From Nocardioides eburneiflavus (GTDB taxonomy: Bacteria; Actinomycetota; Actinomycetes; Propionibacteriales; Nocardioidaceae): a stretch of 64,000 bases of DNA. The stretch spans positions 3,038,001-3,102,000 of the forward strand of contig NZ_SRRO01000001.1 of assembly GCF_004785795.1 (NCBI RefSeq). The letters are read 5' to 3'. A program made the position numbers and the translations under genes. Shown one piece after another: positions 1 to 64,000 of the stretch (the first letter of the stretch is position 1; each line of letters opens with the position of its first letter). Under the pieces are notes generated by a model, which made no database searches, was not told where the DNA came from, and was given only the letters and a program-made list of their open reading frames with translations.

Positions 1-2
1 GC

Positions 3-212
3 CTGCAGGACCAGGACGTGAACTGCACCAGCACGAACATCACGGTCAACGCTGCGGCGTTCAACGCACCGATCGGGGACACCGCCCAGGTGAACGTCAC
101 GGTGACCTGCACCGTCAACCTGTCGGACCTGAGCATCCCCGGCGTACCCGGCACCCGCACGATCACCGCAACCGCGAGCAGCCCCGTCGACGCCTACCGG
201 GAGCGCCGATGA
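3..212 (+). CDS. TadE-like pilus/secretion protein, C-terminal part
   Basis: Only the last ~69 residues are in the window; the reading frame is open to the left edge. The visible part is a beta-rich extracellular segment with two cysteines and ends in ATASSPVDAYRERR, the usual ending of actinobacterial TadE-like proteins. TadE-like proteins are single-pass membrane pseudopilins of Tad pilus systems. The stop overlaps the start of the next gene (ATGATGA), and that gene is TadG-like, which supports the assignment. The N-terminal membrane helix that would confirm it lies outside the window. Confidence 0.6.
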   Translation: MQDQDVNCTSTNITVNAAAFNAPIGDTAQVNVTVTCTVNLSDLSIPGVPGTRTITATASSPVDAYRERR

Positions 213-655
213 TGAGGCACCCGGCCCAGAAATTGTTGCGGCGACAGCGCGACGAGCGCGGCGCCATCAGCGTCTGGTTCGCCACCGCGTCATTGGTGAT
301 GATCATCCTGGTCGGGATGACCGTCGACGTCGGCGGCAAGGTGCACGCCCAACAGCAGGCCCGCAGTGCCGCGGCCCAGGCCGCCCGCACCGGAGCCCAG
401 GAGGTCCAGGGCTCCGCGGTGCGCGGAGGGGACCTGCACGTCGACATCACCGCCGCCAAGTCCGCCGCGCAGAGCTACCTCAACGCCGCCGGCGTGGAGG
501 GCAGCGTCACCGTCGTCAACGGCGACACCCTCATCGTGCGCACCACCGACACCTACGACAGCAAGTTCCTCGGGATCATCGGGCTCGACTCGATGAGGGT
601 CACCGGGGAGGCGTCTGCACGGCTCATCCGCGCCCAAGGAGGCACCGAACAGTGA
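209..655 (+). CDS. TadG-like pilus assembly protein
   Basis: A 148-residue protein. A short basic N-terminus (RQRDERGAISVW) leads into one hydrophobic helix at about residues 24-45 (TASLVMIILVGMTVDVGG), followed by an Ala/Gln-rich extracellular stretch. This is the TadE/TadG (putative Flp pilus-assembly) layout; the ERGAISVW motif is typical of the actinobacterial branch. The ATG overlaps the stop of the upstream TadE-like gene, and its own TGA overlaps the GTG of the LysM gene, so the three are translationally coupled. It probably sits in the cell envelope as a minor pilin. Function is by family only. Confidence 0.65.
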   Translation: MMRHPAQKLLRRQRDERGAISVWFATASLVMIILVGMTVDVGGKVHAQQQARSAAAQAARTGAQEVQGSAVRGGDLHVDITAAKSAAQSYLNAAGVEGSVTVVNGDTLIVRTTDTYDSKFLGIIGLDSMRVTGEASARLIRAQGGTEQ

Positions 656-1956
656 TCACTGCGCAGAGCACGCCCACCAGTCCCACTGCCGGCCAGCGGC
701 TGACCGGGCTCCTCGCCACGGTCGCCGTCCTCGGCATCATCATCGGCCTGCCGGCTCTCTTCCTGGCGATCGGAGCCAACCCGATCCCCGACCAGCCGCC
801 GAGCTGGGAGAGCGTCAAGGACGCACTCCTCGCACCCGACGACGGCACCCTGATCCTGGGCCTGTTCAAGGTGATCGGCTGGACCGCGTGGGCCTTCATG
901 ACCCTCAGCCTGGTGGTGGAGACCATCGCCCGGCTCCGCAGGGTCGAGGCGCCCAAGCTGCCGGGTCTTGGCCGTCCGCAGGCCGCGGCCCACGGACTGA
1001 TCGGACTCGCTGCCCTGCTGTTCATCGCCGCGCCCATCGCTGCGCCGATCGCTGCGCAGGCCGCCAACGCCGGCCCGGCCGCCGCGTCCGCGCCAGCGGC
1101 GGTGGGCCATGTCCAGGCCGGGACCGTCGACCAGACGCCCGCCCAGCACGGCGTGAAGGGCGAGGCGAAGCAGGAGCGTGCGACGGTCGATCACTCGGTC
1201 AAGCCGGGGGAGAGCCTGTGGTCGATCGCTGAGGACCACTTCGGTGACGGCGCGCGCTACAAGGAGATCGCCGAGCTCAACCGCGACCTCATCGGCTCCC
1301 GGCCCAGCTTCCTCGAGCCCGGCTGGGTGCTCAAGCTGCCCGCCCCGAACAGCGGAGCGCCCTCCAACACCAACTGGCACGCCTACACCGTGCAACCCAA
1401 CGACACACTCAGCGACATCGCCTACGACGAGCTCGGCGACGCCGACCGGTGGCCGGAGATCTACAAGGCCTCCACCGGCATCACCCAGCCCGGCGGCGCC
1501 CACCTCGCCGACCCCGACGTGATCGACGTCGGCTGGAGGCTCACCATCCCCGGAGCCCAGACACCTGCCGGCCACGACGACCGGCAGCAGCAGCCGCAGC
1601 CTCGCGAGGACAAGCCCGAGACCCCCGCCGAGTCCAAGACCGAGCAGCAGCCGGTCGACACGCCGGCCGAGGAGACTCCGCCGGTCCCCGAGACCGAGGC
1701 CCCGGAGACCGCCGCGCCCGAGGTCCCGCAGGCCGAGGAGCCGAGGGCGCCGGCCGCCGACGTCGACCAGGTCGACGAAGCCGACGACTCGATCCTCGAG
1801 GCGCCCTGGGTCCTCGCCGGTCTGACGGGCGGGGGCGTGCTGCTGTCCGGGGCACTGCTGATGGCGCTGCGGTCCCGTCGGCGCTCCGCCTACCGGAACC
1901 GGCCGCCGGGTCGAGCGATCGCCGCCCCCCGCCCGAGCTGGCGCCGGTGGAGATGA
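652..1956 (+). CDS. Membrane protein with two LysM domains (N-terminal half of a LysM/BTAD protein)
   Basis: 434 residues. Two hydrophobic segments (~residues 15-40 and ~75-100) and a third near 115-135 precede an Ala-rich linker. Two LysM repeats follow: one from HSVKPGESLWSIAEDHFGDG (~180-230) and one from HAYTVQPNDTLSDIAYDELG (~243-300). After a Pro/Glu-rich spacer comes another membrane helix (WVLAGLTGGGVLLSGALLM, ~385-405) and a basic tail RSRRRSAYRNRPPGR. LysM binds peptidoglycan, so the middle part is probably in the wall. The tail runs out of frame within a six-C run at 1925-1930; one more C would read on into the next gene (AAPPPELAPVEMTL). In related loci, as I recall them, these are one long protein, so this is likely the N-terminal half of a frameshifted gene. 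Confidence 0.75.
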   Translation: MITAQSTPTSPTAGQRLTGLLATVAVLGIIIGLPALFLAIGANPIPDQPPSWESVKDALLAPDDGTLILGLFKVIGWTAWAFMTLSLVVETIARLRRVEAPKLPGLGRPQAAAHGLIGLAALLFIAAPIAAPIAAQAANAGPAAASAPAAVGHVQAGTVDQTPAQHGVKGEAKQERATVDHSVKPGESLWSIAEDHFGDGARYKEIAELNRDLIGSRPSFLEPGWVLKLPAPNSGAPSNTNWHAYTVQPNDTLSDIAYDELGDADRWPEIYKASTGITQPGGAHLADPDVIDVGWRLTIPGAQTPAGHDDRQQQPQPREDKPETPAESKTEQQPVDTPAEETPPVPETEAPETAAPEVPQAEEPRAPAADVDQVDEADDSILEAPWVLAGLTGGGVLLSGALLMALRSRRRSAYRNRPPGRAIAAPRPSWRRWR

Positions 1957-3935
1957 CGCTGAATGCGACCGGTGCCGCCGCGGCCGCCACCGTGGAGTTC
2001 GCCGACGAGGCCTTGCGGCGCCTCGCAGCCGCGGTCGGAGCCCAGGGCGTCACGATGCCGCCGCTTGCGGCCGTCGAGCTCGCGAAGGGCAAGCTGACGC
2101 TGCACCTGAGCGCCCCGGCCGCCGTCCCGTTTCCCTGGGTGGGCAGCCCCGACCAGACCCACTGGCAGGTCAGCACGGACACTGCGGTGGAGGACCTCGG
2201 CCCGGACACCGGCAGCGTCGAGCCGCCCTACCCCCTTCTGGCCACCATCGGCATGAGCGACACCGGCGAGACCTGGCTGCTGAATTGCGAGGAGCTCTCC
2301 ACGCTCACCATCAGCGGCGACCGCAACTACGGCCGCGACTTCGCCCGTCACCTCGCCGCGCAGCTGGCCGTCAACCCGTGGTCCCGCCGCGTCCAGGTCG
2401 ACTGCATCGGCGTGGCCGAGGAGACCGTCGCCATGGACGAGCGGATCACCTGCTACCCGACCGGTGCGGCCGGGACGCCCGCGACCGCGGAGATCCTCGC
2501 CGCCGCGGTGACCACCGTCGACCGAGCGAAGCGACACGACACCGATGTGTCCACGGCCCGCACCGGCAGCGTTGACGACGACACCTGGCCCGCCAGGATG
2601 CTGCTCCTCGATGCCGCAGCCGGAGACCCCGACGACCTCGACCAGCTGCTGCAGCTGGTCAGCGATCACGTCGGACAGTCCGCGACCTCCATCGTCGTTG
2701 CCGGCGAACGCCCGAACACGCCCGGCGCGGTGCTGCACATGACCAACACCGGTCGCGTCGTCCTCGAGCACGCCGGCCTCAACCTCATCGCCGTCGGCCT
2801 CACCAGCGACGAGGCCCGCGGCTGCGCCTTGGTCTACGCCCAGAGCGAGACCCCGGAGTACGTCGACGCACCCGTGGACGAAACCGCCACCCACGGCTGG
2901 GAGGCCTACACCGACTCCTCCGGAGCTCTGCGCCGCCAGTACACCCTGCCCCGCAACACCCCCCAGGGAGCCGTCGACGAGCCCCTGTCCTCCCTGCTCG
3001 AGGGCGAGGACGAGGAGTACATCCGCGAGAGCGCGATCGTGCAGGAGGACCTCGAGGCCCTGGCGCCGAAGGTGCCAGCCCACGTCCGCGCCGAGGTCGA
3101 GGAGAAAGACCCCACCCTCGACCAGGACATCGCCGACTGGTTCTCGCCCAACTGCGACCACCCGCGGCTCACCCTGCTCGGCCCGGTCACCGCACGCACC
3201 CACGGTAAGGCCCTCGCCAAGCGCAAGCCCTACTTCACCGAGCTCCTGGCGTTCCTCGCCCTGCACCGCAAGCACGGCGCCACCCGCGAGCAGATCCGCG
3301 AGGCCTTCTCCATCTCCGACGGCAAGGTGCGCGACTACACCAACATCGTCCGCGACTGGCTGGGTCCTAACCCCCGAACCGGCGAGGACCACCTGCCCTA
3401 CGCGGACAAGGCACCGGCCGCCAAGCTCACCGGGGTCAACGTCTACCAGGTCGACGACGGCCTGCTCGTCGACCTGGACCTGTTCATCCGCCTCCGCAAG
3501 CGCGGGCAGAGCCGAGGCGGCGCCGAGGGCGTCGCCGACCTCTGCACTGCGCTCGAGCTCGTCGGGGAGGCCCAGCCCTTCAGCCAGCTGCGCGAGGAAG
3601 GGTGGGCCTGGCTCGCCAACGAGCCTGACCGCGTCGACCTCATGGCGGGCGGGTGGATCGCCGACGTCGCCCTCATCGTCGTCACCGAGGCGCTCGCGGC
3701 CGGCGACCTGATCAAGGCCCGCTCCGCCGCCTACGTCGCCAACCGCGCCGACCCCGACGGCGAGAGCACCCGACTGTGCCTGGCCCACGTCATGAAGGCC
3801 GAGGGCCACCAGCTCGAGGCCGACCGGATCCTGCGCGAAGAGATCTGCAACCGGTCCGACGACGGCGACGCACCCATGGAATTGTCGGAGCGCACGAAGA
3901 CCATCATCCGTACACACGGCTGGCTCGCGAGCTGA
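1953..3935 (+). CDS. BTAD-like winged-helix regulator (C-terminal half of a LysM/BTAD protein)
   Basis: 660 residues if it starts at the ATG that overlaps the upstream TGA (ATGA). The first ~330 residues are an alpha/beta domain containing NCEELSTLTISGDRNYGRDF and a possible nucleotide-binding-like fold. The C-terminus has a winged-helix region (HRKHGATREQIREAFSISDG, ~430-480) and a helical bacterial-transcriptional-activator-like domain ending at the stop. Coding signal in this frame begins upstream of the ATG (PPPELAPVE), which supports a former fusion with the LysM gene. There is no Shine-Dalgarno sequence at a normal distance, so expression would rely on coupling or frameshifting. The role is unknown; membrane-anchored signalling to the pilus operon is a guess. 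Confidence 0.6.
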   Translation: MTLNATGAAAAATVEFADEALRRLAAAVGAQGVTMPPLAAVELAKGKLTLHLSAPAAVPFPWVGSPDQTHWQVSTDTAVEDLGPDTGSVEPPYPLLATIGMSDTGETWLLNCEELSTLTISGDRNYGRDFARHLAAQLAVNPWSRRVQVDCIGVAEETVAMDERITCYPTGAAGTPATAEILAAAVTTVDRAKRHDTDVSTARTGSVDDDTWPARMLLLDAAAGDPDDLDQLLQLVSDHVGQSATSIVVAGERPNTPGAVLHMTNTGRVVLEHAGLNLIAVGLTSDEARGCALVYAQSETPEYVDAPVDETATHGWEAYTDSSGALRRQYTLPRNTPQGAVDEPLSSLLEGEDEEYIRESAIVQEDLEALAPKVPAHVRAEVEEKDPTLDQDIADWFSPNCDHPRLTLLGPVTARTHGKALAKRKPYFTELLAFLALHRKHGATREQIREAFSISDGKVRDYTNIVRDWLGPNPRTGEDHLPYADKAPAAKLTGVNVYQVDDGLLVDLDLFIRLRKRGQSRGGAEGVADLCTALELVGEAQPFSQLREEGWAWLANEPDRVDLMAGGWIADVALIVVTEALAAGDLIKARSAAYVANRADPDGESTRLCLAHVMKAEGHQLEADRILREEICNRSDDGDAPMELSERTKTIIRTHGWLAS

Positions 3936-3957
3936 CTCGGGAAGGGAGCACCAGCAC

Positions 3958-4233
3958 ACGACAACGTTCGACCAGGAACTCACAGGCCGATACGCCGCGG
4001 CCGGCGGCCACCGCCCCGACCTCGACGCCCGCCGCGTCGCGCGGGCCGTGTTCGTGCGCGACACCATCCGCACGCTCTACAACGCCGACAAGAAGTTCGG
4101 GATCGACGCCGCCGACAACGATTCGCTGGCCGAGCTCGTCGACGCAGCCGAAGAACACCTCAAGCACATTGCCAACGACGTCAGCCACCGGTCAGTCATG
4201 GCGCCGCCCACCACAGGAGGAGACACCACATGA
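3958..4233 (+). CDS. Small conserved-looking protein, apparent ACG start
   Basis: About 91 residues if translation begins at the ACG at 3958 (then TTFDQELTGRYAAAGGHRPD). The frame has no ATG, GTG or TTG between the previous in-frame stop and a GTG at 4048. A strong Shine-Dalgarno sequence GGGAAGGGAG (3939-3948) sits 9 nt before the ACG, and the residues from 3961 to 4048 look coding. The stop overlaps the ATG of the lipoprotein gene. The product is helical and acidic, with no domain I recognise. The alternative is a 61-residue product from GTG 4048, which has no ribosome-binding site. Confidence 0.5.
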   Translation, partial: TTTFDQELTGRYAAAGGHRPDLDARRVARAVFVRDTIRTLYNADKKFGIDAADNDSLAELVDAAEEHLKHIANDVSHRSVMAPPTTGGDTT

Positions 4234-4790
4234 GGAAGCACCTCTCCACACTCGGGGGACTGGCCCTCGCCCTCGCCCTGACTCTCACGGGCTGCGGCGG
4301 CGACGACGAGCCCAAGGTCCAGGACACCCCGAGCCAGACCCCCTCGCCGACACCCACCAACACGCCGACTCCGAAGACGCCGGAGGAGAAGGCGGCGGAC
4401 CAACTGACGAAGTACCTCGACGTGCGCGACCTGGCGTACCGAAAGCGCGACATCAACTTCAAGACCCTCAACCCCGTCGCCACGGGGGACGAGTTCCTGC
4501 AGCTGCAGCACGTCGTCGCCAGCATGATGAACGAGAACGTCACGGTCACCGGTCAGTACGGGCACACACTCGCGGAACCACGGAACCGCGGGGCCTCGAT
4601 CCGGATCATCGATTGCGAGGACCGCTCGAACGTGACATGGAAGAACGACGGGGCTGTCCGTCAGCCAGATTTCACCAACCCCAACGGCGACCCGCTACGG
4701 AACCCGGCGCCGGTCGAGTACACCCTGGTCAAGGACAAGGGTGCGTGGAAGGTGTCTGACTCCGACCTCCTGTGGGACGAGCCATGCTGA
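4230..4790 (+). CDS. Secreted lipoprotein of the Tad-like operon
   Basis: 186 residues. The signal peptide MRKHLSTLGGLALALALTLTGC ends in the lipobox LTGC, so Cys22 should be lipidated and the protein anchored outside the membrane. A Pro/Thr-rich linker (~30-55) is followed by a ~130-residue domain with the look of an NTF2-like fold (AADQLTKYLDVRDLAYRKRD and a C-terminal VKDKGAWKVSDSD). AGGAGG lies 9 nt before the ATG. The ATG overlaps the upstream stop, and the gene downstream overlaps this one. The substrate or partner is unknown. Confidence 0.7.
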   Translation: MRKHLSTLGGLALALALTLTGCGGDDEPKVQDTPSQTPSPTPTNTPTPKTPEEKAADQLTKYLDVRDLAYRKRDINFKTLNPVATGDEFLQLQHVVASMMNENVTVTGQYGHTLAEPRNRGASIRIIDCEDRSNVTWKNDGAVRQPDFTNPNGDPLRNPAPVEYTLVKDKGAWKVSDSDLLWDEPC

Positions 4791-5683
4791 GGAAACTGTT
4801 GGCCTTCATCGTGGCCTTGGCGGGGTCGCTCTTAATCGTGATGGTCACCGCCTCAGCAGCGAGCGCCGACTGCGTGGCGGACCCAGTTACGGGAGAAGTC
4901 CACTGCGAGGACGAGGACGACGGCGACGACGGAGTCAATGACGGAGACGACGACGGAGGCTCGTCGACGTGCTCGACCTCAACCGGCACCGAGATCCCGT
5001 GCACTGGCCCAGGCGGTTCGGTGTGGAGCAGCAGCCACCAATGCTGGGTCGGCGATGTCTGGGACCCGGGTGGCGAGGGCGCTTCGCCGCCGCCCGGTCA
5101 GACGAACCAGGACGGTGCGTGGCACATCTGCTATTGGCCGCCTCCGGGATCCTCGTGGGATCCCGTCTGGATCCAGAACGGCGAAGTCACCATCGACCCT
5201 GTGGTCCTCGCCCAGCGCGCGATCGCCTCGATGGACCTGGATCCCATCCAGATCGGCATCGTCCCCGAATCGGGTCCGAACCGGGTTGGCCTTGTCGGGC
5301 TGCCGGTGTGGATGTGGGTCGCCAGCCCGACGGACGACACGTTCGGCCCGATCACTGCATCGGCCAGCGAGGGGTCGGTGTCGGTCAGTGCCACCGCCAG
5401 CGTCTCCAACATCGTCTGGAACATGGGCGACGGGACCACGGTGACCTGCACAGGCAGGGGCACCCCGTACGCCGACCACTACGGCAAGCAGGACTCGCCG
5501 ACGTGTGGGCACCGCTACGAGAAGATGTCGACGGACCAGCCAGATAGGGCCTACCAGGTCACCGCCACGAGCCACTGGGTCGTCGAGTGGACCGGCGGCG
5601 GGCAGTCCGGAACCATCGAATTCGACCTGACCACCGACGCGCTTCCTATCCGAATCGGTGAGGCCCAGGTGCTGACCCAGTGA
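4784..5683 (+). CDS. Secreted protein of unknown function, PKD-like region
   Basis: 299 residues from the ATG at 4784, which overlaps the upstream stop (ATGCTGA). A GTG at 4772 would add four residues. Signal peptide MLRKLLAFIVALAGSLL..ASAASA is cleaved near residue 28. A very acidic Asp/Gly stretch (~45-65) and a Cys/Trp-rich domain follow. The C-terminal ~130 residues (NIVWNMGDGTTVTC) resemble the PKD-like secreted proteins found next to actinobacterial pilus genes. It is the last gene of the operon and is followed by a hairpin terminator. Probably extracellular or wall-attached; activity unknown. Confidence 0.65.
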   Translation: MLRKLLAFIVALAGSLLIVMVTASAASADCVADPVTGEVHCEDEDDGDDGVNDGDDDGGSSTCSTSTGTEIPCTGPGGSVWSSSHQCWVGDVWDPGGEGASPPPGQTNQDGAWHICYWPPPGSSWDPVWIQNGEVTIDPVVLAQRAIASMDLDPIQIGIVPESGPNRVGLVGLPVWMWVASPTDDTFGPITASASEGSVSVSATASVSNIVWNMGDGTTVTCTGRGTPYADHYGKQDSPTCGHRYEKMSTDQPDRAYQVTATSHWVVEWTGGGQSGTIEFDLTTDALPIRIGEAQVLTQ

Positions 5684-5712
5684 GCGGTCCGTAGTCACTC
5701 AGCGACCACAAG

Positions 5713-5752
5713 AGACAGGTCCCCGTCCTCGGAGCAGGACGGGGGCCTGTCT
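5713..5752 (+). terminator. Hairpin terminator after the Tad-like operon
   Basis: AGACAGG-T-CCCCGTCCT (5713-5729) pairs with AGGACGGGG-G-CCTGTCT (5736-5752) around a 6-nt loop, with one mismatched pair. It lies 30 bp after the last stop. There is no T-tract, which is common in high-GC actinobacteria. Confidence 0.7.
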
Positions 5753-5943
5753 CGATCTAACGGTCTCGGGTCGAGCCCGGCCGATCGAGCAGCGCAGGAG
5801 AACCAGAAGCTCACGGCGGTGTTTTGGACACACCGACGCCTGAGCATCAGTATCCCGCTGCCGTCGAAACCTGCGCTGAGACGGCTGGTGGGCGCGACCG
5901 GTGTCGGCGGGGACTGCTACACCTTTCCCGGGAGGTGGGGTCG

Positions 5944-7158
5944 ATGCCGCTGTCAGGTCTCGTCGACGGGGAACCGGTGGTGAGTTGCCTGCTCACCGAG
6001 GAGGAGTGGGCGCAACTCAAGGACGACGTCCGGGCGAAGCGCCGTACGGCCACGATGCGCTGCGGGTGGAAGGGACTGGCCAAGACCAGCAAGCTCGGCA
6101 CCCAGTACTTCGCACACGCCCCCGGCGGCGACAGCTGCAGCGCTGGCGAGAGCGCACAGCACCTGCGCGCGAAGGCGGTCATCGTCGAGGCCATCGCGCG
6201 AGCCGGTTGGACCGCCCAAACCGAGGTCCCAGGGGACGGGTGGGTCGCGGACGTGATGGCGACCCGTGGCGACATGCGCGTCGTGTTCGAGGTCCAGTGG
6301 TCCCGGCAGGACCTCGCCGAGTACCGATACCGTCAGGATCGCTACCTCGACTCCGGCATCGCCGGGATCGCATGGTTCGCCCGTCACGCCGACGGCCTGC
6401 CTCGAGCCGACAAGCAGCTGCCGGTGTTCGGCCTCGACATCGACGACGCGGGGGAGGCCACGGTCATGGTCGGCGTCGCGAGCATCCCGCTCGCCGAGGC
6501 GGTCGACCGTCTGCTGACCCGTCGGCTGCAGCACCGCGAGTACGTCGCGAACGGGCAGCCGGCCCTGGTAGTCGTCGGTGCCGGGATCATGGGCTGCTAC
6601 CGCTGCCACAAGGAGTTCGGCGTCTGGACCGCACGCCAGACCATCGTCGAAGGGCGGTGTGGCCGCAGGGAGATCCGGGACCAGAGGCCCCGAGTGTTCG
6701 CCCAGCACCGGGCCGAAGCGCTGCCCGAGGTACGCGCGGCGGGCGAGCAGATGGCGCAGGAGCTGGGCGTGGCCCCGGGCCGGATCTTCCGCCGCTACAC
6801 CCAGACAGCTGGCAGGCACTACATGGCGTTCACCTGCCCGCACTGCAACGCCACCTGCGGCGACATGTTCGTCGCCGAGTTGTTCAACGGGAAGAACTCC
6901 GCCCGCAACACCCAGATACACGTCCCCGCGACGGTGGTGGTCCGTCCGCACTGGTGTCTGGCTGGCGACGAGGGGCTCTGCCCGATCCCTCCGGAGGCGG
7001 TGCTCGCCGAGTACGCACGGCTGTTCGCGGCCGACCCGGAGCCGACTCCACCCCGGCCGTTGGCCACCGAGAGCGGCGTCTCCACCATCGCCACCGTCGG
7101 CACTGCCGCGGGGATCCCGGTCCACCAAGCCGTGGCTCGCATGTTCGGCAGGCACTGA
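5944..7158 (+). CDS. CoiA-like nuclease-family protein
   Basis: 404 residues from ATG 5944, preceded by GGGAGGTGG. The frame is open further up to 5824, but that part lacks a good ribosome-binding site. The region at ~95-120 (GWVADVMATRGDMRVVFEVQWS) has the D-x(n)-E-V-Q pattern of the CoiA-type PD-(D/E)XK nuclease fold, followed by a tyrosine-rich helix (YRYRQDRYLDSGI). Cysteine pairs CYRCHK (~219) and CPHCNATCGD (~299) look like zinc-binding elements. In naturally competent bacteria CoiA acts on incoming DNA; many homologues are mobile-element cargo of unknown role. It stands alone just upstream of the Gabija-like pair, so a role in defence or DNA entry is possible. Confidence 0.65.
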   Translation: MPLSGLVDGEPVVSCLLTEEEWAQLKDDVRAKRRTATMRCGWKGLAKTSKLGTQYFAHAPGGDSCSAGESAQHLRAKAVIVEAIARAGWTAQTEVPGDGWVADVMATRGDMRVVFEVQWSRQDLAEYRYRQDRYLDSGIAGIAWFARHADGLPRADKQLPVFGLDIDDAGEATVMVGVASIPLAEAVDRLLTRRLQHREYVANGQPALVVVGAGIMGCYRCHKEFGVWTARQTIVEGRCGRREIRDQRPRVFAQHRAEALPEVRAAGEQMAQELGVAPGRIFRRYTQTAGRHYMAFTCPHCNATCGDMFVAELFNGKNSARNTQIHVPATVVVRPHWCLAGDEGLCPIPPEAVLAEYARLFAADPEPTPPRPLATESGVSTIATVGTAAGIPVHQAVARMFGRH

Positions 7159-7241
7159 GCCGCCAGGTGATGACGTACAGGGGGCTTGGTTGCCCCAGCG
7201 GAAAGCCGATCGTACCGTGCCCTGTTTGCCGACCCCGTGCG

Positions 7242-7421
7242 CTACCCAGTGCGTAAGGCCCGGCGACCAGCGAAGACGAACACCGCGATGCCGACGAAGA
7301 ACACGACGATCCCCAGGACGATCGTGCCGATGCCTCCCTGGTTCGGCGACACGATCGACGCGATCACCGCGAAGATGCCGAGGGCCACCAGCCCCGCTCC
7401 GAAGTACTGCAAGAAGTGCAC
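7242..7421 (-). CDS. Small two-helix membrane protein
   Basis: About 59 residues from a GTG at 7421. Two hydrophobic helices (YFGAGLVALGIFAVIASIVS and IGTIVLGIVVFFVGIAVFVF) are joined by a short PNQGG turn and end in a basic RRALRTG tail. No clear Shine-Dalgarno sequence is present, and the frame is open further upstream into the GajA start region, so the start is uncertain. The clean double-helix pattern in this frame makes it a more likely gene than the opposite-strand frames. Function unknown; small membrane proteins near defence genes are sometimes effectors, but nothing here shows that. Confidence 0.45.
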   Translation of the reverse strand: MHFLQYFGAGLVALGIFAVIASIVSPNQGGIGTIVLGIVVFFVGIAVFVFAGRRALRTG

Positions 7422-7551
7422 GAAGTGTTGATCAGAGTGTGGGCGAGATCGTTGTGGGCCGCAATCAGGGCCGCACTCGCGGCGAAGGTTCCCCCGCGCT
7501 GGCTGCGCTTGTGATGTGCTCGCCTTCCCTGTCCCGTCCAGCGAGGCTTGC

Positions 7552-9450
7552 ATGAGAATCCGTCGCATCGACATCGAGAACTTCCGAGGCATCAAGAGCG
7601 CGTCGTGGCGGCTGCCGAAGGACCAGGCGTTCTTCGCCCTCATCGGCCCCGGGGACTCCACGAAGACGACGCTCCTGACTGCGATCGAGCGAACGCTGCA
7701 CGACCGGGCCGGGATGACGTTCGCGGACACGGACTTCTACCGCGCAATGGTTGACGAGCCCATCCGTGTCCGGGTGGCCGTCGATGACTTGCCGGATGAA
7801 CTCATCGCAATGGATGCGTTCGGTGCGTTCCTCGCCGGAATCAACGACGCCGGTGAGTGGTTGCACGACCCGGTCGATGAGTCCGAGCGGTGCGTGATCG
7901 TCGAGCTGCTGGTCGAGGCGGACCTGGAGCCGATGTGGCAGTCCTACCGGCCGCCACTGGATGGTGGGGAAGACCAGGACGAGGAGACGCACCCTGTGCG
8001 GGCGCGTCACCGTGCGCGGATGACCGCGTACCGCATCGACGACCGTGTCGATGCGCACCTGCGCTGGTCGACGACATCGTCCCTGGGCAAGCTCACCGCG
8101 AAGCGCGGCGACACCAAAGCGACCCTGACGGTTGCGAACCGGGCGGCGCGTGATGCGGCCGGCGCCGCTGTCACCGACGACCTGAAGATCCTCGCGCACG
8201 AGGTGCAGAACGCGGTGCAGGCCATCGGCACCGCAGAGTTCGCCGACTTGAAGCCTGGTCTGGATATGTCGCTATCCAACACCCGCGGCAACCTCGCCCT
8301 CTTCGAGGGGGATGTCCCGCTTACGAACTTTGGTCTCGGCACCCGCCGGCTGACCGGCGCTGCGACCCAGCAACTCGCGAACGCGGGCTCGACCACGCTC
8401 CTGGTGGATGAGGTGGAGCACGGCCTGGAGCCTCACCGCCTGGTGCATCTGCTCGGCTACCTGCGGAACAAGGAGGCGTTCTCGCAGGTGTTCGTCACGA
8501 CGCACTCGCCAACGGCCCTGCTCCACCTCGAGCCGCAGGAGCTGATCATGGTCCGCTCAACCGCGAGCGGCACCACGGAGGTGCGGTCGCTTGATGACCC
8601 GGCGAGCTTGCGGCCCCTGCTGAAACGGTGCCCGGAGGCGTTCTTGTCGCGGCGGGTCGTCATCAACGAAGGCAAGACCGAGTACGGCGTTGTCCTCCGG
8701 CTGCTACAGGAGTGGGACTACGGCCCGGTGCCGGAAGCGGTGCCGTCTGCTGCGCTCGGAGTGGTGGCGTTGGAGGGCGACGGCGGCACCGGGTCGGCGA
8801 AATGGGCCAAGGAGTTCCTCGACGTCGGGTACGACGTCGTGTTGTTCATCGACAGCGATGAGCCGGACGCGAACGCGATGGTGCCCGACGTACAGCAACT
8901 CGGCGGCACGGTCGTCCAGTGGCCTGGCGGCGTGTGCATCGAAACGGCCGTCTGCTCCCAGCTCGATGAGGCCGGGCTGAACGGCTACATCGCCGCAGCT
9001 CTCGAGGTCGCAGACGACCCGGCCGCGTCGAAGCAGTCGTTCACCGACCACCTGCGCAAGTACGCCGTCCTGGACGGCCTGCCGCCGGCCGGAGTCGAGA
9101 TCCTCGACATGATCACCTGGACAGCCGCCGGCATCAGCCTGGACGCGTGCTGGACCGCGATCGCGCTTGTCTCGAAGGAGAAGGGCTGGTTCAAGCGCGT
9201 CGACAAGGGTCAACGTCTGGGTAGATTCCTTCTCGAGAGCGCGTCGCTGCAGACTGGCCCGGTCAGGGCGACGATCGATGAGCTCAAAGCCGCCATCTAC
9301 GCTCGCCCACCCGGCACGCAGACGACCACGCAACCAGCCCGGGACGGGGACCAGGCACAAGGCGCGCCTCAGACGGAGGCCCGCCCAGAGGCGCAGCAGC
9401 CGGAGCCGACTCCTGAACCACCGGCCGCGGGCACGTCCGCCGATGCCTGA
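7552..9450 (+). CDS. gajA: Gabija-type OLD-family ATPase/TOPRIM endonuclease (GajA-like)
   Basis: 632 residues. The N-terminal ABC-type ATPase starts with MRIRRIDIENFRGIKS. Its P-loop is IGPGDSTKTT (~31-40), with Thr where the usual Gly sits. The signature-like FGLGTRRLTGAA (~262), Walker B LLVDEVEHGLEP (~284) and H-loop TTHSPTALLHL (~315) follow. The C-terminal TOPRIM domain has its Glu in VVINEGKTEYG (~370) and the acidic pair in VVLFIDSDEPD (~432). The last ~50 residues are a Pro/Gln/Glu-rich tail. It overlaps the downstream helicase by 8 nt. GajA nicks DNA and, with GajB, protects against phage; a single OLD nuclease is the alternative, but the adjacent helicase argues for Gabija. Confidence 0.8.
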   Translation: MRIRRIDIENFRGIKSASWRLPKDQAFFALIGPGDSTKTTLLTAIERTLHDRAGMTFADTDFYRAMVDEPIRVRVAVDDLPDELIAMDAFGAFLAGINDAGEWLHDPVDESERCVIVELLVEADLEPMWQSYRPPLDGGEDQDEETHPVRARHRARMTAYRIDDRVDAHLRWSTTSSLGKLTAKRGDTKATLTVANRAARDAAGAAVTDDLKILAHEVQNAVQAIGTAEFADLKPGLDMSLSNTRGNLALFEGDVPLTNFGLGTRRLTGAATQQLANAGSTTLLVDEVEHGLEPHRLVHLLGYLRNKEAFSQVFVTTHSPTALLHLEPQELIMVRSTASGTTEVRSLDDPASLRPLLKRCPEAFLSRRVVINEGKTEYGVVLRLLQEWDYGPVPEAVPSAALGVVALEGDGGTGSAKWAKEFLDVGYDVVLFIDSDEPDANAMVPDVQQLGGTVVQWPGGVCIETAVCSQLDEAGLNGYIAAALEVADDPAASKQSFTDHLRKYAVLDGLPPAGVEILDMITWTAAGISLDACWTAIALVSKEKGWFKRVDKGQRLGRFLLESASLQTGPVRATIDELKAAIYARPPGTQTTTQPARDGDQAQGAPQTEARPEAQQPEPTPEPPAAGTSADA

Positions 9451-10933
9451 GCTGATCTCCACCGAGCTGGCGGCGGACGCTGCCGCGTTTGCGGTCGCGC
9501 TCCCCGCCTCGGTCGAGATGCCCGCTGGTGCCGGGAAGACCCACCTGCTGTCCGCAACCGCCAAGCACATCGTCGAGTGCGGCGGCCGTGTGCTGGTGCT
9601 GACCCACACCAACGCCGGTGTGTACGCGATCAACGCCCGCATGAAGCGGTTCGGCATCACCACGGGTGTCCAGGTCTCGACCATCACCTCGTTCGCGTAC
9701 CGCCTCGCACGCGCCTACCCGGATCTAGGGCAACTGCAGGTGCCGAAAGTGATGGTGCCGGCGCACTCGAAGGCGTACATCGACGCCGCCACCCGGGTCG
9801 CCTCGAGCAAGCACATCCAGGCCGTGCTGGCTGCGTCGTTCACGCACCTGCTCGTCGATGAGTACCAGGACTGCAACGAGAGCCACCACGCGTTCGTGTC
9901 CACCATCCGCGCGGCCGTCCCGGACACCGGGGTGCTTGGCGACCGATTGCAGGCCATCTTCGGGTTCAACGACCGACTCGCCGACTGGGCAGCCGTGGTG
10001 GCCGAGTACCCGCCGCACCCCACCACCATCAAGCCGTGGCGGTGGTCCGGCCACAACGATTCGCTCGGCGGTTGGCTCTTGGCGATCCGACCGCTGATGG
10101 TCCCCGGGCATGTCGTGAACTGGACCAACATCGCCCTTCCCGCTGGCGTGACCTTCCAGAACATCGCCGGGAACCAGCAAGGCGTGACGCAGGCCGCGTT
10201 CGCGACCTACCCCGCGAACGAGACCGTCCTCATCATCGCCGCCTGGCCCAACACCGCCAGGACCATCGCCGGCAACCTCAACGGCACCTTTACCGTCATG
10301 GAGGAGGTCGCCGGGAGGTTCATGGCCGAGAGCCTCGCAAACCTGGTTGCCACCGACCCGGCTGCGTACGCACTGTGGCTGTTCGACCTGACCAAGTCCT
10401 GCCACTGCGGCCACGGCGTCCTCGACACGGTGACCCTCCGGAACCGGTACGCGAACGGCCGGGTGGCGGGCGACTTGCTCGCTGGTGGATCGGGCAGCAG
10501 GGCTGGGGCCGAGGCAGCGATCGGAGCGTTCGACTTGGTCGTCTCGAACCCGACCCTGTCGAACTTGGCCACGGCGATGGACATCATCCCGGCGACTCCG
10601 GCGCTGCGGCTGCACTCGCACGAGGCCTGGTACGACGTGCAGACGTCCATACGCGGTGCGGTTGCCCAGGGCAACAACCCGGAAGTGTTGCTCGAAGAGC
10701 TCGCGAAGGCACGCGACGTGATGCGGTATGCCGGGCGGCGAGAACGCAAGCGCATCATCTCCCGCACGCTGTTGGTGAAAGGCCTGGAGTACGACCACGT
10801 CATCATCGCCGACGTCGGCGACCACGCGAAGGTCAACGACCTGTACGTCGCGCTCTCGCGGGCACGGAAGTCGATCACGATCCTGGGTAGCAGCGACACT
10901 CTCCGGCTGCAACCGTCACCCAACGGCCGCTGA
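9443..10933 (+). CDS. gajB: Gabija-type UvrD/Rep-like helicase (GajB-like)
   Basis: 496 residues, close to the ~494 of the studied GajB. It starts at the ATG overlapping the GajA stop. Superfamily 1 motifs occur in order: motif I PAGAGKTHLL (~27-36), Ia LTHTNAGV, motif II LLVDEYQDCN (~136), motif III GDRLQAIFGFND, motif V GLEYDHVIIADVG (~447) and motif VI LYVALSRARKS (~467). It is shorter than housekeeping UvrD/PcrA because the accessory subdomains are small. In Gabija, GajB joins the GajA assembly and acts on DNA ends. Overlap with gajA implies one transcript and matched stoichiometry. Confidence 0.8.
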   Translation: MPELISTELAADAAAFAVALPASVEMPAGAGKTHLLSATAKHIVECGGRVLVLTHTNAGVYAINARMKRFGITTGVQVSTITSFAYRLARAYPDLGQLQVPKVMVPAHSKAYIDAATRVASSKHIQAVLAASFTHLLVDEYQDCNESHHAFVSTIRAAVPDTGVLGDRLQAIFGFNDRLADWAAVVAEYPPHPTTIKPWRWSGHNDSLGGWLLAIRPLMVPGHVVNWTNIALPAGVTFQNIAGNQQGVTQAAFATYPANETVLIIAAWPNTARTIAGNLNGTFTVMEEVAGRFMAESLANLVATDPAAYALWLFDLTKSCHCGHGVLDTVTLRNRYANGRVAGDLLAGGSGSRAGAEAAIGAFDLVVSNPTLSNLATAMDIIPATPALRLHSHEAWYDVQTSIRGAVAQGNNPEVLLEELAKARDVMRYAGRRERKRIISRTLLVKGLEYDHVIIADVGDHAKVNDLYVALSRARKSITILGSSDTLRLQPSPNGR

Positions 10934-11409
10934 CGTATCCCGACGCGCCGTAGGGGGAGCTTCGGTCGCGACGGCGCCTAGCGGATCAGAGCCGCACCGA
11001 CGCTCGCGAGGGCTCGCGGACCGCGCCGCGTATGGCGACGCCGAGCCCGGCGAACTTGGGCCACGGCGCCCACGCGAAATCACGCTGTCGGTCACCCCCA
11101 CCGCCTACCGACTTCTCATGGGCTCCTCCTAACTCCCGAAGCGACATAACGCGAGTTGTTCAACAACGATGTCGAGTTTCAGTCTTCGCTGCATCTCGAC
11201 AAGAAGGCCGCGCAAGGGGTCGGCCGGGAACTTTTCATTTTTCGGGGGGACGGGGGCGTCCCCCCGCTCTGACCTGCGCAAACGCAACGACCGTATCCCC
11301 GTCGAGCAGGCGTCCCCCCTCGAAATCAGGGGTTTGGGGGGACGGATGCGGGGACGCCCGCTCGCGATCTTTCTGCCGTGCTCAGCCACGGACGAAAGGA
11401 GCGAGCGCG
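10934..11409. other. 476-bp intergenic region with inverted G/C-run repeats
   Basis: No convincing gene. The left third looks like decayed sequence after the helicase stop. The right part (11229-11345) holds an AT-rich patch (CTTTTCATTTTTC) next to GGGGGGACG/CGTCCCCCC repeats, listed separately. The start of the conjugation operon must lie here, because every gene downstream is closely packed on the + strand. No convincing -35/-10 pair could be assigned by eye. Confidence 0.5.
11244..11344. repeat. Four copies of GGGGGGACG or its complement (two hairpins)
   Basis: GGGGGGACG (11244-11252) and CGTCCCCCC (11257-11265) form a perfect 9-bp stem with a GGGG loop. CGTCCCCCC (11311-11319) and GGGGGGACG (11336-11344) form a second 9-bp stem with a 16-nt loop. 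The two hairpins lie 46 bp apart, just upstream of the HTH-protein gene that opens the conjugation operon. They could be a regulator site, a terminator for transcripts from upstream or part of an origin. The sequence shows only the symmetry. Confidence 0.6.
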
Positions 11410-12363
11410 ATGAGTGTGGGGGACCAGCTCGGCCTCGACGACAACAGCGAACTGCTCGACCAGGCCCGCCAGAAGTGGCCGGCCTGGGTGACCGCCGATC
11501 CGCGCCTCCGTGTGGTCGACAACTTCGACGACCTCCGCCCCTGGCTACCGACGGTGGACCACGAAACATCCGATCAGGTCCTCCTCGCGCTGGCCATGCT
11601 GGCGGCCCCCGACGGCGGCGACGACATCACCGCTGCGGCCGCTCTGGCCAAGTGCCTGCTGCCCGGCGCCTGCCGGCTCGCGGGCTGGCTGAGCACCCTC
11701 CCCCCACGCGAGGTCTTCCGCGACAGCCAGCCGGTGATGGCCGGCACCTGGTCAGCAGTCGAGCGAGTCGACGAGCTCGTGGCCTCGCAGCTGTGGATCG
11801 AGGTCCGCACCTTCAAGTGGCGCCGGACCCGCAAGGTCGCGGCCAACATTTTGATCAACACCCGCGTCGGTGTCCTCCGCGAGGTCGGCGACTTCTTCTA
11901 CGTCTCCCGCGCCGACCGCACCTGGGCCAACACCACCCTCGTCGAGTCCTTCTCGGCCGGCGACCTGACGAGCGCCGAGGGCGATGCCGGCTACTCGGCC
12001 GAGATGCCGACCGAGCGGGTCGCCGGCGCGCTGTTTCACCGCCCCGAGATCCTCGCCGACGCCGGACCCGAGCAGGAGGAGCCGTCGGCCACCGAGGAAC
12101 TCTTGGAGCTCCTCGCGTGGGCCTGCGACCACAAGGTCATCAGCCCCGCAGATCGGTACCTGCTGCTGTGCCTGGTCGAGGAGGCCGACCGAGTCGAGAC
12201 CCGCAGGCTGGCGCGCGGGTACGGCGGCCTGCTCAGCAACGAGGTGTCCAGCCGGGTCGCGCCCCGCATCGGGGTCTCTGAGGCAACCGTCCGTCGCCAC
12301 GGCTCGCGCACCATGCGCGCCCTCGCGGCGGCCGCCCCGAGGAAGTTCGGCCATGACGAATAG
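11410..12363 (+). CDS. HTH-containing protein opening the conjugation operon
   Basis: 317 residues. The ATG at 11410 follows GAAAGGAGCG; the frame is open upstream, but that part is not protein-like. The N-terminal two thirds are helical and Trp/Leu-rich with no recognised domain. The C-terminal ~90 residues (SPADRYLLLCLVEEA, then RIGVSEATVRRHGSRTMRAL) look like a region-4/LuxR-type helix-turn-helix. Being first in the operon and carrying an HTH, it is probably the transcriptional regulator or a replication/partition factor of the element. Neither can be confirmed from sequence alone. Confidence 0.6.
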   Translation: MSVGDQLGLDDNSELLDQARQKWPAWVTADPRLRVVDNFDDLRPWLPTVDHETSDQVLLALAMLAAPDGGDDITAAAALAKCLLPGACRLAGWLSTLPPREVFRDSQPVMAGTWSAVERVDELVASQLWIEVRTFKWRRTRKVAANILINTRVGVLREVGDFFYVSRADRTWANTTLVESFSAGDLTSAEGDAGYSAEMPTERVAGALFHRPEILADAGPEQEEPSATEELLELLAWACDHKVISPADRYLLLCLVEEADRVETRRLARGYGGLLSNEVSSRVAPRIGVSEATVRRHGSRTMRALAAAAPRKFGHDE

Positions 12364-12424
12364 GCCCGGAAGTGATCGCTCGCGCCACCCCGCGACACAT
12401 AGGCGACTGGAGGTGGTGAAGCCC

Positions 12425-12643
12425 ATGACAAACACCCACGACGGCGAGACCCATACGCCGGAGCAGATCGCCGAGCTGTTCGCGATCGCCGGCCGCGAGA
12501 TCGAGGCGATCGAGCAGCTGACCGGCTGCGTCGCCCAGCTGCACGAAGTCCAGGCCGCGAAGGCGCGGCTGGCGACCCTGACCCCGGCCGAGGTCCGCGC
12601 CGCGCTCGAGTTCCGCCGCGGCACCCTCGGGGAGGCCCAGTGA
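12425..12643 (+). CDS. Small helical protein of the conjugation operon
   Basis: 72 residues. The ATG at 12425 is 8 nt after GGAGGTGG. The protein is strongly alpha-helical and acidic (PEQIAELFAIAGREIEAIEQ) and probably forms a coiled coil. Its stop overlaps the GTG of the ParA-like gene (GTGA), so the two are coupled. No family recognised; an adaptor or partner for the ParA-like protein is the simplest reading of the context. Confidence 0.6.
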   Translation: MTNTHDGETHTPEQIAELFAIAGREIEAIEQLTGCVAQLHEVQAAKARLATLTPAEVRAALEFRRGTLGEAQ

Positions 12644-13488
12644 GCACCCAGACCGCGAGTCGCCCGGTCGGTGTCGACGAGCTCAAGCGAGCCTGGCACG
12701 CACTGAACGCCGGCGAGTTCCGCACCGGCCCGGGCGCCGGCAAGGGCCCCCGCGGCCGCGGCGCCGCCGCCGAGGACAACTGGTCACCGGCCGACGGCGA
12801 GCACACCATCGCCGTGATGGGGTCCGCAGGCTCGGTCGGCGCGAGCACCGTCGCCCTGGCCATCGGCCTCGCCGCAGCCGCCCCGGTCCGAGTCATCGAG
12901 TGCTGCTCGGTCACCGCCTCCGGACTGGCCGCGGCGAGCACCGCCGAGCTCGGCCTGCACCCGACCGACTGGCGTCAGGGCAAGCGCGACCACGTTCTGC
13001 TCGAGCGCGCCAGCGAGGTCCTCGCCGGCGTCGACGAGGTCCCGCTGCCCACCGAGGCGCAGAACGAGAACCAGCTGACCATCCTCGACATCGGTTGGGA
13101 GGCCGGCCAGCTGCTGGCCACCGACTGCTGGCTGGCCGGAGCCGTCCGCGCCGCGGACCAGCTCGTCCTGGTCACCACCGCCACCGTCCCCGGGATGCGT
13201 CGCGCCGGAGTCGCCATGGACCTGCTGGCCGGCTACTGGCAGCCCGAGCAGATCGCCCTCGCAATCCGCGGGCCGCGCCGCAAGAAGTGGCCGCGCGGCC
13301 TCGAGCACGCCGGCGGCCCGGCCGTCTGCCGTGCTCTGGACGCGGACCGGTGCGTGGAGATCCCCGTTGACCGCGAGCTCGCGGTCAACGGCCTGGACTC
13401 CCGACCCGTCCCGGCCTCCCTGATCTCGGCAGCACGTCAGCTGCTCGAGCCCGCACAGCTGCCCACTGACACCAGCGAAAGCGCCTGA
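12640..13488 (+). CDS. ParA/MinD-fold protein with degenerate Walker A
   Basis: 282 residues from the GTG overlapping the upstream stop. After a ~50-residue flexible Gly/Arg-rich start, the fold reads as a MinD/ParA-type P-loop: HTIAVMGSAGSVGASTVALA (~55-74), a switch region LTILDIGWEAG (~146) and ADQLVLVTTATVPGMRRAG (~172). The usual KGGxGKT loop is GSAGSVGAST, lacking both the signature lysine and the P-loop lysine, so ATP hydrolysis is doubtful. Similar proteins sit at the start of actinobacterial conjugation operons and may position the transfer machinery. The C-terminus is disordered. Confidence 0.65.
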   Translation: MSTQTASRPVGVDELKRAWHALNAGEFRTGPGAGKGPRGRGAAAEDNWSPADGEHTIAVMGSAGSVGASTVALAIGLAAAAPVRVIECCSVTASGLAAASTAELGLHPTDWRQGKRDHVLLERASEVLAGVDEVPLPTEAQNENQLTILDIGWEAGQLLATDCWLAGAVRAADQLVLVTTATVPGMRRAGVAMDLLAGYWQPEQIALAIRGPRRKKWPRGLEHAGGPAVCRALDADRCVEIPVDRELAVNGLDSRPVPASLISAARQLLEPAQLPTDTSESA

Positions 13489-13526
13489 CCCGCCCGGGGT
13501 CAGCAACCCGGAAAGGAAGTCCACCC

Positions 13527-13820
13527 ATGGACGTCATGACCGCAACCGCAACCACCGTGATGGCTGTCTGCCCGAAGGCGCCGCCGGGTGCTGTCGGCCC
13601 CACCAACGAGATCACCAGCTACGTGCTGTGGGGCGTCATCGTCCTGTTCGGTCTCGGCATCATCATCGCGATCGGCGCGATCATCGCCGGCCGAGTGTTC
13701 TCCCTGCCGCACGCCTCCAAGGTCGGCGTGATCTCGGTGGTGGTCGTGTTCGCCTGCGCGATCGCCTACCTGGTGCTGCCCGGCATGCTCAACGGGATCC
13801 TCGGCAAGGGCTGCATCTGA
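13527..13820 (+). CDS. Small two-helix membrane protein of the T4SS operon
   Basis: 97 residues, ATG preceded by GGAAAGGAAG. Two hydrophobic helices (YVLWGVIVLFGLGIIIAIGA and VISVVVVFACAIAYLVLPG) are separated by a short basic loop. Size, topology and position just before the VirB8-like and VirB6-like genes resemble VirB2/TrbC-type pilin subunits, though there is no sequence motif to prove it. The stop overlaps the ATG of the next gene (TGATG). Confidence 0.6.
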   Translation: MDVMTATATTVMAVCPKAPPGAVGPTNEITSYVLWGVIVLFGLGIIIAIGAIIAGRVFSLPHASKVGVISVVVVFACAIAYLVLPGMLNGILGKGCI

Positions 13821-14698
13821 TGCGGCGCGCAGCCACGAAGCAGGCAGAAGGCACCAGCGAGTGGAGCCGGCGCCGGCTGCTCGGCATCCTGGCCGCCACC
13901 GTCGCCGTGGCTGTGCTCCTGCTCGGCGGCCTCGCGTACGCGGTCTACCTCGCGGTCGCCGGCATCGGTGACGAGGCCGGCGCGAACACCGGCGTGGCCA
14001 CCGGCGAGACCGAGCGCTCAACGGTGGCCCGCGGTGCCGCGCATCGCGATGAGATCGCGGCCGAGCCGATGCTGACCGTGCCCGAGAGCGCCGCCTTCCC
14101 GGCCGAGACCACCAGCATCGAGGCGCCGGAGATCAAGATCCCGACCGGGACCGGAGTCAACGGGCCCGCGTTCGTGATGACCGGGTTCCCGCACACCCCG
14201 GAGGGCGCGATCGGCCAGCTCGCCCAGATCGACCTCGCGGTGCTGCAGTCGATGAGCCTGAGCACCGCCGAGGAGGTCTACAACGCCTGGGCGCTGCCCG
14301 GCGGGGTCCGCGCCGAGGAATGGTGGATCACCGCCAGCGTCCGTGCGTTCCTCTCCAGCACCGGGATGGGCGAGGTCAAGGACCCCAGCGCCTCGGTGAC
14401 CCTGGAACCGGCCGCCGCGCTGGTCAAGGGCACCGACGGCCACGACTGGGCGACGGTCTGCGTGCTGATGAAGGTCAGCGCCACCTACAAGTCCGAAGGC
14501 CAGATCGCCTTCGCGCACTGCGAGCGCATGCAGTGGGTCGGCGGCCGCTGGATGGTCGCCCCCGGCGCCCCGCCGGCACCCGCACCCGCGACCTGGCCCG
14601 GCACCCAGCTGGCACACGAGGCCGGCTGGCGCACCTGGTCCACCACCGACCACACCACCGAACCCGCCCACCCCGGCGACACGGAAGGGGAGCGCTGA
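13820..14698 (+). CDS. Single-pass T4SS protein, VirB8/TcpC-like topology
   Basis: 292 residues. A short basic cytoplasmic N-terminus, one membrane helix (LLGILAATVAVAVLLLGGLA, ~20-45), a flexible Thr/Glu/Pro linker and an extracellular alpha+beta domain (~115-265) follow. The domain contains AEEVYNAWALPGGVRAEEWW and VCVLMKVSATYKSEGQIAFA, consistent with an NTF2-like/VirB8 fold. It overlaps the upstream small membrane protein gene and is 1 bp from the next gene, which has the same layout, so the pair may form a heteromeric periplasmic or wall-side core. Fold assignment is inference from topology. Confidence 0.55.
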   Translation: MRRAATKQAEGTSEWSRRRLLGILAATVAVAVLLLGGLAYAVYLAVAGIGDEAGANTGVATGETERSTVARGAAHRDEIAAEPMLTVPESAAFPAETTSIEAPEIKIPTGTGVNGPAFVMTGFPHTPEGAIGQLAQIDLAVLQSMSLSTAEEVYNAWALPGGVRAEEWWITASVRAFLSSTGMGEVKDPSASVTLEPAAALVKGTDGHDWATVCVLMKVSATYKSEGQIAFAHCERMQWVGGRWMVAPGAPPAPAPATWPGTQLAHEAGWRTWSTTDHTTEPAHPGDTEGER

Positions 14699-14699
14699 C

Positions 14700-15497
14700 A
14701 TGCGCAACCGGATCAACGACTCGATGGGGCAGTCCCGCACGACCCTGCTGCGCGTGGGGGTCCTGGTCGCGATCGCCGTCCTCGTGGCGACCGCCGTCTG
14801 GCTCGGAGCGCGCGGCCGCACCGATGACAACAGCGGAACCGACAAGACATCCGGGGACCCCTCGATCCAGACCGGGCAGCAGGGGCAGAACGTCTCGGTC
14901 GACCAGGTCGCCCCGGAGACCGCACCGACCGACGGCGTCGTCATCCCCACCGGTGCCGAGCAGGTCGACGGCTACCCGACCCGGTTCCCCCAGACCGACC
15001 TGGGCGCCGTCGCGCTGCAGGTCGAGGTCGCCAAGGCACAGGTCGGGTTCGATTACGACCAGGCGGCCACCGTCGCCGGCCTCTACGCGACACCTGAGGA
15101 CAAGGCTGTCTTCGAGCAGCGCGCCCGCGACGCCGTCGCGCTGCGCCGCCAGCAGACCGGCGTCCCGAAGGAGGGGGACGTCCCCCCGCCCGCGTCGTAC
15201 ACCGTGACGCCGATCGCCTACACCCTCGAGGAGCTCGACACCGGCTACTACGCGGTGAACCTGCTCAGCTACGTCACCCTCACCACCGCCAACGGCAAGG
15301 TCAGCGACGGCCTCTACGCCGGCACCCAGCTCATGCGGTGGCTCGAGGTCGACGGCGTGGGCGACTGGCGCCTGGTCCAGGGCAGCACCGCAGACATCGA
15401 GCACCTGGTCTCCACCGGACAGCCCAAGGCGGTCGCGCCGGGCACCCCGGAGTACAAGCAGGCCGGCTGGATCCCGATCAACGGAGCACCCCAGTGA
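14700..15497 (+). CDS. Second single-pass T4SS protein, VirB8-like topology
   Basis: 265 residues; the ATG follows GGAAGGGGAG. One N-terminal helix (VGVLVAIAVLVATAVWLGAR, ~20-40), an acidic disordered linker (~45-90) and a C-terminal domain with FPQTDLGAVALQVEVAKAQV and MRWLEVDGVGDWRLVQGST are seen. The terminal WRLV...AGW pattern resembles NTF2-like domains of actinobacterial conjugation proteins. The stop overlaps the GTG of the VirB6-like gene. Probably an envelope subunit of the transfer channel. Confidence 0.55.
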   Translation: MRNRINDSMGQSRTTLLRVGVLVAIAVLVATAVWLGARGRTDDNSGTDKTSGDPSIQTGQQGQNVSVDQVAPETAPTDGVVIPTGAEQVDGYPTRFPQTDLGAVALQVEVAKAQVGFDYDQAATVAGLYATPEDKAVFEQRARDAVALRRQQTGVPKEGDVPPPASYTVTPIAYTLEELDTGYYAVNLLSYVTLTTANGKVSDGLYAGTQLMRWLEVDGVGDWRLVQGSTADIEHLVSTGQPKAVAPGTPEYKQAGWIPINGAPQ

Positions 15498-17575
15498 GCA
15501 CCGCCGACCTCCTCCACCGGGTCACCAGGCTGGGCATCGGCGCCCTGGCGGTCCTGCTCCTCACCACGCTTCTCGGAGCCGCCACGACCATCCAGCCGCC
15601 AGCCGCCGCGGCCGAGCCGGCGACCAGCACGGCGGCCAGCACGGCGCAGGTCGCCACGGTCGAGACCACCAGCCAACTGCCGACCCGCACCCTCAAGATG
15701 GGCTGCCTTGGTCCCGACGAACTGTGCGACCTCGGCGGCGACGCCCTCGAGTGCGCGCAGGACCCGGTCGACTGCGGCAAGGACGCAGCCGGCGGCGTCA
15801 AGGACGAGACCGAGAACCAGGTCGAGGGCGTCCAGGAGTGCCTCGAAAACCCCAGCCTCACCGACTGCGCCAAGGGAGTCGGGGGAGTGGTGCCGGGAGT
15901 CGGCGGGTGTGGGCTGCTCGACGCGATCTGCGACGCCGGGCTCCCGGGGGTCGGACTCCCTGGCGTCCCGGGGGTTCCCGGCGTCCCCGGTCTCCCCACC
16001 CCCGCCGACCTCTTCGGCGTCGGCATCCCCGGCCTCGGTGACATCCCCAACCCGTTCGAGAACATCGGCGACGTCATCGCCAAGGCGGCGGCCGATGCCT
16101 GGACCGCGGCCATGCTCGCGGTCTGGAGCTCCGGCCTGTTCGTGCTGCGCATCGTGCTCACGTTCAGCGAGCTGTTCTTGACCCCCGACCTGAGCGACGA
16201 CGGACCCGGCAAGGACGTCTACGCCTTCACCCTCTGGCTCGCGCTCGCCCTGGTGGTCATCTTGGCGATGATCCAGCTCGGCGCCGCGGCCTTCAAACGC
16301 GAGGGCAAGGGCCTCGCGCGGGCGTTCATCGGCGCCGGCCAGTTCGTCCTGGTCTGCGCCTGCTGGTTCGGCTACTGCGTGATGATCGTCGCGGCCTGCG
16401 GCGCCATCACCAAGGCGCTGATGAAGTCGCTGCTCAAGGTGCAGACCTGGCCCGACTGGGATCCCCTGGGCGGCCTCGGCGTCGACGACATCACCGACGC
16501 CGGCGTGGCCACCGCGTTGGCTTTCCTCGGGATCTTCTTGTGGCTGGCCGCGATCGGACACGTTCTCGTCTACCTCGCAAGGGCGGCCGCGCTGCTGGTC
16601 CTGGTTGCCACCGGCCCGCTCTCCGCGGCCGGGTTGGTCTCCGACTTCACCCGCTCCTGGTTCTGGAAGTCGCTGCGTTGGTTCCACGCCGCGGCGTTCA
16701 CTCCGGTGCTGATGGTGATGGTGCTGGGCATCGGCGTGCAGTTCGCCAACGGCGTCGCGGCCCACCTCGCCGACGGCACCGCCAAGGCGTTCGGCACGGC
16801 CCTGCCGGCGGTCATGACGATCCTGATCAGCGTCGTCGCGCCGCTGGCGCTGTTCAAGCTTCTGGCCTTCGTCGATCCCGGCACCCCCAGCGGCGCGTCG
16901 TTCCGTCAGGGCATGGCCATCCAGGGCGGCCTCCAGGGGCTGCTGAGCGGCGGCGGTGCCGGCGGCGGTTCGTCGGCCGCGTCGACCACCGACGGCAACG
17001 GTCGGTCGTCGGGTGAGCAGGGCGCCGAGGCCTCGACCGGCGACCGGTTCAGCAAGTCCACCCAGGGCGTCCTCGGCAGCTTCGGCCCGGTCGGACAGGC
17101 GTTCGCTGCCGGGCTCGGGATGGTCAGTAGCGCCGGAGCTAAGGCGACGTCGCTAATGTCGGACGAGACCAACCAGGCTGGCGTCGGGCAGAGCACCTAC
17201 GGCCCCGATTTCAGCGGAATGGGTGGCCGCCAGTCCGGCCAATCCGGCGGTCAGCCCGGCGACCAGGGCGGCGGCACGCACCCCGGCTCGCAGGACAGCG
17301 GGGACGACGACTCGCCGTTGCCGACCCCGCCCACCCCGCCTGCCCCGCCTGCTTCGCCCACCCCGCTGACGCTGCCCACCGGCGGCGGACCCGGCGGCGG
17401 ACCCGGCGGTGGCTCGGGTGGCGGCTCTGGCGGGCGGGGCGGCGGCTCCGGCGGACAGGGCGGCGGTGCCGGAGCAGCGCCCAAGACCCCGGCCGCAGGT
17501 GGCGGTGGGGGAGCGGCCGGAGGTGCCGGCGGAGCCGCTGCAGCTGGCGGCGCAACCCCCCCGGTGGCGGTGTAG
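15494..17575 (+). CDS. VirB6/TrbL-like polytopic conjugation channel protein
   Basis: 693 residues from the GTG that overlaps the previous stop. Signal-like helix (IGALAVLLLTTLLGAATT), a Cys-rich extracellular loop (~50-130), then a proline-rich spacer with PGVPG repeats. About seven membrane helices lie between ~195 and ~465 (e.g. FTLWLALALVVILAMIQLGA, ALAFLGIFLWLAAIGHVLVY, AVMTILISVVAPLALFKLLA). The last ~200 residues are a Gly/Pro/Ser-rich low-complexity tail (GGGPGGGPGGGSGGG). This is the TrbL/VirB6 inner-membrane channel layout. It lies between the VirB8-like and SCO6880/VirB4 genes, as expected. Confidence 0.8.
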   Translation: MSTADLLHRVTRLGIGALAVLLLTTLLGAATTIQPPAAAAEPATSTAASTAQVATVETTSQLPTRTLKMGCLGPDELCDLGGDALECAQDPVDCGKDAAGGVKDETENQVEGVQECLENPSLTDCAKGVGGVVPGVGGCGLLDAICDAGLPGVGLPGVPGVPGVPGLPTPADLFGVGIPGLGDIPNPFENIGDVIAKAAADAWTAAMLAVWSSGLFVLRIVLTFSELFLTPDLSDDGPGKDVYAFTLWLALALVVILAMIQLGAAAFKREGKGLARAFIGAGQFVLVCACWFGYCVMIVAACGAITKALMKSLLKVQTWPDWDPLGGLGVDDITDAGVATALAFLGIFLWLAAIGHVLVYLARAAALLVLVATGPLSAAGLVSDFTRSWFWKSLRWFHAAAFTPVLMVMVLGIGVQFANGVAAHLADGTAKAFGTALPAVMTILISVVAPLALFKLLAFVDPGTPSGASFRQGMAIQGGLQGLLSGGGAGGGSSAASTTDGNGRSSGEQGAEASTGDRFSKSTQGVLGSFGPVGQAFAAGLGMVSSAGAKATSLMSDETNQAGVGQSTYGPDFSGMGGRQSGQSGGQPGDQGGGTHPGSQDSGDDDSPLPTPPTPPAPPASPTPLTLPTGGGPGGGPGGGSGGGSGGRGGGSGGQGGGAGAAPKTPAAGGGGGAAGGAGGAAAAGGATPPVAV

Positions 17576-17637
17576 CCGATGCGTCGCACGACCTGCCCGC
17601 AGCGATCGACATGCAGTGACCCGGAAGGAAACCGACG

Positions 17638-19140
17638 ATGACCATCTACGCCGACTACCAGCGCGACCGCATCGGCTGGTTCTTCGGCCTCTCCGGAGGC
17701 CAGCTGATGTTCCTGGCGCTGGCCAGCCTGCCGGCGTTCTGGGCGATCAGCCGCGGAGCGTTCTCCGCGTTCCTGTTCGCCCTGGTCTGGCTGTTCCTGC
17801 TGGCCATCACCGTCATCCCGGTCCGTGGTCGCTCGGCCACCGGCTGGGTGTTCGCCTCGACGATGTACGCCGTCGGCGGGCTGCTCGACTGGACCTCGTT
17901 CCGTGCCAAGGCCACCGAGGGCCGCGCCGAGGACCTCGACACCCCCGACCTCCCCGGGGTGCTGCAGGGCATCAAGATCCACGACGGCCCGCCGCACAGC
18001 TCCCAGCTGCAGCGGGTCGGAGTGATCCACGATGACGCCACGAAGACCTGGGCAGTCACCGCCTCGATCGTCCACCCCGGCATCGGCATGAAGGACACCG
18101 AGGAGCGCAGCCGCTACGGCGAGGCGCTGGCCGGGCTGCTCGACGTCGCCGGCCGCACCGAGAAGATCGACGAGATCCTGTTCATGGTCCGCACCGTCCC
18201 CGAGGACGGCGCCGAGCGCGATCTGTGGGTCAACAAGCACCGCCGCGACAACGCCCCCCAGCTGTCCGAGATCGTCAACAGCGACCTCGCCGTGGGCCTC
18301 ACCCAGGCGTCGGTCCGCACCGAGCAGTTCCTGACAATCGTCGTCCCGGAAACCCGGATCGCCCGGTCGGCCAAGGAGTCCGGCGGCGGCTTCGAGGGCC
18401 GCTGCCGCGAGCTCTACCTGCTCATGGCCGAGATCGAGGCCCAACTGCGGGGCCCGATGGGGATGACGTCGGTCCGCTGGCTCACCTCGCCGGAGCTCGC
18501 CCTGGCGTCCCGGACCGGGTTCGCCCCAGGCGATCGCGCCGGCATCGTCGAGGCCCTCGCCATGCGGGAAAAGGACCCGAGCGTGAACGCCGACGTCCCG
18601 TGGGCGCTCGCCGGGCCCTCGGGCGCCGACGCGACGGTGCGGCACTACAGCCACGACGCGTGGAACTCGATCAGCGCCACCATCAAGCTCCCGACCCGCG
18701 GCGTGGCGATGGGCGCCCTGGCGCCGATCCTCACCCCGAGCGAGTCCGGCGAGCGACGCTCGTTCGTCGTCTCCTTCCCGATCGTGTCCCAGTCCAAGGC
18801 CGACCGGCAGTCCGGCAACGCCGAGTGGGCCGCAGACCTGGCTGAGGGAATGAACGAGAAGCTCGGCCGCAAGACCCGTGCCAAGCAGCGCGACGAGGCC
18901 CACAAAGCCCGCGGCCTGGACGCCAAGCTGGCCCACGGCAACGCGCTGGTCCGGCCTTACGCCGTGTGCACGGTCACGGTTCCCAAGACACTGCGGATCA
19001 CCGAGTTCGGCCGCCGCCTGGACGCCTCGATCCGACGCGCCGGGTTTGCACCCCTGCGGCTCGACCTGGCCCACGACGTCGGTTTCGCCGCCTCGACCAT
19101 CCCCGTCGGGATGAGCCTGACCCGGAGCGGAGACGCCTGA
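17638..19140 (+). CDS. SCO6880-family conjugation protein (VirB3/VirB4 N-terminal-like)
   Basis: 500 residues; ATG preceded by GGAAGGAAACC. Two N-terminal membrane helices (LMFLALASLPAFWAISRG and AFLFALVWLFLLAITVIPV) resemble PrgI/VirB3. A large cytoplasmic domain follows, with GIKIHDGPPHSSQLQRVGVI and VKVTVPKTLRITEFGRRLDA-like ending segments. This is the recognisable SCO6880 family of actinobacterial integrative and conjugative elements, thought to supply the VirB3 and VirB4 N-terminal parts while the ATPase is a separate gene directly downstream. The stop overlaps the ATG of that ATPase by one base (TGATG). Confidence 0.8.
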   Translation: MTIYADYQRDRIGWFFGLSGGQLMFLALASLPAFWAISRGAFSAFLFALVWLFLLAITVIPVRGRSATGWVFASTMYAVGGLLDWTSFRAKATEGRAEDLDTPDLPGVLQGIKIHDGPPHSSQLQRVGVIHDDATKTWAVTASIVHPGIGMKDTEERSRYGEALAGLLDVAGRTEKIDEILFMVRTVPEDGAERDLWVNKHRRDNAPQLSEIVNSDLAVGLTQASVRTEQFLTIVVPETRIARSAKESGGGFEGRCRELYLLMAEIEAQLRGPMGMTSVRWLTSPELALASRTGFAPGDRAGIVEALAMREKDPSVNADVPWALAGPSGADATVRHYSHDAWNSISATIKLPTRGVAMGALAPILTPSESGERRSFVVSFPIVSQSKADRQSGNAEWAADLAEGMNEKLGRKTRAKQRDEAHKARGLDAKLAHGNALVRPYAVCTVTVPKTLRITEFGRRLDASIRRAGFAPLRLDLAHDVGFAASTIPVGMSLTRSGDA

Positions 19141-20687
19141 TGCCCACCACCACCCGCCGGGACCGCGGCGGCGCCAGGGCAGGGAGGGACATGGCGGCCT
19201 TGTTGTCCGACTTCGGCCACGACCTGCCCACGATCCCCCCGCTCGTCCCGGAGGCCAAGGAGCCCCGGATCTTCAAGTACGCCCCGCGCCGCGGTGCAGC
19301 CCGCCGCGGCCGCGGCTGGGCGTCCGCCACCGCCCCGGCGCAGGCCTGGCGGATGACGAGTGACCAAGCACCGGTGTTCTGGCCGTTCGTGTCCGCGCCG
19401 GCCCTGCCGCCGACCGGGGCGCAGATGGGCGTCGACCAGCTCTCCGGCGGCTCGTTCTACTGCGACCCCTTCGGCTGGGTGCTGCGCGACGACGTGTCGG
19501 CGACCAACCCGAACATCTTCCAGTTCGCCAAGCCCGGCACCGGCAAGTCCGGCACCACCAAGGCGTTCTGCACCCGGATGATGCCCTTCGGCTACCGCAC
19601 CCTGGTCCTGGGTGACCCCAAGGACGAGTACGAGTCACTGTGCCGCGCGCTCGGCGTCGAGCCGTTCGTCATCGCCCCCGGCTTCTGGGCACGAATCAAC
19701 CCGCTGGCCATGGGCCCGCTCGGCCACGACTGGGAGAAACTCTCGGCCGAGGAAGCCCAACGGCGCACGACGATCATCTTCAAGCGCTGGCTGGTCCTGA
19801 TCCGCGGCCTGGTCGGCAGCATGAAGCTCGACGACCAGCGTCGAGTGCCGTTCGGGCCCGACGAGAGCGATGTCGTCCGCAACGCCTTGGCGATCCTCAC
19901 CGGCTACGCCGCCGGCAACTCGATCCTCACCGAGACCACCATCCCGCGGCTGTGGGACCTGCTGCGCAACCCCACCGAGGAGCTCGTCCGGGCGTGCGAG
20001 TACGGGAACACCCGCCAGTTCCTCGACCAGACCCGGCTGCTGCGCAACGCGCTCGGCGAGCTGGTCACCGGCACCCTCGCCGGCCTCTTCGACGACTTCA
20101 CCAACATCGAGGTCGACTGGCGCGCCCCGATCCAGTCGTTCAGCCTCTCCCGGCTCGATGGACTCGGCGACGAGGCGGTGGGCATCGCGCTGCTGTGCAT
20201 GAACTCCTGGGGCCGCGGGCTGCGCGAGATCGCCGAGCCCGGCGACCTGCGCATCGTGGTGCGCGACGAGGTCTGGAAGCAGATGCGCCTCGGCGTCTCC
20301 GCGGTGATGAGTTTCGATGCGGACCTGCGGCTCTCGCGCGGCATGGCCGGCAAGGGCGGCGACATCCAGTTCGCCAACCTGCACAAGCCCTCCGACCTGC
20401 TGTCGGTAGGCGACGCCGATTCCCAGGCCGCGATGATCGCCAAGGACCTCCTCGAGCTCGCTGACATCAAGATCCTCGGCGGTCAGAAGCCGCGCGTCGC
20501 GCGCGAGCTCGACTCGATGCTCGGCTTCGGCCCGATCGCCCAGGACCTCGTCTCCGGGTGGGCGATGCAGGACAAGGGCCGAGCGCTGTGGTGCGTCGGA
20601 GACGCCACCTACAAGGTCCAGACGGTGCTCCACCCGCTGGAGAAGAAGCTCTACTACACCAACGAGGCCATCGAGGCCGCCGGCTGA
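19140..20687 (+). CDS. VirB4-like conjugation ATPase
   Basis: 515 residues. The Walker A loop is FAKPGTGKSGTTKAF (~126-140), followed by YRTLVLGDPKDEYESLC. The Walker B-like strand is LRIVVRDEVWKQMRL (~368-382). A C-terminal motif IQFANLHKPSDLLSVGDADS and a long ATPase core match TraC/VirB4-type DUF87/AAA_10 proteins. The N-terminal ~90 residues are basic and Pro-rich. The ATG overlaps the SCO6880 stop, so the two act together as the energising inner-membrane complex of the type IV secretion system. Confidence 0.85.
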   Translation: MPTTTRRDRGGARAGRDMAALLSDFGHDLPTIPPLVPEAKEPRIFKYAPRRGAARRGRGWASATAPAQAWRMTSDQAPVFWPFVSAPALPPTGAQMGVDQLSGGSFYCDPFGWVLRDDVSATNPNIFQFAKPGTGKSGTTKAFCTRMMPFGYRTLVLGDPKDEYESLCRALGVEPFVIAPGFWARINPLAMGPLGHDWEKLSAEEAQRRTTIIFKRWLVLIRGLVGSMKLDDQRRVPFGPDESDVVRNALAILTGYAAGNSILTETTIPRLWDLLRNPTEELVRACEYGNTRQFLDQTRLLRNALGELVTGTLAGLFDDFTNIEVDWRAPIQSFSLSRLDGLGDEAVGIALLCMNSWGRGLREIAEPGDLRIVVRDEVWKQMRLGVSAVMSFDADLRLSRGMAGKGGDIQFANLHKPSDLLSVGDADSQAAMIAKDLLELADIKILGGQKPRVARELDSMLGFGPIAQDLVSGWAMQDKGRALWCVGDATYKVQTVLHPLEKKLYYTNEAIEAAG

Positions 20688-20708
20688 GGCGCTCGGGACT
20701 GACCTGTC

Positions 20709-23700
20709 GTGAAGAAGCTACTCCTCGCCGGACTGCCGGTCCTGATCGTCTTCATGGCCCTGCCGTTCGTCGTGACCCTGATGGTGGTCATGACCACGAC
20801 CGCGGCCGCCGAGTGCCGCACCCAGACCAGCGAGACCGCGCCCACCGAGCTCGGCGACCTCCGGGTCATCGACGGGCCCGTGGGCGGCCCGGTCAAGGGC
20901 AACATCACCATGGCGCAGGCCAACATCCCTCGCCGCTCCGGCCTCGACGGCTTCCGGGCCTCCATGCCCCGGGTGCTGTCGACGAACCCCGACTTCGTGA
21001 GCCTCAACGAGGCCAGCGGTTGGAGCTTGGCGCAGATCGAGGCCGCCGCCCCTGGCTACGACGCGTTCCGGGTCGAGGAGCACACCGGCGACAACAACTC
21101 GATGGGCAACGTCGTGCTCTGGAAGCGCGACACCTGGTCCAGGGCCAACGGCGGCCGGGTCACGATCGTGGAGAACGACCAGGGTTTCTACAAGGGCGAG
21201 CCGGTGGCTTGGGACCGGTTCGCCACGTGGGTGATCCTCGAGCGAGCCGACGGCCACGGCGGTCGAGAGGTGGTGTCGGTGATCTCCACCCATCACATGA
21301 TCAACCCGCACAAGTACCCCCGCCAGCACAGCAACCCGCGGCTGACCCGGCCCCAGCAGTACGGCGCCGGCATGGACATCCTGCTGCAGCTGCGGAACTC
21401 CCTGGCCACCCACGGCCCGGTGCTCATCGGCGGTGACATGAACACCCACGCCTCCTACACCGACCTCCCGTGGACGGCGGCCGCCAAGATGAAGGCCGCC
21501 GGCTACGGCTGGCACAACCACTCGGTCGACTTCATCTTCTTCCCCCAGCACCAAGGCGTGCAGCTCAAGGGCGGCTGGGACGGGACCATGGTCTCCGACC
21601 ACCACTGGATCTCCGCCCGCATCGCCATGAACGGCGCCGGCCCCGAGAGCGCCCCCGCGACCGCGGCCACCAGCGCAGGTGTGGTGAACACCGCCACCAC
21701 CACAAGGACGTCGGACGAGCCCCCGTCCGGTGACGTGCTCGCCCAGCTGATGCGACTGCGGTTCGCCTCCAGCTACCCGACCCTGACCACCGAACAGGCC
21801 CGCAACGCGATCACCATCGCCCAGGTCGCCCGCGACCTCCAGGTTCCCCGCTATGGGCTGCAGATCGCGATCGCCACCGCGATCCAGGAGTCCAAGCTGG
21901 TCAACCTCACCGGCGGCGACCGAGACTCCGGTGGCCTGTTCCAGCAGCGTCCCTCGACCGGGTGGGGGAGCCGTGCTGAGGTCACCAACCCGGTGCTCGC
22001 CGCGCGTGCCTTCTTCGGCAAGGCCCAGCACACCGGCAACCCCGGACTGCTCGACATCCCCGGCTGGGAGGACATGCCGCTGACGCAGGCGGCCCAGGCC
22101 GTGCAGCGGTCGGGCTTTCCCGACGCCTACGCCCAGTGGGAGGACGTCGCCGGCGACATCACCGACCTCCTCGGCGGCGACCTACCCGACCTGACAGACG
22201 TCGACGGCGCGGTCTCGAACGCGAGCAATTGCGAGGACACCGTCAACCCGATCACCGTCGGGACCTTGAACATCCTGGGCGCCGGCCACACCGACAACCA
22301 GGCGGGCGGTGGCAACGAGAAGGCCGGGTACGCCACCTGGGACAAGCGGCTGCCCGGGGCACTCAGCGTGATCGAGAACGCCGGCGTCACCATCGCCGGC
22401 CTCCAGGAGGTCCACGGCCCCCAAGCCAAGGCCCTGGCTGACCGCTACTCGGCCAAGTGGGGCATGTACCCGGCCACCGACAACACCCAGAACAAGGTGA
22501 TCTGGGACCGCGGCAGCTGGGAGATGACCGACTCACGCCTCGTCCAGATCCCGTACTTCAACGGCAAGGACGTCGGGATGCCGGTCGTCCAGCTGACGGG
22601 TGCGGCCGACAGCGTCAACGCCGGGCAGATCATCTGGGTCTGGAGCATCCACAACCCCGCCAACACGCACGGGAACGCCGCCGGGCACCGCAAGGAGGCG
22701 CTGCGCCGCCAGCTGGCCACCACGACCGAGCTCGCCGGCACCGGCACCCCGGCGGTGATCCTGGGCGACTTCAACGACGGCAAGGACGGCAACAACTCCT
22801 CACACTGCGCGCTGACCCCTGAACTGAGCAACGCCTTCGGCGGATCGGCTGAGCCCTGCAAGAAGCCCCAGAAGGACGCGCCGATCGACCACATCTACGG
22901 CGCCAACCTCACCTGGGCCAGCGCCGAGATCGACAACAGCACCCAGGCCAACAAGATCGCTGACCACCCGCTGGTGACCGCCACCACCGCCGGCAGCAGC
23001 GCGGGCTGCGCGGTCGCGACCGAGACCAACTACAACCTCGGCCCGGTCAAGCCGCAGCTGACGCTGCTGGTCAACATCCTCGGCCCGATGTTCGACATCA
23101 AGACCGTCGGTGGCTACCGCGAGAGCGCCACCGACCCGCACGGTCACCCGGCCGGGCTGGCGGCCGACTTCATGGTCCCGCTGACTTCCGCCGGCAAGGC
23201 CCAGGGGGACGCGCTCGTGGCGTACGCCCAGGCCCACGCCAGCGAGCTCGGGATCGACTACATCATCTGGTACCAGCGCATCTGGTCGGTCGCGCGAGCC
23301 GGCGAGGGCTGGCGGCCGATGGAGGACCGGGGCTCGGCCACCGCGAACCACCTCGACCACCCGCACATCAACGTGCTCCCCGACGCCCAGGTCTCCCCCG
23401 TCGGTCTCGAGGGCGCGTCCTGCGAGGAGGTGGTCTACCCGGTGCCGGCGGAGTACATCGGCACCGACAAGCGCAACTGGCACGACACCGGCCCGTACTG
23501 GACCAACTGGCACACCGGAACTGACTTCTCCGCCCCGTGCGGCACGACCGTCTACGCCGCCCATGCCGGCACCATCGAGATCGACACCAGCCAGAGCTGG
23601 GCCGGCCCGCGGCTGGTCAAGGTCACCACCGGCGCCGGCTCTCTGACCACCTGGTACGCGCACATGCAGAGTGTCACAGTCAGCCGCGGCCAGACCGTCG

Positions 23701-23864
23701 CTGCCGGCGAGTCGATCGGCCAGGTCGGCAAGGAGGGAAACGGCTCCGGGTGCCACCTCCACTTCGAGGTCCACCTCGAGAACGGCTCCATCTACGGACC
23801 CGACAACGTCGACCCCTCGACCTGGCTGGCTGAAAACGCCTCGAACCCGAATCGGTCTGTGTGA
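20709..23864 (+). CDS. Giant secreted protein: EEP nuclease - lysozyme-like - EEP nuclease - ARB_07466-like - M23
   Basis: 1051 residues from GTG 20709; N-terminal signal/anchor MKKLLLAGLPVLIVFMAL. The first endonuclease/exonuclease/phosphatase domain (~60-310) shows SLNEASGW, STHHM, IGGDMNTH, VDFIFF and SDHHW. A lysozyme-like helical module (~345-480) has IATAIQESKL and GGLFQQRP. The second EEP domain (~515-770) has IAGLQEVHG, WSIHNPAN, LGDFNDG, PIDHIYG and ADHPLV. A domain like ARB_07466 C-terminal regions (~780-900; HLDHPHINV) precedes an M23 endopeptidase (~915-1040; HTGTDFSAPCG and GCHLHFEVH). All key catalytic residues of both EEP domains and of M23 are present. In a conjugation operon the hydrolases would open the wall; the role of the two nuclease-type domains is unclear. 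Confidence 0.8.
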   Translation: MKKLLLAGLPVLIVFMALPFVVTLMVVMTTTAAAECRTQTSETAPTELGDLRVIDGPVGGPVKGNITMAQANIPRRSGLDGFRASMPRVLSTNPDFVSLNEASGWSLAQIEAAAPGYDAFRVEEHTGDNNSMGNVVLWKRDTWSRANGGRVTIVENDQGFYKGEPVAWDRFATWVILERADGHGGREVVSVISTHHMINPHKYPRQHSNPRLTRPQQYGAGMDILLQLRNSLATHGPVLIGGDMNTHASYTDLPWTAAAKMKAAGYGWHNHSVDFIFFPQHQGVQLKGGWDGTMVSDHHWISARIAMNGAGPESAPATAATSAGVVNTATTTRTSDEPPSGDVLAQLMRLRFASSYPTLTTEQARNAITIAQVARDLQVPRYGLQIAIATAIQESKLVNLTGGDRDSGGLFQQRPSTGWGSRAEVTNPVLAARAFFGKAQHTGNPGLLDIPGWEDMPLTQAAQAVQRSGFPDAYAQWEDVAGDITDLLGGDLPDLTDVDGAVSNASNCEDTVNPITVGTLNILGAGHTDNQAGGGNEKAGYATWDKRLPGALSVIENAGVTIAGLQEVHGPQAKALADRYSAKWGMYPATDNTQNKVIWDRGSWEMTDSRLVQIPYFNGKDVGMPVVQLTGAADSVNAGQIIWVWSIHNPANTHGNAAGHRKEALRRQLATTTELAGTGTPAVILGDFNDGKDGNNSSHCALTPELSNAFGGSAEPCKKPQKDAPIDHIYGANLTWASAEIDNSTQANKIADHPLVTATTAGSSAGCAVATETNYNLGPVKPQLTLLVNILGPMFDIKTVGGYRESATDPHGHPAGLAADFMVPLTSAGKAQGDALVAYAQAHASELGIDYIIWYQRIWSVARAGEGWRPMEDRGSATANHLDHPHINVLPDAQVSPVGLEGASCEEVVYPVPAEYIGTDKRNWHDTGPYWTNWHTGTDFSAPCGTTVYAAHAGTIEIDTSQSWAGPRLVKVTTGAGSLTTWYAHMQSVTVSRGQTVAAGESIGQVGKEGNGSGCHLHFEVHLENGSIYGPDNVDPSTWLAENASNPNRSV

Positions 23865-23945
23865 TCGCTGCCGGGCACTCCCGACACATAGGTGACCAAA
23901 CCAGCCAGAACCTCGACCACCCACGACTCCAGGAGTCGGAATCCA

Positions 23946-24560
23946 ATGCAGCGAGAGCGACGACGCGACCCGTACCCCTGGACCTGGGAGATCCCTGTAG
24001 CAGTGGCCCTGGCGATCCTGTTCGTTATCGTCATCGGCATCCAGCTGGGCCGCTCCGTCGCGAACCTGCTCGCCGGCGCCGGCTGGACCTGGCCCGACGC
24101 CAACGCCGGCGCGTTCCCCTCACCGATCGGCACCGCCTTCTGGACCAGCCTCCCCGGCGTGCTCAGCGGGCACGCCGACGTCGGCCTGCCCACACCGACA
24201 CCGGACGGTCTGGCTGCCCGCGGCCTGGTGTGGGTCAGCCTCGCGATGACCGAGGTCGCGCTGCTGAGCGCCACCATCTGGGTCGGTGCCTGGGCCTACC
24301 GGCGCTGGGACCCGGGACGCATGCGCGGCATGGCTACCGCCGCAGAGGCCGAGAAGATCCTGGGCGTCACTCGGCTGCGCAAGGTCGCCGACATCGTCCG
24401 CCCCGACCTCTACGGCAAGCACGCCACCGCCACGGCGGCACCCGTTCAGCGCACCGCCGGCGACCTCACCGAACGGACCGGGCCGCAGCTCGGCCACGGG
24501 CTCAGCCCGTGGCTCCTGAACGGCCGCCGGACGAAGCCATCAACGGGGGAGGAGCGATGA
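23946..24560 (+). CDS. Two-helix membrane protein upstream of the coupling protein
   Basis: 204 residues from ATG 23946, preceded by CCAGGAGTCGG; an in-frame GTG at 23892 is less likely. Helix 1 (IPVAVALAILFVIVIGIQLG) and helix 2 (GLVWVSLAMTEVALLSATIW) flank a ~70-residue loop. The C-terminal ~80 residues (MATAAEAEKILGVTRLRKVA) resemble the cytoplasmic segment that precedes VirD4/TraG ATPases in actinobacterial elements. The stop overlaps the ATG of the VirD4-like gene, so this is probably the membrane-anchoring partner of that soluble-looking ATPase. Confidence 0.7.
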   Translation: MQRERRRDPYPWTWEIPVAVALAILFVIVIGIQLGRSVANLLAGAGWTWPDANAGAFPSPIGTAFWTSLPGVLSGHADVGLPTPTPDGLAARGLVWVSLAMTEVALLSATIWVGAWAYRRWDPGRMRGMATAAEAEKILGVTRLRKVADIVRPDLYGKHATATAAPVQRTAGDLTERTGPQLGHGLSPWLLNGRRTKPSTGEER

Positions 24561-26035
24561 AGCTGAGGTTCAACCCGTGGGACGTGGGCTGGCGCATCGG
24601 GGACGCGCACGAGCCGCGTGGCGGCGAGCTGTGGGTGCCGTGGGACCGCACCGCCGGGGTGGTGGGCCCGCAGGGCTCCGGCAAGACGCTCGACCTGCTC
24701 ACCCCGGCGCTGCTGAGTGCCCCGGGCGCTGCAATGGTCACCCTCACGAAGGTCGAGGACCTGCTGCTCAGCCTCACCGAACGCTCCCGCGACGACCGTC
24801 CGTGCGTGGTCCTCGACCCGTTCGGGCTGGCCAAGGGCGTCGTCGGCGAGCTGATCTGGGACCCGATCGCCGGCTGCGTGGACCCCAAGGTCGCCGAGCG
24901 GCGAGCGAAGGCCTTCACCGCCGGCACCGTCAAGGGTGCGATCACCGGCGGCACCGGAGACGATGCCGCCCGGTTCTACGCCGCGGAATCGGCGAAGGTG
25001 CTGCAGGGCTACTTCCACGCCGCGGCCCTGACCGGGAAGACCCTCGAGGGCGTCCTGCAGTGGGTCGCGAACCCGACCGCGGCCAGCCAGCCGATGGAGA
25101 TCCTGCGCCGGCACCCGCATGCCGAGCCGTTCTGGCACGGCCTGCTGCACGGGGCGCTCAACGGCGACGACCGCACCGCCGGCAACACGATCACCACGGT
25201 GCAGCAGGCGGTGTCCCTGTTCTTCCAGGCCGACATCCGCCGACGCTGCGTGCCCAGCCACGGGCACCCGGCCACCGACCTGGCGGACGTGATCCGTCGC
25301 CGCGGCACCATCTACCTGCTGGGCCGCGAAGACCCCTACGCCTCGGCCAGCCCGCTGATGACGGCGGTGGCCGAGCACGTCTTGGACACCGGGCTGCTGC
25401 TGGCCAACATCTCACCGTGGGGCGGCCGGCTGTGCCCGCCGCTGGTCTCGGTTCTCGACGAGCTGCCCTCGACCGCACCGCTGCCGACCCTGCGCACCCG
25501 GATGGCCAACGAGCGCGCCCTGGGCCTGTCGTTCATTTGGGCCGCCCAGACCCGTCCCCAGCTGACCAGCATCTTAGGCGAGCACGAGGCCCGGGCACTG
25601 CTCGGCCTCACCAACACCCTGGTGATGTTCGGCGGGTCCAAGGACGTCGCCTTCAACCAGGAGATCTCCGACCTGCTCGGAACAGTCCGCATCGGCCGCG
25701 TCACTCACTCCACCGGCGGGTTCAACGGCGGCAGCCGCAACTTCTCCGGCGACGACATCCCCATCATGCGGCCCGAGGAGGTCCGCCAGTTGCCCGAGCG
25801 GCGGGCCCTGGTGATCGCCGAGAACGGCAAGCCGATCATCGCCAAGCTGCATCGCTGCGTGGAGGGCAAGGCCGGCGAGCGGCTCCTGGCCGACCAGCGG
25901 GCGCTGCGCGCCCGGCTCACCAACGATCGCCGCATGGTCATCACCCCCGAGGCCCGGGCGACCGCCGCCCTCGTCGAGGCGCGCCGCCTCGGCTTCGTCG
26001 ATGCCGAAACCGAACCGACCAGGAGTGAGCTGTGA
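24557..26035 (+). CDS. VirD4/TraG-type coupling protein
   Basis: 492 residues, ATG after GGGGGAGGAGCG. Walker A VVGPQGSGKTLDLL (~34-47), Walker B VSVLDELPSTAPLPTL (~296-311), and the TraM-recognition region with LSFIWAAQTRPQLTSILGEH (~325) and NTLVMFGGSKD are in the usual order. It has no membrane helix of its own; the preceding gene supplies two. The coupling protein brings the relaxase-DNA complex to the channel. The stop overlaps the GTG of the next gene. Confidence 0.85.
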   Translation: MKLRFNPWDVGWRIGDAHEPRGGELWVPWDRTAGVVGPQGSGKTLDLLTPALLSAPGAAMVTLTKVEDLLLSLTERSRDDRPCVVLDPFGLAKGVVGELIWDPIAGCVDPKVAERRAKAFTAGTVKGAITGGTGDDAARFYAAESAKVLQGYFHAAALTGKTLEGVLQWVANPTAASQPMEILRRHPHAEPFWHGLLHGALNGDDRTAGNTITTVQQAVSLFFQADIRRRCVPSHGHPATDLADVIRRRGTIYLLGREDPYASASPLMTAVAEHVLDTGLLLANISPWGGRLCPPLVSVLDELPSTAPLPTLRTRMANERALGLSFIWAAQTRPQLTSILGEHEARALLGLTNTLVMFGGSKDVAFNQEISDLLGTVRIGRVTHSTGGFNGGSRNFSGDDIPIMRPEEVRQLPERRALVIAENGKPIIAKLHRCVEGKAGERLLADQRALRARLTNDRRMVITPEARATAALVEARRLGFVDAETEPTRSEL

Positions 26036-26730
26036 CGACCGAACAGGCCCGACGGGCCGCACCCAGCCCGATGGTGTTCCCGTTCCCCGTCCCCGGGGAG
26101 CAGGTCCGGCTGGCCTACCGCGAGCTCCACATCGCCATCAACGGCACCGAGGAGCAGAAGAAGGCTCTGGGCAACCACGCCCTGCTGCCGCGGCCCTGGG
26201 AGCCGGGGACGTGCCCCGACCCCGAGCTCCGACGTCAGCTGTGGGAGTGGTTCGAGGACGTCGTCGCCTGGCTCAACCGCGAGTACACCTGGGACGTCGC
26301 GGGGCTCATCCCCAGCTGTTGGCCCCTCCACCCGCACCTGGTCCACGAGATCGCGGTGCTGGCCGACCAGCGCCGCCGCGCCCGGCTCGCCATGACCAGC
26401 GACGCGCTCGAGGAGTGGCACCGCTACTGCCTGCCGGCCTTCACCGACCGCATGCGCAACCGGCTGCGGGCCCACTGCGACGACGAGCACAAGAGCTGGC
26501 CCGCCAAGCCGCGACACAACGAGCACCTGGGCGAGGCCAGCACCCAGCGGCGTGAGAACGCCTTCGCCCACGACGTCGACGCGCTGCTCGACAACCGACG
26601 GGCCCACGAGCAGCCCGAGCCGGTCGGTCGACCGCGCCTCGTCGAGGTCGACCTGGACACCGGCGAGATCAAGGACGAACCGCTCGGCTCGCAGCCGCGC
26701 ACCCGAACCGAGAAGGGTCCCCGTATCTGA
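26032..26730 (+). CDS. Conserved-looking cytoplasmic protein, DUF4913-like
   Basis: 232 residues from a GTG overlapping the VirD4 stop. The central segment (LWEWFEDVVAWLNREYTWDV, then CWPLHPHLVHEIAVLADQRR) resembles DUF4913-type proteins of actinobacterial plasmids and phages. The C-terminal third is charged and disordered and ends with DTGEIKDEP. Tight coupling to the coupling protein suggests a transfer-associated role, possibly in docking. DUF assignment is by eye and not certain. Confidence 0.55.
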   Translation: MTTEQARRAAPSPMVFPFPVPGEQVRLAYRELHIAINGTEEQKKALGNHALLPRPWEPGTCPDPELRRQLWEWFEDVVAWLNREYTWDVAGLIPSCWPLHPHLVHEIAVLADQRRRARLAMTSDALEEWHRYCLPAFTDRMRNRLRAHCDDEHKSWPAKPRHNEHLGEASTQRRENAFAHDVDALLDNRRAHEQPEPVGRPRLVEVDLDTGEIKDEPLGSQPRTRTEKGPRI

Positions 26731-26840
26731 TGCGGCAATCGCGGCGGTTTGACGCACTCATTGCGGCTTGTTCCATTGACCCCGGGATCAGGTGAAGTCC
26801 GCCGAACCACGTACAACCACCGTCCGCGGGTGTCAGGGTG

Positions 26841-26853
26841 CTGTTGACAACAG
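26841..26853. promoter_or_regulatory. Palindrome CTGTTGACAACAG containing a -35-like TTGACA
   Basis: A perfect 13-bp palindrome 29 bp upstream of the thermonuclease GTG. The embedded TTGACA could be a -35 box, but no good -10 follows at 16-18 bp. It may be an operator or chance symmetry. Confidence 0.3.
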
Positions 26854-26882
26854 TTTGCAGGACGACCAGCAGTGGGGGAAAC

Positions 26883-27575
26883 GTGCACAACAGACTCATC
26901 CGAGCACTCGCGCTCATCATTATCGCTCTCGGCTTGACCAGCTTCGCGCAGTCACCGGCCACGGCCGTCGTTGACCGCGACTGCGGAGACTTCCCGAGCC
27001 AGGCGGCCGCCCAGAACTTCTTCCTCGCCAACGGCGGCCCCCAGAGTGACCCGCACGGGCTCGATAGTGAAGGTGACGGAATCGCCTGCGAGTCCAACCC
27101 GTGCCCGTGCATCGGTCGCGGCACCAACACCCAGAACCCGGTGACCACCCCGCCTCCGCCGAAGGTCTACCGCGAGACCGGCAACGTGACGCAGATTGTC
27201 GACGGCGACACCCTGAAGGTCCGCCTCCGCACCGGCGGCGTCGTGTCCGTACGCATGCTCGGCATCAACACTCCTGAGCGCGGCCGTTGTGGCTCGGACG
27301 AGGCCACTGACAATCTCAGCAAGCTCGCCCCTGTCCGGTCGACCGTGCAGCTCGTGTCCGACCCCAGCCAAGCCGCCAAGGACCGGTACGGCCGACTCCT
27401 GCGCTACGTGAAGCGCGAGGGTGGCTACAACGATCTGTCTTACCGCCAAGCGTGGAACGGCTACACGAAGCGTTACGTCTTCGGCGGCAAGCCGGTCAAC
27501 CGGGACCGCGACTATGTCCGCGCGATCGACAACGCGCGCAGCAACGCCCGCGGCCTGTGGGCGAGCTGCTGGTAG
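26883..27575 (+). CDS. Secreted thermonuclease with Excalibur domain
   Basis: 230 residues from GTG 26883, giving a signal peptide (MHNRLIRALALIIIALGLTS, cleavage near ATA). An Excalibur calcium-binding motif follows (DRDCGDFPSQAAAQNFF and LDSEGDGIACE, ~37-80). The SNase domain (~105-230) has VDGDTLKVRLRTGG, GINTPERGRC and AAKDRYGRLLRYV, preserving the Asp, Glu and Arg residues used for catalysis in staphylococcal nuclease. The order Excalibur then SNase is unusual but seen. It may degrade extracellular DNA; it closes the transfer region and is followed by a strong terminator, so it may be its own unit. Confidence 0.85.
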   Translation: MHNRLIRALALIIIALGLTSFAQSPATAVVDRDCGDFPSQAAAQNFFLANGGPQSDPHGLDSEGDGIACESNPCPCIGRGTNTQNPVTTPPPPKVYRETGNVTQIVDGDTLKVRLRTGGVVSVRMLGINTPERGRCGSDEATDNLSKLAPVRSTVQLVSDPSQAAKDRYGRLLRYVKREGGYNDLSYRQAWNGYTKRYVFGGKPVNRDRDYVRAIDNARSNARGLWASCW

Positions 27576-27594
27576 TTCTCAACGTTTTCACAAT

Positions 27595-27631
27595 GCAGGC
27601 CCCGACTCGGCATGACCGAGTCGGGGCCTGC
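27595..27631 (+). terminator. Strong hairpin terminator after the thermonuclease gene
   Basis: GCAGGCCCCGACTCGG (27595-27610) pairs perfectly over 16 bp with CCGAGTCGGGGCCTGC (27616-27631) around a CATGA loop, 19 bp after the stop. It marks the end of the transfer operon and works symmetrically. Confidence 0.85.
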
Positions 27632-27679
27632 TGCGTCAATGCGGCACCGTGCCCGGCAGGCGATGCAAGACTCGCCGAC

Positions 27680-28321
27680 GTGACTCGTGTTGAACGTTGG
27701 GAGAAGCGCGCCGAGATCCCGCTCCTCCTGCTCGCCGTCGCGTTCGTTGTGGCCTACGCCTGGCCGGTCGTCGACCCCAACCTCCAGTCAGACCTCCGGG
27801 ACACCCTTACCGTCCTGTCCTGGGCGGTATGGGCCGCGTTCGCGGTCGACCTTGGGGTGAGACTCGTCCTCGCTGATGACAGACGCCGCTACGCCCTGCG
27901 TCACTGGTACGACGTAGCTCTGGTGGTCCTCCCGGTGCTGCGGGCGCTACGGCTGCTCCGCCTGCTCGTGCTCTTGCGGATGTTCGACCGTTCGGCGGCC
28001 AGCAACCTCGCCGGCCGCGTCCTCACATACGCCGCCGCCATCGCCCTGATGTCGGTCGGCCTCGGTGCACTCGCCGTCCTCGACGCAGAGCAGGATGCGG
28101 CAGGCGCGAACATTGCGACCATTGGAGACGCGGTCTGGTGGGCGTGCACCACTGTGACGACTGTCGGGTACGGCGACCATTTCCCCGTCACCTTCCAGGG
28201 CCGTGCCGTTGCCGTCGTCCTCATGATCGTGGGTATCGGGCTGGTGGCCACCGTCACGGCTTCGCTCGCCTCATGGCTTCTGGCTCACGTCGAGAGCGAA
28301 CGACAGCAAGCGGACGCCTGA
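27680..28321 (+). CDS. Voltage-gated-type potassium channel protein
   Basis: 213 residues from GTG 27680. Four membrane segments resembling S1-S4 (IPLLLLAVAFVVAYAWPVV; LTVLSWAVWAAFAVDLGVRL; VALVVLPVLRALRLLRLLVL with regularly spaced Arg), then S5, a pore loop with the selectivity filter TTVGYGDHFPV (~155-165) and S6 (VAVVLMIVGIGLVATVTASL). It has no cytoplasmic RCK domain. The gene starts 48 bp after the terminator and has no obvious Shine-Dalgarno sequence, so it may be leaderless. First gene of the accessory block; why it is carried is unknown. Confidence 0.8.
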   Translation: MTRVERWEKRAEIPLLLLAVAFVVAYAWPVVDPNLQSDLRDTLTVLSWAVWAAFAVDLGVRLVLADDRRRYALRHWYDVALVVLPVLRALRLLRLLVLLRMFDRSAASNLAGRVLTYAAAIALMSVGLGALAVLDAEQDAAGANIATIGDAVWWACTTVTTVGYGDHFPVTFQGRAVAVVLMIVGIGLVATVTASLASWLLAHVESERQQADA

Positions 28322-28382
28322 GGGCCTACATCCCGTTCGGAGAGGCGTGGTGCACCGATGAGCTTCGGCGCAACATGGGCAG

Positions 28383-28499
28383 ATGACGCAGCCGCAACCT
28401 GAACAGGACGACGTGGAGGCGTGGCGTGACTTGCAGGCCGTGCTCGAGGAGCGCGACCGCGAGTGGTGGGCCGACGCCGAGTCAACCGACGAGATGTGA
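28383..28499 (+). CDS. Possible 38-residue acidic protein
   Basis: A short ATG frame, MTQPQPEQDDVEAW..., acidic and helical with several Trp, ending 12 bp before the convergent gene. Codon choice looks coding-like, but there is no clear ribosome-binding site. Low support. Confidence 0.3.
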   Translation: MTQPQPEQDDVEAWRDLQAVLEERDREWWADAESTDEM

Positions 28500-28511
28500 G
28501 CTAGCGCGCCG

Positions 28512-28790
28512 TCAGGTGTCGCGCTGGGGCAGCGCGACCACCTTGCCCCGGTCAACGAGGCCGTCGTCGTCGGTGAGGTCGCCGCAGGGGCGTAGGTGGT
28601 CCTCGTGGATCCAGCCGAGCATCTGCCTGCCTGGAGCGGCGTAGTAGTTGCACATGCCCCACCAGTCGCCGGTCTCGTCGTCAACGGCCCAAGCGCGTAA
28701 CAGGCCGAAGTGCTCCCCTGCGTGTTCGTGATCATCGGGGAGGCTGATGGTGACTTCGCGTTGTTCCCATCCGTGGAAGGTCTGGGTCAT
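28512..28790 (-). CDS. Hypothetical protein with conserved-looking WWGMCNYY core
   Basis: 92 residues from ATG 28790 (MTQTFHGWEQREVTISLPDD); an ATG at 28802 would add four residues. The centre (RAWAVDDETGDWWGMCNYYA, then RQMLGWIHEDHLRPCG) is rich in Trp and Tyr and looks like a compact beta-sheet protein. No family recognised, no signal peptide or membrane helix. It converges with the small frame ending at 28499. Confidence 0.5.
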   Translation of the reverse strand: MTQTFHGWEQREVTISLPDDHEHAGEHFGLLRAWAVDDETGDWWGMCNYYAAPGRQMLGWIHEDHLRPCGDLTDDDGLVDRGKVVALPQRDT

Positions 28791-29037
28791 ACGGCGCGCC
28801 ATCGGGCCAGTGTGCGTGGTGGGTCAGACGAGCGAAACCCGGTGATGGGATCTGTGGACAAGGGGGCAAGGCCTTTGACTGGGTGTGTCCCTATTGTCGG
28901 TACCACCCGCGCCCTCGGTCGCGCGGAATGCGGCAGATCCGGAAGGCCGGCGTGCTCAGTAGGCAACGGAGGCTTCACCGCGTCCACGACCAGTCGTAGC
29001 ATCCGATCAGGACACAACATCCTCCGGAGGTATCGCC

Positions 29038-29478
29038 ATGCGCCTGTTCTTCATCGCGGGAGCCGCAGTGGTTGCCACGCTCGTCATCCCCTTGACCGCG
29101 GTGCAGGCCAGTGCCGCCGCCGTCGAGTTCACGAAGGTCCAGTACGACTCACCGGGCGACGACACCGGCAGCAACAACAGCCTCAACAAGGAATGGATCA
29201 AGATCACCAACCGCAGCAACCAGAAGAAGACCCTCACCGGCTGGACCGTGCGCGACCCGCAGGGCCACGTGTTCAAGTTCCCTGAGTTCAAACTTGGCGC
29301 TGGAAGGACCGTCACCATTCACACCGGGAAGGGCACTGACTCGAGGACTGACTTGTACTGGCGTCAGGACCGATATGTCTGGAACAACGAAGGCGACAAG
29401 GCGATCCTGAAGAACGCGAACAAGAAGCTGGTCCATGTGTGCAAGTGGGGGAGCGGCAGCGGCAGCGCCGCCTGCTGA
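29038..29478 (+). CDS. Secreted lamin-tail-domain protein
   Basis: 146 residues, ATG preceded by CCGGAGGTATCGCC. Signal peptide MRLFFIAGAAVVATLVIPLT is cleaved near ASA-AA. The rest is a single lamin tail domain: EFTKVQYDSPGDD, NKEWIKITNRSNQKKTLTGW, VRDPQGHVFKFPEF, GRTVTIHTGKG, DRYVWNNEGDKAILKN. In bacteria this domain occurs in secreted proteins, often next to nucleases. Here it stands alone ~1.5 kb after the thermonuclease gene. Function unknown. Confidence 0.8.
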   Translation: MRLFFIAGAAVVATLVIPLTAVQASAAAVEFTKVQYDSPGDDTGSNNSLNKEWIKITNRSNQKKTLTGWTVRDPQGHVFKFPEFKLGAGRTVTIHTGKGTDSRTDLYWRQDRYVWNNEGDKAILKNANKKLVHVCKWGSGSGSAAC

Positions 29479-29809
29479 TCCGAGCGAGGCGATCGCACCC
29501 AAGTTGTACAGCGCGTGGCGCTTGTGGAGGAACTTCCCACGCGTCTTTGCAAACCCGTGCGGCGCGCTCCGTGGACACCGATCATCGGCATCCGGATGCC
29601 GACTCGGCGTGCGGCTCGGCATCCCCGCCGCTGGTGAGGACCAGATCGGGGCTTAGGATCGTCGCTCGTCTCTGCGGTCTCCGGGAACGTCAGCCCCATC
29701 TCGACTCCGAAGAGCGTCGATTGTGGGCGCCGAAAGGCGGCGGAATGACGCGCGTCCGACGGCGCGCGCACGCGGCATCTGAGCGCGCTTCTTCTGGCAC
29801 GATGCTCGG
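29479..29809. other. 331-bp stretch without a supported gene
   Basis: Short frames on both strands lack ribosome-binding sites and protein-like composition. No hairpin or repeat stands out. It separates the lamin-tail gene from the immunity-type genes and may be decayed cargo. Confidence 0.4.
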
Positions 29810-30082
29810 GTGGATCGTGCCTACTACGACGAGATCGCCGGGGAACTGCACGTCCTCCTCGTCCGCTTGGACGATCGGCTTCCGGGCAAGGACGCCACGT
29901 TGATCGCCGAGTTCATCGACGCGAACGAACTCGGTCTTGCCCTCGAACAGATGGCCGACGTGCTGAGCGATGGCGAGCAGCCGTTGGCCCCCGATGAGCG
30001 GGCCCACATGCTCGGCCTCGTCGAACGGATGCAGATGGGCGAGCGTGTTCCAAGGGCCCTTCAGTCGTGTCCCGAGAAATGA
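29810..30082 (+). CDS. MafI-like immunity protein
   Basis: 90 residues from GTG 29810. It is acidic and helical: ELHVLLVRLDDRLPGKDATL, IAEFIDANELGLALEQMADV, DERAHMLGLVERMQMGERVP. The pattern (small, acidic, ELGLALE...MAD...L, then a helix with LVERM) fits the MafI family of immunity proteins for polymorphic toxins. No toxin gene is adjacent, so it would be an orphan immunity gene that may protect the host from neighbours' toxins. Family assignment is from memory of its pattern. Confidence 0.5.
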   Translation: MDRAYYDEIAGELHVLLVRLDDRLPGKDATLIAEFIDANELGLALEQMADVLSDGEQPLAPDERAHMLGLVERMQMGERVPRALQSCPEK

Positions 30083-30174
30083 CCCGCTGGACGGCTCGTC
30101 GACAAGCGGGATGTCCGACAGGCGGCGGAGTGACGCGACCTCGATCCGAGTAATGCAGAATTTCTGCTGGTCCC

Positions 30175-30673
30175 CTACCAGCCGACGTCGAACTCGCCCT
30201 CGTCCGTCAGGCCGCTGACAAAAGCCGCAAAGTCAGGCGCCACCACGGTGATTGCATAGTCCAACTCCTGGTCGACATGGACGACCCGCGGCTCGCCAGA
30301 GCCGCTGTAGTCCAAGGCCAGCATGTCGTGGCCGGCCGATGGGCAGTCGGCGAAGTAGACGCCGATGTCGGGGTAACCCCACTCTTCTAGCCAGAAGCGA
30401 CTGCCTATCGTTCCGCAGAGGCTAAAGCTTTGCGCTGCGGCCGATGGCCGCCAACGAGTGGACGCCGATGTGGTCCTCTGCCCACGAGGTTCTTACGTTC
30501 ATCGGATGCGCGGTCTTGGCCAAGGTCCCGCCGTTGTGGGTGCGGCCTAGCGCCACGTAGGAGTCGGGCAGTTTCACGCCCAACTCTGCCTCGATCGACC
30601 GCAAGAGCTCATCGTCGAGCGACGGCTCGAACGGTCCCTCGTCCGGGACGAACAACTTCGCGGCGGTGCTCAT
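30175..30673 (-). pseudogene. SMI1/KNR4 (SUKH) family immunity protein, frameshifted
   Basis: The N-terminal 83 residues (MSTAAKLFVPDEGPFEPSLD... AELGVKLPDSYVALGRTHNG) run from 30673 to a TAG at 30422-30424. The C-terminal half continues in another frame (SLCGTIGSRFWLEEWGYPDI..., PSAGHDMLALDYSGSGEPRV, ending FDVGW at 30175). Joining them needs two extra bases at ~30421-30424, giving a normal ~165-residue SUKH protein. SUKH proteins are immunity factors of contact-dependent toxins. Either a natural 2-nt deletion or a sequencing error; as written it is broken. Confidence 0.75.
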
Positions 30674-30892
30674 TAGGCCAACATATCCGCGGTCATCCGC
30701 CGAACCGTGGGTGACACGATCTTCGGCAGACCCGTGCGTCCGGCAAGCGGCGTTAAGACGCAGTTGTCATCCCAACCATCACGGTTCTTCAACGTGCTAC
30801 GGGTCGGGTGGAACAGAGTCGTCCTGCATTCGCTTTCTCGGACCCATCTCCGGAGAACAGGCCTCCGAATCCCGCTTGCGAGCGCGAGCCCG

Positions 30893-31666
30893 CTAGGGCA
30901 TCGCTGATTCGTCTGGTTCGTCATTCTCAGGGAACACGTGCGGGATGCTCATCGCGGTGGCACGGACCACGTCAAGACGCTCCTTGGCGAACTCGACCCA
31001 CTTCTCGGTATCACCCGTCGCCACACGGTCTGCCTTCTCGATCAGGACGGTCAGCAATTCGACCGTGAGAGCCAGTACCGTCCGCGCATGCTTGGCTGAG
31101 AACGTAACGAACCGCGGCTCCACACCGGCGTCCATGTCGGCTCGGTAGGCGGGATCGGCGAACTCGGTCGGCGGGTGGACAGCCAGGTCCCGGAACTTGA
31201 ACAGCTCCTTCAGAAACTGCCGGATGTTCGGCATTCCCGCGTTCTTGATCTTCAGGTGGAAGTGAAACGTCGCTGCAATCTGGGAGTGTCGGGCGGTTCG
31301 GTTCTTGTTCCAGAGCTCGGCGTCAGGATGTTTGCCGAAGCGAGCCACGACTGTGCTGTAGAAGGCGTCGATCGCGAATGCACAGGCGGTCAACACCGTC
31401 ATCGCGGCGCGGAACTCTGCCTCCAGCGCCAACCGCTTGAGTTCAGCCAACTCATGTTCGGCATCCTTCTCCCGCAAGATGGTGCTGTGCAGAACCGACT
31501 CCTCGGTGGCGGCGAGCGTCGTATTGTCACAGGCCGTGAGTAGCCAGTGATGCCACGTGTCCGACCGAACCATCAGCGTCATCGACGGCGGATCCGAACC
31601 ATCCAACGGGATCTGGAGGTTGGAGATGCGGATGTCCATCCCGCTCGTGATGAAGACACCTGGCAT
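30893..31666 (-). CDS. HEPN-like protein of unknown function
   Basis: 257 residues from ATG 31666, preceded by AGAGGAGCG; an upstream ATG at 31696 is less likely. The N-terminal ~55 residues are beta-rich, and the rest is helical: RAAMTVLTACAFAIDAFYST, then LKELFKFRDLAVHPPTEFA, where RDLAVH fits the R-x4-H catalytic motif of HEPN RNases, then LALTVELLTVLIEKA. A monocistronic gene among immunity and defence-type cargo. It might be a HEPN toxin, but no paired antitoxin is adjacent. The HEPN call rests on one motif and overall helicity. Confidence 0.5.
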   Translation of the reverse strand: MPGVFITSGMDIRISNLQIPLDGSDPPSMTLMVRSDTWHHWLLTACDNTTLAATEESVLHSTILREKDAEHELAELKRLALEAEFRAAMTVLTACAFAIDAFYSTVVARFGKHPDAELWNKNRTARHSQIAATFHFHLKIKNAGMPNIRQFLKELFKFRDLAVHPPTEFADPAYRADMDAGVEPRFVTFSAKHARTVLALTVELLTVLIEKADRVATGDTEKWVEFAKERLDVVRATAMSIPHVFPENDEPDESAMP

Positions 31667-31879
31667 GGTCGCTCCTCTGGGGCCTGTGGATCGCACACTG
31701 GTCCTACCACAGAGTCAGCGGACTGGCCGGCCATGCATACCTAGTAGCGGCTATGACGCACAGAGCTCTGGAGACGCGGGGATGCAATCGGGTGACTCCC
31801 GCGTGGACCACGTGACTGGAGTCGAAGTCGGACCGTTCAAGGCGGCGCGCGAGGCGGGTGCTGTGCGACCGTAGCCACG

Positions 31880-32410
31880 ATGAATCCGTACGACGAAAAC
31901 ATCGTGACCTACCGGACGCTGCTTGATGGCTACGAACAAGCGCTTCGGCGTTTTACCGACGCGTCGAAGAGCCGCAACGCCAGCCAAGTTTTTCTGCCGC
32001 TGTTTGAGGCGCTGAATTGGGCGGTCGCCCTCGATGATCAAGCGCGCGCGCATTGGGCCCCCGAGGGCGTTCCATTGGACTGGTCCTGGAGAAGTCGGGT
32101 TGCAGGAGGTGACCTTGTGAACGCCGTGCGCTGCGCTAGGAACCGGGTTCATCACCAATGGGCGGACGCGCTGATCCGGCGCGACGGCATGAGTGCTCCA
32201 CTGACACCTCCCCTTGTTCTGCATGAGTGGACTTGGCGACCCCTGAATGATCTCCCGAAGGCCGGCGGTCGCAGGACGCAGGTGATCATCGAGGCGGAGT
32301 CAGACTACGAGCGGGCCCTGGCCGCTGTTCCCGCCCGCATCACATTGACAGGACTCTTGGACCCGTTCCGCCGGCTCGCCGACATGCTGGAGCCACCTCG
32401 ACCTCGCTGA
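31880..32410 (+). CDS. Small helical protein with RNRVHH motif, HEPN-like
   Basis: 176 residues, ATG 31880. All-helical start (NIVTYRTLLDGYEQALRRFT, VFLPLFEALNWAVALDDQAR). GGDLVNAVRCARNRVHHQWA (~76-95) contains R-x4-H, as in HEPN domains. The C-terminal half has a beta strand VLHEWTWRPL. Composition is lower in GC-third-position bias than the conjugation genes, suggesting separate transfer. It is divergent from the preceding HEPN-like gene with ~210 bp between them. Unknown function. Confidence 0.5.
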   Translation: MNPYDENIVTYRTLLDGYEQALRRFTDASKSRNASQVFLPLFEALNWAVALDDQARAHWAPEGVPLDWSWRSRVAGGDLVNAVRCARNRVHHQWADALIRRDGMSAPLTPPLVLHEWTWRPLNDLPKAGGRRTQVIIEAESDYERALAAVPARITLTGLLDPFRRLADMLEPPRPR

Positions 32411-32487
32411 AGGCCGGTCGAGTTTCACTCGCAAGCGTCGCCCAAGACGCATACAGACCGGCGTCCCCGACGGTTGGGTCAGGTGAG

Positions 32488-33405
32488 CTAGAAGCGCCAG
32501 CCAGCAGGTTGTGAACGCGCCGTATCCCACGTGCGATGCAAAAGTTCCCATGCCTCGTGGCCAACCTCTTCGCCGATGTAGTCACTGACCGTCGCGAAGG
32601 CAATGCGAGTCCCGAACGGAACGCTTGGGGTCCACGCACCCGTCAACCAAGCGGGGATCCTGTCGAACGAAAACGAGATCCACGATTGCGCGAGGGTCGG
32701 CTGCTCGCCGTGAATCAGCGACGAAGCGGCGCCCCATGCGTAACCCTCGACGCCGACGGCGCCGGGCAGAGTTGGCGCCAACTTCTCCACACTGAGTCTC
32801 GTGCCGATACTCGGGGCGAACCTTCCGTCGATCACTTTCCAGCCCCTCGATCTGGCCAGAGCTAGGATGTAGTCGCTCTCTTCACACGCCGCGGCGTCCG
32901 GCTCTGATGTGGGGTCCAAGAGGGTTACGTGACGTTGAGTGGCGTGGAGACGAGCGAGTCGACGGGTCAGAGCGCGCTGAGACCGCACCTCCGGGCCGAT
33001 GCTTCCATCAAGGACCGACGCTGCCCAGACCGACGACTCGTACACGGCTCTGCCGCAGGCAACGGCTCCGACGAAGGATGACTGCGTCTCGATGAGTGCC
33101 GCATAGCCGCGAAGCGTGTCCGAAACGGTATGAAGGTCTAGCCTGGCTTCGTCGCGAATCAAGTCGCTAACGGTTCCGTAGCGCTCGTCGAGCGTTGACG
33201 ACCGATCCGCCGCATGCGCCGCCTGGGCGTGCTCGGGCCAATCAGTCGTAGCGAGATTGGTGAATTCTTCGGCTACGAGCCGGGCCGACTGAACAAGGAG
33301 TTCTCGTACTTGGTCAGCAATGCGGCCGTTCAGTTCGAGTCGGTCGAGAAAGTCTTGGGCCCGTGCCGTATCCGCTGAGTCAGGTCCTTCGGAGTCACTC
33401 GTCAC
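32488..33405 (-). CDS. Hypothetical helical protein
   Basis: 305 residues from ATG 33405. Acidic disordered start (MTSDSEGPDSADTARAQDFL), then helices (VRELLVQSARLVAEEFTNLA; LRGYAALIETQSSFVGAVAC) and a C-terminal region EGYAWGAASSLIHGEQPTLA. The small-residue...SLIHG pattern resembles helical proteins annotated as abortive-infection-like or DUF5677-like, but the match is weak. No signal peptide; no partner gene. Codon use is more AT-tolerant than the core genes. Confidence 0.5.
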   Translation of the reverse strand: MTSDSEGPDSADTARAQDFLDRLELNGRIADQVRELLVQSARLVAEEFTNLATTDWPEHAQAAHAADRSSTLDERYGTVSDLIRDEARLDLHTVSDTLRGYAALIETQSSFVGAVACGRAVYESSVWAASVLDGSIGPEVRSQRALTRRLARLHATQRHVTLLDPTSEPDAAACEESDYILALARSRGWKVIDGRFAPSIGTRLSVEKLAPTLPGAVGVEGYAWGAASSLIHGEQPTLAQSWISFSFDRIPAWLTGAWTPSVPFGTRIAFATVSDYIGEEVGHEAWELLHRTWDTARSQPAGWRF

Positions 33406-33785
33406 CAGGCAGAGTCTTCCCGCTCACACGAGGCTCAGCCGCACTTGGGCGAGACAGGCGAGTCGTCGCCCTCTCAGCCTCTGGGCGGTTTGGGACGAGC
33501 GCCCATCAAGGGTCCCCATCTCGGCTAGTGCCCGATGCCAGACCGGCGCTGGCTGACGGAGGACTGACTGTGAGGATCAGTCGCGCCCGAGTTCCTGGAA
33601 CGCGTCGAGCGAGCAGACACCTGACTGCGCCAGACGAGGCGCCTCCGCACCAATGGGCGGCGCGGTCTGTAGTGGACGGGGCCTGCCCTGCGTGAAGAAG
33701 ACTCGTCGCCCCATCTTCGACCTGCGTCGAGCGTCTTCGACCAGGCTTGGGCGTGCCGGTGGGGCTCCGGGCCTACTCTTCAATC
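33406..33785. other. 380-bp divergent intergenic region
   Basis: Lies between the divergent genes at 33405 (-) and 33786 (+). Short frames here lack ribosome-binding sites. No repeat or strong hairpin seen. Promoters for both neighbours should be in it, but none is obvious. Confidence 0.4.
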
Positions 33786-34907
33786 ATGGACACGGACGAG
33801 CGCGCGATGTTTGTCCCTCTCCGTTCCAACGCACGCACACTGCTCGCCGGCCGTCCCGTGGGCATCGTGCGACGCCGTCTGAAACAAGCCTCGCTCATCT
33901 ACGACAGCATCTATCTGGAGGATGGAGCGCTGACGATCACGGCCGGTCCCAACGGCGCGATTGTGATGCCAGTACCAACCAGCGAGTCGACCACATTCCA
34001 GACGGCGCAGCAGCGGCACACGGCACCCGGCCAACGTTTCGTCATGTCGCTAGGCGAAGAGTCGGCGCCAGGGGTGCCTTCTGACCAGTTGCGCAACTTC
34101 ATCAATTCGGAGACCAGCATTCTCTGGGTCCCCACGCTCACACCTTTCGCCCGAGAACTGCCGAGCGGTTGTAGCTGGGTGCAATTTGTGCGGCCGCAGT
34201 CGGCTCCAGAGGTCAAGCGGACCGCAGAGGAATGGAAGCGTCGAGACCTCAGAAATGAATCACTCCGGACCTCGCTACCCGTGCAGTTCGTGCGAAGCAC
34301 CGTCGTTAGCCACGCAAACCAGGACCTGGCCCTAGCTGCACATGCAGGAGTGTCCGTGATGCAGGACGAGATGCACCAGCAGGTTCTAGGAAACAGGTTC
34401 GATGACCGCGTTGGCTGGAAGGCCAGCGGTTTCGCTCTTCCGCTGCTCGTTCCAGATGTCGGAGAACTCGACTGGGCGACAATCGCTGCAATTCGTAAGC
34501 ACGAGGCGATGAAGAGCTTTCGCCGCATCCTGTTCGAGATCGAAGCAACGGCACTCGACGAGGCTCGCCGTGGTGACATCGAGGCTGCCGTTCGACACGC
34601 TTTCGAGCGCTACTGGGTCGAGGCTGTCGGCAAGGTCACTGGCCTCGCGGCGATCCCAAAGGTCGCCGTCGTGGAACTCGGCATCGGGACGATGACGGGA
34701 GTCCTCACGTCTGGATTCGCGGGACCTGTCGGCGTAGCGGTCGGAGCGGGCGTAGGCGCCAGTATCGCAACGGCCCAAACCGCGATCTCGACAATCAGGG
34801 CGCGACGCAACAAGTCGTGGGTCTCCGTCTACAGCGAGATCCGCACCGCTACGAAGACGCAACAGACCTCTCCGGGGTCGCGCCGCTCGACGCCGGCCGG
34901 TGATTGA
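33786..34907 (+). CDS. Hypothetical protein with C-terminal glycine-rich hydrophobic segment
   Basis: 373 residues from ATG 33786; an upstream in-frame start at 33747 is possible. The N-terminal ~280 residues have mixed alpha/beta character (SLIYDSIYLEDGALTITAGP; FINSETSILWVPTLTPFARE) with no known domain. A hydrophobic Gly/Ala stretch (LGIGTMTGVLTSGFAGPVGV, then AVGAGVGASIATAQTAIST, ~312-345) could insert in a membrane. Pore-forming or membrane-disrupting effectors have such segments, but that is only a suggestion. Alone on its strand between the unknown 305-residue protein and the SIR2-like gene. Confidence 0.5.
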   Translation: MDTDERAMFVPLRSNARTLLAGRPVGIVRRRLKQASLIYDSIYLEDGALTITAGPNGAIVMPVPTSESTTFQTAQQRHTAPGQRFVMSLGEESAPGVPSDQLRNFINSETSILWVPTLTPFARELPSGCSWVQFVRPQSAPEVKRTAEEWKRRDLRNESLRTSLPVQFVRSTVVSHANQDLALAAHAGVSVMQDEMHQQVLGNRFDDRVGWKASGFALPLLVPDVGELDWATIAAIRKHEAMKSFRRILFEIEATALDEARRGDIEAAVRHAFERYWVEAVGKVTGLAAIPKVAVVELGIGTMTGVLTSGFAGPVGVAVGAGVGASIATAQTAISTIRARRNKSWVSVYSEIRTATKTQQTSPGSRRSTPAGD

Positions 34908-35004
34908 ATATATTGACGTCGCGCGCGGTCGGGCTAGCCGAACTATTGGACGGCGGAACCGCCATCTGCTCAGATGCCGGGCCATGGGCGCGGCACGGAC
35001 ATTG

Positions 35005-36051
35005 CTACGGCGTGATCAGCAAGGCCGGGTCGCCGAGGGGATGCGTTGTCGAGTCGAAGAACTCGACCCGGTGCCCGCGAAGCGCTTGGAGTAGTCGGGC
35101 CTTCTCCTCGACGACCGCCTCGTCGTCACCCATCGGGTACATCGAGATGGCGATGCGACGCTGGGAACCTTCGTTCAGCGCGGTCAAGATGTGTCGGTCT
35201 TGATCTGCTAGCGCCTGACCGAATACCACTGCCGGCGATTCATCGGTACGGAGTTCATCGAGACAGAAGGACAGGTAGCTGGACTGGCGGATGGTTCGGC
35301 TCTTCGCCGCCCAGGTGCCTTCGCTCACGAACAGCGGGCGTCGGTCGCTCCCGGGGCCGTACTTCGACTTGAGGTCGAGCAGCCGACCGCCAGACGCGTG
35401 CGTCCACTTCCCGTTCTCGCCGGTCTGGTCGTCCTGCCACAGGTGCAGTCCGCCGTGCAGATACAGCACCCGAGTCGCCTTGTTGCTCCAGACGTCACAG
35501 TTGGCCGGATCGAATCGGTCTCCTGCCCAGAACAAGTCCACGATGTTCGTGGTCACGTTCGTCGACTTGTACTGCGCCCACATGTGACTCCAGTACAGGT
35601 TCAAGTCATAGCTGGTCGTGAACACGGATTCGAACCGGTCGATCTGGGTCGCGATGTGGTCATGCGTGTCCGGAGGAAAGTCATCCCACGCAACATGAAC
35701 ATCGCCGACGGTGTTGAATAGCGCGTCCCGGATCTGTTCGTAGGTCGCATCGACGAGGGTTGTGGGTTGCTCCAACGCCCGAAGCGCAATGTTTGCGTGG
35801 TGCAGGCATTGGAGCCCCTGCTCGAAGTTCGTCGTGCCCAGCTCGGCGAAGATGGCTTTCGCTTCCGAGCTCAGGCTTGCCGCTGTGTACAGACTCTTGT
35901 ACCCGAACCCGGCCCACAGGTTCATGCTCAACCCGTTGCCAAGTAGCAGAGTCGACCAATCCTTGTCTGCCAGCGTGGACCAATCCGCTAGGTCTCCGTC
36001 TATGGATGTGCTCACGTCGTCGGTGCCTCTCCAGATGCTCACGCCGGTCAT
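35005..36051 (-). CDS. DUF4917-like, SIR2-type protein
   Basis: Up to 348 residues (ATG 36051); a GTG at 36015 with GGAGAGG 10 nt upstream is also a good start. A SIR2-like Rossmann signature STLLLGNGLSMNLW (~33-46) is followed by FESVFTTSYDLNLYWSHMW (~140) and VLYLHGGLHLWQDD (~195). The later AVVFGQALADQDRHI (~277) fits the last part of the NAD-binding fold. These are the features of DUF4917, a SIR2-related family. SIR2-like domains in accessory islands often deplete NAD during phage infection, so defence is plausible. Single gene with no helper domain or partner. Confidence 0.65.
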   Translation of the reverse strand: MTGVSIWRGTDDVSTSIDGDLADWSTLADKDWSTLLLGNGLSMNLWAGFGYKSLYTAASLSSEAKAIFAELGTTNFEQGLQCLHHANIALRALEQPTTLVDATYEQIRDALFNTVGDVHVAWDDFPPDTHDHIATQIDRFESVFTTSYDLNLYWSHMWAQYKSTNVTTNIVDLFWAGDRFDPANCDVWSNKATRVLYLHGGLHLWQDDQTGENGKWTHASGGRLLDLKSKYGPGSDRRPLFVSEGTWAAKSRTIRQSSYLSFCLDELRTDESPAVVFGQALADQDRHILTALNEGSQRRIAISMYPMGDDEAVVEEKARLLQALRGHRVEFFDSTTHPLGDPALLITP

Positions 36052-36298
36052 TCACGAGCATGCCGCATCGAGGGTGGAAGATGTGCGCCGGTCTTCGAGT
36101 CCAGAGAACTGGCTTGGTCCAGTTCGCGCTGATCACCAACGCCGCCTGGTAGAGCTCCTTAAGGAGGGTCGCATGAGGAAGTCGCTGCGACCAGAAGATG
36201 CCGTCCGTTCTTAGACCTTCCGATGCAGCGGCGGCTCAAGTACCAAGCGCTTGAGTGACCGACGTCATTCTGGGCGGTTTGCCGTGGCTTCGGAGCCC

Positions 36299-39200
36299 TC
36301 ATCGCCGACCGGGCGGTGGCATGCGACGATCCATGGTCGGACTTGACCAGGGATGGTGCGCTCCCTGGGATTGGCGGATTGCGGGAATGTCGAGAGGCGA
36401 GGTCGCGTCGATTGGCATCCCCAGACGGGAGACGATCCGGTAGCGCAAGTCGCGTGCGGGGCTGTCGCCCAAGGGTGTCTCGGAAACGATCGCGCGGGTG
36501 GAGGCGCCGACGTCGTGACCGTGCTCGTGGGCCCGCTGCAGCATCGCTGCGGTGGCCGGCCAGTCGCCTTGGTCGAGCAGGCGCGGGTCGAGCTCGCGCG
36601 CCAGCGGTGCCCACCGCTCGGCCGGCGTCTTGTCGGCCGCGGCCGCGAGTCGGGCGCGGACCTCGCTGCTTTTGTGCAGCTCGGCCACGGCGGCCTTCCG
36701 CGGGTCGGCGTCCCACGTCTTGACCGCGTCCCGCAGGTCCCGGCGGGCTTGCAGGTGGGAGAGCTGCAGCCGTGCCCGCACTTGGTTGACGCCCGGCTCC
36801 CAGGCCCGGCTGGGACGGGCCGAGATGACCCGCATGGCGGCCAACCGTGCCTGCTCGGCGGGGAGGTTGTCGAGGCGTTCGGTGAGGAGCTGGTCGCCCA
36901 GGGACCGGAAGGCGGGTTGGCCGCTGGCCACCGCAGCGGTGAGCGCGGCCGGGCCGCGCTGAGCGAGCAGGTCGGCGGGGTCGAGTCCGTCGGGGAACCG
37001 TGTGTAGCCGGGGTCCAGGCCGTGCGAGGTCAGCATCCAGAAGTCGCGCTCGGCCGCGACCTGGCCCGCCAGGTCGGCGTCGGTGGCCACGATCGGGTCG
37101 CGGCCGACGGCGGCCAGCTGCGCGGCCTGCTCATCGGTCAGGGACGTGCCGAGCGTGGCCACGCCGAGGTAGAGGCCGGCACTGGCGATCGTGACAGCGA
37201 TCGCGTCCATCGGGCCCTCGGCGATCACCGGGACGGCGCCCTCGGCGAGCAGCTCGTCGGCGACGCCGAACAGCTGCGCGCCCTTGTGGAACAGCGGGGT
37301 GTTGGCGGTGTTGAGGTACTTGGGTCCGGCCTTGTCGTCGTCGGTGAGGTCGGGGCGTCGGCGGCCGACGAAGCCGAGCACCTCGCCCTGGTGGATCACC
37401 GGGAACATCACGCGGTCGCGGAACCGGTCGATGAGGCGGCCGGTGCTGGCCTCGGTGGCGACGCCGGTGGCGAGCATCTCGGCGTCGCTGATGCCGCGGC
37501 CGCGGAGGTGGTCGACCAGGTTGGTCCAGCCGGCCGGAGCCTGACCGGGGCGGAACCGCTCGTCGCCGGCGAGGTCGACGCCGAACCGGCCGGTGAGGTA
37601 GTCGCGGCCCCACGAGTCGGTGAACCGGGACTCGAAGAAGGTCTGCGTGAGCTCGTTGACCTCGACCATGCGCTCGCGCGTGACGGGGGAGGAGTGCCAC
37701 TCGTCGGCGCGCTGGTACATAAGCCGGATATCGGCGTCGGTGGGCTCCAACCGGGTGCCGCCGAGGTCGCGGATGTAGGCGGCCAGCGTGAGGTCGCTCT
37801 CGATGTACTGGTCCTCGTCGACGTCGACCAGGTCCTCCTCGAGCGCGTCGACCAGGTCCTCCTCGAGCGCGTCGACCTGGTGCTCGTCGACCAGGTCGAC
37901 GGGAGGCTCGAGGTCCGTGCCGGGGTCCTCAGCAAGCGGCCACGGGATGTCGTCGGGCTGGTCGACGAACATCCCCTGGTCGGGCTCGATGCCCTCCCAC
38001 AGGTCCGCCGGCGGCTCCTCGAAGTGGTACTCGTGCGCGTGCTCGTCGGGAGCGGTCTCCAGCGCGATCGAGGTCCGCCAGACCAGTGCCTGGCACTCGT
38101 CGACGCCCTCCCAGCCGTCGCTCGGCAGCGCCCGGCCGGCGCCCAGCAGGGCCTCGACCTGCCAGCCACGCTGCAGGCCGTGGTCGACGTTGGAGACCAG
38201 CGCCGGCCACCAGGTGCTGGCCTGAATGCTCGCGGCACGCTCGGGGCCGAACAGGTCCGCGAGCCGCGGCGCCCAGTCGGTGGTGACGCTCTCGCCGTGG
38301 GAGCCGTCGCCGATCTGGGCGGCGACCGCGGGTGTGAGGTGCCGGGCCAGGCGCCACCACAGCGCGGCCGGGGCGTGCTCGTCGGGCAGCGGGCCCGCCG
38401 GGTGATCGGGCGCGGCGGCGGTGCGCAGCAGCTCGTGGGCCGTGACGCCGGCACGCGACATCGCGGCCAGCCGCTCGGCCAGGAGAGGGGTGAACTCGTC
38501 GGCGCTGACCTGCGGGGCGAGGGAGGAGAGCAGCTGACGCCATTCCTTGAGCGCCGGCGTGTGGTCACCGGTGACGGCCCGGTTGAGGCGCCGCTGCCAC
38601 GTCGCCGACGCCTTCTGAAGCTGCGGTGCACCGGTCGGTCGCCGGTCGTCGACGGGGACCTGCATGGCTGCGCGCCAGACCTCGACGTCGGCCACCGTGG
38701 CGGCCTCGGGGCGGATGCCGTTCTGCGCCCACACCGGCAGCGAGGACTGCTCGGCGGCGCGGGTGTGGACCTGCCCGGCGAGCTGCTCGACCAGGTGCGC
38801 CCGCTGGGAGAGGTAGGCACCCCAGTGCGGGTCCTCGGCCAGACGGTTCGGGATCCCGGGCATCCACGGCAGCGGGCCGGCGCCCGCGTTGCGCAGCCCG
38901 GAGGCGTCGAGGCGCCAGTCCAGGACCGCGGCCCGGTCGCGTGCGCTCTCCAGCTCCCGGTCACCGGCGGCGGCCCGGAGCGCTTCGACGGGGTTCTCGC
39001 CCGCCGCACCGAGCAGCAGCAGGTGGGCGCGCAGGCTGGGCCAGGCGGCCTCGTCCGACAACCCGGGAGCCAGTGACTCGACGGCGGTGTCCAGCGCGTC
39101 GACCACGTTGACAGTGGTGCCGTCGACGCCGGTCGTGGTCTCGTGGCGCAGCAGGTCCTCGGCTGCGACGTAGAGGCTGTCGAGGTAGCGCTGGGAGGCC

Positions 39201-42200
39201 TCGCCGAGCCGGGTGGCCGGGTCGGCCTGCTCGCGGACCAGGCTGGTCGCGGACCGCTGGGCGTCGTCGCGGGCCAGCATCGACTCGAGGATGTCGGTGG
39301 GGGTGAGCGGCCGGACCAGGGTCGGGTGGATCACCGAGTGCGGGTCGCCGTCGCCGACGACCTCGAGGTAGACGTGGTTGGCGTGCGCGCCGCGGGTCAT
39401 CATCGTGTAGAGCTGCTGGCGAGACTCGGTGCCGGTGGCCAGGCCGTGCATCGTGTCGGCGGTGACGCCCTGGGCGGTGTGCACGGTGCACGCGTAGCCG
39501 AGTTCGGTGGCCTTGGCGACATAGTTACTCGGCAGCCGCACGGTGCGGCCGTGCTGGGTGTGCTGGACGGTCAGGTCGCCAACGTCGTGGATCTCCAGGA
39601 CGGTCCAGCGGTCGCCGTTCTTCACCCAGTCGGTGGCCGAGGTACGCAGCCGGCGGTCGTTCTCGCGGGTGATGATCAGCTCGCCGATCGACGCCTCGTT
39701 GCCGTCGGCGAGCCGCCGCACCGGGCCACCGCTGGCCCGATTGTTGGGGCCGTTCGGGTCGATCCCTTCCAAGCGGTGGGCGCGGGCCTGCTGGTTCAGC
39801 TCGCTGACCAGGTCGCGGGTCGGGGCGAGCATGATCGAGTCCAGCCCAGCGGCCCGGTCGGCCTGCCAGGCGGCGAAGACCTCCTCGGTCATGGTCGCCA
39901 GGTCGCCGACGTGGACCCGGTCGCGGTCGAGGTAGAACCCGAGCGCCTCGCTCTTGCCCTCGCGCAGGGCCAGCGACGCTGCGCCCTCGGCGGGGTCCTT
40001 GAACCGCACGAGCTCGGTCAGCTGGAGCGCGCCGTGGGTGGCGCGGATGTCGCGCAGCACGCCGCCGGCTCCTATCGCGGAGAGCTGCTGGTCGTCACCG
40101 ATCAGGCGGACACTGCCGCCGCGTTCGAGGATGTAGGAGACCGCGGCGTCCAGGGAAAGGGTGTCGGCCATGCCCGCCTCGTCGATCACGACGAGCGTCG
40201 AGGAGTCGATGCCGGCCACCCAGTCCGGCATCGCGGCGCCGGTCTGCCGGGCCTGCTCGAGGGAGTGCGTGAGCTTGGCCAGGGTGTCGGTCTGGGTGTC
40301 GATCTGGGAGCCCATCGATGTGCGGAGGGCGTCCGCGGCCGCCGCCGAGGGAGCGAGGCCGATGACGGTGCCGCCGCCGTCGCTCCACGCGCTGGCCAGG
40401 ACTCGCATCGCGGTGGTCTTGCCCGATCCGGCGGGGGCGATCGCCAACTGGAGCCGGGCGCCGGAAGTGGCCATCTCCCGCACCAGCGTGGCCTGCCCGG
40501 CGTTGAGGGTGATGCCGTTGGCGGTCGACTCAAGCAGCGCCAGGTCGACCGAGGACGCCTCGACGGCGTACCCGTCATGACGGCCGGCGGCGTCGACCAG
40601 GCGCTGCTCGGCGGCCAGCACCTTGCTCGAGGTGAACAGCTCGGCCCGTGCCTGGGTGTAGACCGAGGACCCGTCCGCGCGACGCAGCTCGACCGGCTCG
40701 CTGATGGGGTCCCAGGGGCGGGCCATGCTCACCGAGCGGCCGTCGAGAACCTCGCTGACCAGCAGGTCGACCACCTGGGAGACCTGGTTGGTGGGCACGT
40801 TGGCGGCCCGGACCTGCCGCTGGGCTTCGGCGTAGACGTGCCAGTACTGCCACGTGCTCCGGCTGCCTTCCATCGTGGCCACGATGCGGTCAGTCGTCTG
40901 GGTGAACCACGCTGCGTTCACGACTAGGTCGGCCAGGGAGCGGGCGGCGCCCTTCGGGTTGAGGACGCCGTGCACCATCTGCTTGACCCGCTGCGGGGTG
41001 CCGAGCACCTCGACGGCCTCGCGGTTCCAGGCCTCGCGCTGCTCGGCCAGCGAGCGGGGCTCGTGCTTGGCCTCGCGGGTCTCTAGCGTCGCCTGCTGTG
41101 ACAGCTGGATGGTCTCGACGGGCGTCGGGGGCCGGCCGTGGGTGGCCTGGAACGCCGCGGCGAGGACCTTGCGGCGGTCCTCGACGTTGATCCGGCGCTT
41201 GGAGAACCGGCGGTTGAGATCGGGGTCGACGCCGACGATCTCACGCACGGGCCGCTTGCGGGCGTCCTCGTTCGGGCGCTCCTCGAACCGCACGCCGAGG
41301 GCGTCGATCAGGTGCCGCTCGAGCGCGGTGTTGTAGGTCTCCGAGGCCGAGACGACCGCCTTGTGCAGCGGCCGGCCGTCGATGGCCAGCCACGTGCCGT
41401 CAAGCGTCTGGACCTTGTTGGCCACCGCGACGTGCGTATGCAAGTCAGGGTCGCCGGCGCGGGAGTCGCGGTGGGTGAAAGCCGTGGCGACCAAGCCGCG
41501 GACCTCGACCTGGCGGACGCCGTTGGTGCCCCGGCGGGTGAACAGTGCCTTGGACTCGATGAAGTCCAGCGCGTCCTTGATCGCCGTCTGGTGGGCCCGC
41601 TCGATCACCGCGGCGGTCTTCGGGTCGGCGATCGCCCACAGCGTCGAGACGCTCTTGACCGGGGAGAGGGTCAGGTCGTAGCCGGCGACGGCGTTGGTCT
41701 TGGAGCGGGAGTGCTTGGCGATCGTGGCGGCCAACTCACGGGCATCCGCGGGCTCGCGGCCGTGCTCGGCGCGGAAGAACTCACGGCCGACCTCGGTACG
41801 GATTCTGGCGCGCTCTGCGGCGGGGACGGGGTAGTCGCCGGGGTGCCCGGCGGCCTCATTCCATTCACTGAATCGCTTGGCGACCGCGATCCGGAAGGGG
41901 CTGATGTCGTTGTCGTAGATCTTGTAGGGAATGCCGAGCCGGACGGCGGCCTTGTAGTCCGCCTCGGTCGGCCGCTGGGCCCCGTCGCGGCCGATGCGGA
42001 GGTCCAGTTGCTTGGTCCGCTGTGTGGCCAGCGGGTGATGCCCGGAGCCGAACAGGCTCTGCATGTGGTCGGCCGTGACGACGTCTCCCGCGTCCAGGCC
42101 GTCGATGCCCACCATGCCGGACCCGATCCACACGCCGGGGGTCTCGCCCTTCTCGGTGTAGTAGCTCGCCAGCCCGGTGTGGCCCTTGTCCGTGGCGTCC

Positions 42201-42277
42201 ATCGCTGCGACCTGGCGGGTCAGGTAGTCATATCCCGACCCCGCCGTCAGCTTGTGGAGGCTCATCGTCACGGTCAC
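36299..42277 (-). CDS. MobF relaxase-helicase with DnaG/TOPRIM primase tail
   Basis: 1992 residues. GTG 42277 is chosen for the family-like start MTVTMSLHKLTAGSGYDYL; ATG 42265 is the alternative. The TrwC-type relaxase (1-330) has Tyr16/Tyr18, YY at 39-40 and the metal-binding HTHVAVAN near 285. The RecD-like helicase has Walker A APAGSGKTTAM (~612), Walker B LVVIDEAGMADTL (~695) and VHTAQGVTADTMHGLATG (~935). A long linker with acidic repeats precedes a DnaG-like catalytic core (RDYLTGRFGVDLAG; IDRFRDRVMFPVIHQGEVLG) and TOPRIM VIAEGPMDAIAV (~1685). It would nick oriT, unwind and possibly prime the transferred strand. It is encoded opposite to the T4SS operon. Confidence 0.9.
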   Translation of the reverse strand: MTVTMSLHKLTAGSGYDYLTRQVAAMDATDKGHTGLASYYTEKGETPGVWIGSGMVGIDGLDAGDVVTADHMQSLFGSGHHPLATQRTKQLDLRIGRDGAQRPTEADYKAAVRLGIPYKIYDNDISPFRIAVAKRFSEWNEAAGHPGDYPVPAAERARIRTEVGREFFRAEHGREPADARELAATIAKHSRSKTNAVAGYDLTLSPVKSVSTLWAIADPKTAAVIERAHQTAIKDALDFIESKALFTRRGTNGVRQVEVRGLVATAFTHRDSRAGDPDLHTHVAVANKVQTLDGTWLAIDGRPLHKAVVSASETYNTALERHLIDALGVRFEERPNEDARKRPVREIVGVDPDLNRRFSKRRINVEDRRKVLAAAFQATHGRPPTPVETIQLSQQATLETREAKHEPRSLAEQREAWNREAVEVLGTPQRVKQMVHGVLNPKGAARSLADLVVNAAWFTQTTDRIVATMEGSRSTWQYWHVYAEAQRQVRAANVPTNQVSQVVDLLVSEVLDGRSVSMARPWDPISEPVELRRADGSSVYTQARAELFTSSKVLAAEQRLVDAAGRHDGYAVEASSVDLALLESTANGITLNAGQATLVREMATSGARLQLAIAPAGSGKTTAMRVLASAWSDGGGTVIGLAPSAAAADALRTSMGSQIDTQTDTLAKLTHSLEQARQTGAAMPDWVAGIDSSTLVVIDEAGMADTLSLDAAVSYILERGGSVRLIGDDQQLSAIGAGGVLRDIRATHGALQLTELVRFKDPAEGAASLALREGKSEALGFYLDRDRVHVGDLATMTEEVFAAWQADRAAGLDSIMLAPTRDLVSELNQQARAHRLEGIDPNGPNNRASGGPVRRLADGNEASIGELIITRENDRRLRTSATDWVKNGDRWTVLEIHDVGDLTVQHTQHGRTVRLPSNYVAKATELGYACTVHTAQGVTADTMHGLATGTESRQQLYTMMTRGAHANHVYLEVVGDGDPHSVIHPTLVRPLTPTDILESMLARDDAQRSATSLVREQADPATRLGEASQRYLDSLYVAAEDLLRHETTTGVDGTTVNVVDALDTAVESLAPGLSDEAAWPSLRAHLLLLGAAGENPVEALRAAAGDRELESARDRAAVLDWRLDASGLRNAGAGPLPWMPGIPNRLAEDPHWGAYLSQRAHLVEQLAGQVHTRAAEQSSLPVWAQNGIRPEAATVADVEVWRAAMQVPVDDRRPTGAPQLQKASATWQRRLNRAVTGDHTPALKEWRQLLSSLAPQVSADEFTPLLAERLAAMSRAGVTAHELLRTAAAPDHPAGPLPDEHAPAALWWRLARHLTPAVAAQIGDGSHGESVTTDWAPRLADLFGPERAASIQASTWWPALVSNVDHGLQRGWQVEALLGAGRALPSDGWEGVDECQALVWRTSIALETAPDEHAHEYHFEEPPADLWEGIEPDQGMFVDQPDDIPWPLAEDPGTDLEPPVDLVDEHQVDALEEDLVDALEEDLVDVDEDQYIESDLTLAAYIRDLGGTRLEPTDADIRLMYQRADEWHSSPVTRERMVEVNELTQTFFESRFTDSWGRDYLTGRFGVDLAGDERFRPGQAPAGWTNLVDHLRGRGISDAEMLATGVATEASTGRLIDRFRDRVMFPVIHQGEVLGFVGRRRPDLTDDDKAGPKYLNTANTPLFHKGAQLFGVADELLAEGAVPVIAEGPMDAIAVTIASAGLYLGVATLGTSLTDEQAAQLAAVGRDPIVATDADLAGQVAAERDFWMLTSHGLDPGYTRFPDGLDPADLLAQRGPAALTAAVASGQPAFRSLGDQLLTERLDNLPAEQARLAAMRVISARPSRAWEPGVNQVRARLQLSHLQARRDLRDAVKTWDADPRKAAVAELHKSSEVRARLAAAADKTPAERWAPLARELDPRLLDQGDWPATAAMLQRAHEHGHDVGASTRAIVSETPLGDSPARDLRYRIVSRLGMPIDATSPLDIPAIRQSQGAHHPWSSPTMDRRMPPPGRR
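37823..37870. repeat. 24-bp tandem repeat in the relaxase gene
   Basis: Two perfect 24-bp units (37823-37846 and 37847-37870) and part of a third. They encode the acidic octapeptide VDALEEDL in the linker before the primase-like region; probably a flexible spacer that varies by slippage. Confidence 0.8.
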
Positions 42278-42393
42278 CTACGTGCGCACGCGCGCGGCAG
42301 GCGATCACTTTCGGCTGGCTTTCTGCTCTGTTCTTTCTATTCGGCGAACCGAGAATGCAAGAGGTGTAACGCACTGCGACTTCGTCGCTGCAC

Positions 42394-42544
42394 CGGGGGA
42401 TGAGAATCGTGGTCGCGTTCGCTCGGCGACGTCGGAACACACTGGTGCGGGTGAGCCCGGTGAGGTGTATGGCGCGGGGTCTTCGGGTGCCTCTGGATTG
42501 TTGCTGCGAGCACGTGGGTCTGTGTCCCGGCAGAAGGCCTTCCG
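42394..42544 (+). ncRNA. Putative IS110 bridge RNA, copy 1
   Basis: The leader of copy 1 shares ~150 bp with the leaders of copy 2 and the remnant, up to CAGAAGGCCTTCCG. After that point the leaders diverge until the ATG. IS110-group elements encode a structured bridge RNA between the left end and the recombinase gene that pairs with target and donor DNA. Differences from copy 2 fall in discrete patches (around 42411-42416 and 42480-42495), where guide loops could lie. Confidence 0.45.
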
Positions 42545-42602
42545 AGCGGCGTCGGCCCGGCCGACCGGGCGGGCCGGGTTCGCAAAGAAGGGATTGATCG
42601 AG

Positions 42603-43838
42603 ATGGAAGTGCTCTACGAGCGGGTCGCGGGTCTGGACGTCGGGAAGGCGTCGGTGACGGTGTGCGTGCGCACGCCGGGTACGCGGCGTGGCAGCCGGCA
42701 CAGCGTGACGCGCACGTTCAAGACCACGACGGGGTCGCTGGCGGTGATGCGGGACTGGCTGCTCGAGGCGGGTGTGACGATCGCGGCGATGGAGTCGACC
42801 TCGACGTATTGGAAGCCGCCGTTCTACTGCCTCGAAGAGGCCATGACGGTGTGGCTGCTCAACGCCGCGCACATGAAGGCGGTGCCCGGCCGGAAGACCG
42901 ATGTGCGTGATGCGGAGTGGATCGCTCAGCTGCTTGAGCACGGATTGTTGACTCCCTCGTTCGTGCCGCCGCCGCCGATTAGGCACCTGCGGATGCTGAC
43001 CCGGTATCGAGTGCAGCTGATGGGGGATCGGACCCGGGAGATGGTTCGCCTGGAGATGATGTTGGAGGACGCCTCGATCAAGCTGTCCACGGTGGCCTCG
43101 TCACTGAAGACGGTCTCGGCGCGGGCGATCCTGGCGGCGATGATCGACGGCGAGACCGATGCGCGGGTGCTGGCGGAGATGGCCAAGGGTCGGATGCGGA
43201 GCAAGATCCCGGACCTGGCGCAGGCGCTCGAGGGTCACTTCACGCCCGACCACGCCCAGTTGGCCAGGTCGATCCTGGACCGGCTCGACCGGGTCGATGA
43301 GTCGCTTGCGGAGCTCGACCAGGCCATCGAGGCGGCGTGTGAGCCGTGGGCCCACCAGATCGACCTGCTGCAAACGATCCCCGGCGTCGGGCCGCGGGTC
43401 GCGCAGACGATCGTGGCCGAGACCGGCGCCGACATGTCGCAGTTCCCGACCGCGGCGCACCTGGCGTCCTGGGCAGGCCTGTCGCCGTCGATGTATGAGT
43501 CCGCGGGCAAACGCTCACCGGCCGGGCGTCGGCGCGGCAACAAGTGGCTGACCGCGATGCTGGTCGAGGCCGCTGGGTCGGTCGGTCGGATGCACGGCAA
43601 GAACTACCTCGCCACCCAACACGCGCGGCTGACGCGGCGCCGGGGGATGAGCCGCGCGCAGATCGCGGTGGCGCACTCGATCCTGGTTGCGGCGTACTTC
43701 ATGCTCAAGCGCGACGAGCCCTACCGCGACCTCGGTCCCGAGTGGCTCGCGCAGCGCAACGACGAGGCCCACACCCGGCGGCTCGTCGCCCAGCTGGAGA
43801 AGCTCGGCCACACCGTCCAACTCGACACCGTCGCCTGA
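42603..43838 (+). CDS. IS110-family transposase (DEDD recombinase), copy 1
   Basis: 411 residues from ATG 42603 (MEVLYERVAGLDVGKASVTV). The RuvC-like DEDD domain is complete: Asp in GLDVGKAS, Glu in AAMESTSTYW, and the two Asp in RKTDVRDAEWIA. The central helical region leads into the Transposase_20 domain (LLQTIPGVGPRVAQTIVAET; SWAGLSPSMYESAGKRS), with the candidate catalytic Ser in ESAGKRS. The gene appears intact. It is close to copy 2 but clearly diverged (e.g. SLAVMRDWLLEAG versus SLKVMRDWLLNEG), so this is not a recent duplication. Confidence 0.9.
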   Translation: MEVLYERVAGLDVGKASVTVCVRTPGTRRGSRHSVTRTFKTTTGSLAVMRDWLLEAGVTIAAMESTSTYWKPPFYCLEEAMTVWLLNAAHMKAVPGRKTDVRDAEWIAQLLEHGLLTPSFVPPPPIRHLRMLTRYRVQLMGDRTREMVRLEMMLEDASIKLSTVASSLKTVSARAILAAMIDGETDARVLAEMAKGRMRSKIPDLAQALEGHFTPDHAQLARSILDRLDRVDESLAELDQAIEAACEPWAHQIDLLQTIPGVGPRVAQTIVAETGADMSQFPTAAHLASWAGLSPSMYESAGKRSPAGRRRGNKWLTAMLVEAAGSVGRMHGKNYLATQHARLTRRRGMSRAQIAVAHSILVAAYFMLKRDEPYRDLGPEWLAQRNDEAHTRRLVAQLEKLGHTVQLDTVA

Positions 43839-43949
43839 GTCGCGGCGGCCGTTACGACGTGTCGGGCTTCGCCCGACGCGCTCACGCGCCTGCGCCGGTA
43901 CAGGTGATTCACGGGTCTGTATTTGACTTCAGCCTTCGGCTGAACGTGG

Positions 43950-44097
43950 CGGGGGATGAGAATCGTGGGTGTCGCTCGGCGACGTCGGCACACACTGGTG
44001 CGGGTGAGCCCGTAGAGGTGTATGGCGCGGGGTTCTCGGGAGTCGGTGGATTGTTGCTGCGAGCACGTGGGTCTGTGTCCTGGCAGAGAGCCCTCCG
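43950..44097 (+). ncRNA. Putative IS110 bridge RNA, copy 2
   Basis: Leader of copy 2, nearly identical to the orphan copy at 45509-45656 and less so to copy 1. It spans CGGGGGATGAGAATCG to GGCAGAGAGCCCTCCG, a typical bridge-RNA length of ~150 nt, and lies just before the transposase gene. Confidence 0.45.
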
Positions 44098-44146
44098 GGC
44101 GACGCGTGGCCGCGACGGCCGCGGTCACCGAGCGAGGAGGCCGAGG

Positions 44147-45379
44147 ATGGAAGTGTTGTTCGACCGGGTCGCCGGGCTGGATGTCGGGAAGGCGTCGGTG
44201 TCGGTGTGCGTGCGGACACCGGGTGCGCGTCGTGGCCGGCGCAGCGAGACGCGCACGTTCAAGACCACGACCGGGTCGCTGAAAGTGATGCGCGACTGGC
44301 TCCTGAACGAAGGGGTGACGATCGCGGCGATTGAGTCGACCTCGACGTACTGGAAGGCGCCGTTCTACTGCCTCGAGGACGTGATGGAGGTCTGGCTGCT
44401 CAACGCCGCGCACATGAAGGCGGTGCCGGGTCGCAAGACCGACGTGCGCGATGCGGAGTGGATCGCGCAGCTGCTCGAGCACGGGCTGCTGCGGCCGTCG
44501 ATGGTGCCGCCGCCGGCGATCCGGCAGCTGAGGATGCTGACTCGCTATCGGGTGCAGCTGATGGGCGACCGGACCCGCGAGGCGATCCGGTTGGAGATGA
44601 TGCTGGAGGACGCCTCGATCAAGCTCTCCTCGGTGGCGTCGTCGCTGACGACGGTGTCGGCGCGAGTGATCTTGCAGGCGATGATCGACGGCGAGCGCGA
44701 TCCGTTGGCGTTGGCGCAGCTGGCCAAGGGTCGGATGCGCAGCAAGATCCCGGACCTGGCCCAGGCACTGGACGGGCACTTCGATGACCATCACGCGCAG
44801 ATGGCCCGCGCGATCCTCGGGCGGCTGGAGCTGGTCGAGCGGTCGTTGGTCGAGCTCGACGCGGTGATCGCCGCGAAGTGCACGCCCTGGCAGCACGAGA
44901 TCGACCTGCTGCAGACCATTCCCGGGGTGGGGGAGAAGGTCGCGCAGGTCATCGTCGCCGAGACAGGCGCGGACATGTCACGCTTCCCCAGCGCCGCGCA
45001 CCTGGCGGCCTGGGCCGGTGTCGCCCCGGGAATCCACGAGTCCGCTGGCAAGCGCACCCCGACAAGCAAGCGGCACGGCAACAAGTGGCTCACCGCGATG
45101 CTCGTCGAAGCCGCCGGATCGGTGGCGCGGGTGCACGGCTCGAACTACCTCTCCGCCCAGCACGCCCGGCTGGCGAAGCGACGCGGGACCGGACGCGCCC
45201 AGGTCGCGGTCGCGCACTCCATCCTCGTGTCGGCCTGGCACATGCTCACCAAGGACGAGCCCTACCAAGACCTTGGCGCAGACTGGCTCGCACGGCGCAA
45301 CGACGAGGCACATGCCCGGCGGCTCGTCGCGCAGCTCGAACGGCTCGGGCACACCGTGCAGCTCGACGCCGCCAGCTGA
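44147..45379 (+). CDS. IS110-family transposase (DEDD recombinase), copy 2
   Basis: 410 residues from ATG 44147, preceded by GAGGAGGCCGAGG. Same architecture as copy 1: GLDVGKASVSVCVRTPG, IAAIESTSTYWKAPFYCLED, RKTDVRDAEWIAQLLEHGLL, then IPGVGEKVAQVIVAETGADM and GIHESAGKRTPTSKRHGNK with the catalytic-type Ser. Intact. It could act on the ends of both copies and on the remnant because the leaders are so alike. Confidence 0.9.
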   Translation: MEVLFDRVAGLDVGKASVSVCVRTPGARRGRRSETRTFKTTTGSLKVMRDWLLNEGVTIAAIESTSTYWKAPFYCLEDVMEVWLLNAAHMKAVPGRKTDVRDAEWIAQLLEHGLLRPSMVPPPAIRQLRMLTRYRVQLMGDRTREAIRLEMMLEDASIKLSSVASSLTTVSARVILQAMIDGERDPLALAQLAKGRMRSKIPDLAQALDGHFDDHHAQMARAILGRLELVERSLVELDAVIAAKCTPWQHEIDLLQTIPGVGEKVAQVIVAETGADMSRFPSAAHLAAWAGVAPGIHESAGKRTPTSKRHGNKWLTAMLVEAAGSVARVHGSNYLSAQHARLAKRRGTGRAQVAVAHSILVSAWHMLTKDEPYQDLGADWLARRNDEAHARRLVAQLERLGHTVQLDAAS

Positions 45380-45508
45380 AACACCGCTTCACCAACATCG
45401 TGTCGGGCTCCGCCCGACGCGCTACGCGCCTGCGCCGGTACAGGTGATTCACGGGTCTGTGTGGCACTTGGTTTGTCGCGAAAATCTGGGGGACGCTGAG
45501 GGCCGTGG

Positions 45509-45656
45509 CGGGGGATGAGAATCGTGGGTGTCGCGCGGCGACGTCGGCACACACTGGTGCGGGGAGCCCGTAGAGGTGTATGGCGCGGGACTCTCGGGAG
45601 TCGGTGGATTGTTGCTGCGAGCACGGGGGTCTGTGTGCTGGCAGAGAGCCCTCCGC
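45509..45656 (+). ncRNA. Orphan IS110 left end / bridge RNA locus (remnant, copy 3)
   Basis: 148 bp almost identical to the leader of copy 2, starting 48 bp after the right end of copy 2. Homology stops at GAGAGCCCTCCG, exactly where copies 1 and 2 also start to differ, and no transposase follows. Either a truncated third element or a stand-alone bridge RNA that could work with the neighbouring transposases. Confidence 0.5.
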
Positions 45657-46160
45657 GGACCGGCACTGCATGGGGATGGGGACGACTCATTTTGCAGGGC
45701 AGGTGCGGTCAGAAGGGACGAAGCACGTCTGACCGACCTCGGTCACGCCCCATGGGTGCAGGCGAACGGCGACAATCAACGACGCGTACGAACTGTGGAG
45801 AACGCGTCAAGATCGCATGCGTCCCTGATCTCCGAACGGGCAGAGCACGCGCGGTTGTAGATGGAATCAGAGACCGCGCCTGACGCCACAGGTGACGGTG
45901 TCGCGCGCCGCGCATCGGGGTGATCCGAGAGCCGCGGTGGCGTGGTGCGCCTGAAGTCAGGGAACGGGTCGGCGGTGAAGCATATTCAGGCTGTCGCCGG
46001 AATCGACCCAGCGATAGCCGGTCTGCACCGTGCCACCGTGGAGGTCTCGCCGTCTCGGAGGCCGCGCCGCAAGGCGGTCCCCAGGGCGCGGGATGTGGCA
46101 GGGCCTGGCACGTGCGCCACCAGCTTATGCCGCGCGGGACTTAGATGCGGCGTCATGGCG
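45657..46160. other. ~500-bp stretch between IS remnant and catabolic cluster
   Basis: No frame has a credible start and protein-like content. The sequence does not resemble the IS copies. It is likely junction DNA or gene debris between the mobile part and the catabolic cluster. Confidence 0.4.
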
Positions 46161-46169
46161 AACAGGACA

Positions 46170-46182
46170 TCCCCCGATCGGG
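46170..46182 (+). promoter_or_regulatory. TCCCCCNNNNGGG element (site 1)
   Basis: TCCCCCGATCGGG, forward orientation, ~140 bp upstream of the SDR-MFS operon on the + strand. Confidence 0.65.
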
Positions 46183-46323
46183 TCGAGTAGATGACGGATC
46201 CGAGGCGCGGGCGTACGTGACCTACCAGCATGACCGCATGCGTTCATTTGTCGCGGGGCCGTGGATCAACTGCGCCCCGATACCCGCCTGTGAACGCGAC
46301 GTCGTCGTTAGGGGCGTGGTCTC

Positions 46324-47115
46324 GTGAGCAACCTGCCAGTCGCGACCGCAGTGGTCACAGGGGCTGGAAGTGGCATAGGAAAGGCTCTAGCCGAAAGGTT
46401 GGCCATCGAGGGCGTCCGGGTGGTGGTGAACGACCTCGACGCGACTGCCGCGGCCGCGGTTGCAGCATCAACTGGAGCTCTCGCCGTGCCCGGTGACGCT
46501 GCGACGGAGGCCGGCGTGGAGCTGCTGCATGCCGCCGCGGTGGCCCATCTCGATACGATCGACGCGTGGTTCGCGAACGCGGGTGTCGACGCGGGGCGCG
46601 GGCTGCAGACTGCCGAGTCAGAATGGGCCGCGTCGTGGGAAGTCAACGTGATGGCACACGTACGGGCGGCTCGACTTCTGCTTCCAGACTGGGTTGAACG
46701 AGGCAGCGGACGGTTCGTTGTCACCGCCTCGGCAGCCGGCGTGCTCACGATGCTCGGCGCACCGGCCTACGCGGTGACCAAACACGGCGCCGTCGCGTTC
46801 GCTGAGTGGCTGGCCACCACGTATCGGCATCGGGGTGTAGTCGTGCAGGCCATTTGCCCGCAAGGAGTCGACACTCCCATGCTGCGACGCGCAGGTGCGC
46901 TTCAGGACATGCTCAGCCACGACCAAGCACTGACGCCCGCTGACGTCGCCGACATGGTCTGGTCCCCGTTGCACGACGACCGCTTCCTGGTCCTGCCGCA
47001 TCCGGAAGTCGCTTCCTACGCCGCCGCACGCGGTGGAGACCGCGACCGATGGCTCGCGGGCATGAACCGCCTCCAGCAACGTCTGGAACAGCAACAGGTC
47101 CTGCCAGGTGAGTGA
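46324..47115 (+). CDS. Short-chain dehydrogenase/reductase
   Basis: 263 residues from GTG 46324. Classical SDR motifs: cofactor loop VVTGAGSGIGKALA (~10-23), NDLD (~38-41; Asp after strand 2 suggests NAD), FANAGVDAG (~81), catalytic Ser in VVTASAAG and the YAVTK pair (~150). Oxidises or reduces an alcohol/ketone; substrate unknown. It overlaps the MFS gene by 8 nt, so transport and oxidation are co-expressed. Site 1 of the TCCCCC element lies upstream. Confidence 0.85.
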   Translation: MSNLPVATAVVTGAGSGIGKALAERLAIEGVRVVVNDLDATAAAAVAASTGALAVPGDAATEAGVELLHAAAVAHLDTIDAWFANAGVDAGRGLQTAESEWAASWEVNVMAHVRAARLLLPDWVERGSGRFVVTASAAGVLTMLGAPAYAVTKHGAVAFAEWLATTYRHRGVVVQAICPQGVDTPMLRRAGALQDMLSHDQALTPADVADMVWSPLHDDRFLVLPHPEVASYAAARGGDRDRWLAGMNRLQQRLEQQQVLPGE

Positions 47116-48331
47116 ACGGACTACCCAGGCAAACTCGTACGCCAAGGTGATGGATGACAGACCTGTTCGGAATCTCCTGCTCAGCCAATTGCTCGGGAGG
47201 TCTCCGGCCGCCACCATGACGATCGCGTTGTCGGTGTTCGTCCTGGACCAGTACGACGACATCGCACTCGCAGGAACAGTCATAGCGATCTACACGATTG
47301 GCGCCTGCGCAGCCGGTCCCGTGACCACCGGCCTCGTGGCTCGCTTCGACTCCCGCGTCGCTCTGAGCACTGTCGCCGTCCTATGGGCGACCGCGCTGTG
47401 CGCCTTGGCCTTGATCGGACCGTCCTCACGCGTGAGCCTGTGCGTCCTCGCCCTAGTGGTCGGGCTCCTGTTGCCACCCGTCGGACCCGTGGTTCGATCG
47501 ATGTATCCGCGCCTCGTCGAACCGGGTCGGGTGAGCACCCTCATCGCCCTGGACTCCTCCATGGGGGAGTCGATGTGGGTGTTCGGCCCGCTTCTCGTCG
47601 CAATCGCCCAGCACTTCTTCGGCGTGCGGGTTGCTTTGGTGCTGGTGGCAGCGCTGGCCCTGGCGGGAGTGATCCTGGTAGTCGGAAACGGCGCGTTCCG
47701 GAGCCACAGCGGACCGGAACCACAACGCGGGCGAATGCTGACGGTACTGGGGCGTGTCCAGCTCTGGCCCCTGATGATCGGCGTCGTCGGGCTCATGGCC
47801 GGGTGGGGTGCGGCTGAGATTGCACTCGTCGCACGGTTGGACAACAGCCTGCACTTGGGCGCCTTCTTCGCTCTCATGGCTGTCGCCGGAGCCGTATCCA
47901 GCGTTGTATGGGGACGATACCCAATAGGTCCTTCCTCGATGGCGGTGCGCGCGGCTGTCGCCGCATTGGGAATGGGCCTGGCGCTTCTCGACCTCGGCAT
48001 GTGGTGGGTCGCGGCTGCGATGGCGCTCGCTAGCGCCGGCGCGACGCCTACCCTTGCGGCAATCTTCACCCTCACGGTTCGGGTGGTCCCGGCGACCCAG
48101 TCAGCCGTCGCTTTCGGCTGGCTGGCCACCGCCCAGCTGGCTGGGATGTCTCTGGGAGCCTTCGTCGCTGGCCGTGCAATCGACCATTTCCAGAATTGGC
48201 GCTACGGAGTGGCCGCTGCGCTCGCGATGTTCGTACTCAGCGCGACGGCGGGCCTGATGGTGCTGATGAGCGGTCGTAGGGCTAAGCGCAAGGCTGCGAC
48301 GGCGGAGGCTGTGCGGGCCGAGCGCTGGTAG
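47108..48331 (+). CDS. MFS transporter
   Basis: 407 residues from a GTG overlapping the SDR stop. About 12 membrane helices, e.g. LLLSQLLGRSPAATMTIALS, VAVLWATALCALALIG, VSLCVLALVVGLLLPPVGPV, WPLMIGVVGLMAGWGAAEI. The loop after helix 4 (RSMYPRLVEPGRVSTLIALD) fits the YfkF/multidrug-type MFS of actinobacteria. It may import or export an intermediate of the cluster. It ends 4 bp before the convergent imine-reductase-like gene. Confidence 0.8.
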   Translation: MSERTTQANSYAKVMDDRPVRNLLLSQLLGRSPAATMTIALSVFVLDQYDDIALAGTVIAIYTIGACAAGPVTTGLVARFDSRVALSTVAVLWATALCALALIGPSSRVSLCVLALVVGLLLPPVGPVVRSMYPRLVEPGRVSTLIALDSSMGESMWVFGPLLVAIAQHFFGVRVALVLVAALALAGVILVVGNGAFRSHSGPEPQRGRMLTVLGRVQLWPLMIGVVGLMAGWGAAEIALVARLDNSLHLGAFFALMAVAGAVSSVVWGRYPIGPSSMAVRAAVAALGMGLALLDLGMWWVAAAMALASAGATPTLAAIFTLTVRVVPATQSAVAFGWLATAQLAGMSLGAFVAGRAIDHFQNWRYGVAAALAMFVLSATAGLMVLMSGRRAKRKAATAEAVRAERW

Positions 48332-48335
48332 GCAA

Positions 48336-49214
48336 TCAGGACGACGAATCCGCCTGACCCAGCTCGAACTGATACACCGCGGCAAGGTCGAACTGACCCA
48401 GGCCCGCCTCCTGTGCGCCGCGGACGGTTTCGGCCGCGGCGGCAATTGCCTTGCCGGACAAGCCGGCGTCGCGCCAGCCTCGGGCGAAATCGCGGGTCGA
48501 CAGGGCCCACGTGTCGATCGTCGACTCAGTGGCGCTGAAGTCTCCTGAATCGACCATCGGAAGGGCGTAGTCGAGATAGCCCTTCATGTTCGTCAGTGAT
48601 CGGTGCATCCGAGCCACTGCCTGCTCGCGTGGGACGCCGAGGACTTGTGCATATGCGAGCGTGGAGAGCATGGCCGTTTGGACGATGCTGACGAAGCTGA
48701 GCGACACGTGATCGACTGCGTTGGCTAGGCGTGCTTGGTGCCCGAGATACTGCGAGCCGCCGGCCAATCCGCGCAGCATGGTCTCGTTTCGCCTCCACGC
48801 GCCCTCGTCGCCGGAGTACAGCACGACCGTGTCGTCCCTGCCGATTCCCTTCGGGTACGTGAGGAGCGCACCGTCGAGCAGAGTGATTCCGTTCTCCCGC
48901 GTCCACGCCTCCAACTCGTCGGCCTCGGTCGGAGACCCGGTGACGACGTTCACGACGTCGCCGATGTCGCGGTGCTCAAGCGCGTCGGTCAACAGTGCGC
49001 GGACGTTGTCGTAAGAGAGGATGACAAAGAAGACGAGGGGGCTCGCCGTGATGGCCTCCGTGGCCGAGGACGCGATGACTGCACCCTCGCGCTTGAGGTG
49101 CGAGGCCTTCGCGGGTGACCTATTCCAGACCGTGACTGAGTAGCCATTGCGGAGAAGGACGCGAGCCATGGCTGCGCCCATGAGCCCAGTCCCCAGGATT
49201 GATACGTCCGTCAT
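48336..49214 (-). CDS. Imine-reductase-like NAD(P)-dependent oxidoreductase
   Basis: 292 residues from ATG 49214. Rossmann loop ILGTGLMGAAMARVLL (~6-21) and TVWNRSPAKASHL, whose NRS suggests NADPH. The hinge LLDGALLTYPKGIGRDDTVV (~115-134), followed by LYSGD, is the hallmark of imine reductases rather than of hydroxyisobutyrate dehydrogenases, which share the fold. The C-terminal half is the long interdomain helix and dimerisation bundle. Imine reductases convert cyclic imines to amines or run in reverse, which fits an amine-catabolic cluster. A hairpin separates it from the upstream binding-protein gene. Confidence 0.75.
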   Translation of the reverse strand: MTDVSILGTGLMGAAMARVLLRNGYSVTVWNRSPAKASHLKREGAVIASSATEAITASPLVFFVILSYDNVRALLTDALEHRDIGDVVNVVTGSPTEADELEAWTRENGITLLDGALLTYPKGIGRDDTVVLYSGDEGAWRRNETMLRGLAGGSQYLGHQARLANAVDHVSLSFVSIVQTAMLSTLAYAQVLGVPREQAVARMHRSLTNMKGYLDYALPMVDSGDFSATESTIDTWALSTRDFARGWRDAGLSGKAIAAAAETVRGAQEAGLGQFDLAAVYQFELGQADSSS

Positions 49215-49280
49215 GTGAGTCCGTTCTTCGTCGGCGGCCCAGGTCGGTGACCTCCGTGAAAGGTCGTTGGCGCGAGATGC

Positions 49281-49318
49281 GCAGAGCCCCGAGATCCGTG
49301 AGGGTCTCGGGGCTCTGC
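49281..49318 (-). terminator. Hairpin terminator after the binding-protein gene
   Basis: GCAGAGCCCCGAGA (49281-49294) pairs perfectly over 14 bp with TCTCGGGGCTCTGC (49305-49318). It lies just 3' of the ABC binding-protein gene and before the imine-reductase-like gene on the same strand. It may end or weaken transcription between them. Confidence 0.8.
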
Positions 49319-49331
49319 CTTGCAGGGGTGG

Positions 49332-50399
49332 TCAGCCCGCCATGATCCGCGTCCACTCGGCGATGGCAGCGTCGTTGTTCTCGGCCCACCATGCCGGGTC
49401 GTAGGTGTAGGTCTCGCTGATCTCGTCCTCGTGGGACGACAAGACGTACGGCTGGAACTCTTCGGGGACCTCCGGCGCCTCCTTGAGCGGCGAGGAGTAC
49501 GCCGAGTACTCGTAGAAGGGTGCCTGGCCCTCCTCCGTGGCGACGTGCTGCATGAAGGCCCACTGTGCCTCCGGTGACTTGGATCCCTTGACGGCGTAGA
49601 GGACGTCCCAAGCTGCGAATACCTTGTCCCAGACGACGCCGAACTCCGCGCCGTTGCTTTCTGCGATCTGCATGGAGCCGGCGTAGCACAGGCACATGCC
49701 GTAGTCGCCGGACTCCAACGACTGCGTCGCTGCGGTGATGGTGTCCTGGGGAGTCATCTCATCCCCGAGCTTCTGAGTGGCCTCCTCGACCTTCGACCAG
49801 TCCACGGGGTACACCTCGTCAGCCGGAACACCCGCGGTCATGAGGAGCGGTTCCACCTGTCCGTCTGCCCAGTTCAGGAAGATGCGCTTGCCCGGGAAGT
49901 TCTCCACGTCGAGGAAATCTTCGACGCTCGTGGGCGGGTTGTCGCCGTACAGCTCCTTGTTGTAGACAACCTGAATGGGTGCGACGAATGAGGGCACGCC
50001 GCAGTCGTCGGTGACGAACTTCGGGTCGATGGCACTGATGTCGAAGTCAGCAGGGCGCTCGTCGAACAGCTTGCCGCACTCTGCGGCACCGGTTGCGGCC
50101 CCGAAGTCGACGATGTCCCACGTCGTGTTGCCGGCGTCGACCATGGCCTTGACCTTGGCCTGGTCCGGGGGGGAGTCCATGACGATCTGTGCGCCGGTTT
50201 CCTCCGAGAACGGGTCGATCCACCCCTTCTGCATGGCCTCGCCAGAGGAACCGCCCCAGTTGACGACCACGAGCTGCTGCCCGGACAGGTCGCTTCCCCC
50301 GTTCCCTTCGGAGCCGGAGCTGGCGCCGTCAGCGTCGTTGCCGCATGCGGCCAGCAGGGTGACGGCCGCGATTGCGACCGGGATTAGCGTCTTCTTCAT
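49332..50399 (-). CDS. Polyamine/spermidine-type ABC transporter substrate-binding lipoprotein
   Basis: 355 residues from ATG 50399, with AAGAGATG context; frames further upstream are not protein-like. Signal peptide MKKTLIPVAIAAVTLLAAC carries the lipobox LAAC. The mature protein is a PotD/family-1-like binding protein: LVVVNWGGSSGEAMQKGWID, TTWDIVDFGAATGAAECGKL, YNKELYGDNPPTSVEDFLD, WADGQVEPLLMTAG. It likely captures the amine substrate for the two permeases at 62.3-64 kb. Site 2 of the TCCCCC element is 117 bp upstream. Confidence 0.85.
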   Translation of the reverse strand: MKKTLIPVAIAAVTLLAACGNDADGASSGSEGNGGSDLSGQQLVVVNWGGSSGEAMQKGWIDPFSEETGAQIVMDSPPDQAKVKAMVDAGNTTWDIVDFGAATGAAECGKLFDERPADFDISAIDPKFVTDDCGVPSFVAPIQVVYNKELYGDNPPTSVEDFLDVENFPGKRIFLNWADGQVEPLLMTAGVPADEVYPVDWSKVEEATQKLGDEMTPQDTITAATQSLESGDYGMCLCYAGSMQIAESNGAEFGVVWDKVFAAWDVLYAVKGSKSPEAQWAFMQHVATEEGQAPFYEYSAYSSPLKEAPEVPEEFQPYVLSSHEDEISETYTYDPAWWAENNDAAIAEWTRIMAG

Positions 50400-50515
50400 C
50401 TCTTGTCGCCTCTCGTCGAGCATATGGAGTGTCCGCCCGCTGGTGGGGTCGGCCCAAGATGTGACGAACGCTACGTTTGTCGTGAGCATCCGTAGGCCGC
50501 GTAGGTGCAATCACA

Positions 50516-50528
50516 CCCGGTTGGGGGA
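50516..50528 (-). promoter_or_regulatory. TCCCCCNNNNGGG element (site 2)
   Basis: CCCGGTTGGGGGA on the + strand, i.e. reverse orientation, 117 bp upstream of the binding-protein gene on the - strand. Confidence 0.7.
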
Positions 50529-50566
50529 GTCGTCCGTAGGCCACTTCCTTCTGGCCTATGCGGCGG

Positions 50567-51327
50567 TCACCCGATGGTCGCGCCGCCGTCGACGTACAGC
50601 GTCTGCCCGGTGATGTAGGAGGCCTCATCGCTGGCGAGGAACATGGTTGCGGCGGCGATGTCTTCGGGGAATCCGACTCGCTTGACCGGGTTGTTCTCGG
50701 CGCCCACGCGGCGAAACTCTTCTACGTCCAGCTTCAGGCGTGCGGCAGTGGCGTCTGTCATTTCCGTGACGACGAAGCTGGGGGCGATGGCACGGACGTT
50801 GACCCCGAACGCCCCGAGCTCAAGCGCGAGGGTTCTGGTCAACCCTTGGACGCCCATCTTCGCTGCCGAGTAGTTGGCTTGCCCGCGGTTGCCGAGCGCG
50901 GACACTGATGAGACGTTCACAATCTTGCCGTACTTCTGTGCGACCAAGTGAGCTTGGGCGGCTTGACTCATCAAGAACGCACCCTTGAGATGGACAGTCA
51001 TGACCGTGTCCCAGTCGGTCTCTGTCATGCGGAACAACAGACTGTCCCGGGTGACTCCGGCGTTGTTCATCAACACGTGAATGCCCCCCAGTTCGTCGAC
51101 GACCCGAATGACGGCGGCGTTGACGTCAGCCGCCGACCAGGCTCAGCACCGATCCCGATGTGGTGTGAGTCGCCCGGCAATTGCTTGGCGGTCGCCTCGG
51201 CTGCTGCCGCGTCGAGGTCGATGACGGCGACGCTTGCGCCCTCCTCGGCAAAACGGCGGGCGACGCCGGCGCCGATTCCTCGTGCGCCTCCGGTGATTAC
51301 GGCCACACGGCCCACGAACCTGCTCAT
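50567..51327 (-). pseudogene. FabG-like SDR, frameshifted
   Basis: The N-terminal part (MSRFVGRVAVITGGARGIGA, 51327 downwards) and the C-terminal part (MNNAGVTRDSLLFRMTETDW, KIVNVSSVSALG, YSAAKMGVQG, ending DGGATIG at 50567) are in different frames. One extra base at about 51143-51147 joins them as ...GADAWSAADVNAAVIRVVDE..., a complete ~253-residue 3-oxoacyl-ACP-reductase-like SDR with intact Ser/Tyr/Lys. Either the gene is recently broken or the base was lost in sequencing. It sits 3' of site 3 and probably oxidises a hydroxyacyl intermediate. Confidence 0.75.
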
Positions 51328-51411
51328 CGGTGCTCCCTGATAATTGGAGCTCTGTGGAGCAAGCCTCGTCGGTCCAGGTGTGGGAGTGAGCGTGCCCAGG
51401 TGTCATCCGTG

Positions 51412-51424
51412 CCCGAGTGGGGGA
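51412..51424 (-). promoter_or_regulatory. TCCCCCNNNNGGG element (site 3)
   Basis: CCCGAGTGGGGGA on the + strand (reverse orientation), 85 bp upstream of the SDR gene and in the divergent region shared with the thioesterase gene. Confidence 0.7.
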
Positions 51425-51475
51425 TCCAGCTCCGCGTCGGGTGCCTTCTAGGCTGATGTTGACGAAGGAGTGTCC

Positions 51476-51913
51476 ATGTCGAGTGCGACCGAACCGCTAC
51501 CGAGTTTCGACGTCCCTGAGGGGTATGCGTCCTGGTGGTCGTTGGAGCTGCGTCCATGGTTTCGCGACATTGACTACCTCGGACACCTGACGGCGTCGTC
51601 CTACGCCGTCATCTACGAGGAAGCGGTTGGGACGTTCGTGGAAGCGATGTGGGGTACCGACGCGGCGTACGTCGTGGCGCACGTAGCGATCACCTATGGC
51701 CGAGAGGTCAGGATGGGAGAGTCGCCGGTGCGAGTACACGTTCGGTGTGAGGGCGCTGAGGGGTCCCGCTTCAGCTGCGCAATGGTGTTAATCGGGCCGG
51801 ACGGTTCGCCGCGCAGCACTGCGCGTGGCTACTACTCAGCATGGGACATGCAGGCACGTCGGTCCCGCGAGTTGCTCAACGACGAGCGGGAACGCCTCCT
51901 GAGGGGACGCTGA
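51476..51913 (+). CDS. Hotdog-fold acyl-CoA thioesterase
   Basis: 145 residues from ATG 51476, preceded by GAAGGAG; GTG 51470 is also possible. RPWFRDIDYLGHLTASSYAV (~27-46) is the 4-hydroxybenzoyl-CoA thioesterase-type motif, with the catalytic-type Asp before the central helix. VAHVAITYGREVRMGESPVR and FSCAMVLIGPDG fit the rest of the hotdog sheet. It would release a free acid from a CoA intermediate or proofread CoA pools. It converges with the acyl-CoA dehydrogenase genes. Confidence 0.8.
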   Translation: MSSATEPLPSFDVPEGYASWWSLELRPWFRDIDYLGHLTASSYAVIYEEAVGTFVEAMWGTDAAYVVAHVAITYGREVRMGESPVRVHVRCEGAEGSRFSCAMVLIGPDGSPRSTARGYYSAWDMQARRSRELLNDERERLLRGR

Positions 51914-51946
51914 ACTTGACCTGTACTGCCCTTCCGGGCCGTGTGG

Positions 51947-53089
51947 TCAGCCGAGCGGGTCCAGTGCGCCGTAGGAATGTATATGCGTCGCGAGCTTTGA
52001 CAGGTGGTGGTCCGGGGTGCCAACCAGCTGTGCAAGCGCGGTGAGCCGTTGGGCGTAGGCCCCCACGGGGTGCTCAGCGGTCATGCCAATCCCACCGTGC
52101 AATTGAATCGCCTCCTGGGCCACGTGGCGAGCGGCCCGACCAACGCGGGCCGATACACGCGCTGCAGCGTCCACGAGCTGGTCAGGGTCGTCGGCTGCCA
52201 CCATCGTCGCCCACTGCACCAGGCTCTCCGCAAGTTCGACCTCGACGTACATGTCTGCCGCGCGGAAGGTGAGTGCCTGGAAACTGTTCAGGGTCGTCCC
52301 GAACTGCTGACGCTGTGTGAGGTACGTAGTCGTCATCTTCAGAACCTTCTCCATCGCACCGACCGCCTCTTGGCCAGCCATCACTGCAGTCAGCGCCGAC
52401 ACGCGGGCAATGGCGTCCTCGTCAACTCGAACATCCTCTCCGAGAGGCGTTGCCACGGCGTCGCGGAAGTCGATTCGTGCGAGCCGTCCAGCGCCCGGAG
52501 TCTCGTAGCCGTGGCGGTGCAGTCCATCAGCGGTCGATCGAACCACGAAGACACCGGTTCGCCCGTCCGTCAAAGCGGCGCTGACGAGGAGTAAATCGAC
52601 GTCCGCGCCTAGTGGGACGGGCTCTTTGGTGCCGTTCAGCACCCACAGATCGCCGTCCACCGTTGCGCGTACCGAGGTCGCCACGTCACGCCATCTCTGC
52701 CCGGGCTCGTGGTGGGCCCACGACACCATCATTTCGCCGCCGCACATGGCGGGCAGCAGTTCTTGCTGGTGCTCGACGGAGCCAATAGTGCGGACCACTT
52801 CGGTCGCCAGCACCGCACTCGTCAGGAACGGTTCGGGGGCTAAGGCTCGACCGACCTCCTTGGCGACCACACCCACCTCGACCGGACCAGCGTCGGAGCC
52901 GCCGAAGACGGAGGAGACAGCGAGACCCAGCAAACCCAGTTCCGCGAGCTCGCCGTATAGGCGCTTGTCGTAGCCCGGCGTCTTCGCGGTTACGGCTCGA
53001 CGGTGTTCCAAGTCCCCATAGGAACCATGCAAGAGCGTGCGGACCATGTTCCGCAGGGCCTTCTGCTCGTCGTCCAGTGTGAAGTCCAT
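51947..53089 (-). CDS. Acyl-CoA dehydrogenase, second (beta-type) subunit
   Basis: 380 residues, ATG 53089. The family layout is seen: N-terminal helical domain MDFTLDDEQKALRNMVRTLL, a diverged middle domain (VSWAHHEPGQRWRDVATSVR) and a C-terminal helical domain with IQLHGGIGMTAEHPVGAYAQ. The middle domain lacks the usual AMTEP-type motif, as in the partner subunits of FadE26/27- and ChsE-like heterotetramers. It lies 9 bp downstream of the other acyl-CoA dehydrogenase gene, so the two probably form an alpha2beta2 enzyme acting on a bulky acyl-CoA. Confidence 0.85.
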   Translation of the reverse strand: MDFTLDDEQKALRNMVRTLLHGSYGDLEHRRAVTAKTPGYDKRLYGELAELGLLGLAVSSVFGGSDAGPVEVGVVAKEVGRALAPEPFLTSAVLATEVVRTIGSVEHQQELLPAMCGGEMMVSWAHHEPGQRWRDVATSVRATVDGDLWVLNGTKEPVPLGADVDLLLVSAALTDGRTGVFVVRSTADGLHRHGYETPGAGRLARIDFRDAVATPLGEDVRVDEDAIARVSALTAVMAGQEAVGAMEKVLKMTTTYLTQRQQFGTTLNSFQALTFRAADMYVEVELAESLVQWATMVAADDPDQLVDAAARVSARVGRAARHVAQEAIQLHGGIGMTAEHPVGAYAQRLTALAQLVGTPDHHLSKLATHIHSYGALDPLG

Positions 53090-53098
53090 GTATCGCTC

Positions 53099-54250
53099 CT
53101 AGAGTCCGAGGATCGCCCGAGCGATGATCTGGCGCTGGATCTCGTTTGATCCGCCGTAGATGGATACCTTGCGGAGATTGAGGTAGTGCGGTGTCGCGTG
53201 CCGTTCCCATTCCGCGGCGGCGGTCCCCTCGCCTGCTCCCCATGTGAGGGCTCCGGGCCCGGCGAGGTCCATCTCGAGTTCGCTGATCGCCTGCTGCAAT
53301 TCGGTCCCCTTCAGCTTCATGACTGAAGATGCAGGGTGCGGCTCGCCGCCGCCGGAGTGGGCGGTGATCCGCAGAGCCGTCAGCTCAAGCGCGAGGAGCT
53401 CGTTCTCCAGGTCGGCGATGCGCAGCTCCACAGCAGGCTGGGACCCTTGAGCCTTCGCGGTCTGCTTGATGCGACATAGCTCAGCCTTCATGCCTCCCAT
53501 GGGTGCAATGCCCACTCGCTCGTTGCCCAGCAAGAACTTTGCGATGGTCCATCCATCGTTGAGTTCACCGACGAGCAGGCTCTGCGGGACGCGCACGTCT
53601 TCGAGCCAGACCTCGTTGACCTCGTGCCTGCCATCAATGAGCTCGATGGGGCGGACAGTCACACCGGGAAGCGTCATGTCGATGAGCAGCATCGAGATGC
53701 CTCGCTGCTTCTTCGCGCTGGGGTCTGTGCGAACCAGCGTGAACAGCCAGTCGCCGTGCTGCCCCAGTGTCGTCCACGTCTTCTGTCCATTAACCACGAA
53801 GTCGTCGCCATCGGACACGGCGGTCGTCTTGAGGCTTGCCAGGTCGGACCCTGCTTCGGGCTCGGAGAAACCTTGGGACCACCAGATGTCTAGGTTGGCG
53901 GTGGCTGGCAGGAACCGTTGTTTCTGCTCCTCGGTCCCGAACTCAGCCAGTACCGGGCCGATCATGCCGGTGTTGAACACGAGCGGAGGCGGCACGTGAG
54001 CCCGGTACATCTCCTCCAGCCAGATGTGGCGCCGAAGATCGCTCCAGCCGCGACCGCCCCACTCAATGGGCCAGTGCGGTACGGCGATGCCGGCCGAGTT
54101 GAGGATTTGCTGGCCTTCGACGGTCTGCTCGCGGGTGAGCTCGCGTCCATTAACGACGGCCTCACGGATGTGATCGGGAAAGTGAGTGGTGAAGATCCGA
54201 CGCATCTCGTCGCGGAACTTGATGTCCTCTTTGGACAGGGTCAGATGCAT
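53099..54250 (-). CDS. Acyl-CoA dehydrogenase, first (alpha-type) subunit
   Basis: 383 residues from ATG 54250 (MHLTLSKEDIKFRDEMRRIF). The flavin-binding middle domain is intact: WWSQGFSEPEAGSDLASLKT (~123-142) and FVVNGQKTWTTLGQHGDWLF. The C-terminal YGGSNEIQRQIIARAILGL is the canonical FAD/CoA ending. It pairs with the downstream diverged subunit. Introduces an alpha,beta double bond in a CoA thioester. Site 4 of the TCCCCC element is 120 bp upstream. Confidence 0.9.
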   Translation of the reverse strand: MHLTLSKEDIKFRDEMRRIFTTHFPDHIREAVVNGRELTREQTVEGQQILNSAGIAVPHWPIEWGGRGWSDLRRHIWLEEMYRAHVPPPLVFNTGMIGPVLAEFGTEEQKQRFLPATANLDIWWSQGFSEPEAGSDLASLKTTAVSDGDDFVVNGQKTWTTLGQHGDWLFTLVRTDPSAKKQRGISMLLIDMTLPGVTVRPIELIDGRHEVNEVWLEDVRVPQSLLVGELNDGWTIAKFLLGNERVGIAPMGGMKAELCRIKQTAKAQGSQPAVELRIADLENELLALELTALRITAHSGGGEPHPASSVMKLKGTELQQAISELEMDLAGPGALTWGAGEGTAAAEWERHATPHYLNLRKVSIYGGSNEIQRQIIARAILGL

Positions 54251-54369
54251 CGGTCTACTCGCTCGCTCGGTGGGGCGTCGGGTGTGCGCGACAGCGTCTA
54301 CCGCCACGCAAGAACTAGGTCATGCTGCCGCCGGGGCGAGCCTCCGACCACGGTCGCGGAAGTTCAGTG

Positions 54370-54382
54370 CCCGCATGGGGGA
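54370..54382 (-). promoter_or_regulatory. TCCCCCNNNNGGG element (site 4)
   Basis: CCCGCATGGGGGA on the + strand (reverse orientation), 120 bp upstream of the acyl-CoA dehydrogenase operon on the - strand, in the gap before the amine-dehydrogenase stop. Confidence 0.7.
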
Positions 54383-54392
54383 TCGGCGCCGG

Positions 54393-56591
54393 TCAGCGGC
54401 GGTCCTGCTGAATGAGCGTGAGCAGCTTGCGGGGGTCACCGTCTGCGTCGTGCATCGCCCCCCAGTGGCTGAGCTCACGGCGGGTGCGCAGCGGAGTGGC
54501 AGGATCAGAACTGTCGAACTCGCGTCCGAGCCGGTGCCCGTCGAAAATCGCTTCGGACAGCTGGCGTGGAGAGACGCAGTCGCCGGCCCGGAACACACCC
54601 TGCACCCCCGCGTCCGCCCAGTCGCCCTTCCGGGCCATCAATCCGCGGTACAACTCGGTGTCCGATCGACGGCCCGTGGCAAGGACGACCGCATCGAACT
54701 CGCGGACGATGCCTGCACCGCCCGGCTCCCGGACCGAGTCCGAGGCGTCGGGGAAGCGACGGAACCCGTCCTCGAACAGCCCATGCAGCGTCAGTTGCCC
54801 ATTGTGCATCACGGAAACGTAGGTCTCGACGAGGAGTTCGACGTCCAGTTCACGCATGAGGCGCGCAACGTTGGGCAGTTCACCGGTGTACAGGGTGTAG
54901 GCGGCGGGCCTGACGAAGGGGGTGATGTACGTGACCGCGTGGCCCTTCTGGCTCAGCAGTTCGGTGAGTCCCAGCCCAGCTGCGTACCCGTCGAAGTCAA
55001 GGACAGCAACGGTCCGACCAGGCACTTCCTTGCCTTCGAGCATGATCTGTTCGGGAGTAAGGATGTGCGGAAGGGATGCGTCGACGCCCGGGATGGGTGC
55101 GTGGGTGACGTGGTTCGTTCCATCGGCGGCGAAATGGGCCCCCGTCGCCACCACCACGTAACCGGCTCCGTAGTCCAAAGCGTCCTCGGGAGTCATCGGG
55201 GTGCGCGTGATCACCTCGATGTTGGACAACTTGTCGAGTTGGATCTGGCGGTAGTCCAGGAGGCGGCGCCAGTCGCCCAGGCGTGGCAACTCGGGAAGCC
55301 AGCGCAGGACGCCTCCCATTGTCGAAGCACCGTCGATCAGGTGGACGTTGCGCATTTCTCGCTTGGCCAGGACCATGGCGCACTCGAGGCCCGCGGGCCC
55401 GGAGCCGATGACGATGACGTCGTTTTCATGGTTCTTGGCTTTGGTGAAGATTTCCGGGTGCCAGCCCCGACGGAACTCCTCCATCATGGTGGCGTTCTGG
55501 GTGCAAACGACACGGGAGTGAGCCTCCCACCGAGCGATGCAGGCGTTGCAGCCGATGCACTCGCGGATCTCGTCGACGCGCCCTTCGTCGATCTTCCTCG
55601 GAAGGAACGGATCCGCGATTGAGGGGCGGGCGGCGCCGATGACGTCGAGTTGCCCGTTCTTGATCGCGGCGACCATCGTGTCTGGGGATGTCAGACGCCC
55701 CACGCCGATGATTGGCTTCGTTACGGCATTGCGCGCTTCGAGATGCCACAGAGCTTCATGGTTCTCGGGGTAGAAACGGGATGCAGCGATGTCCTCGCCC
55801 CAGTCCCAACTGGAGATATTGAGGTCGAACGCGTCGACCAAGGGATCTAGCCAACGCAGCACCTGCAAGGCGTCGCCAAGGGGTACCCCGCCGTCGCCAC
55901 GCAGGTCGTCGAGGGAGACACGAGGAACGATGGCGCAGTCGTCTCCGACGGCGTCACGCACGGCCTGGACAACCTCGATCCAGTGACGAGTCCGGTTCTC
56001 GAGCGAACCGCCGTACTGGTCCTCACGCTTGTTATGGAACGGGGAAAGGAAACGGGCCGGACCGAGGTCCTGCGATCCGTGGATGCAGATGATGTCGTAG
56101 CCGGCATCGCGTGCTCGCCTAGCGGCGGTGGCCCAATCGGCAGCGAGATCACGGATTTCCTCTTCGGTCGCCTCCACGCCGTACCCGATGAGTCCCTCGA
56201 ACACCTCGTTGCCGAGCTGGCTGGGGTTGCGTGCCACGAGCCGCTCGCCGAACCCACGCGTGAACCCGCTGTACCCAAGTTCGATCCCGGCCAGAGCGTC
56301 GTGCTCGTGGATTGCTGCAGCGAGCAGCGACAACTGACGTACGTCGTCGTCGTCCCACAACGTGGGCTGGCGGAGGGGTAAGGCGTCCGCTTCAGGGTGG
56401 ATGGAAATCAACTCCGTGAAGACCGCTCCCCATCCGCCTTCCGCCTTGACTGAGCGGTGCAACGCATTCTGCAGCGGCGTCTCAGCGGTCGAGCCGGTGC
56501 ACTGCGGTACCTGCCAAAACCTGTTAGGCAGCGTCTTCGGCCCGATCTGCAGCGGCTCGAAGAGAATGTCGTAGCGCGCGTCGCGACTCAT
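54393..56591 (-). CDS. Trimethylamine-dehydrogenase-family flavoprotein (amine dehydrogenase)
   Basis: 732 residues from ATG 56591, against ~730 for trimethylamine dehydrogenase. The start MSRDARYDILFEPLQIGPKT is nearly that of the known enzyme. Cys31 in QVPQCTG aligns with the cysteine that binds FMN covalently. The TIM barrel has HNKREDQYGGSLENRTRHW and WDWGED with the conserved Trp and Asp. The 4Fe-4S cysteines are CIGCNAC...VVCTQNA (~345-365). The ADP/NAD-like domains start at VIVIGSGPAGLECA. By my alignment the substrate Tyr60 is Leu, and Tyr169/His172 are His/Gln, so the substrate is probably not trimethylamine. It would oxidatively cleave a C-N bond and pass electrons to a flavoprotein. 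Confidence 0.85.
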   Translation of the reverse strand: MSRDARYDILFEPLQIGPKTLPNRFWQVPQCTGSTAETPLQNALHRSVKAEGGWGAVFTELISIHPEADALPLRQPTLWDDDDVRQLSLLAAAIHEHDALAGIELGYSGFTRGFGERLVARNPSQLGNEVFEGLIGYGVEATEEEIRDLAADWATAARRARDAGYDIICIHGSQDLGPARFLSPFHNKREDQYGGSLENRTRHWIEVVQAVRDAVGDDCAIVPRVSLDDLRGDGGVPLGDALQVLRWLDPLVDAFDLNISSWDWGEDIAASRFYPENHEALWHLEARNAVTKPIIGVGRLTSPDTMVAAIKNGQLDVIGAARPSIADPFLPRKIDEGRVDEIRECIGCNACIARWEAHSRVVCTQNATMMEEFRRGWHPEIFTKAKNHENDVIVIGSGPAGLECAMVLAKREMRNVHLIDGASTMGGVLRWLPELPRLGDWRRLLDYRQIQLDKLSNIEVITRTPMTPEDALDYGAGYVVVATGAHFAADGTNHVTHAPIPGVDASLPHILTPEQIMLEGKEVPGRTVAVLDFDGYAAGLGLTELLSQKGHAVTYITPFVRPAAYTLYTGELPNVARLMRELDVELLVETYVSVMHNGQLTLHGLFEDGFRRFPDASDSVREPGGAGIVREFDAVVLATGRRSDTELYRGLMARKGDWADAGVQGVFRAGDCVSPRQLSEAIFDGHRLGREFDSSDPATPLRTRRELSHWGAMHDADGDPRKLLTLIQQDRR

Positions 56592-56667
56592 GGGCAGTCC
56601 TTCCGAAGGTGGCGCCTCGACGCTAATGCGTGCGGCGTGCACGGCGGTCCATTGCCTTGCATCGCCA

Positions 56668-56680
56668 CCCGGGTGGGGGA
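56668..56680 (-). promoter_or_regulatory. TCCCCCNNNNGGG element (site 5)
   Basis: CCCGGGTGGGGGA on the + strand (reverse orientation), 77 bp upstream of the amine-dehydrogenase gene. Confidence 0.7.
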
Positions 56681-56709
56681 GGCCGATCACATGCGCATAT
56701 GAAAGATCA

Positions 56710-56722
56710 TCCCCCGAGCGGG
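56710..56722 (+). promoter_or_regulatory. TCCCCCNNNNGGG element (site 6)
   Basis: TCCCCCGAGCGGG, forward orientation, 108 bp upstream of the + strand SDR gene. Forms a back-to-back pair with site 5 in the divergent promoter region. Confidence 0.7.
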
Positions 56723-56829
56723 TGTGGTCCGTAAGCAAGCGCGACGAGCAACTGAACGGCATGGGGGAATGACAGCGTTGTCGCGAGACCGCGATGACGC
56801 AGGAAACTGACTCAATGCGTCCTCACTAG

Positions 56830-57627
56830 ATGGGAACCAGCATGCCGATCACCTTCGATCTGACCGGAAAGACCGCAGTGGTAACCGGAGGAAGCCGCGG
56901 CATCGGACTCATGGCGGCCCGGGGCCTCGTGCAGGCCGGAGCGCGTGTCTACGTCGTCTCCCGCGTCGAAGACGCGTGCCGTACAGCAGCTGCCGACCTC
57001 GCGCAGATTGAGGGATCGGCAGACGTGATCCCGCTCGCTGCCGACCTCGCTACGGAGGAAGGTTGCCGCAAGTTCACTGACGCGATTGCACAACGCGAGG
57101 AGTCTCTCGACATCCTCATCAACAACGCAGGCGCGGCCTGGGGCGCGCCGTTGGAGGAGTACCCGGTCTCAGGGTGGGACAAGGTAGTCGACCTCAACCT
57201 TCGGGCTCCCTTCCTCCTCGTCCAGGCGTTGCTTCCGCTCCTCGAGGCGGCAGGTGATGCCATTGACCCCGCTCGCGTCATCAACGTCGGTTCCATCGAC
57301 GGACTCCGAGTCCCCGGCCTCCCCACATATGCCTACTCGGCCAGCAAGGCAGGAGTCCACCACCTCACACGCGTCCTCGCAGTCGAGCTCGGTCCTCGCC
57401 ACGTGATCGTCAACGCGATCGCACCCGGACCCTTCGAGTCAAGAATGATGGCGGCCACGCTTGAGTCTCATCAGGAGCGACTGGAGAGCACGGCCCCGTT
57501 GCGCCGTATCGGTAAGCCCGACGACATCGCGGGCACCGTCGTGTTCTTGAGCAGTTGGGCATCGTCTTACATCACCGGCGCCGTTATCCCGGTAGATGGC
57601 GGGATCAACCTGCAGGCCGAGGCGTAA
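56830..57627 (+). CDS. Short-chain dehydrogenase/reductase (gluconate-5-dehydrogenase/FabG-like)
   Basis: 265 residues from ATG 56830; ATG 56842 is an alternative. VVTGGSRGIGLMAARGLVQA (~18-37), NNAGAAWGAPLEEYP, NVGSIDGLRVPG and YAYSASKAGVHHL (~162-174) give a complete classical SDR. A YI-TGAVIPVDGG ending is present. Arg following strand 2 (VVSRVEDAC) hints at NADPH. Transcribed divergently from the amine-dehydrogenase gene with paired TCCCCC elements between them. Substrate unknown; beta-hydroxyacyl or alcohol oxidation would fit. Confidence 0.85.
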   Translation: MGTSMPITFDLTGKTAVVTGGSRGIGLMAARGLVQAGARVYVVSRVEDACRTAAADLAQIEGSADVIPLAADLATEEGCRKFTDAIAQREESLDILINNAGAAWGAPLEEYPVSGWDKVVDLNLRAPFLLVQALLPLLEAAGDAIDPARVINVGSIDGLRVPGLPTYAYSASKAGVHHLTRVLAVELGPRHVIVNAIAPGPFESRMMAATLESHQERLESTAPLRRIGKPDDIAGTVVFLSSWASSYITGAVIPVDGGINLQAEA

Positions 57628-57934
57628 CCAGGAAACACGAGCTATGGGCGGTCACATCGGGACTGTGCAGGTCCAAGCACTTCGGCGTAAGCCTCGGCTC
57701 GTTCGCGAAACAGTGTTGATCCTCGCACGCTTCCTGGGGCCGCCAGGCGTCCGGAGCGCCTGGCCCCGAAGGGACGATCGAGGAACGATTGCGGTCGGGC
57801 AGGCTGAGCTCGACTATCGGTGTCCTGCCCAGTTGTGCGGCGCCGCGGTTTCGATCGAAACCTTCGACGCGAACAGGGCGGGCTCCCAGAGAGCACGAAT
57901 CCCGCCCGGGCAGCAGCGGCGTTCCAGTGTCGAG
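57628..57934. other. 307-bp convergent intergenic region
   Basis: Separates the convergent SDR and ligase genes. Apart from the hairpin listed separately it holds no supported gene or repeat. Confidence 0.5.
57736..57767. terminator. Bidirectional hairpin between convergent genes
   Basis: GCCAGGCG (57742-57749) pairs with CGCCTGGC (57757-57764), extended by GGGG (57736-57739) against CCC (57765-57767) across a 2-nt bulge. Confidence 0.55.
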
Positions 57935-59512
57935 TCAGGCCGGGCGCCCTTCAGCGTCATAGACCGAAACGGAAAGCCCCCTCGCGCGGAGTTCGGCCTT
58001 CGCCACTCTGTGTGACGGTGTCTTGGGGAGATCGGCTACGACGTCGATGAATCGCGGAAGCGCGAAGCGGGGGAGATCCTTGGACATCTGAGTCCGCAGC
58101 TCCGCGGGGTCGAGGTTGGTGTCCGGCCGCGGGATGACAACTAGGGCGACGTCTTCCTCGCCCAGGGGCGAAGGAACCCCGATGGCTGCGGCATCCAAGA
58201 CGCCGGGATGTGCCAGCGCGGTGCGCTCGACCTCCCAGGCCGAGATGTTTTCACCACGTCGTCGGATCGAGTCCTTGAGGCGCCCTATGTAACGGAAGCT
58301 GCCGTCCTCGAGTTCTTGGAGCAGGTCGCCCGTGTGGAACCACAGACCCTGCCAGGCCTGGACGGTCGCCTCTGGATTGCGCCAGTAGCCCTGCATGTGC
58401 GCACCGCGGCGCGTCGGTCGAACGACGAGCTCGCCAACCGATCCTTGAGGCAGCGGCATTCCCGACGAGTCGATGATGCGCACTTCCGCTCCGGCAAGGG
58501 GTCGACCGACGTTGCCGGGTCCTCCTTCGCCGAGGCTCTGATTCAGGATGGCCGGGAACTCGGTCATCCCGTAACCCTCTATGAGTTCGGTGTTGAAACG
58601 GAACTCGAAGTCAGCGTGCATCGCGGTGGGGATCGACGAACCGATGCCGACGCGTCGGGTGGCCGGCCTGGGTCCCGCCGGCTGCTTCATCAGGATGGGC
58701 AACATCGCACCGATGAATGAGAACATTTCTGCGTTCGCCGCCTCCACGTCGGTCCAGAAACGGGTGGCGCTAAACCGGCGCGGAATGACGATGGTGCCCC
58801 GTCGAGCAAGGACGTTGATGACGTGGATGCGTGCGTCTATGTGGCACAGAGGCTGCGGGCAGTAGACCGTTTTGGACCCACTCAGCTTGTAGAACGGGTC
58901 ATAGTCTCCCGCCATGGTGGCGTAGTACTCGTGGGCAATCATCACGCCTTTAGGTGCGCCGGTGCTTCCCGACGAGAACATGACCGTGGCCATGTCAGAG
59001 CCCCGTACGCTAGGAAGAGGCGCAGCAGCGTCGTCGACGTGGATCAAGTCTCCAAATTTTGCGTAGGGGGTGGTCGCGTCGACCGTCGCATCTGGGTCGA
59101 CGAGGATTACGTGCTTAATGGACGTCGCGACCTCCCCGAGCGCGCCGGCGTCATTTAGGCGCCCCAGGAGCGCGCTGGTCGTGATCACCGCCCGAGGAAG
59201 TGCGACGGCCACGGTCCGGGCAAGAGAGGCGCCCATCGCGTCCTCCGAGACCGGGACGTCGATGGCGCCCGCTGCGCCCACCGCCAACCAACTCCACAAC
59301 GCCTCCGGGATGTTGGGCAGCAAAAGTAGGACGCGGTCACCCGGTGCAATCCCGAGCGAAGACAACCCGCGAGCCGCCCCGGTTACCAGATCGAAGGATT
59401 CGCGGTAACTGAACTCGGTGTCGTCCACCTGCGCAAAGGTCCGGTCCGGGGAGTCCTTCGCGGCCGCCTTAAGCTCGCCGAGCAAGGTGGCGACCACTTC
59501 TACATCAGGCAT
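57935..59512 (-). CDS. AMP-dependent acyl-CoA ligase (CaiC-like)
   Basis: 525 residues from ATG 59512. ANL motifs: ATVMFSSGSTGAPKGVM (~182-198), EGYGMTEFPAILNQSLGE (~310), WFHTGDLLQELEDG (~395), RYIGRLKDSIRRRGENISAW (~410) and the catalytic lysine region PKTPSHRVAKAEL near the end. The RRRGENIS motif groups it with crotonobetaine/carnitine-CoA ligase-like enzymes. It activates a carboxylic acid to its CoA ester with ATP, feeding the acyl-CoA dehydrogenase pair. Site 7 is 55 bp upstream. Confidence 0.85.
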   Translation of the reverse strand: MPDVEVVATLLGELKAAAKDSPDRTFAQVDDTEFSYRESFDLVTGAARGLSSLGIAPGDRVLLLLPNIPEALWSWLAVGAAGAIDVPVSEDAMGASLARTVAVALPRAVITTSALLGRLNDAGALGEVATSIKHVILVDPDATVDATTPYAKFGDLIHVDDAAAPLPSVRGSDMATVMFSSGSTGAPKGVMIAHEYYATMAGDYDPFYKLSGSKTVYCPQPLCHIDARIHVINVLARRGTIVIPRRFSATRFWTDVEAANAEMFSFIGAMLPILMKQPAGPRPATRRVGIGSSIPTAMHADFEFRFNTELIEGYGMTEFPAILNQSLGEGGPGNVGRPLAGAEVRIIDSSGMPLPQGSVGELVVRPTRRGAHMQGYWRNPEATVQAWQGLWFHTGDLLQELEDGSFRYIGRLKDSIRRRGENISAWEVERTALAHPGVLDAAAIGVPSPLGEEDVALVVIPRPDTNLDPAELRTQMSKDLPRFALPRFIDVVADLPKTPSHRVAKAELRARGLSVSVYDAEGRPA

Positions 59513-59566
59513 GGCGTCATAGTGCTGGTGCCTCGTAGCGACGCATCGTCTCACTCGTCTTTCCCG

Positions 59567-59579
59567 CCCAGTCGGGGGA
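59567..59579 (-). promoter_or_regulatory. TCCCCCNNNNGGG element (site 7)
   Basis: CCCAGTCGGGGGA on the + strand (reverse orientation), 55 bp upstream of the ligase gene on the - strand. Confidence 0.7.
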
Positions 59580-59598
59580 GGTTCGATGCGCACGAGGA

Positions 59599-59611
59599 TC
59601 CCCCGACCGGG
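59599..59611 (+). promoter_or_regulatory. TCCCCCNNNNGGG element (site 8)
   Basis: TCCCCCGACCGGG, forward orientation, ~105 bp upstream of the likely TetR start. Paired with site 7; it would make the regulator autoregulated if the TetR protein binds it. Confidence 0.7.
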
Positions 59612-59715
59612 TACATGCTGTACGGGTGATCGTCACAAGGACGAGTATGACTGCTTGGCTGTGCGGGAACCACACGACTTGGGGTCGCCTGGCGGCCATG
59701 GGGAGAGGCGAAGAA

Positions 59716-60348
59716 GTGACAAAAAGGCGTGAGGTCGCACTTGCCAACCTGCTGGCCGCAGCAATCAAGACTTTCGCTGAGCACGGCTTTCACGGTTCAT
59801 CGATCAAGGACGTCGCGCGTGCAGCGGGTGTGTCACCCGCAGCCATCTACCTGTACGCGGACTCCAAAGAAGAACTCCTGTACCTGATCTCTCGCGACGG
59901 TCACCAAGAGGCGGTTCGCGTCGTAGAAGCTGCAGTTGCAGGCGGAGGCTCCGTCCTCGAACGCACGCGTCGAGCCGTTCACGACCTGGTGTTGCACCAT
60001 GTGCGCTTCCACACCATGTCTCGCGTCGTGAATTACGAGCTCGCGGCGTTGAGCCGCGAACATTCTGAAGAAATTGTCGCTCTCCGTCGTCAGCTCAACG
60101 ACGCTTTCAAGCACCTGGTTGATGACGGCATCACCGGAGGCGACTTCGAGCCGCCCGACCGACGAATGGCCGTGACCGGACTGATGTCCTTGGCCGTCGA
60201 TACGGCCCGGTGGTACCACCCGGGCCTCGGGCCGAGCTATGCGCCAGAGATCATCGCGGACTCGTACGCCGAAATGGCAGTGCGAATGTTGACCGGCACT
60301 GCCGTGCCCGCGGTCCCGGCGATGAGCGGCGGCGCGCCTTACGCCTGA
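59716..60348 (+). CDS. TetR/AcrR-family transcriptional regulator
   Basis: 210 residues if started at GTG 59716, which has GGGGAGAGG 8 nt upstream; ATG 59698 and ATG 59626 are in frame. The N-terminal helix-turn-helix is classical (AEHGFHGSSIKDVARAAGVS, then PAAIYLYADSKEELL). The C-terminal ligand domain (VLERTRRAVHDLVLHHVRFH; RMAVTGLMSLAVDTARWYHP) resembles FadR/KstR2-like regulators that sense acyl-CoA. It is the only DNA-binding regulator in the cluster, so it is the first candidate for the TCCCCC sites. The 3' end overlaps the convergent USP gene by 10 bp. Confidence 0.85.
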   Translation: MTKRREVALANLLAAAIKTFAEHGFHGSSIKDVARAAGVSPAAIYLYADSKEELLYLISRDGHQEAVRVVEAAVAGGGSVLERTRRAVHDLVLHHVRFHTMSRVVNYELAALSREHSEEIVALRRQLNDAFKHLVDDGITGGDFEPPDRRMAVTGLMSLAVDTARWYHPGLGPSYAPEIIADSYAEMAVRMLTGTAVPAVPAMSGGAPYA

Positions 60349-60764
60349 GTGTGCGCCACGTACACGTCGCAAGGCGCCGTAGCGGTCACGTCATGGGCAA
60401 CGCTGCCAAGGATCCGGCCGATGCCCTGAGCTCGCTTGTTCCCAACGACAATGAGTCCAGCATCGATGCTCTCCGCATAACGCACAAGCGACTCCACCGC
60501 GCGACCGCGCACCGAGGCCGGCACCACCTGCACGTCGGGAAAGACCTTACGAATGCGTCGAGCTGAACGTTCCACGACGGCAGTCGCTTGCTCGGCCGTG
60601 CTGAGCACAACCTCCTGAGTGCCACCTTCGAACTGCTCGACGGCGTCTCGCTTGAAGGCCATCAGTAGATGAAGGTCAGCTTGAAGAGCCTGAGCCAAGC
60701 GCCCGGCCACCAACGCGGCGGTCTCCGCAGTCTCAGTCCCATCCACTCCGACGACAATTCTCAT
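60339..60764 (-). CDS. Universal stress protein
   Basis: 141 residues. MRIVVGVDGTETAETAALVA and the C-terminal VVGNKRAQGIGRILGSVAHD carry the ATP-binding G-x2-G-x9-G-S type pattern of UspA-fold proteins. It lies 9 bp downstream of the amine-oxidase gene and is probably co-transcribed with it from the promoter containing site 9. Role in the pathway unknown; USPs often mark stress- or carbon-linked operons. Confidence 0.85.
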   Translation of the reverse strand: MRIVVGVDGTETAETAALVAGRLAQALQADLHLLMAFKRDAVEQFEGGTQEVVLSTAEQATAVVERSARRIRKVFPDVQVVPASVRGRAVESLVRYAESIDAGLIVVGNKRAQGIGRILGSVAHDVTATAPCDVYVAHTQA

Positions 60765-60773
60765 GGCTCGTCC

Positions 60774-62126
60774 CTAGGCCGACGCAGCCACAGACGCACG
60801 GAGTTCCTCGCCAACGGATCGGCCCACGTGGTAGCCGCTGTTGTTGGCGCCGGCGAGGCCAGGCTCGGCCGTGTAGTCGCCGCAGAAACGCACACGCCCA
60901 TGTGCCTGGCGCAGTGCCGAACGATCGGCGTACGAGCCCGGTCGCATCCAAGGCAGTCCCACGGGGCTCCACCGCTGGACCACCGCTCCGGCCGGGTCAA
61001 TCAGCGTGCGCGCCTCAGGGAACATCGCGACGATGTGGTCGAAGAACCGGCTCACGATCTCGGCGTCCGTGCCTAGGAGCACCGCCTGCGCCTTGTGTGC
61101 ATTCGCGATGGTGACGACATGGCCCCCCAGCTCCGGACAGTCGCGCTTACCGAGGTAGGAGAAGTTGGTGAAGAGCGAGAACGGCGATCGCCCAGACACG
61201 GGCAGGAAGAACATCCCGTCCCATGGAGCTCGGACTCGATCCTTCACGGGCCAAGCCACCGAGACAATCTGCCCGTACGGTGCTCGGCTCAGCATGGCGC
61301 TGCGCATGTCGCCTGGAAGGTCGTCGAACACGCCCACGACAGCCGACGAGGGCATCGCGCACACTACTCGAAGAGCGTTCAAGCTCTGCTGCTGACCATC
61401 TTGGTCCTCAAAGTGGACTGTCACGTGGTCGCTGTCCTGGTCGACCTTGATCACTCGACAACCGAGGCGCACAGCGTCTGCTGGCAGCACCTCGGCGATG
61501 CGCTGCGTGATGCGTTGAGTGCCTCCACGAGCTCCGCGCACCTGCTTGCTCGACTTGGGGTCGATGTAGGCGCTCAGGCCGTATACGAGCCCCATGAGAG
61601 CGGAGACCTCATTGGCAGGCACGCCGGCTGCGCCCTCGCAGAAGCCGTTGAGAATCTGGTGAGTGGTCGGGGCGGCTCGTCCGATGACGCGTGAAAGCGA
61701 CTGCGAGTCGAGCTCCAGCTTCTCGTCCTGTGTCATCTTCGGCACGCGGTGCAGAAGTCGTCGCAGGCGAAGCACGGTCACAGCGAAGTCCGCCTTCTCT
61801 GCCAACGTGAGCGGCATCTTCAAGAACAGCTTCTCAGCGGTGGAGCCTCGAGCCCATCGGTCGTCGATGCCGACCGCGAAGTCCGCACCCTCGATTGAAA
61901 CCGAATCAATCCCAAGCTCCTCGCACAGGGACAGAAGCCGCGGGCTCGTGACAATCTGCGCGCCGAGGTTGTACCAGATCTGGTCGTCGCCGCCCGAGTA
62001 TGTTCGTCCACCGACGCGGTCGAGCTCCTCGAGCACGATCACCCGGTGGTCGCGCAGCTCGTATGCCGCGGTCATACCTGCGATGCCCGCCCCAAGAACA
62101 ATGACGTCAGCGTCGGTGTGGACCAT
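60774..62126 (-). CDS. FAD-dependent amine oxidase (MAO-like)
   Basis: 450 residues from ATG 62126, preceded by CCGGAGGTCACC. Dinucleotide-binding VIVLGAGIAGMTAAYELRD (~9-27), the GGRTYSGG motif (~41) and the C-terminal FCGDYTAEPGLAGANNSGYH (~415) define the flavin amine oxidase/protoporphyrinogen-oxidase superfamily. The middle region is substrate-binding and has no diagnostic motif. It would oxidise an amine to an imine with O2 or another acceptor. In an operon with the USP gene. The substrate is unknown; phytoene-desaturase-like activity cannot be excluded. Confidence 0.8.
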   Translation of the reverse strand: MVHTDADVIVLGAGIAGMTAAYELRDHRVIVLEELDRVGGRTYSGGDDQIWYNLGAQIVTSPRLLSLCEELGIDSVSIEGADFAVGIDDRWARGSTAEKLFLKMPLTLAEKADFAVTVLRLRRLLHRVPKMTQDEKLELDSQSLSRVIGRAAPTTHQILNGFCEGAAGVPANEVSALMGLVYGLSAYIDPKSSKQVRGARGGTQRITQRIAEVLPADAVRLGCRVIKVDQDSDHVTVHFEDQDGQQQSLNALRVVCAMPSSAVVGVFDDLPGDMRSAMLSRAPYGQIVSVAWPVKDRVRAPWDGMFFLPVSGRSPFSLFTNFSYLGKRDCPELGGHVVTIANAHKAQAVLLGTDAEIVSRFFDHIVAMFPEARTLIDPAGAVVQRWSPVGLPWMRPGSYADRSALRQAHGRVRFCGDYTAEPGLAGANNSGYHVGRSVGEELRASVAASA

Positions 62127-62210
62127 GGTGACCTCCGGATCGTGCGTGTCTATGTACACCTCAGATTGGCTCAAGCACCTGCCAGCGAGGTCCTGGCTCC
62201 TCACACAACG

Positions 62211-62223
62211 CCCGATCGGGGGA
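62211..62223 (-). promoter_or_regulatory. TCCCCCNNNNGGG element (site 9)
   Basis: CCCGATCGGGGGA on the + strand (reverse orientation), 85 bp upstream of the amine-oxidase gene. Confidence 0.7.
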
Positions 62224-62248
62224 GTGGCGATTGCCCACCGGGTTAGCA

Positions 62249-62261
62249 TCCCCCAGTTGGG
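62249..62261 (+). promoter_or_regulatory. TCCCCCNNNNGGG element (site 10)
   Basis: TCCCCCAGTTGGG, forward orientation, 78 bp upstream of the ABC permease gene. Back-to-back with site 9. Confidence 0.7.
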
Positions 62262-62338
62262 CGGTGACTAGGGAGGTGCCTGAGGTCACAGCGCGACTGC
62301 GCCTACCGTGAGGACACACGGCAAGGACGGAGGGCGCC

Positions 62339-63256
62339 ATGAGCCTCGTCAAGGAGACAATGGACCTGGACGCGCATCCACAAGCGTCCGGTGACGCGCA
62401 GAGGAAAAGACGCTTCGCCCTCACCAACCCGCTGTTGGTGCTTCCGGCAGCCGTTTTTGTCGCTCTCGCATTCGGCTACCCGGTGCTACAGATGTTTTGG
62501 CTGAGCATCACAGACTTTCCGACCGGGGAGGGAAGTTGGTACTCGAACTTCAGTTGGTACTTCTCGGACGCGACCCAGATGACGATTCTGCGCCGCACCT
62601 TCCTGGTTGCCGCGTGGGTCACGGTGTCGTGCCTCGTGCTGGGTTTCCCATACGCATACCTCATGACGACAGTGAGCAAGAGGTGGCGGCTGGTCATGAT
62701 CGCCGGTGTGATGCTGCCGTTTTGGTCAAACCTCGTGGTGCGGACCTACGCCTGGGTCATCCTGCTCCAGGACGTTGGCCCCGTCCCGGCCCTCATCGAG
62801 TCCTTCGGCATCGACGCACCACGACTGATCGGCAATGTCGCCGGCATGACGATCGGCGCGACCCAGGTGCTACTTCCGTTCCTGGTCCTGCCGCTCTACG
62901 CCGGCCTGCAAGGAATCGATCGCAGGCTGCTGGATGCGGCGCAGAGTCTTGGGGCCAACCCCGCGAAGGCATTTGTCAAGATCTACCTACCGCTGGCGGT
63001 GCCTGGTGTGTTCGCTGGAGGCATGCTCGTGTTCGTGTTGTCCCTGGGCTTCTACTTCACCCCGGCGCTTCTGGGAAGTCCGGGTGAAAGCCTGATCTCC
63101 CAACAGATCGTCATCCAGACCAGCAAGTTGCTGGCGTTCGGCCGAGGCGGCGCCATGGCGTTCATTCTGCTGGTGCTCACGTTGGTTCTCTTTGGCCTCG
63201 CCGGGATCGTGACCCGCGCGCGCACGCGCGGCATCGATGCTGGAGGTGCGCGATGA
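62339..63256 (+). CDS. Polyamine-type ABC transporter permease (PotB-like)
   Basis: 305 residues, ATG preceded by ACGGAGGGCG. Six membrane helices (LLVLPAAVFVALAFGYPVLQ; TFLVAAWVTVSCLVLGFPYA; LVMIAGVMLPFWSNLVVRTY ...). The EAA-type cytoplasmic loop is LLDAAQSLGANPAKAFVKIY, which contacts the ATPase. The sequence is like PotB/PotH permeases for spermidine and putrescine. The stop overlaps the ATG of the second permease (ATGA). Works with the binding protein at 49.3-50.4 kb; the ATPase gene is not in the window. Confidence 0.9.
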   Translation: MSLVKETMDLDAHPQASGDAQRKRRFALTNPLLVLPAAVFVALAFGYPVLQMFWLSITDFPTGEGSWYSNFSWYFSDATQMTILRRTFLVAAWVTVSCLVLGFPYAYLMTTVSKRWRLVMIAGVMLPFWSNLVVRTYAWVILLQDVGPVPALIESFGIDAPRLIGNVAGMTIGATQVLLPFLVLPLYAGLQGIDRRLLDAAQSLGANPAKAFVKIYLPLAVPGVFAGGMLVFVLSLGFYFTPALLGSPGESLISQQIVIQTSKLLAFGRGGAMAFILLVLTLVLFGLAGIVTRARTRGIDAGGAR

Positions 63257-64000
63257 CCGGCCGTTCCGTATCCCTCGGACGCGCCCTGCTGATCGCATAC
63301 TCGGTACTGGTCGGCATGGTGCTCGTCCTTCCCACCTTCGTGGTGGTGCCTGTGAGCTTCTCGGATCAGAAGAGCTTGCGGCTGCCTAAGGGTTTCTCGA
63401 CCCAGTGGTACGAGAACTTCTTCACCGACCCCGGCTGGTACGAATCGGCCATCCTCTCGCTGCGCGTCGGCCTGGTGGTGACTGTCATTGCGACTGTCCT
63501 GGGAACGGCCGCAGCACTCGGCCTGAACAAGGCGCTCGGTGCCTGGAAGGGTGCTGCGCGAGCCTGGCTCCTCGCGCCGATCATCGTGCCCGGTGTGATC
63601 ACGGCTATCGGTATCTTCTACGTGTTCCTCAAGCTCGGCTTGACGCAGAATTACTGGGGCTTCGTGATTGCCCACACGGTGATGGCGATCCCATTCGTGA
63701 TCGTCACGGTAACGGCTTCACTGTCGGGCTTCGATCACCAACTCGTGAAGGCTGCGCAGAGTCTGGGAGCGCGCCCATGGAGCGCGTTCCGGCAAGTGAT
63801 GTTGCCCCTGATCGCCCCAGGAGTGATCACCGGCGCCTTGTTCGCGTTCCTGACCTCCTTCGACGAGGCCATCATCACGCTCTTCCTGTCGGGTCCGTTC
63901 ACCCGGACCCTGCCCGTCAAGATCTACCAAAGCGTCACTCAGGAGTTCGATCCGACAGTGGCGGCGGCCTCCACCCTGCTGCTCGTAGTGACCACTCTTC
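63253..64000 (+). CDS. Polyamine-type ABC transporter permease (PotC-like), truncated by window end
   Basis: The first ~249 residues from ATG 63253, open to the right edge. Membrane helices LLIAYSVLVGMVLVLPTFVV, SLRVGLVVTVIATVLGTAAA and WLLAPIIVPGVITAIGIFYV; EAA loop VKAAQSLGARPWSAFRQVML; then FLTSFDEAIITLFLSGPFTR, a typical PotC/PotI segment. ATGA overlap with the first permease indicates one operon. The missing end should follow within ~25 codons, and an ATPase gene is expected downstream. Confidence 0.9.
   Translation, partial: MTGRSVSLGRALLIAYSVLVGMVLVLPTFVVVPVSFSDQKSLRLPKGFSTQWYENFFTDPGWYESAILSLRVGLVVTVIATVLGTAAALGLNKALGAWKGAARAWLLAPIIVPGVITAIGIFYVFLKLGLTQNYWGFVIAHTVMAIPFVIVTVTASLSGFDHQLVKAAQSLGARPWSAFRQVMLPLIAPGVITGALFAFLTSFDEAIITLFLSGPFTRTLPVKIYQSVTQEFDPTVAAASTLLLVVTTL

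Follow-up and report, generated by a model that had tools for sequence, protein, structure and literature searches.

The window, the whole stretch of 64,000 nucleotides of Nocardioides eburneiflavus DNA that was analysed, carries ten exact copies of the 13-base sequence TCCCCCNNNNGGG, hereafter the box, all confined to positions 46170-62261. A recount of the exact matches returned the ten coordinates and strands given in the initial annotation without error. In 100 dinucleotide shuffles of the window the mean number of copies was 1.67 and the largest was 6, and 0/100 shuffles reached at least 10. When one mismatch was allowed, 29 matches were found against 43 expected, that is, no enrichment, and the excess therefore consists of exact copies. 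The boxes, the -10-like hexamers behind them and the genes that they precede are as follows:

46170..46182, + strand: box 1, TCCCCCGATCGGG, upstream of the SDR gene 46324-47115; -10-like CAGCAT at 46226-46231
50516..50528, - strand: box 2, TCCCCCAACCGGG, upstream of an ABC solute-binding protein gene starting at about 50400
50468..50473, - strand: -10-like TAGCGT, at +55 relative to the box 2 start
51412..51424, - strand: box 3, TCCCCCACTCGGG, preceding an SDR gene with a frame shift (start 51327); no YANNNT at 54-57
54370..54382, - strand: box 4, TCCCCCATGCGGG, preceding two acyl-CoA dehydrogenase genes, with a -10-like CAGCAT at 54322-54327
56668..56680, - strand: box 5, TCCCCCACCCGGG, upstream of an NADH:flavin oxidoreductase gene starting at about 56591
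56620..56625, - strand: -10-like TAGCGT, at +55 relative to the box 5 start
56710..56722, + strand: box 6, TCCCCCGAGCGGG, divergent with box 5, upstream of the SDR gene 56830-57627; no YANNNT at 54-57
59567..59579, - strand: box 7, TCCCCCGACTGGG, upstream of an AMP-binding acyl-CoA ligase gene; -10-like CACTAT at 59519-59524
59599..59611, + strand: box 8, TCCCCCGACCGGG, divergent with box 7, upstream of a TetR-family gene; no YANNNT at 54-57
59626..60348, + strand: TetR-family gene (TetR_N and TetR_C_24), apparently the target of box 8; its true start is perhaps nearer 59716
62211..62223, - strand: box 9, TCCCCCGATCGGG, preceding a flavin amine oxidase gene, with a -10-like CAATCT at 62163-62168
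62249..62261, + strand: box 10, TCCCCCAGTTGGG, divergent with box 9, upstream of the ABC permease gene 62339-63256
62304..62309, + strand: -10-like TACCGT, at +55 relative to the box 10 start
Genome 3105732 (-), 3107175 (+), 3110453 (+) and 3113281 (+): four further boxes past the window end, found as matches to the sharper form TCCCCCRNNYGGGY

The strand of each box is the direction of the gene behind it, as had been proposed, and the starts of the boxes in the three back-to-back pairs lie 42, 32 and 38 bp apart. Start codons, chosen by eye or from the open reading frame, are found 62-141 bp downstream of the boxes (boxes 7 and 8 left out). The initial annotation held all ten sites to be intergenic; some boxes, however, fall inside the longest open reading frame of the neighbouring gene, so that their status depends on the start codon adopted. 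Its description of a dedicated, asymmetric, promoter-linked site is supported. The whole 5.0-Mb genome contains 71 exact copies of TCCCCCNNNNGGG. The sharper form TCCCCCRNNYGGGY matches 14/14 copies of the island to which the cluster belongs, and 14 of its 29 occurrences in the genome lie in this one 29-kb island (genome 3084170-3113281), where a first-order Markov model predicts 0.11; there is none in the 46 kb before the island and none in the 25 kb after it. The consensus of the box is aTCCCCCRNNYGGGY.

The sequence behind the box was analysed in nine islands, for every TCCCCCRNNYGGG match in the stretches read that had 40 bases of sequence before it and 170 behind it. Five of these 116 hits were flagged inside a predicted gene. 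Three places are self-palindromic (offset 3) and entered the count once per strand, leaving 113 places. In 66/116 hits a YANNNT hexamer followed the box start at a distance of 54-57 bases, against a mean of 3.56 and a maximum of 10 in the other windows; for the stricter TANNNT at +54 to +57 the count was 31/116, against a mean of 0.19 and a maximum of 2. The hexamer was missing from this place in the remaining 50 hits, and in 4/14 of those in the N. eburneiflavus genome itself. Outside the islands, by contrast, it occupied the same register at only 4 of 48 sampled boxes (Fisher p about 3e-9): 0/16 in genome G526 (of 28 such boxes), 2/20 in G485 (of 46) and 2/12 in the N. eburneiflavus genome, the last taken from the first 30 exact-copy hits. 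The island of G526 was left out when the rule was found and has YANNNT in place at 12/19 boxes; since this genome is apparently close kin of G062, its independence as a test case is incomplete. Box and -10 are usually separated by 42-43 bp, and no conserved -35 was found in the island box promoters. ATG or GTG begins 54, 55 and 56 bases beyond the box end in 14, 18 and 10 cases, against a mean of 3.5 elsewhere, a peak that coincides with the predicted start of a leaderless transcript, although these codons are just as frequent (17) at offset +46, which falls in the -10 region. The -10 register and the start-codon peak place the centre of the box near -60, the position of a class I activator, and in their sequence anatomy the box promoters fit the class I activator-dependent type. 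Class I activators such as CRP bind at -61.5. The island promoters share with CRP-type activation this predicted position and the lack of a conserved -35, whereas the candidate regulator described below belongs to a different protein family, and its putative contact with RNA polymerase is suggested by position only. The initial annotation left three readings open: an operator of the local TetR protein, a site for an activator and a specialised promoter element. The second is favoured by the usual gap, by the finding of no conserved -35 and by the fact that box and gene share a strand.

A candidate for this activator is encoded inside the island, 3.8 kb beyond the window end and therefore out of sight of the initial annotation. 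It is an orphan NarL/LuxR-family response regulator of 228 amino acids (genome 3105825-3106508), hereafter RR, with the domain order of that family (Pfam Response_reg, 7.1e-15; GerE, 1.1e-16); among 25 NCBIfam models listed, none scored above its cut-off. DevR/DosR, ChrA and DesR, whose structures have been solved, share this domain order and align with RR from about residue 32 to 225. These three proteins have a sensor kinase and keep the phospho-acceptor Asp; in RR the Asp is replaced by Ser, and no histidine kinase was found among 30 Pfam-scanned translations of the island. Of 12 aligned RR members 11 have Ser here, as does the third RR of G063, while the most divergent member, that of locus L049, has Glu. 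RR is not a canonical two-component response regulator, having neither the Asp nor an adjoining kinase gene among the scanned translations, and on the same grounds it is probably controlled by its amount.

Relatives of RR with 53-64% identity occur in Streptomyces, Amycolatopsis, Actinomadura, Streptacidiphilus and Aeromicrobium, and in most such genomes the boxes are clustered. RR matched none of 72,556 plasmid records (E 1e-30), and in 394 genomes of the wider class, with seven candidates per genome scored in the rows listed, it was recovered at E 1e-40 in one, its own. At E 1e-20 relatives appeared in 13/58 genomes, but all except that of the N. eburneiflavus genome were only 32-40% identical and therefore do not belong to the same family. 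A search of public genomes using RR alone yielded 11 loci, nine of which carry 3-6 exact boxes in the fetched flank (35 in total, against 0.86 expected). Boxes are piled up in one stretch in G058 (11/43), G059 (11/38), G061 (10/27), G062 (18/46), G063 (14/41), G064 (9/22) and G065 (8/21). Two genomes, G062 and G526, have two RR genes each, and G063 has three. Two loci speak against the association. No full-form box was found in the 7.4-kb contig of L049, whose genome, G066, has only 5, with at most 2 per contig. Nor was there one at L042; in its genome, G061, RR lies on a different contig from the 10-box stretch, in which no RR was found (30 of 39.9 kb read). As RR served to find these islands, its presence in them follows in part from the search itself, and the less biased test is a comparison within Amycolatopsis, with only three carriers: the 3/80 genomes with RR have 46, 38 and 47 boxes, against a mean of 27.4 in the other 77 (p = 0.0025). 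In one carrier, G526, 19/47 boxes lie within 69 kb containing both its RR genes. The genome G485, which has no RR at the threshold used, nevertheless equals the carriers with 46 boxes, but at most 4 of these share any 69-kb stretch. We also observed that nearly every tabulated Amycolatopsis genome, with or without RR, has clearly more copies of the 14-mer of the box than of the control read backwards. The initial annotation had suggested that equal frequency of the motif elsewhere or a lack of conservation in orthologous clusters would speak against a dedicated site; both were looked for, and neither was found.

With its clustering, orientation, usual geometry and co-occurrence with RR, as read from the sequences, the box is likely to be the site of a dedicated activator, most probably RR, within a rather rigid promoter. 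Several other readings were weighed, and three of them, chance, a sigma-factor element and a TetR operator, were disfavoured. That chance or base composition produces the cluster might be thought from the frequency of the 14-mer in GC-rich genomes (16-47 copies in each of 80 Amycolatopsis genomes), yet the 14 island boxes against 0.11 expected and the near absence of the -10 register at sampled boxes outside the islands reduce its probability to practically nothing. An element of a promoter for an alternative sigma factor, comparable to a -35, would likewise have an orientation and a usual spacing to a -10-like hexamer. Sigma hexamers, however, are spaced roughly 16-19 bp apart, far less than the 42-43 bp seen here, and no sigma-factor gene was found among the 30 Pfam-scanned island translations, so this reading is extremely unlikely. 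Hardly more probable is the idea, raised in the initial annotation, that the box is the operator of the local TetR-family repressor (59626-60348). The gene of this protein does lie inside the island behind a box, but its family is present in just 4/9 box-carrying islands at the clustering threshold used, and the box has a single polarity and a preferred spacing to the -10. In addition, TetR-type palindromes unlike the box precede RR in G000, L047, L049 and L039, and the palindrome TAAGCAAGCGCTTAG is present in six other islands, three of which (G059, G060 and G063) have it between a box and a thiolase gene; the TetR proteins would bind these palindromes.

Two readings invoke a protein of the same broad kind as RR. 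A STAND-ATPase LuxR-type regulator of about 780 amino acids (NB-ARC/AAA and GerE) is encoded in G059, and its relatives, 55-74% identical, are part of the G060-G064 and G526 islands, where some adjoin RR. With its GerE DNA-binding domain this protein could be the one that binds the box. Against this, the best relative in the N. eburneiflavus genome and in G058 is 43-44% identical and lies outside the island, and none was found in G065 or G066 at E 1e-60, while G000, G058 and G065 still show the same box and geometry. Where the protein is present, moreover, a different element, GTAGTTCCCCGGGTGYCC, precedes RR. Binding of the box by this regulator is thus improbable, and it probably acts above RR instead. 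MalT is an example of the STAND/LAL LuxR-type activators; the G059 protein shares the GerE domain with them, and seven of the related islands encode such proteins, whereas the N. eburneiflavus genome encodes none of at least 55% identity. Somewhat more credible, if still unlikely, is that RR pairs with another regulator, BldM or a different NarL-type protein for example, and binds as a heterodimer; this would account for the asymmetry of the box. The left half, TCCCCC, is unlike the right half, GGGY(R), and this asymmetry counts against a homodimer of RR, which need not favour an asymmetric site; the two or three RR genes of G062, G526 and G063 also agree with a heterodimer. On the other side, protein clustering within the islands revealed no second regulator common to the nine, and the inner core CCCRNNYGGG is symmetric and would suffice for a homodimer.

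The nearest parallel is found in Streptomyces, where BldM and the BldM-WhiI pair are orphan atypical NarL-family response regulators, with TCACcCgnncGgGTGA as the homodimer site and TGnnCCGnnCGGGTGA as the heterodimer site, the latter similarly asymmetric (PMC4125116). RR is likewise an orphan of the NarL class, presumably independent of phosphorylation, and the frame of the site is shared, TCCCCCRNNYGGGYR here against the 16-bp TCACcCgnncGgGTGA and TGnnCCGnnCGGGTGA; the third position of the box is C here and A in the BldM sites, and the right half is GGGY with a looser right end. One-mismatch boxes with TCACCC, the left half of the BldM site, have a correctly placed -10 in 4/7 cases. The likeness lies in the site and in the atypical orphan nature of the protein, not in a protein comparison, and whereas BldM serves development, RR is rare, scattered and would serve catabolic islands. 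No paper with the consensus strings of the box, in five written forms, was found in a limited literature search, nor by a broader query.

We infer a circuit in which RR, once made, would bind the box and activate transcription. The promoter would consist of the box, usually 42-43 bp, and a -10 hexamer YANNNT without a conserved -35, and an activator bound near -60 would bring in the housekeeping RNA polymerase, in the manner of class I activation. The RR promoter region of the N. eburneiflavus genome contains a TetR-type palindrome, TGAACGATCAGT-N9-ACTGATCGTTCA, around a TATGTT hexamer. By eye, this promoter can be read as TTGCTC-17 bp-TATGTT; a standard sigma-70 scan of the region gave nothing at threshold, and the reading therefore depends on the eye only. 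A TetR protein, probably the one encoded adjoining RR on the minus strand of locus L032, from about 7153 to 6521, would keep RR off until a metabolite of the pathway acted as inducer and released it; RR would then switch on the genes behind the fourteen boxes. In islands with the STAND-ATPase LuxR protein, the RR promoter region carries in place of the palindrome the conserved element GTAGTTCCCCGGGTGYCC, which is distinct from the box, and the two elements were never found together in any RR carrier examined.

Among the products of the island are a flavin amine oxidase and an ABC importer, together with parts of a heme-dependent N-demethylase, and some related islands, read by eye, encode a RidA-like protein; this content suggests that the island probably degrades an amine. 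We tentatively propose, with a little less than even confidence, that catabolic islands of different actinobacterial families are governed by RR as a mobile, phosphorylation-free master switch that is controlled by amount. On the output side (box, fixed step, -10 and often a leaderless mRNA) this switch would have remained constant, while its input would have been exchanged in evolution between a TetR repressor and a STAND-ATPase LuxR activator, acting through the two RR-promoter elements. The rule of a box, about 42-43 bp and YANNNT predicts promoters, transcription starts and regulon members over tens of kilobases of catabolic genes. RR offers a test case for how response regulators that are not phosphorylatable on the usual residue work, and the two input modules, if real, would represent a fixed output circuit rewired to a new sensor.

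An exact search of the window bore out the initial annotation, which had listed ten exact copies of TCCCCCNNNNGGG with their places and strands; 100 shuffles of the window gave a mean of 1.67 copies and at most 6. This 13-base sequence is present in 71 copies genome-wide; in what follows, box stands for it and for its sharper form given below. Reading the copies and their flanks in the island, the 29-kb catabolic gene region that extends from window position 46170 to beyond the window end, revealed that the N4 of the box is constrained, its first base being R and its last Y in 14/14 island copies, and that the base after the GGG is Y in all 14. The sharper form, TCCCCCRNNYGGGY, occurs 29 times in the 5.0-Mb genome: 14 copies lie at genome positions 3084170-3113281, against 0.11 expected in the island under a Markov model, and 15 elsewhere. 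It is absent from the 46 kb and 25 kb flanking the island. A lone box matching the consensus is found at genome positions 3276496-3276509, ~160 kb away.

Gene starts were called from open reading frames and third-position G+C, and a Pfam scan of 30 translations defined the gene content of the island, which includes an orphan NarL/LuxR-family response regulator (RR). L032 is the stretch of the same genome that holds RR.

Island features (Pfam assignments, and the palindrome before RR)
Island: short-chain dehydrogenases and acyl-CoA dehydrogenases
Island: two acyl-CoA ligases, a thiolase and a thioesterase
Island: NADH:flavin oxidoreductase and flavin amine oxidase
Island: reductive-aminase-like and saccharopine-dehydrogenase-like proteins
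Island: DmmA-like and heme-dependent oxidative N-demethylase alpha-like proteins
Island: phosphotransferase-family protein, MFS and Usp proteins
Island: solute-binding protein, ABC permease and ATPase
Window 59626-60348: first TetR protein
L032 5760-5825 (genome 3105759-3105824): TetR-type palindrome, arms TGAATGAACGATCAGT and ACTGATCGTTCATTCA around TATGTT, directly before RR
L032 5826-6512, outside the window: RR
L032 6521-7294 (ORF; likely start 7153), minus strand: second TetR protein, adjoining RR

Because of this gene content, we infer that the island serves amine catabolism. The second TetR protein is 26% identical to the first. The short-chain dehydrogenase gene behind the third box (window 50567-51327, minus strand) is broken by a frameshift: the start frame meets stops, and a different frame is open for the C-terminal 169 aa, as in a pseudogene or a sequencing error.

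RR consists of a receiver and a GerE domain. Its Ser83 aligns with the phospho-acceptor Asp column of ChrA, DesR and DevR, and this column holds Ser in 11 of 12 aligned members and Glu in one (locus L049). Querying public genomes with RR returned 11 loci, from Streptomyces, Streptacidiphilus, Amycolatopsis, Actinomadura, Aeromicrobium and one uncultured bacterium, the relatives being 53–64% identical in the alignment. In the tree, 13 members are parted from three other response regulators by a branch with support 100/100. Because the branching departs from taxonomy, with Streptomyces in both parts, it suggests horizontal spread of RR.

Boxes accompany these relatives. Nine of the 11 loci carry 3–6 exact boxes each, 35 in total versus 0.86 expected; the L042 and L049 loci have no exact box. 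Whole-genome scans of RR carriers showed boxes piled up in one stretch: 11/43 in G058, 11/38 in G059, 10/27 in G061, 18/46 in G062, 14/41 in G063, 9/22 in G064 and 8/21 in G065. In G060, at least three boxes lie near RR among the matches listed, and the first 40 kb hold 11 matches of the 13-base form. The box-rich contig of G061 showed no RR in the 30 kb read of its 39.9 kb, and G066, the source of L049, has 5 boxes with at most 2 per contig. Among 80 Amycolatopsis genomes (RR at E 1e-35, 36 candidates scored per genome), three carry RR; these have 46, 38 and 47 boxes, and the other 77 average 27.4. The RR-less genome G485 has 46 boxes, never more than 4 per 69 kb; in G526, 19/47 fall inside 69 kb holding both its RR genes. 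In nearly every one of the 80 tabulated genomes, RR present or not, TCCCCCRNNYGGGY clearly exceeds its backward-read control.

Promoter geometry was analysed on 116 matches of TCCCCCRNNYGGG with enough flank from nine islands (113 places, three self-palindromic ones being counted on both strands). Far from the box, position-wise composition showed one pronounced peak, which covers +55 to +61 and corresponds to a -10-like hexamer. The commonest offset at which TANNNT begins is +55 (17 matches), then +56 (8), with 3 matches apiece at +54 and +57; no other offset from +20 to +164 has more than one. YANNNT at +54 to +57 follows 66/116 boxes: 10/14 in the N. eburneiflavus island and 12/19, 6/11, 5/11, 7/11, 6/10, 7/14, 8/13 and 5/13 in the others. 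The G526 island, left out of rule finding, gave 12/19, but G526 is apparently close kin of G062. Boxes lacking YANNNT at the expected place (46/102 in other islands, 4/14 in this one) could be inactive or depend on a weaker -10. Among sampled non-island boxes, YANNNT was in place in 0/16 (G526), 2/20 (G485) and 2/12 (N. eburneiflavus), or 4/48 pooled versus 66/116 in islands (Fisher p ~3e-9). ATG or GTG occurs 14, 18 and 10 times at +54, +55 and +56 from the box end, against a mean of 3.5 elsewhere; outside these three offsets the count climbs as high only at +46 (17), which lies within the -10 region. The peak at +54 to +56 is where a start site ~7 bases past the -10 would fall, and would correspond to leaderless transcripts; from such a start site, the box centre would lie at about -60.5. 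No conserved -35 was seen in the 116 matches. Nineteen divergent box pairs occur, in 8/9 islands.

Two kinds of element precede RR genes. In N. eburneiflavus, TGATCGTTCA has three genomic copies, two of them before RR; similar palindromes precede RR in L047 and L049, and a less regular one in L039. In the remaining carriers, GTAGTTCCCCGGGTGYCC (0–2 mismatches) occurs 84–282 bp upstream of where the alignment of RR begins. It precedes RR in G059, G060, G064 and L042, each of the three RR genes in G063, and a single RR gene out of two in both G062 and G526; the second RR of these last two genomes showed no copy at up to 3 mismatches. G064 has one extra copy, not before RR. The box-rich stretch of GTAGTTCCCCGGGTGYCC genomes (for L042, that of G061) encodes a STAND-ATPase GerE protein of ~780 aa, 55–74% identical to the G059 query; in N. 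eburneiflavus and G058 the identity does not exceed 44%, and no relative was found at E 1e-60 in G065 or G066. GTAGTTCCCCGGGTGYCC was found only in genomes with this STAND-ATPase LuxR protein in the island, and is a candidate for its site. The nine GTAGTTCCCCGGGTGYCC-type RR genes included in the tree form one group (support 98/95). These patterns point to two interchangeable input modules for RR, TetR or STAND-LuxR. A further palindrome, TAAGCAAGCGCTTAG (at most 1 mismatch), is present in the islands of G059, G060 (two copies), G062, G063, G064 and G526, mostly 60–80 bp downstream of a box and before thiolase genes in G059, G060 and G063; it may be a TetR operator paired with the box.

From the sequence anatomy and the co-occurrence of boxes and RR, we infer the binding and regulatory steps of what is the best reading: an inducer would release TetR from the RR promoter, RR would then build up, with no requirement for phosphorylation, and RR would bind the boxes at about -60 and recruit RNA polymerase. 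The inner core of the box, CCCRNNYGGG, is symmetric, and the left TCC and right Y(R) are unlike. Published sites of BldM, TCACcCgnncGgGTGA, and of BldM-WhiI, TGnnCCGnnCGGGTGA (PMC4125116), have the same frame as the box, which differs consistently in the third base of its left half and has a looser right end. Among one-mismatch forms in islands, TCACCC, which equals the BldM left half, has a properly placed -10 in 4/7, first-base changes in 6/11 and changes at the fourth or fifth box base in 0/13. From the core symmetry, the BldM frame and these one-mismatch forms, a heterodimer on the box would be possible, though not needed. RR paralogues lie in or near one island in G062 (two), G526 (two) and G063 (three), and such multiplicity would give a greater chance of heterodimers.
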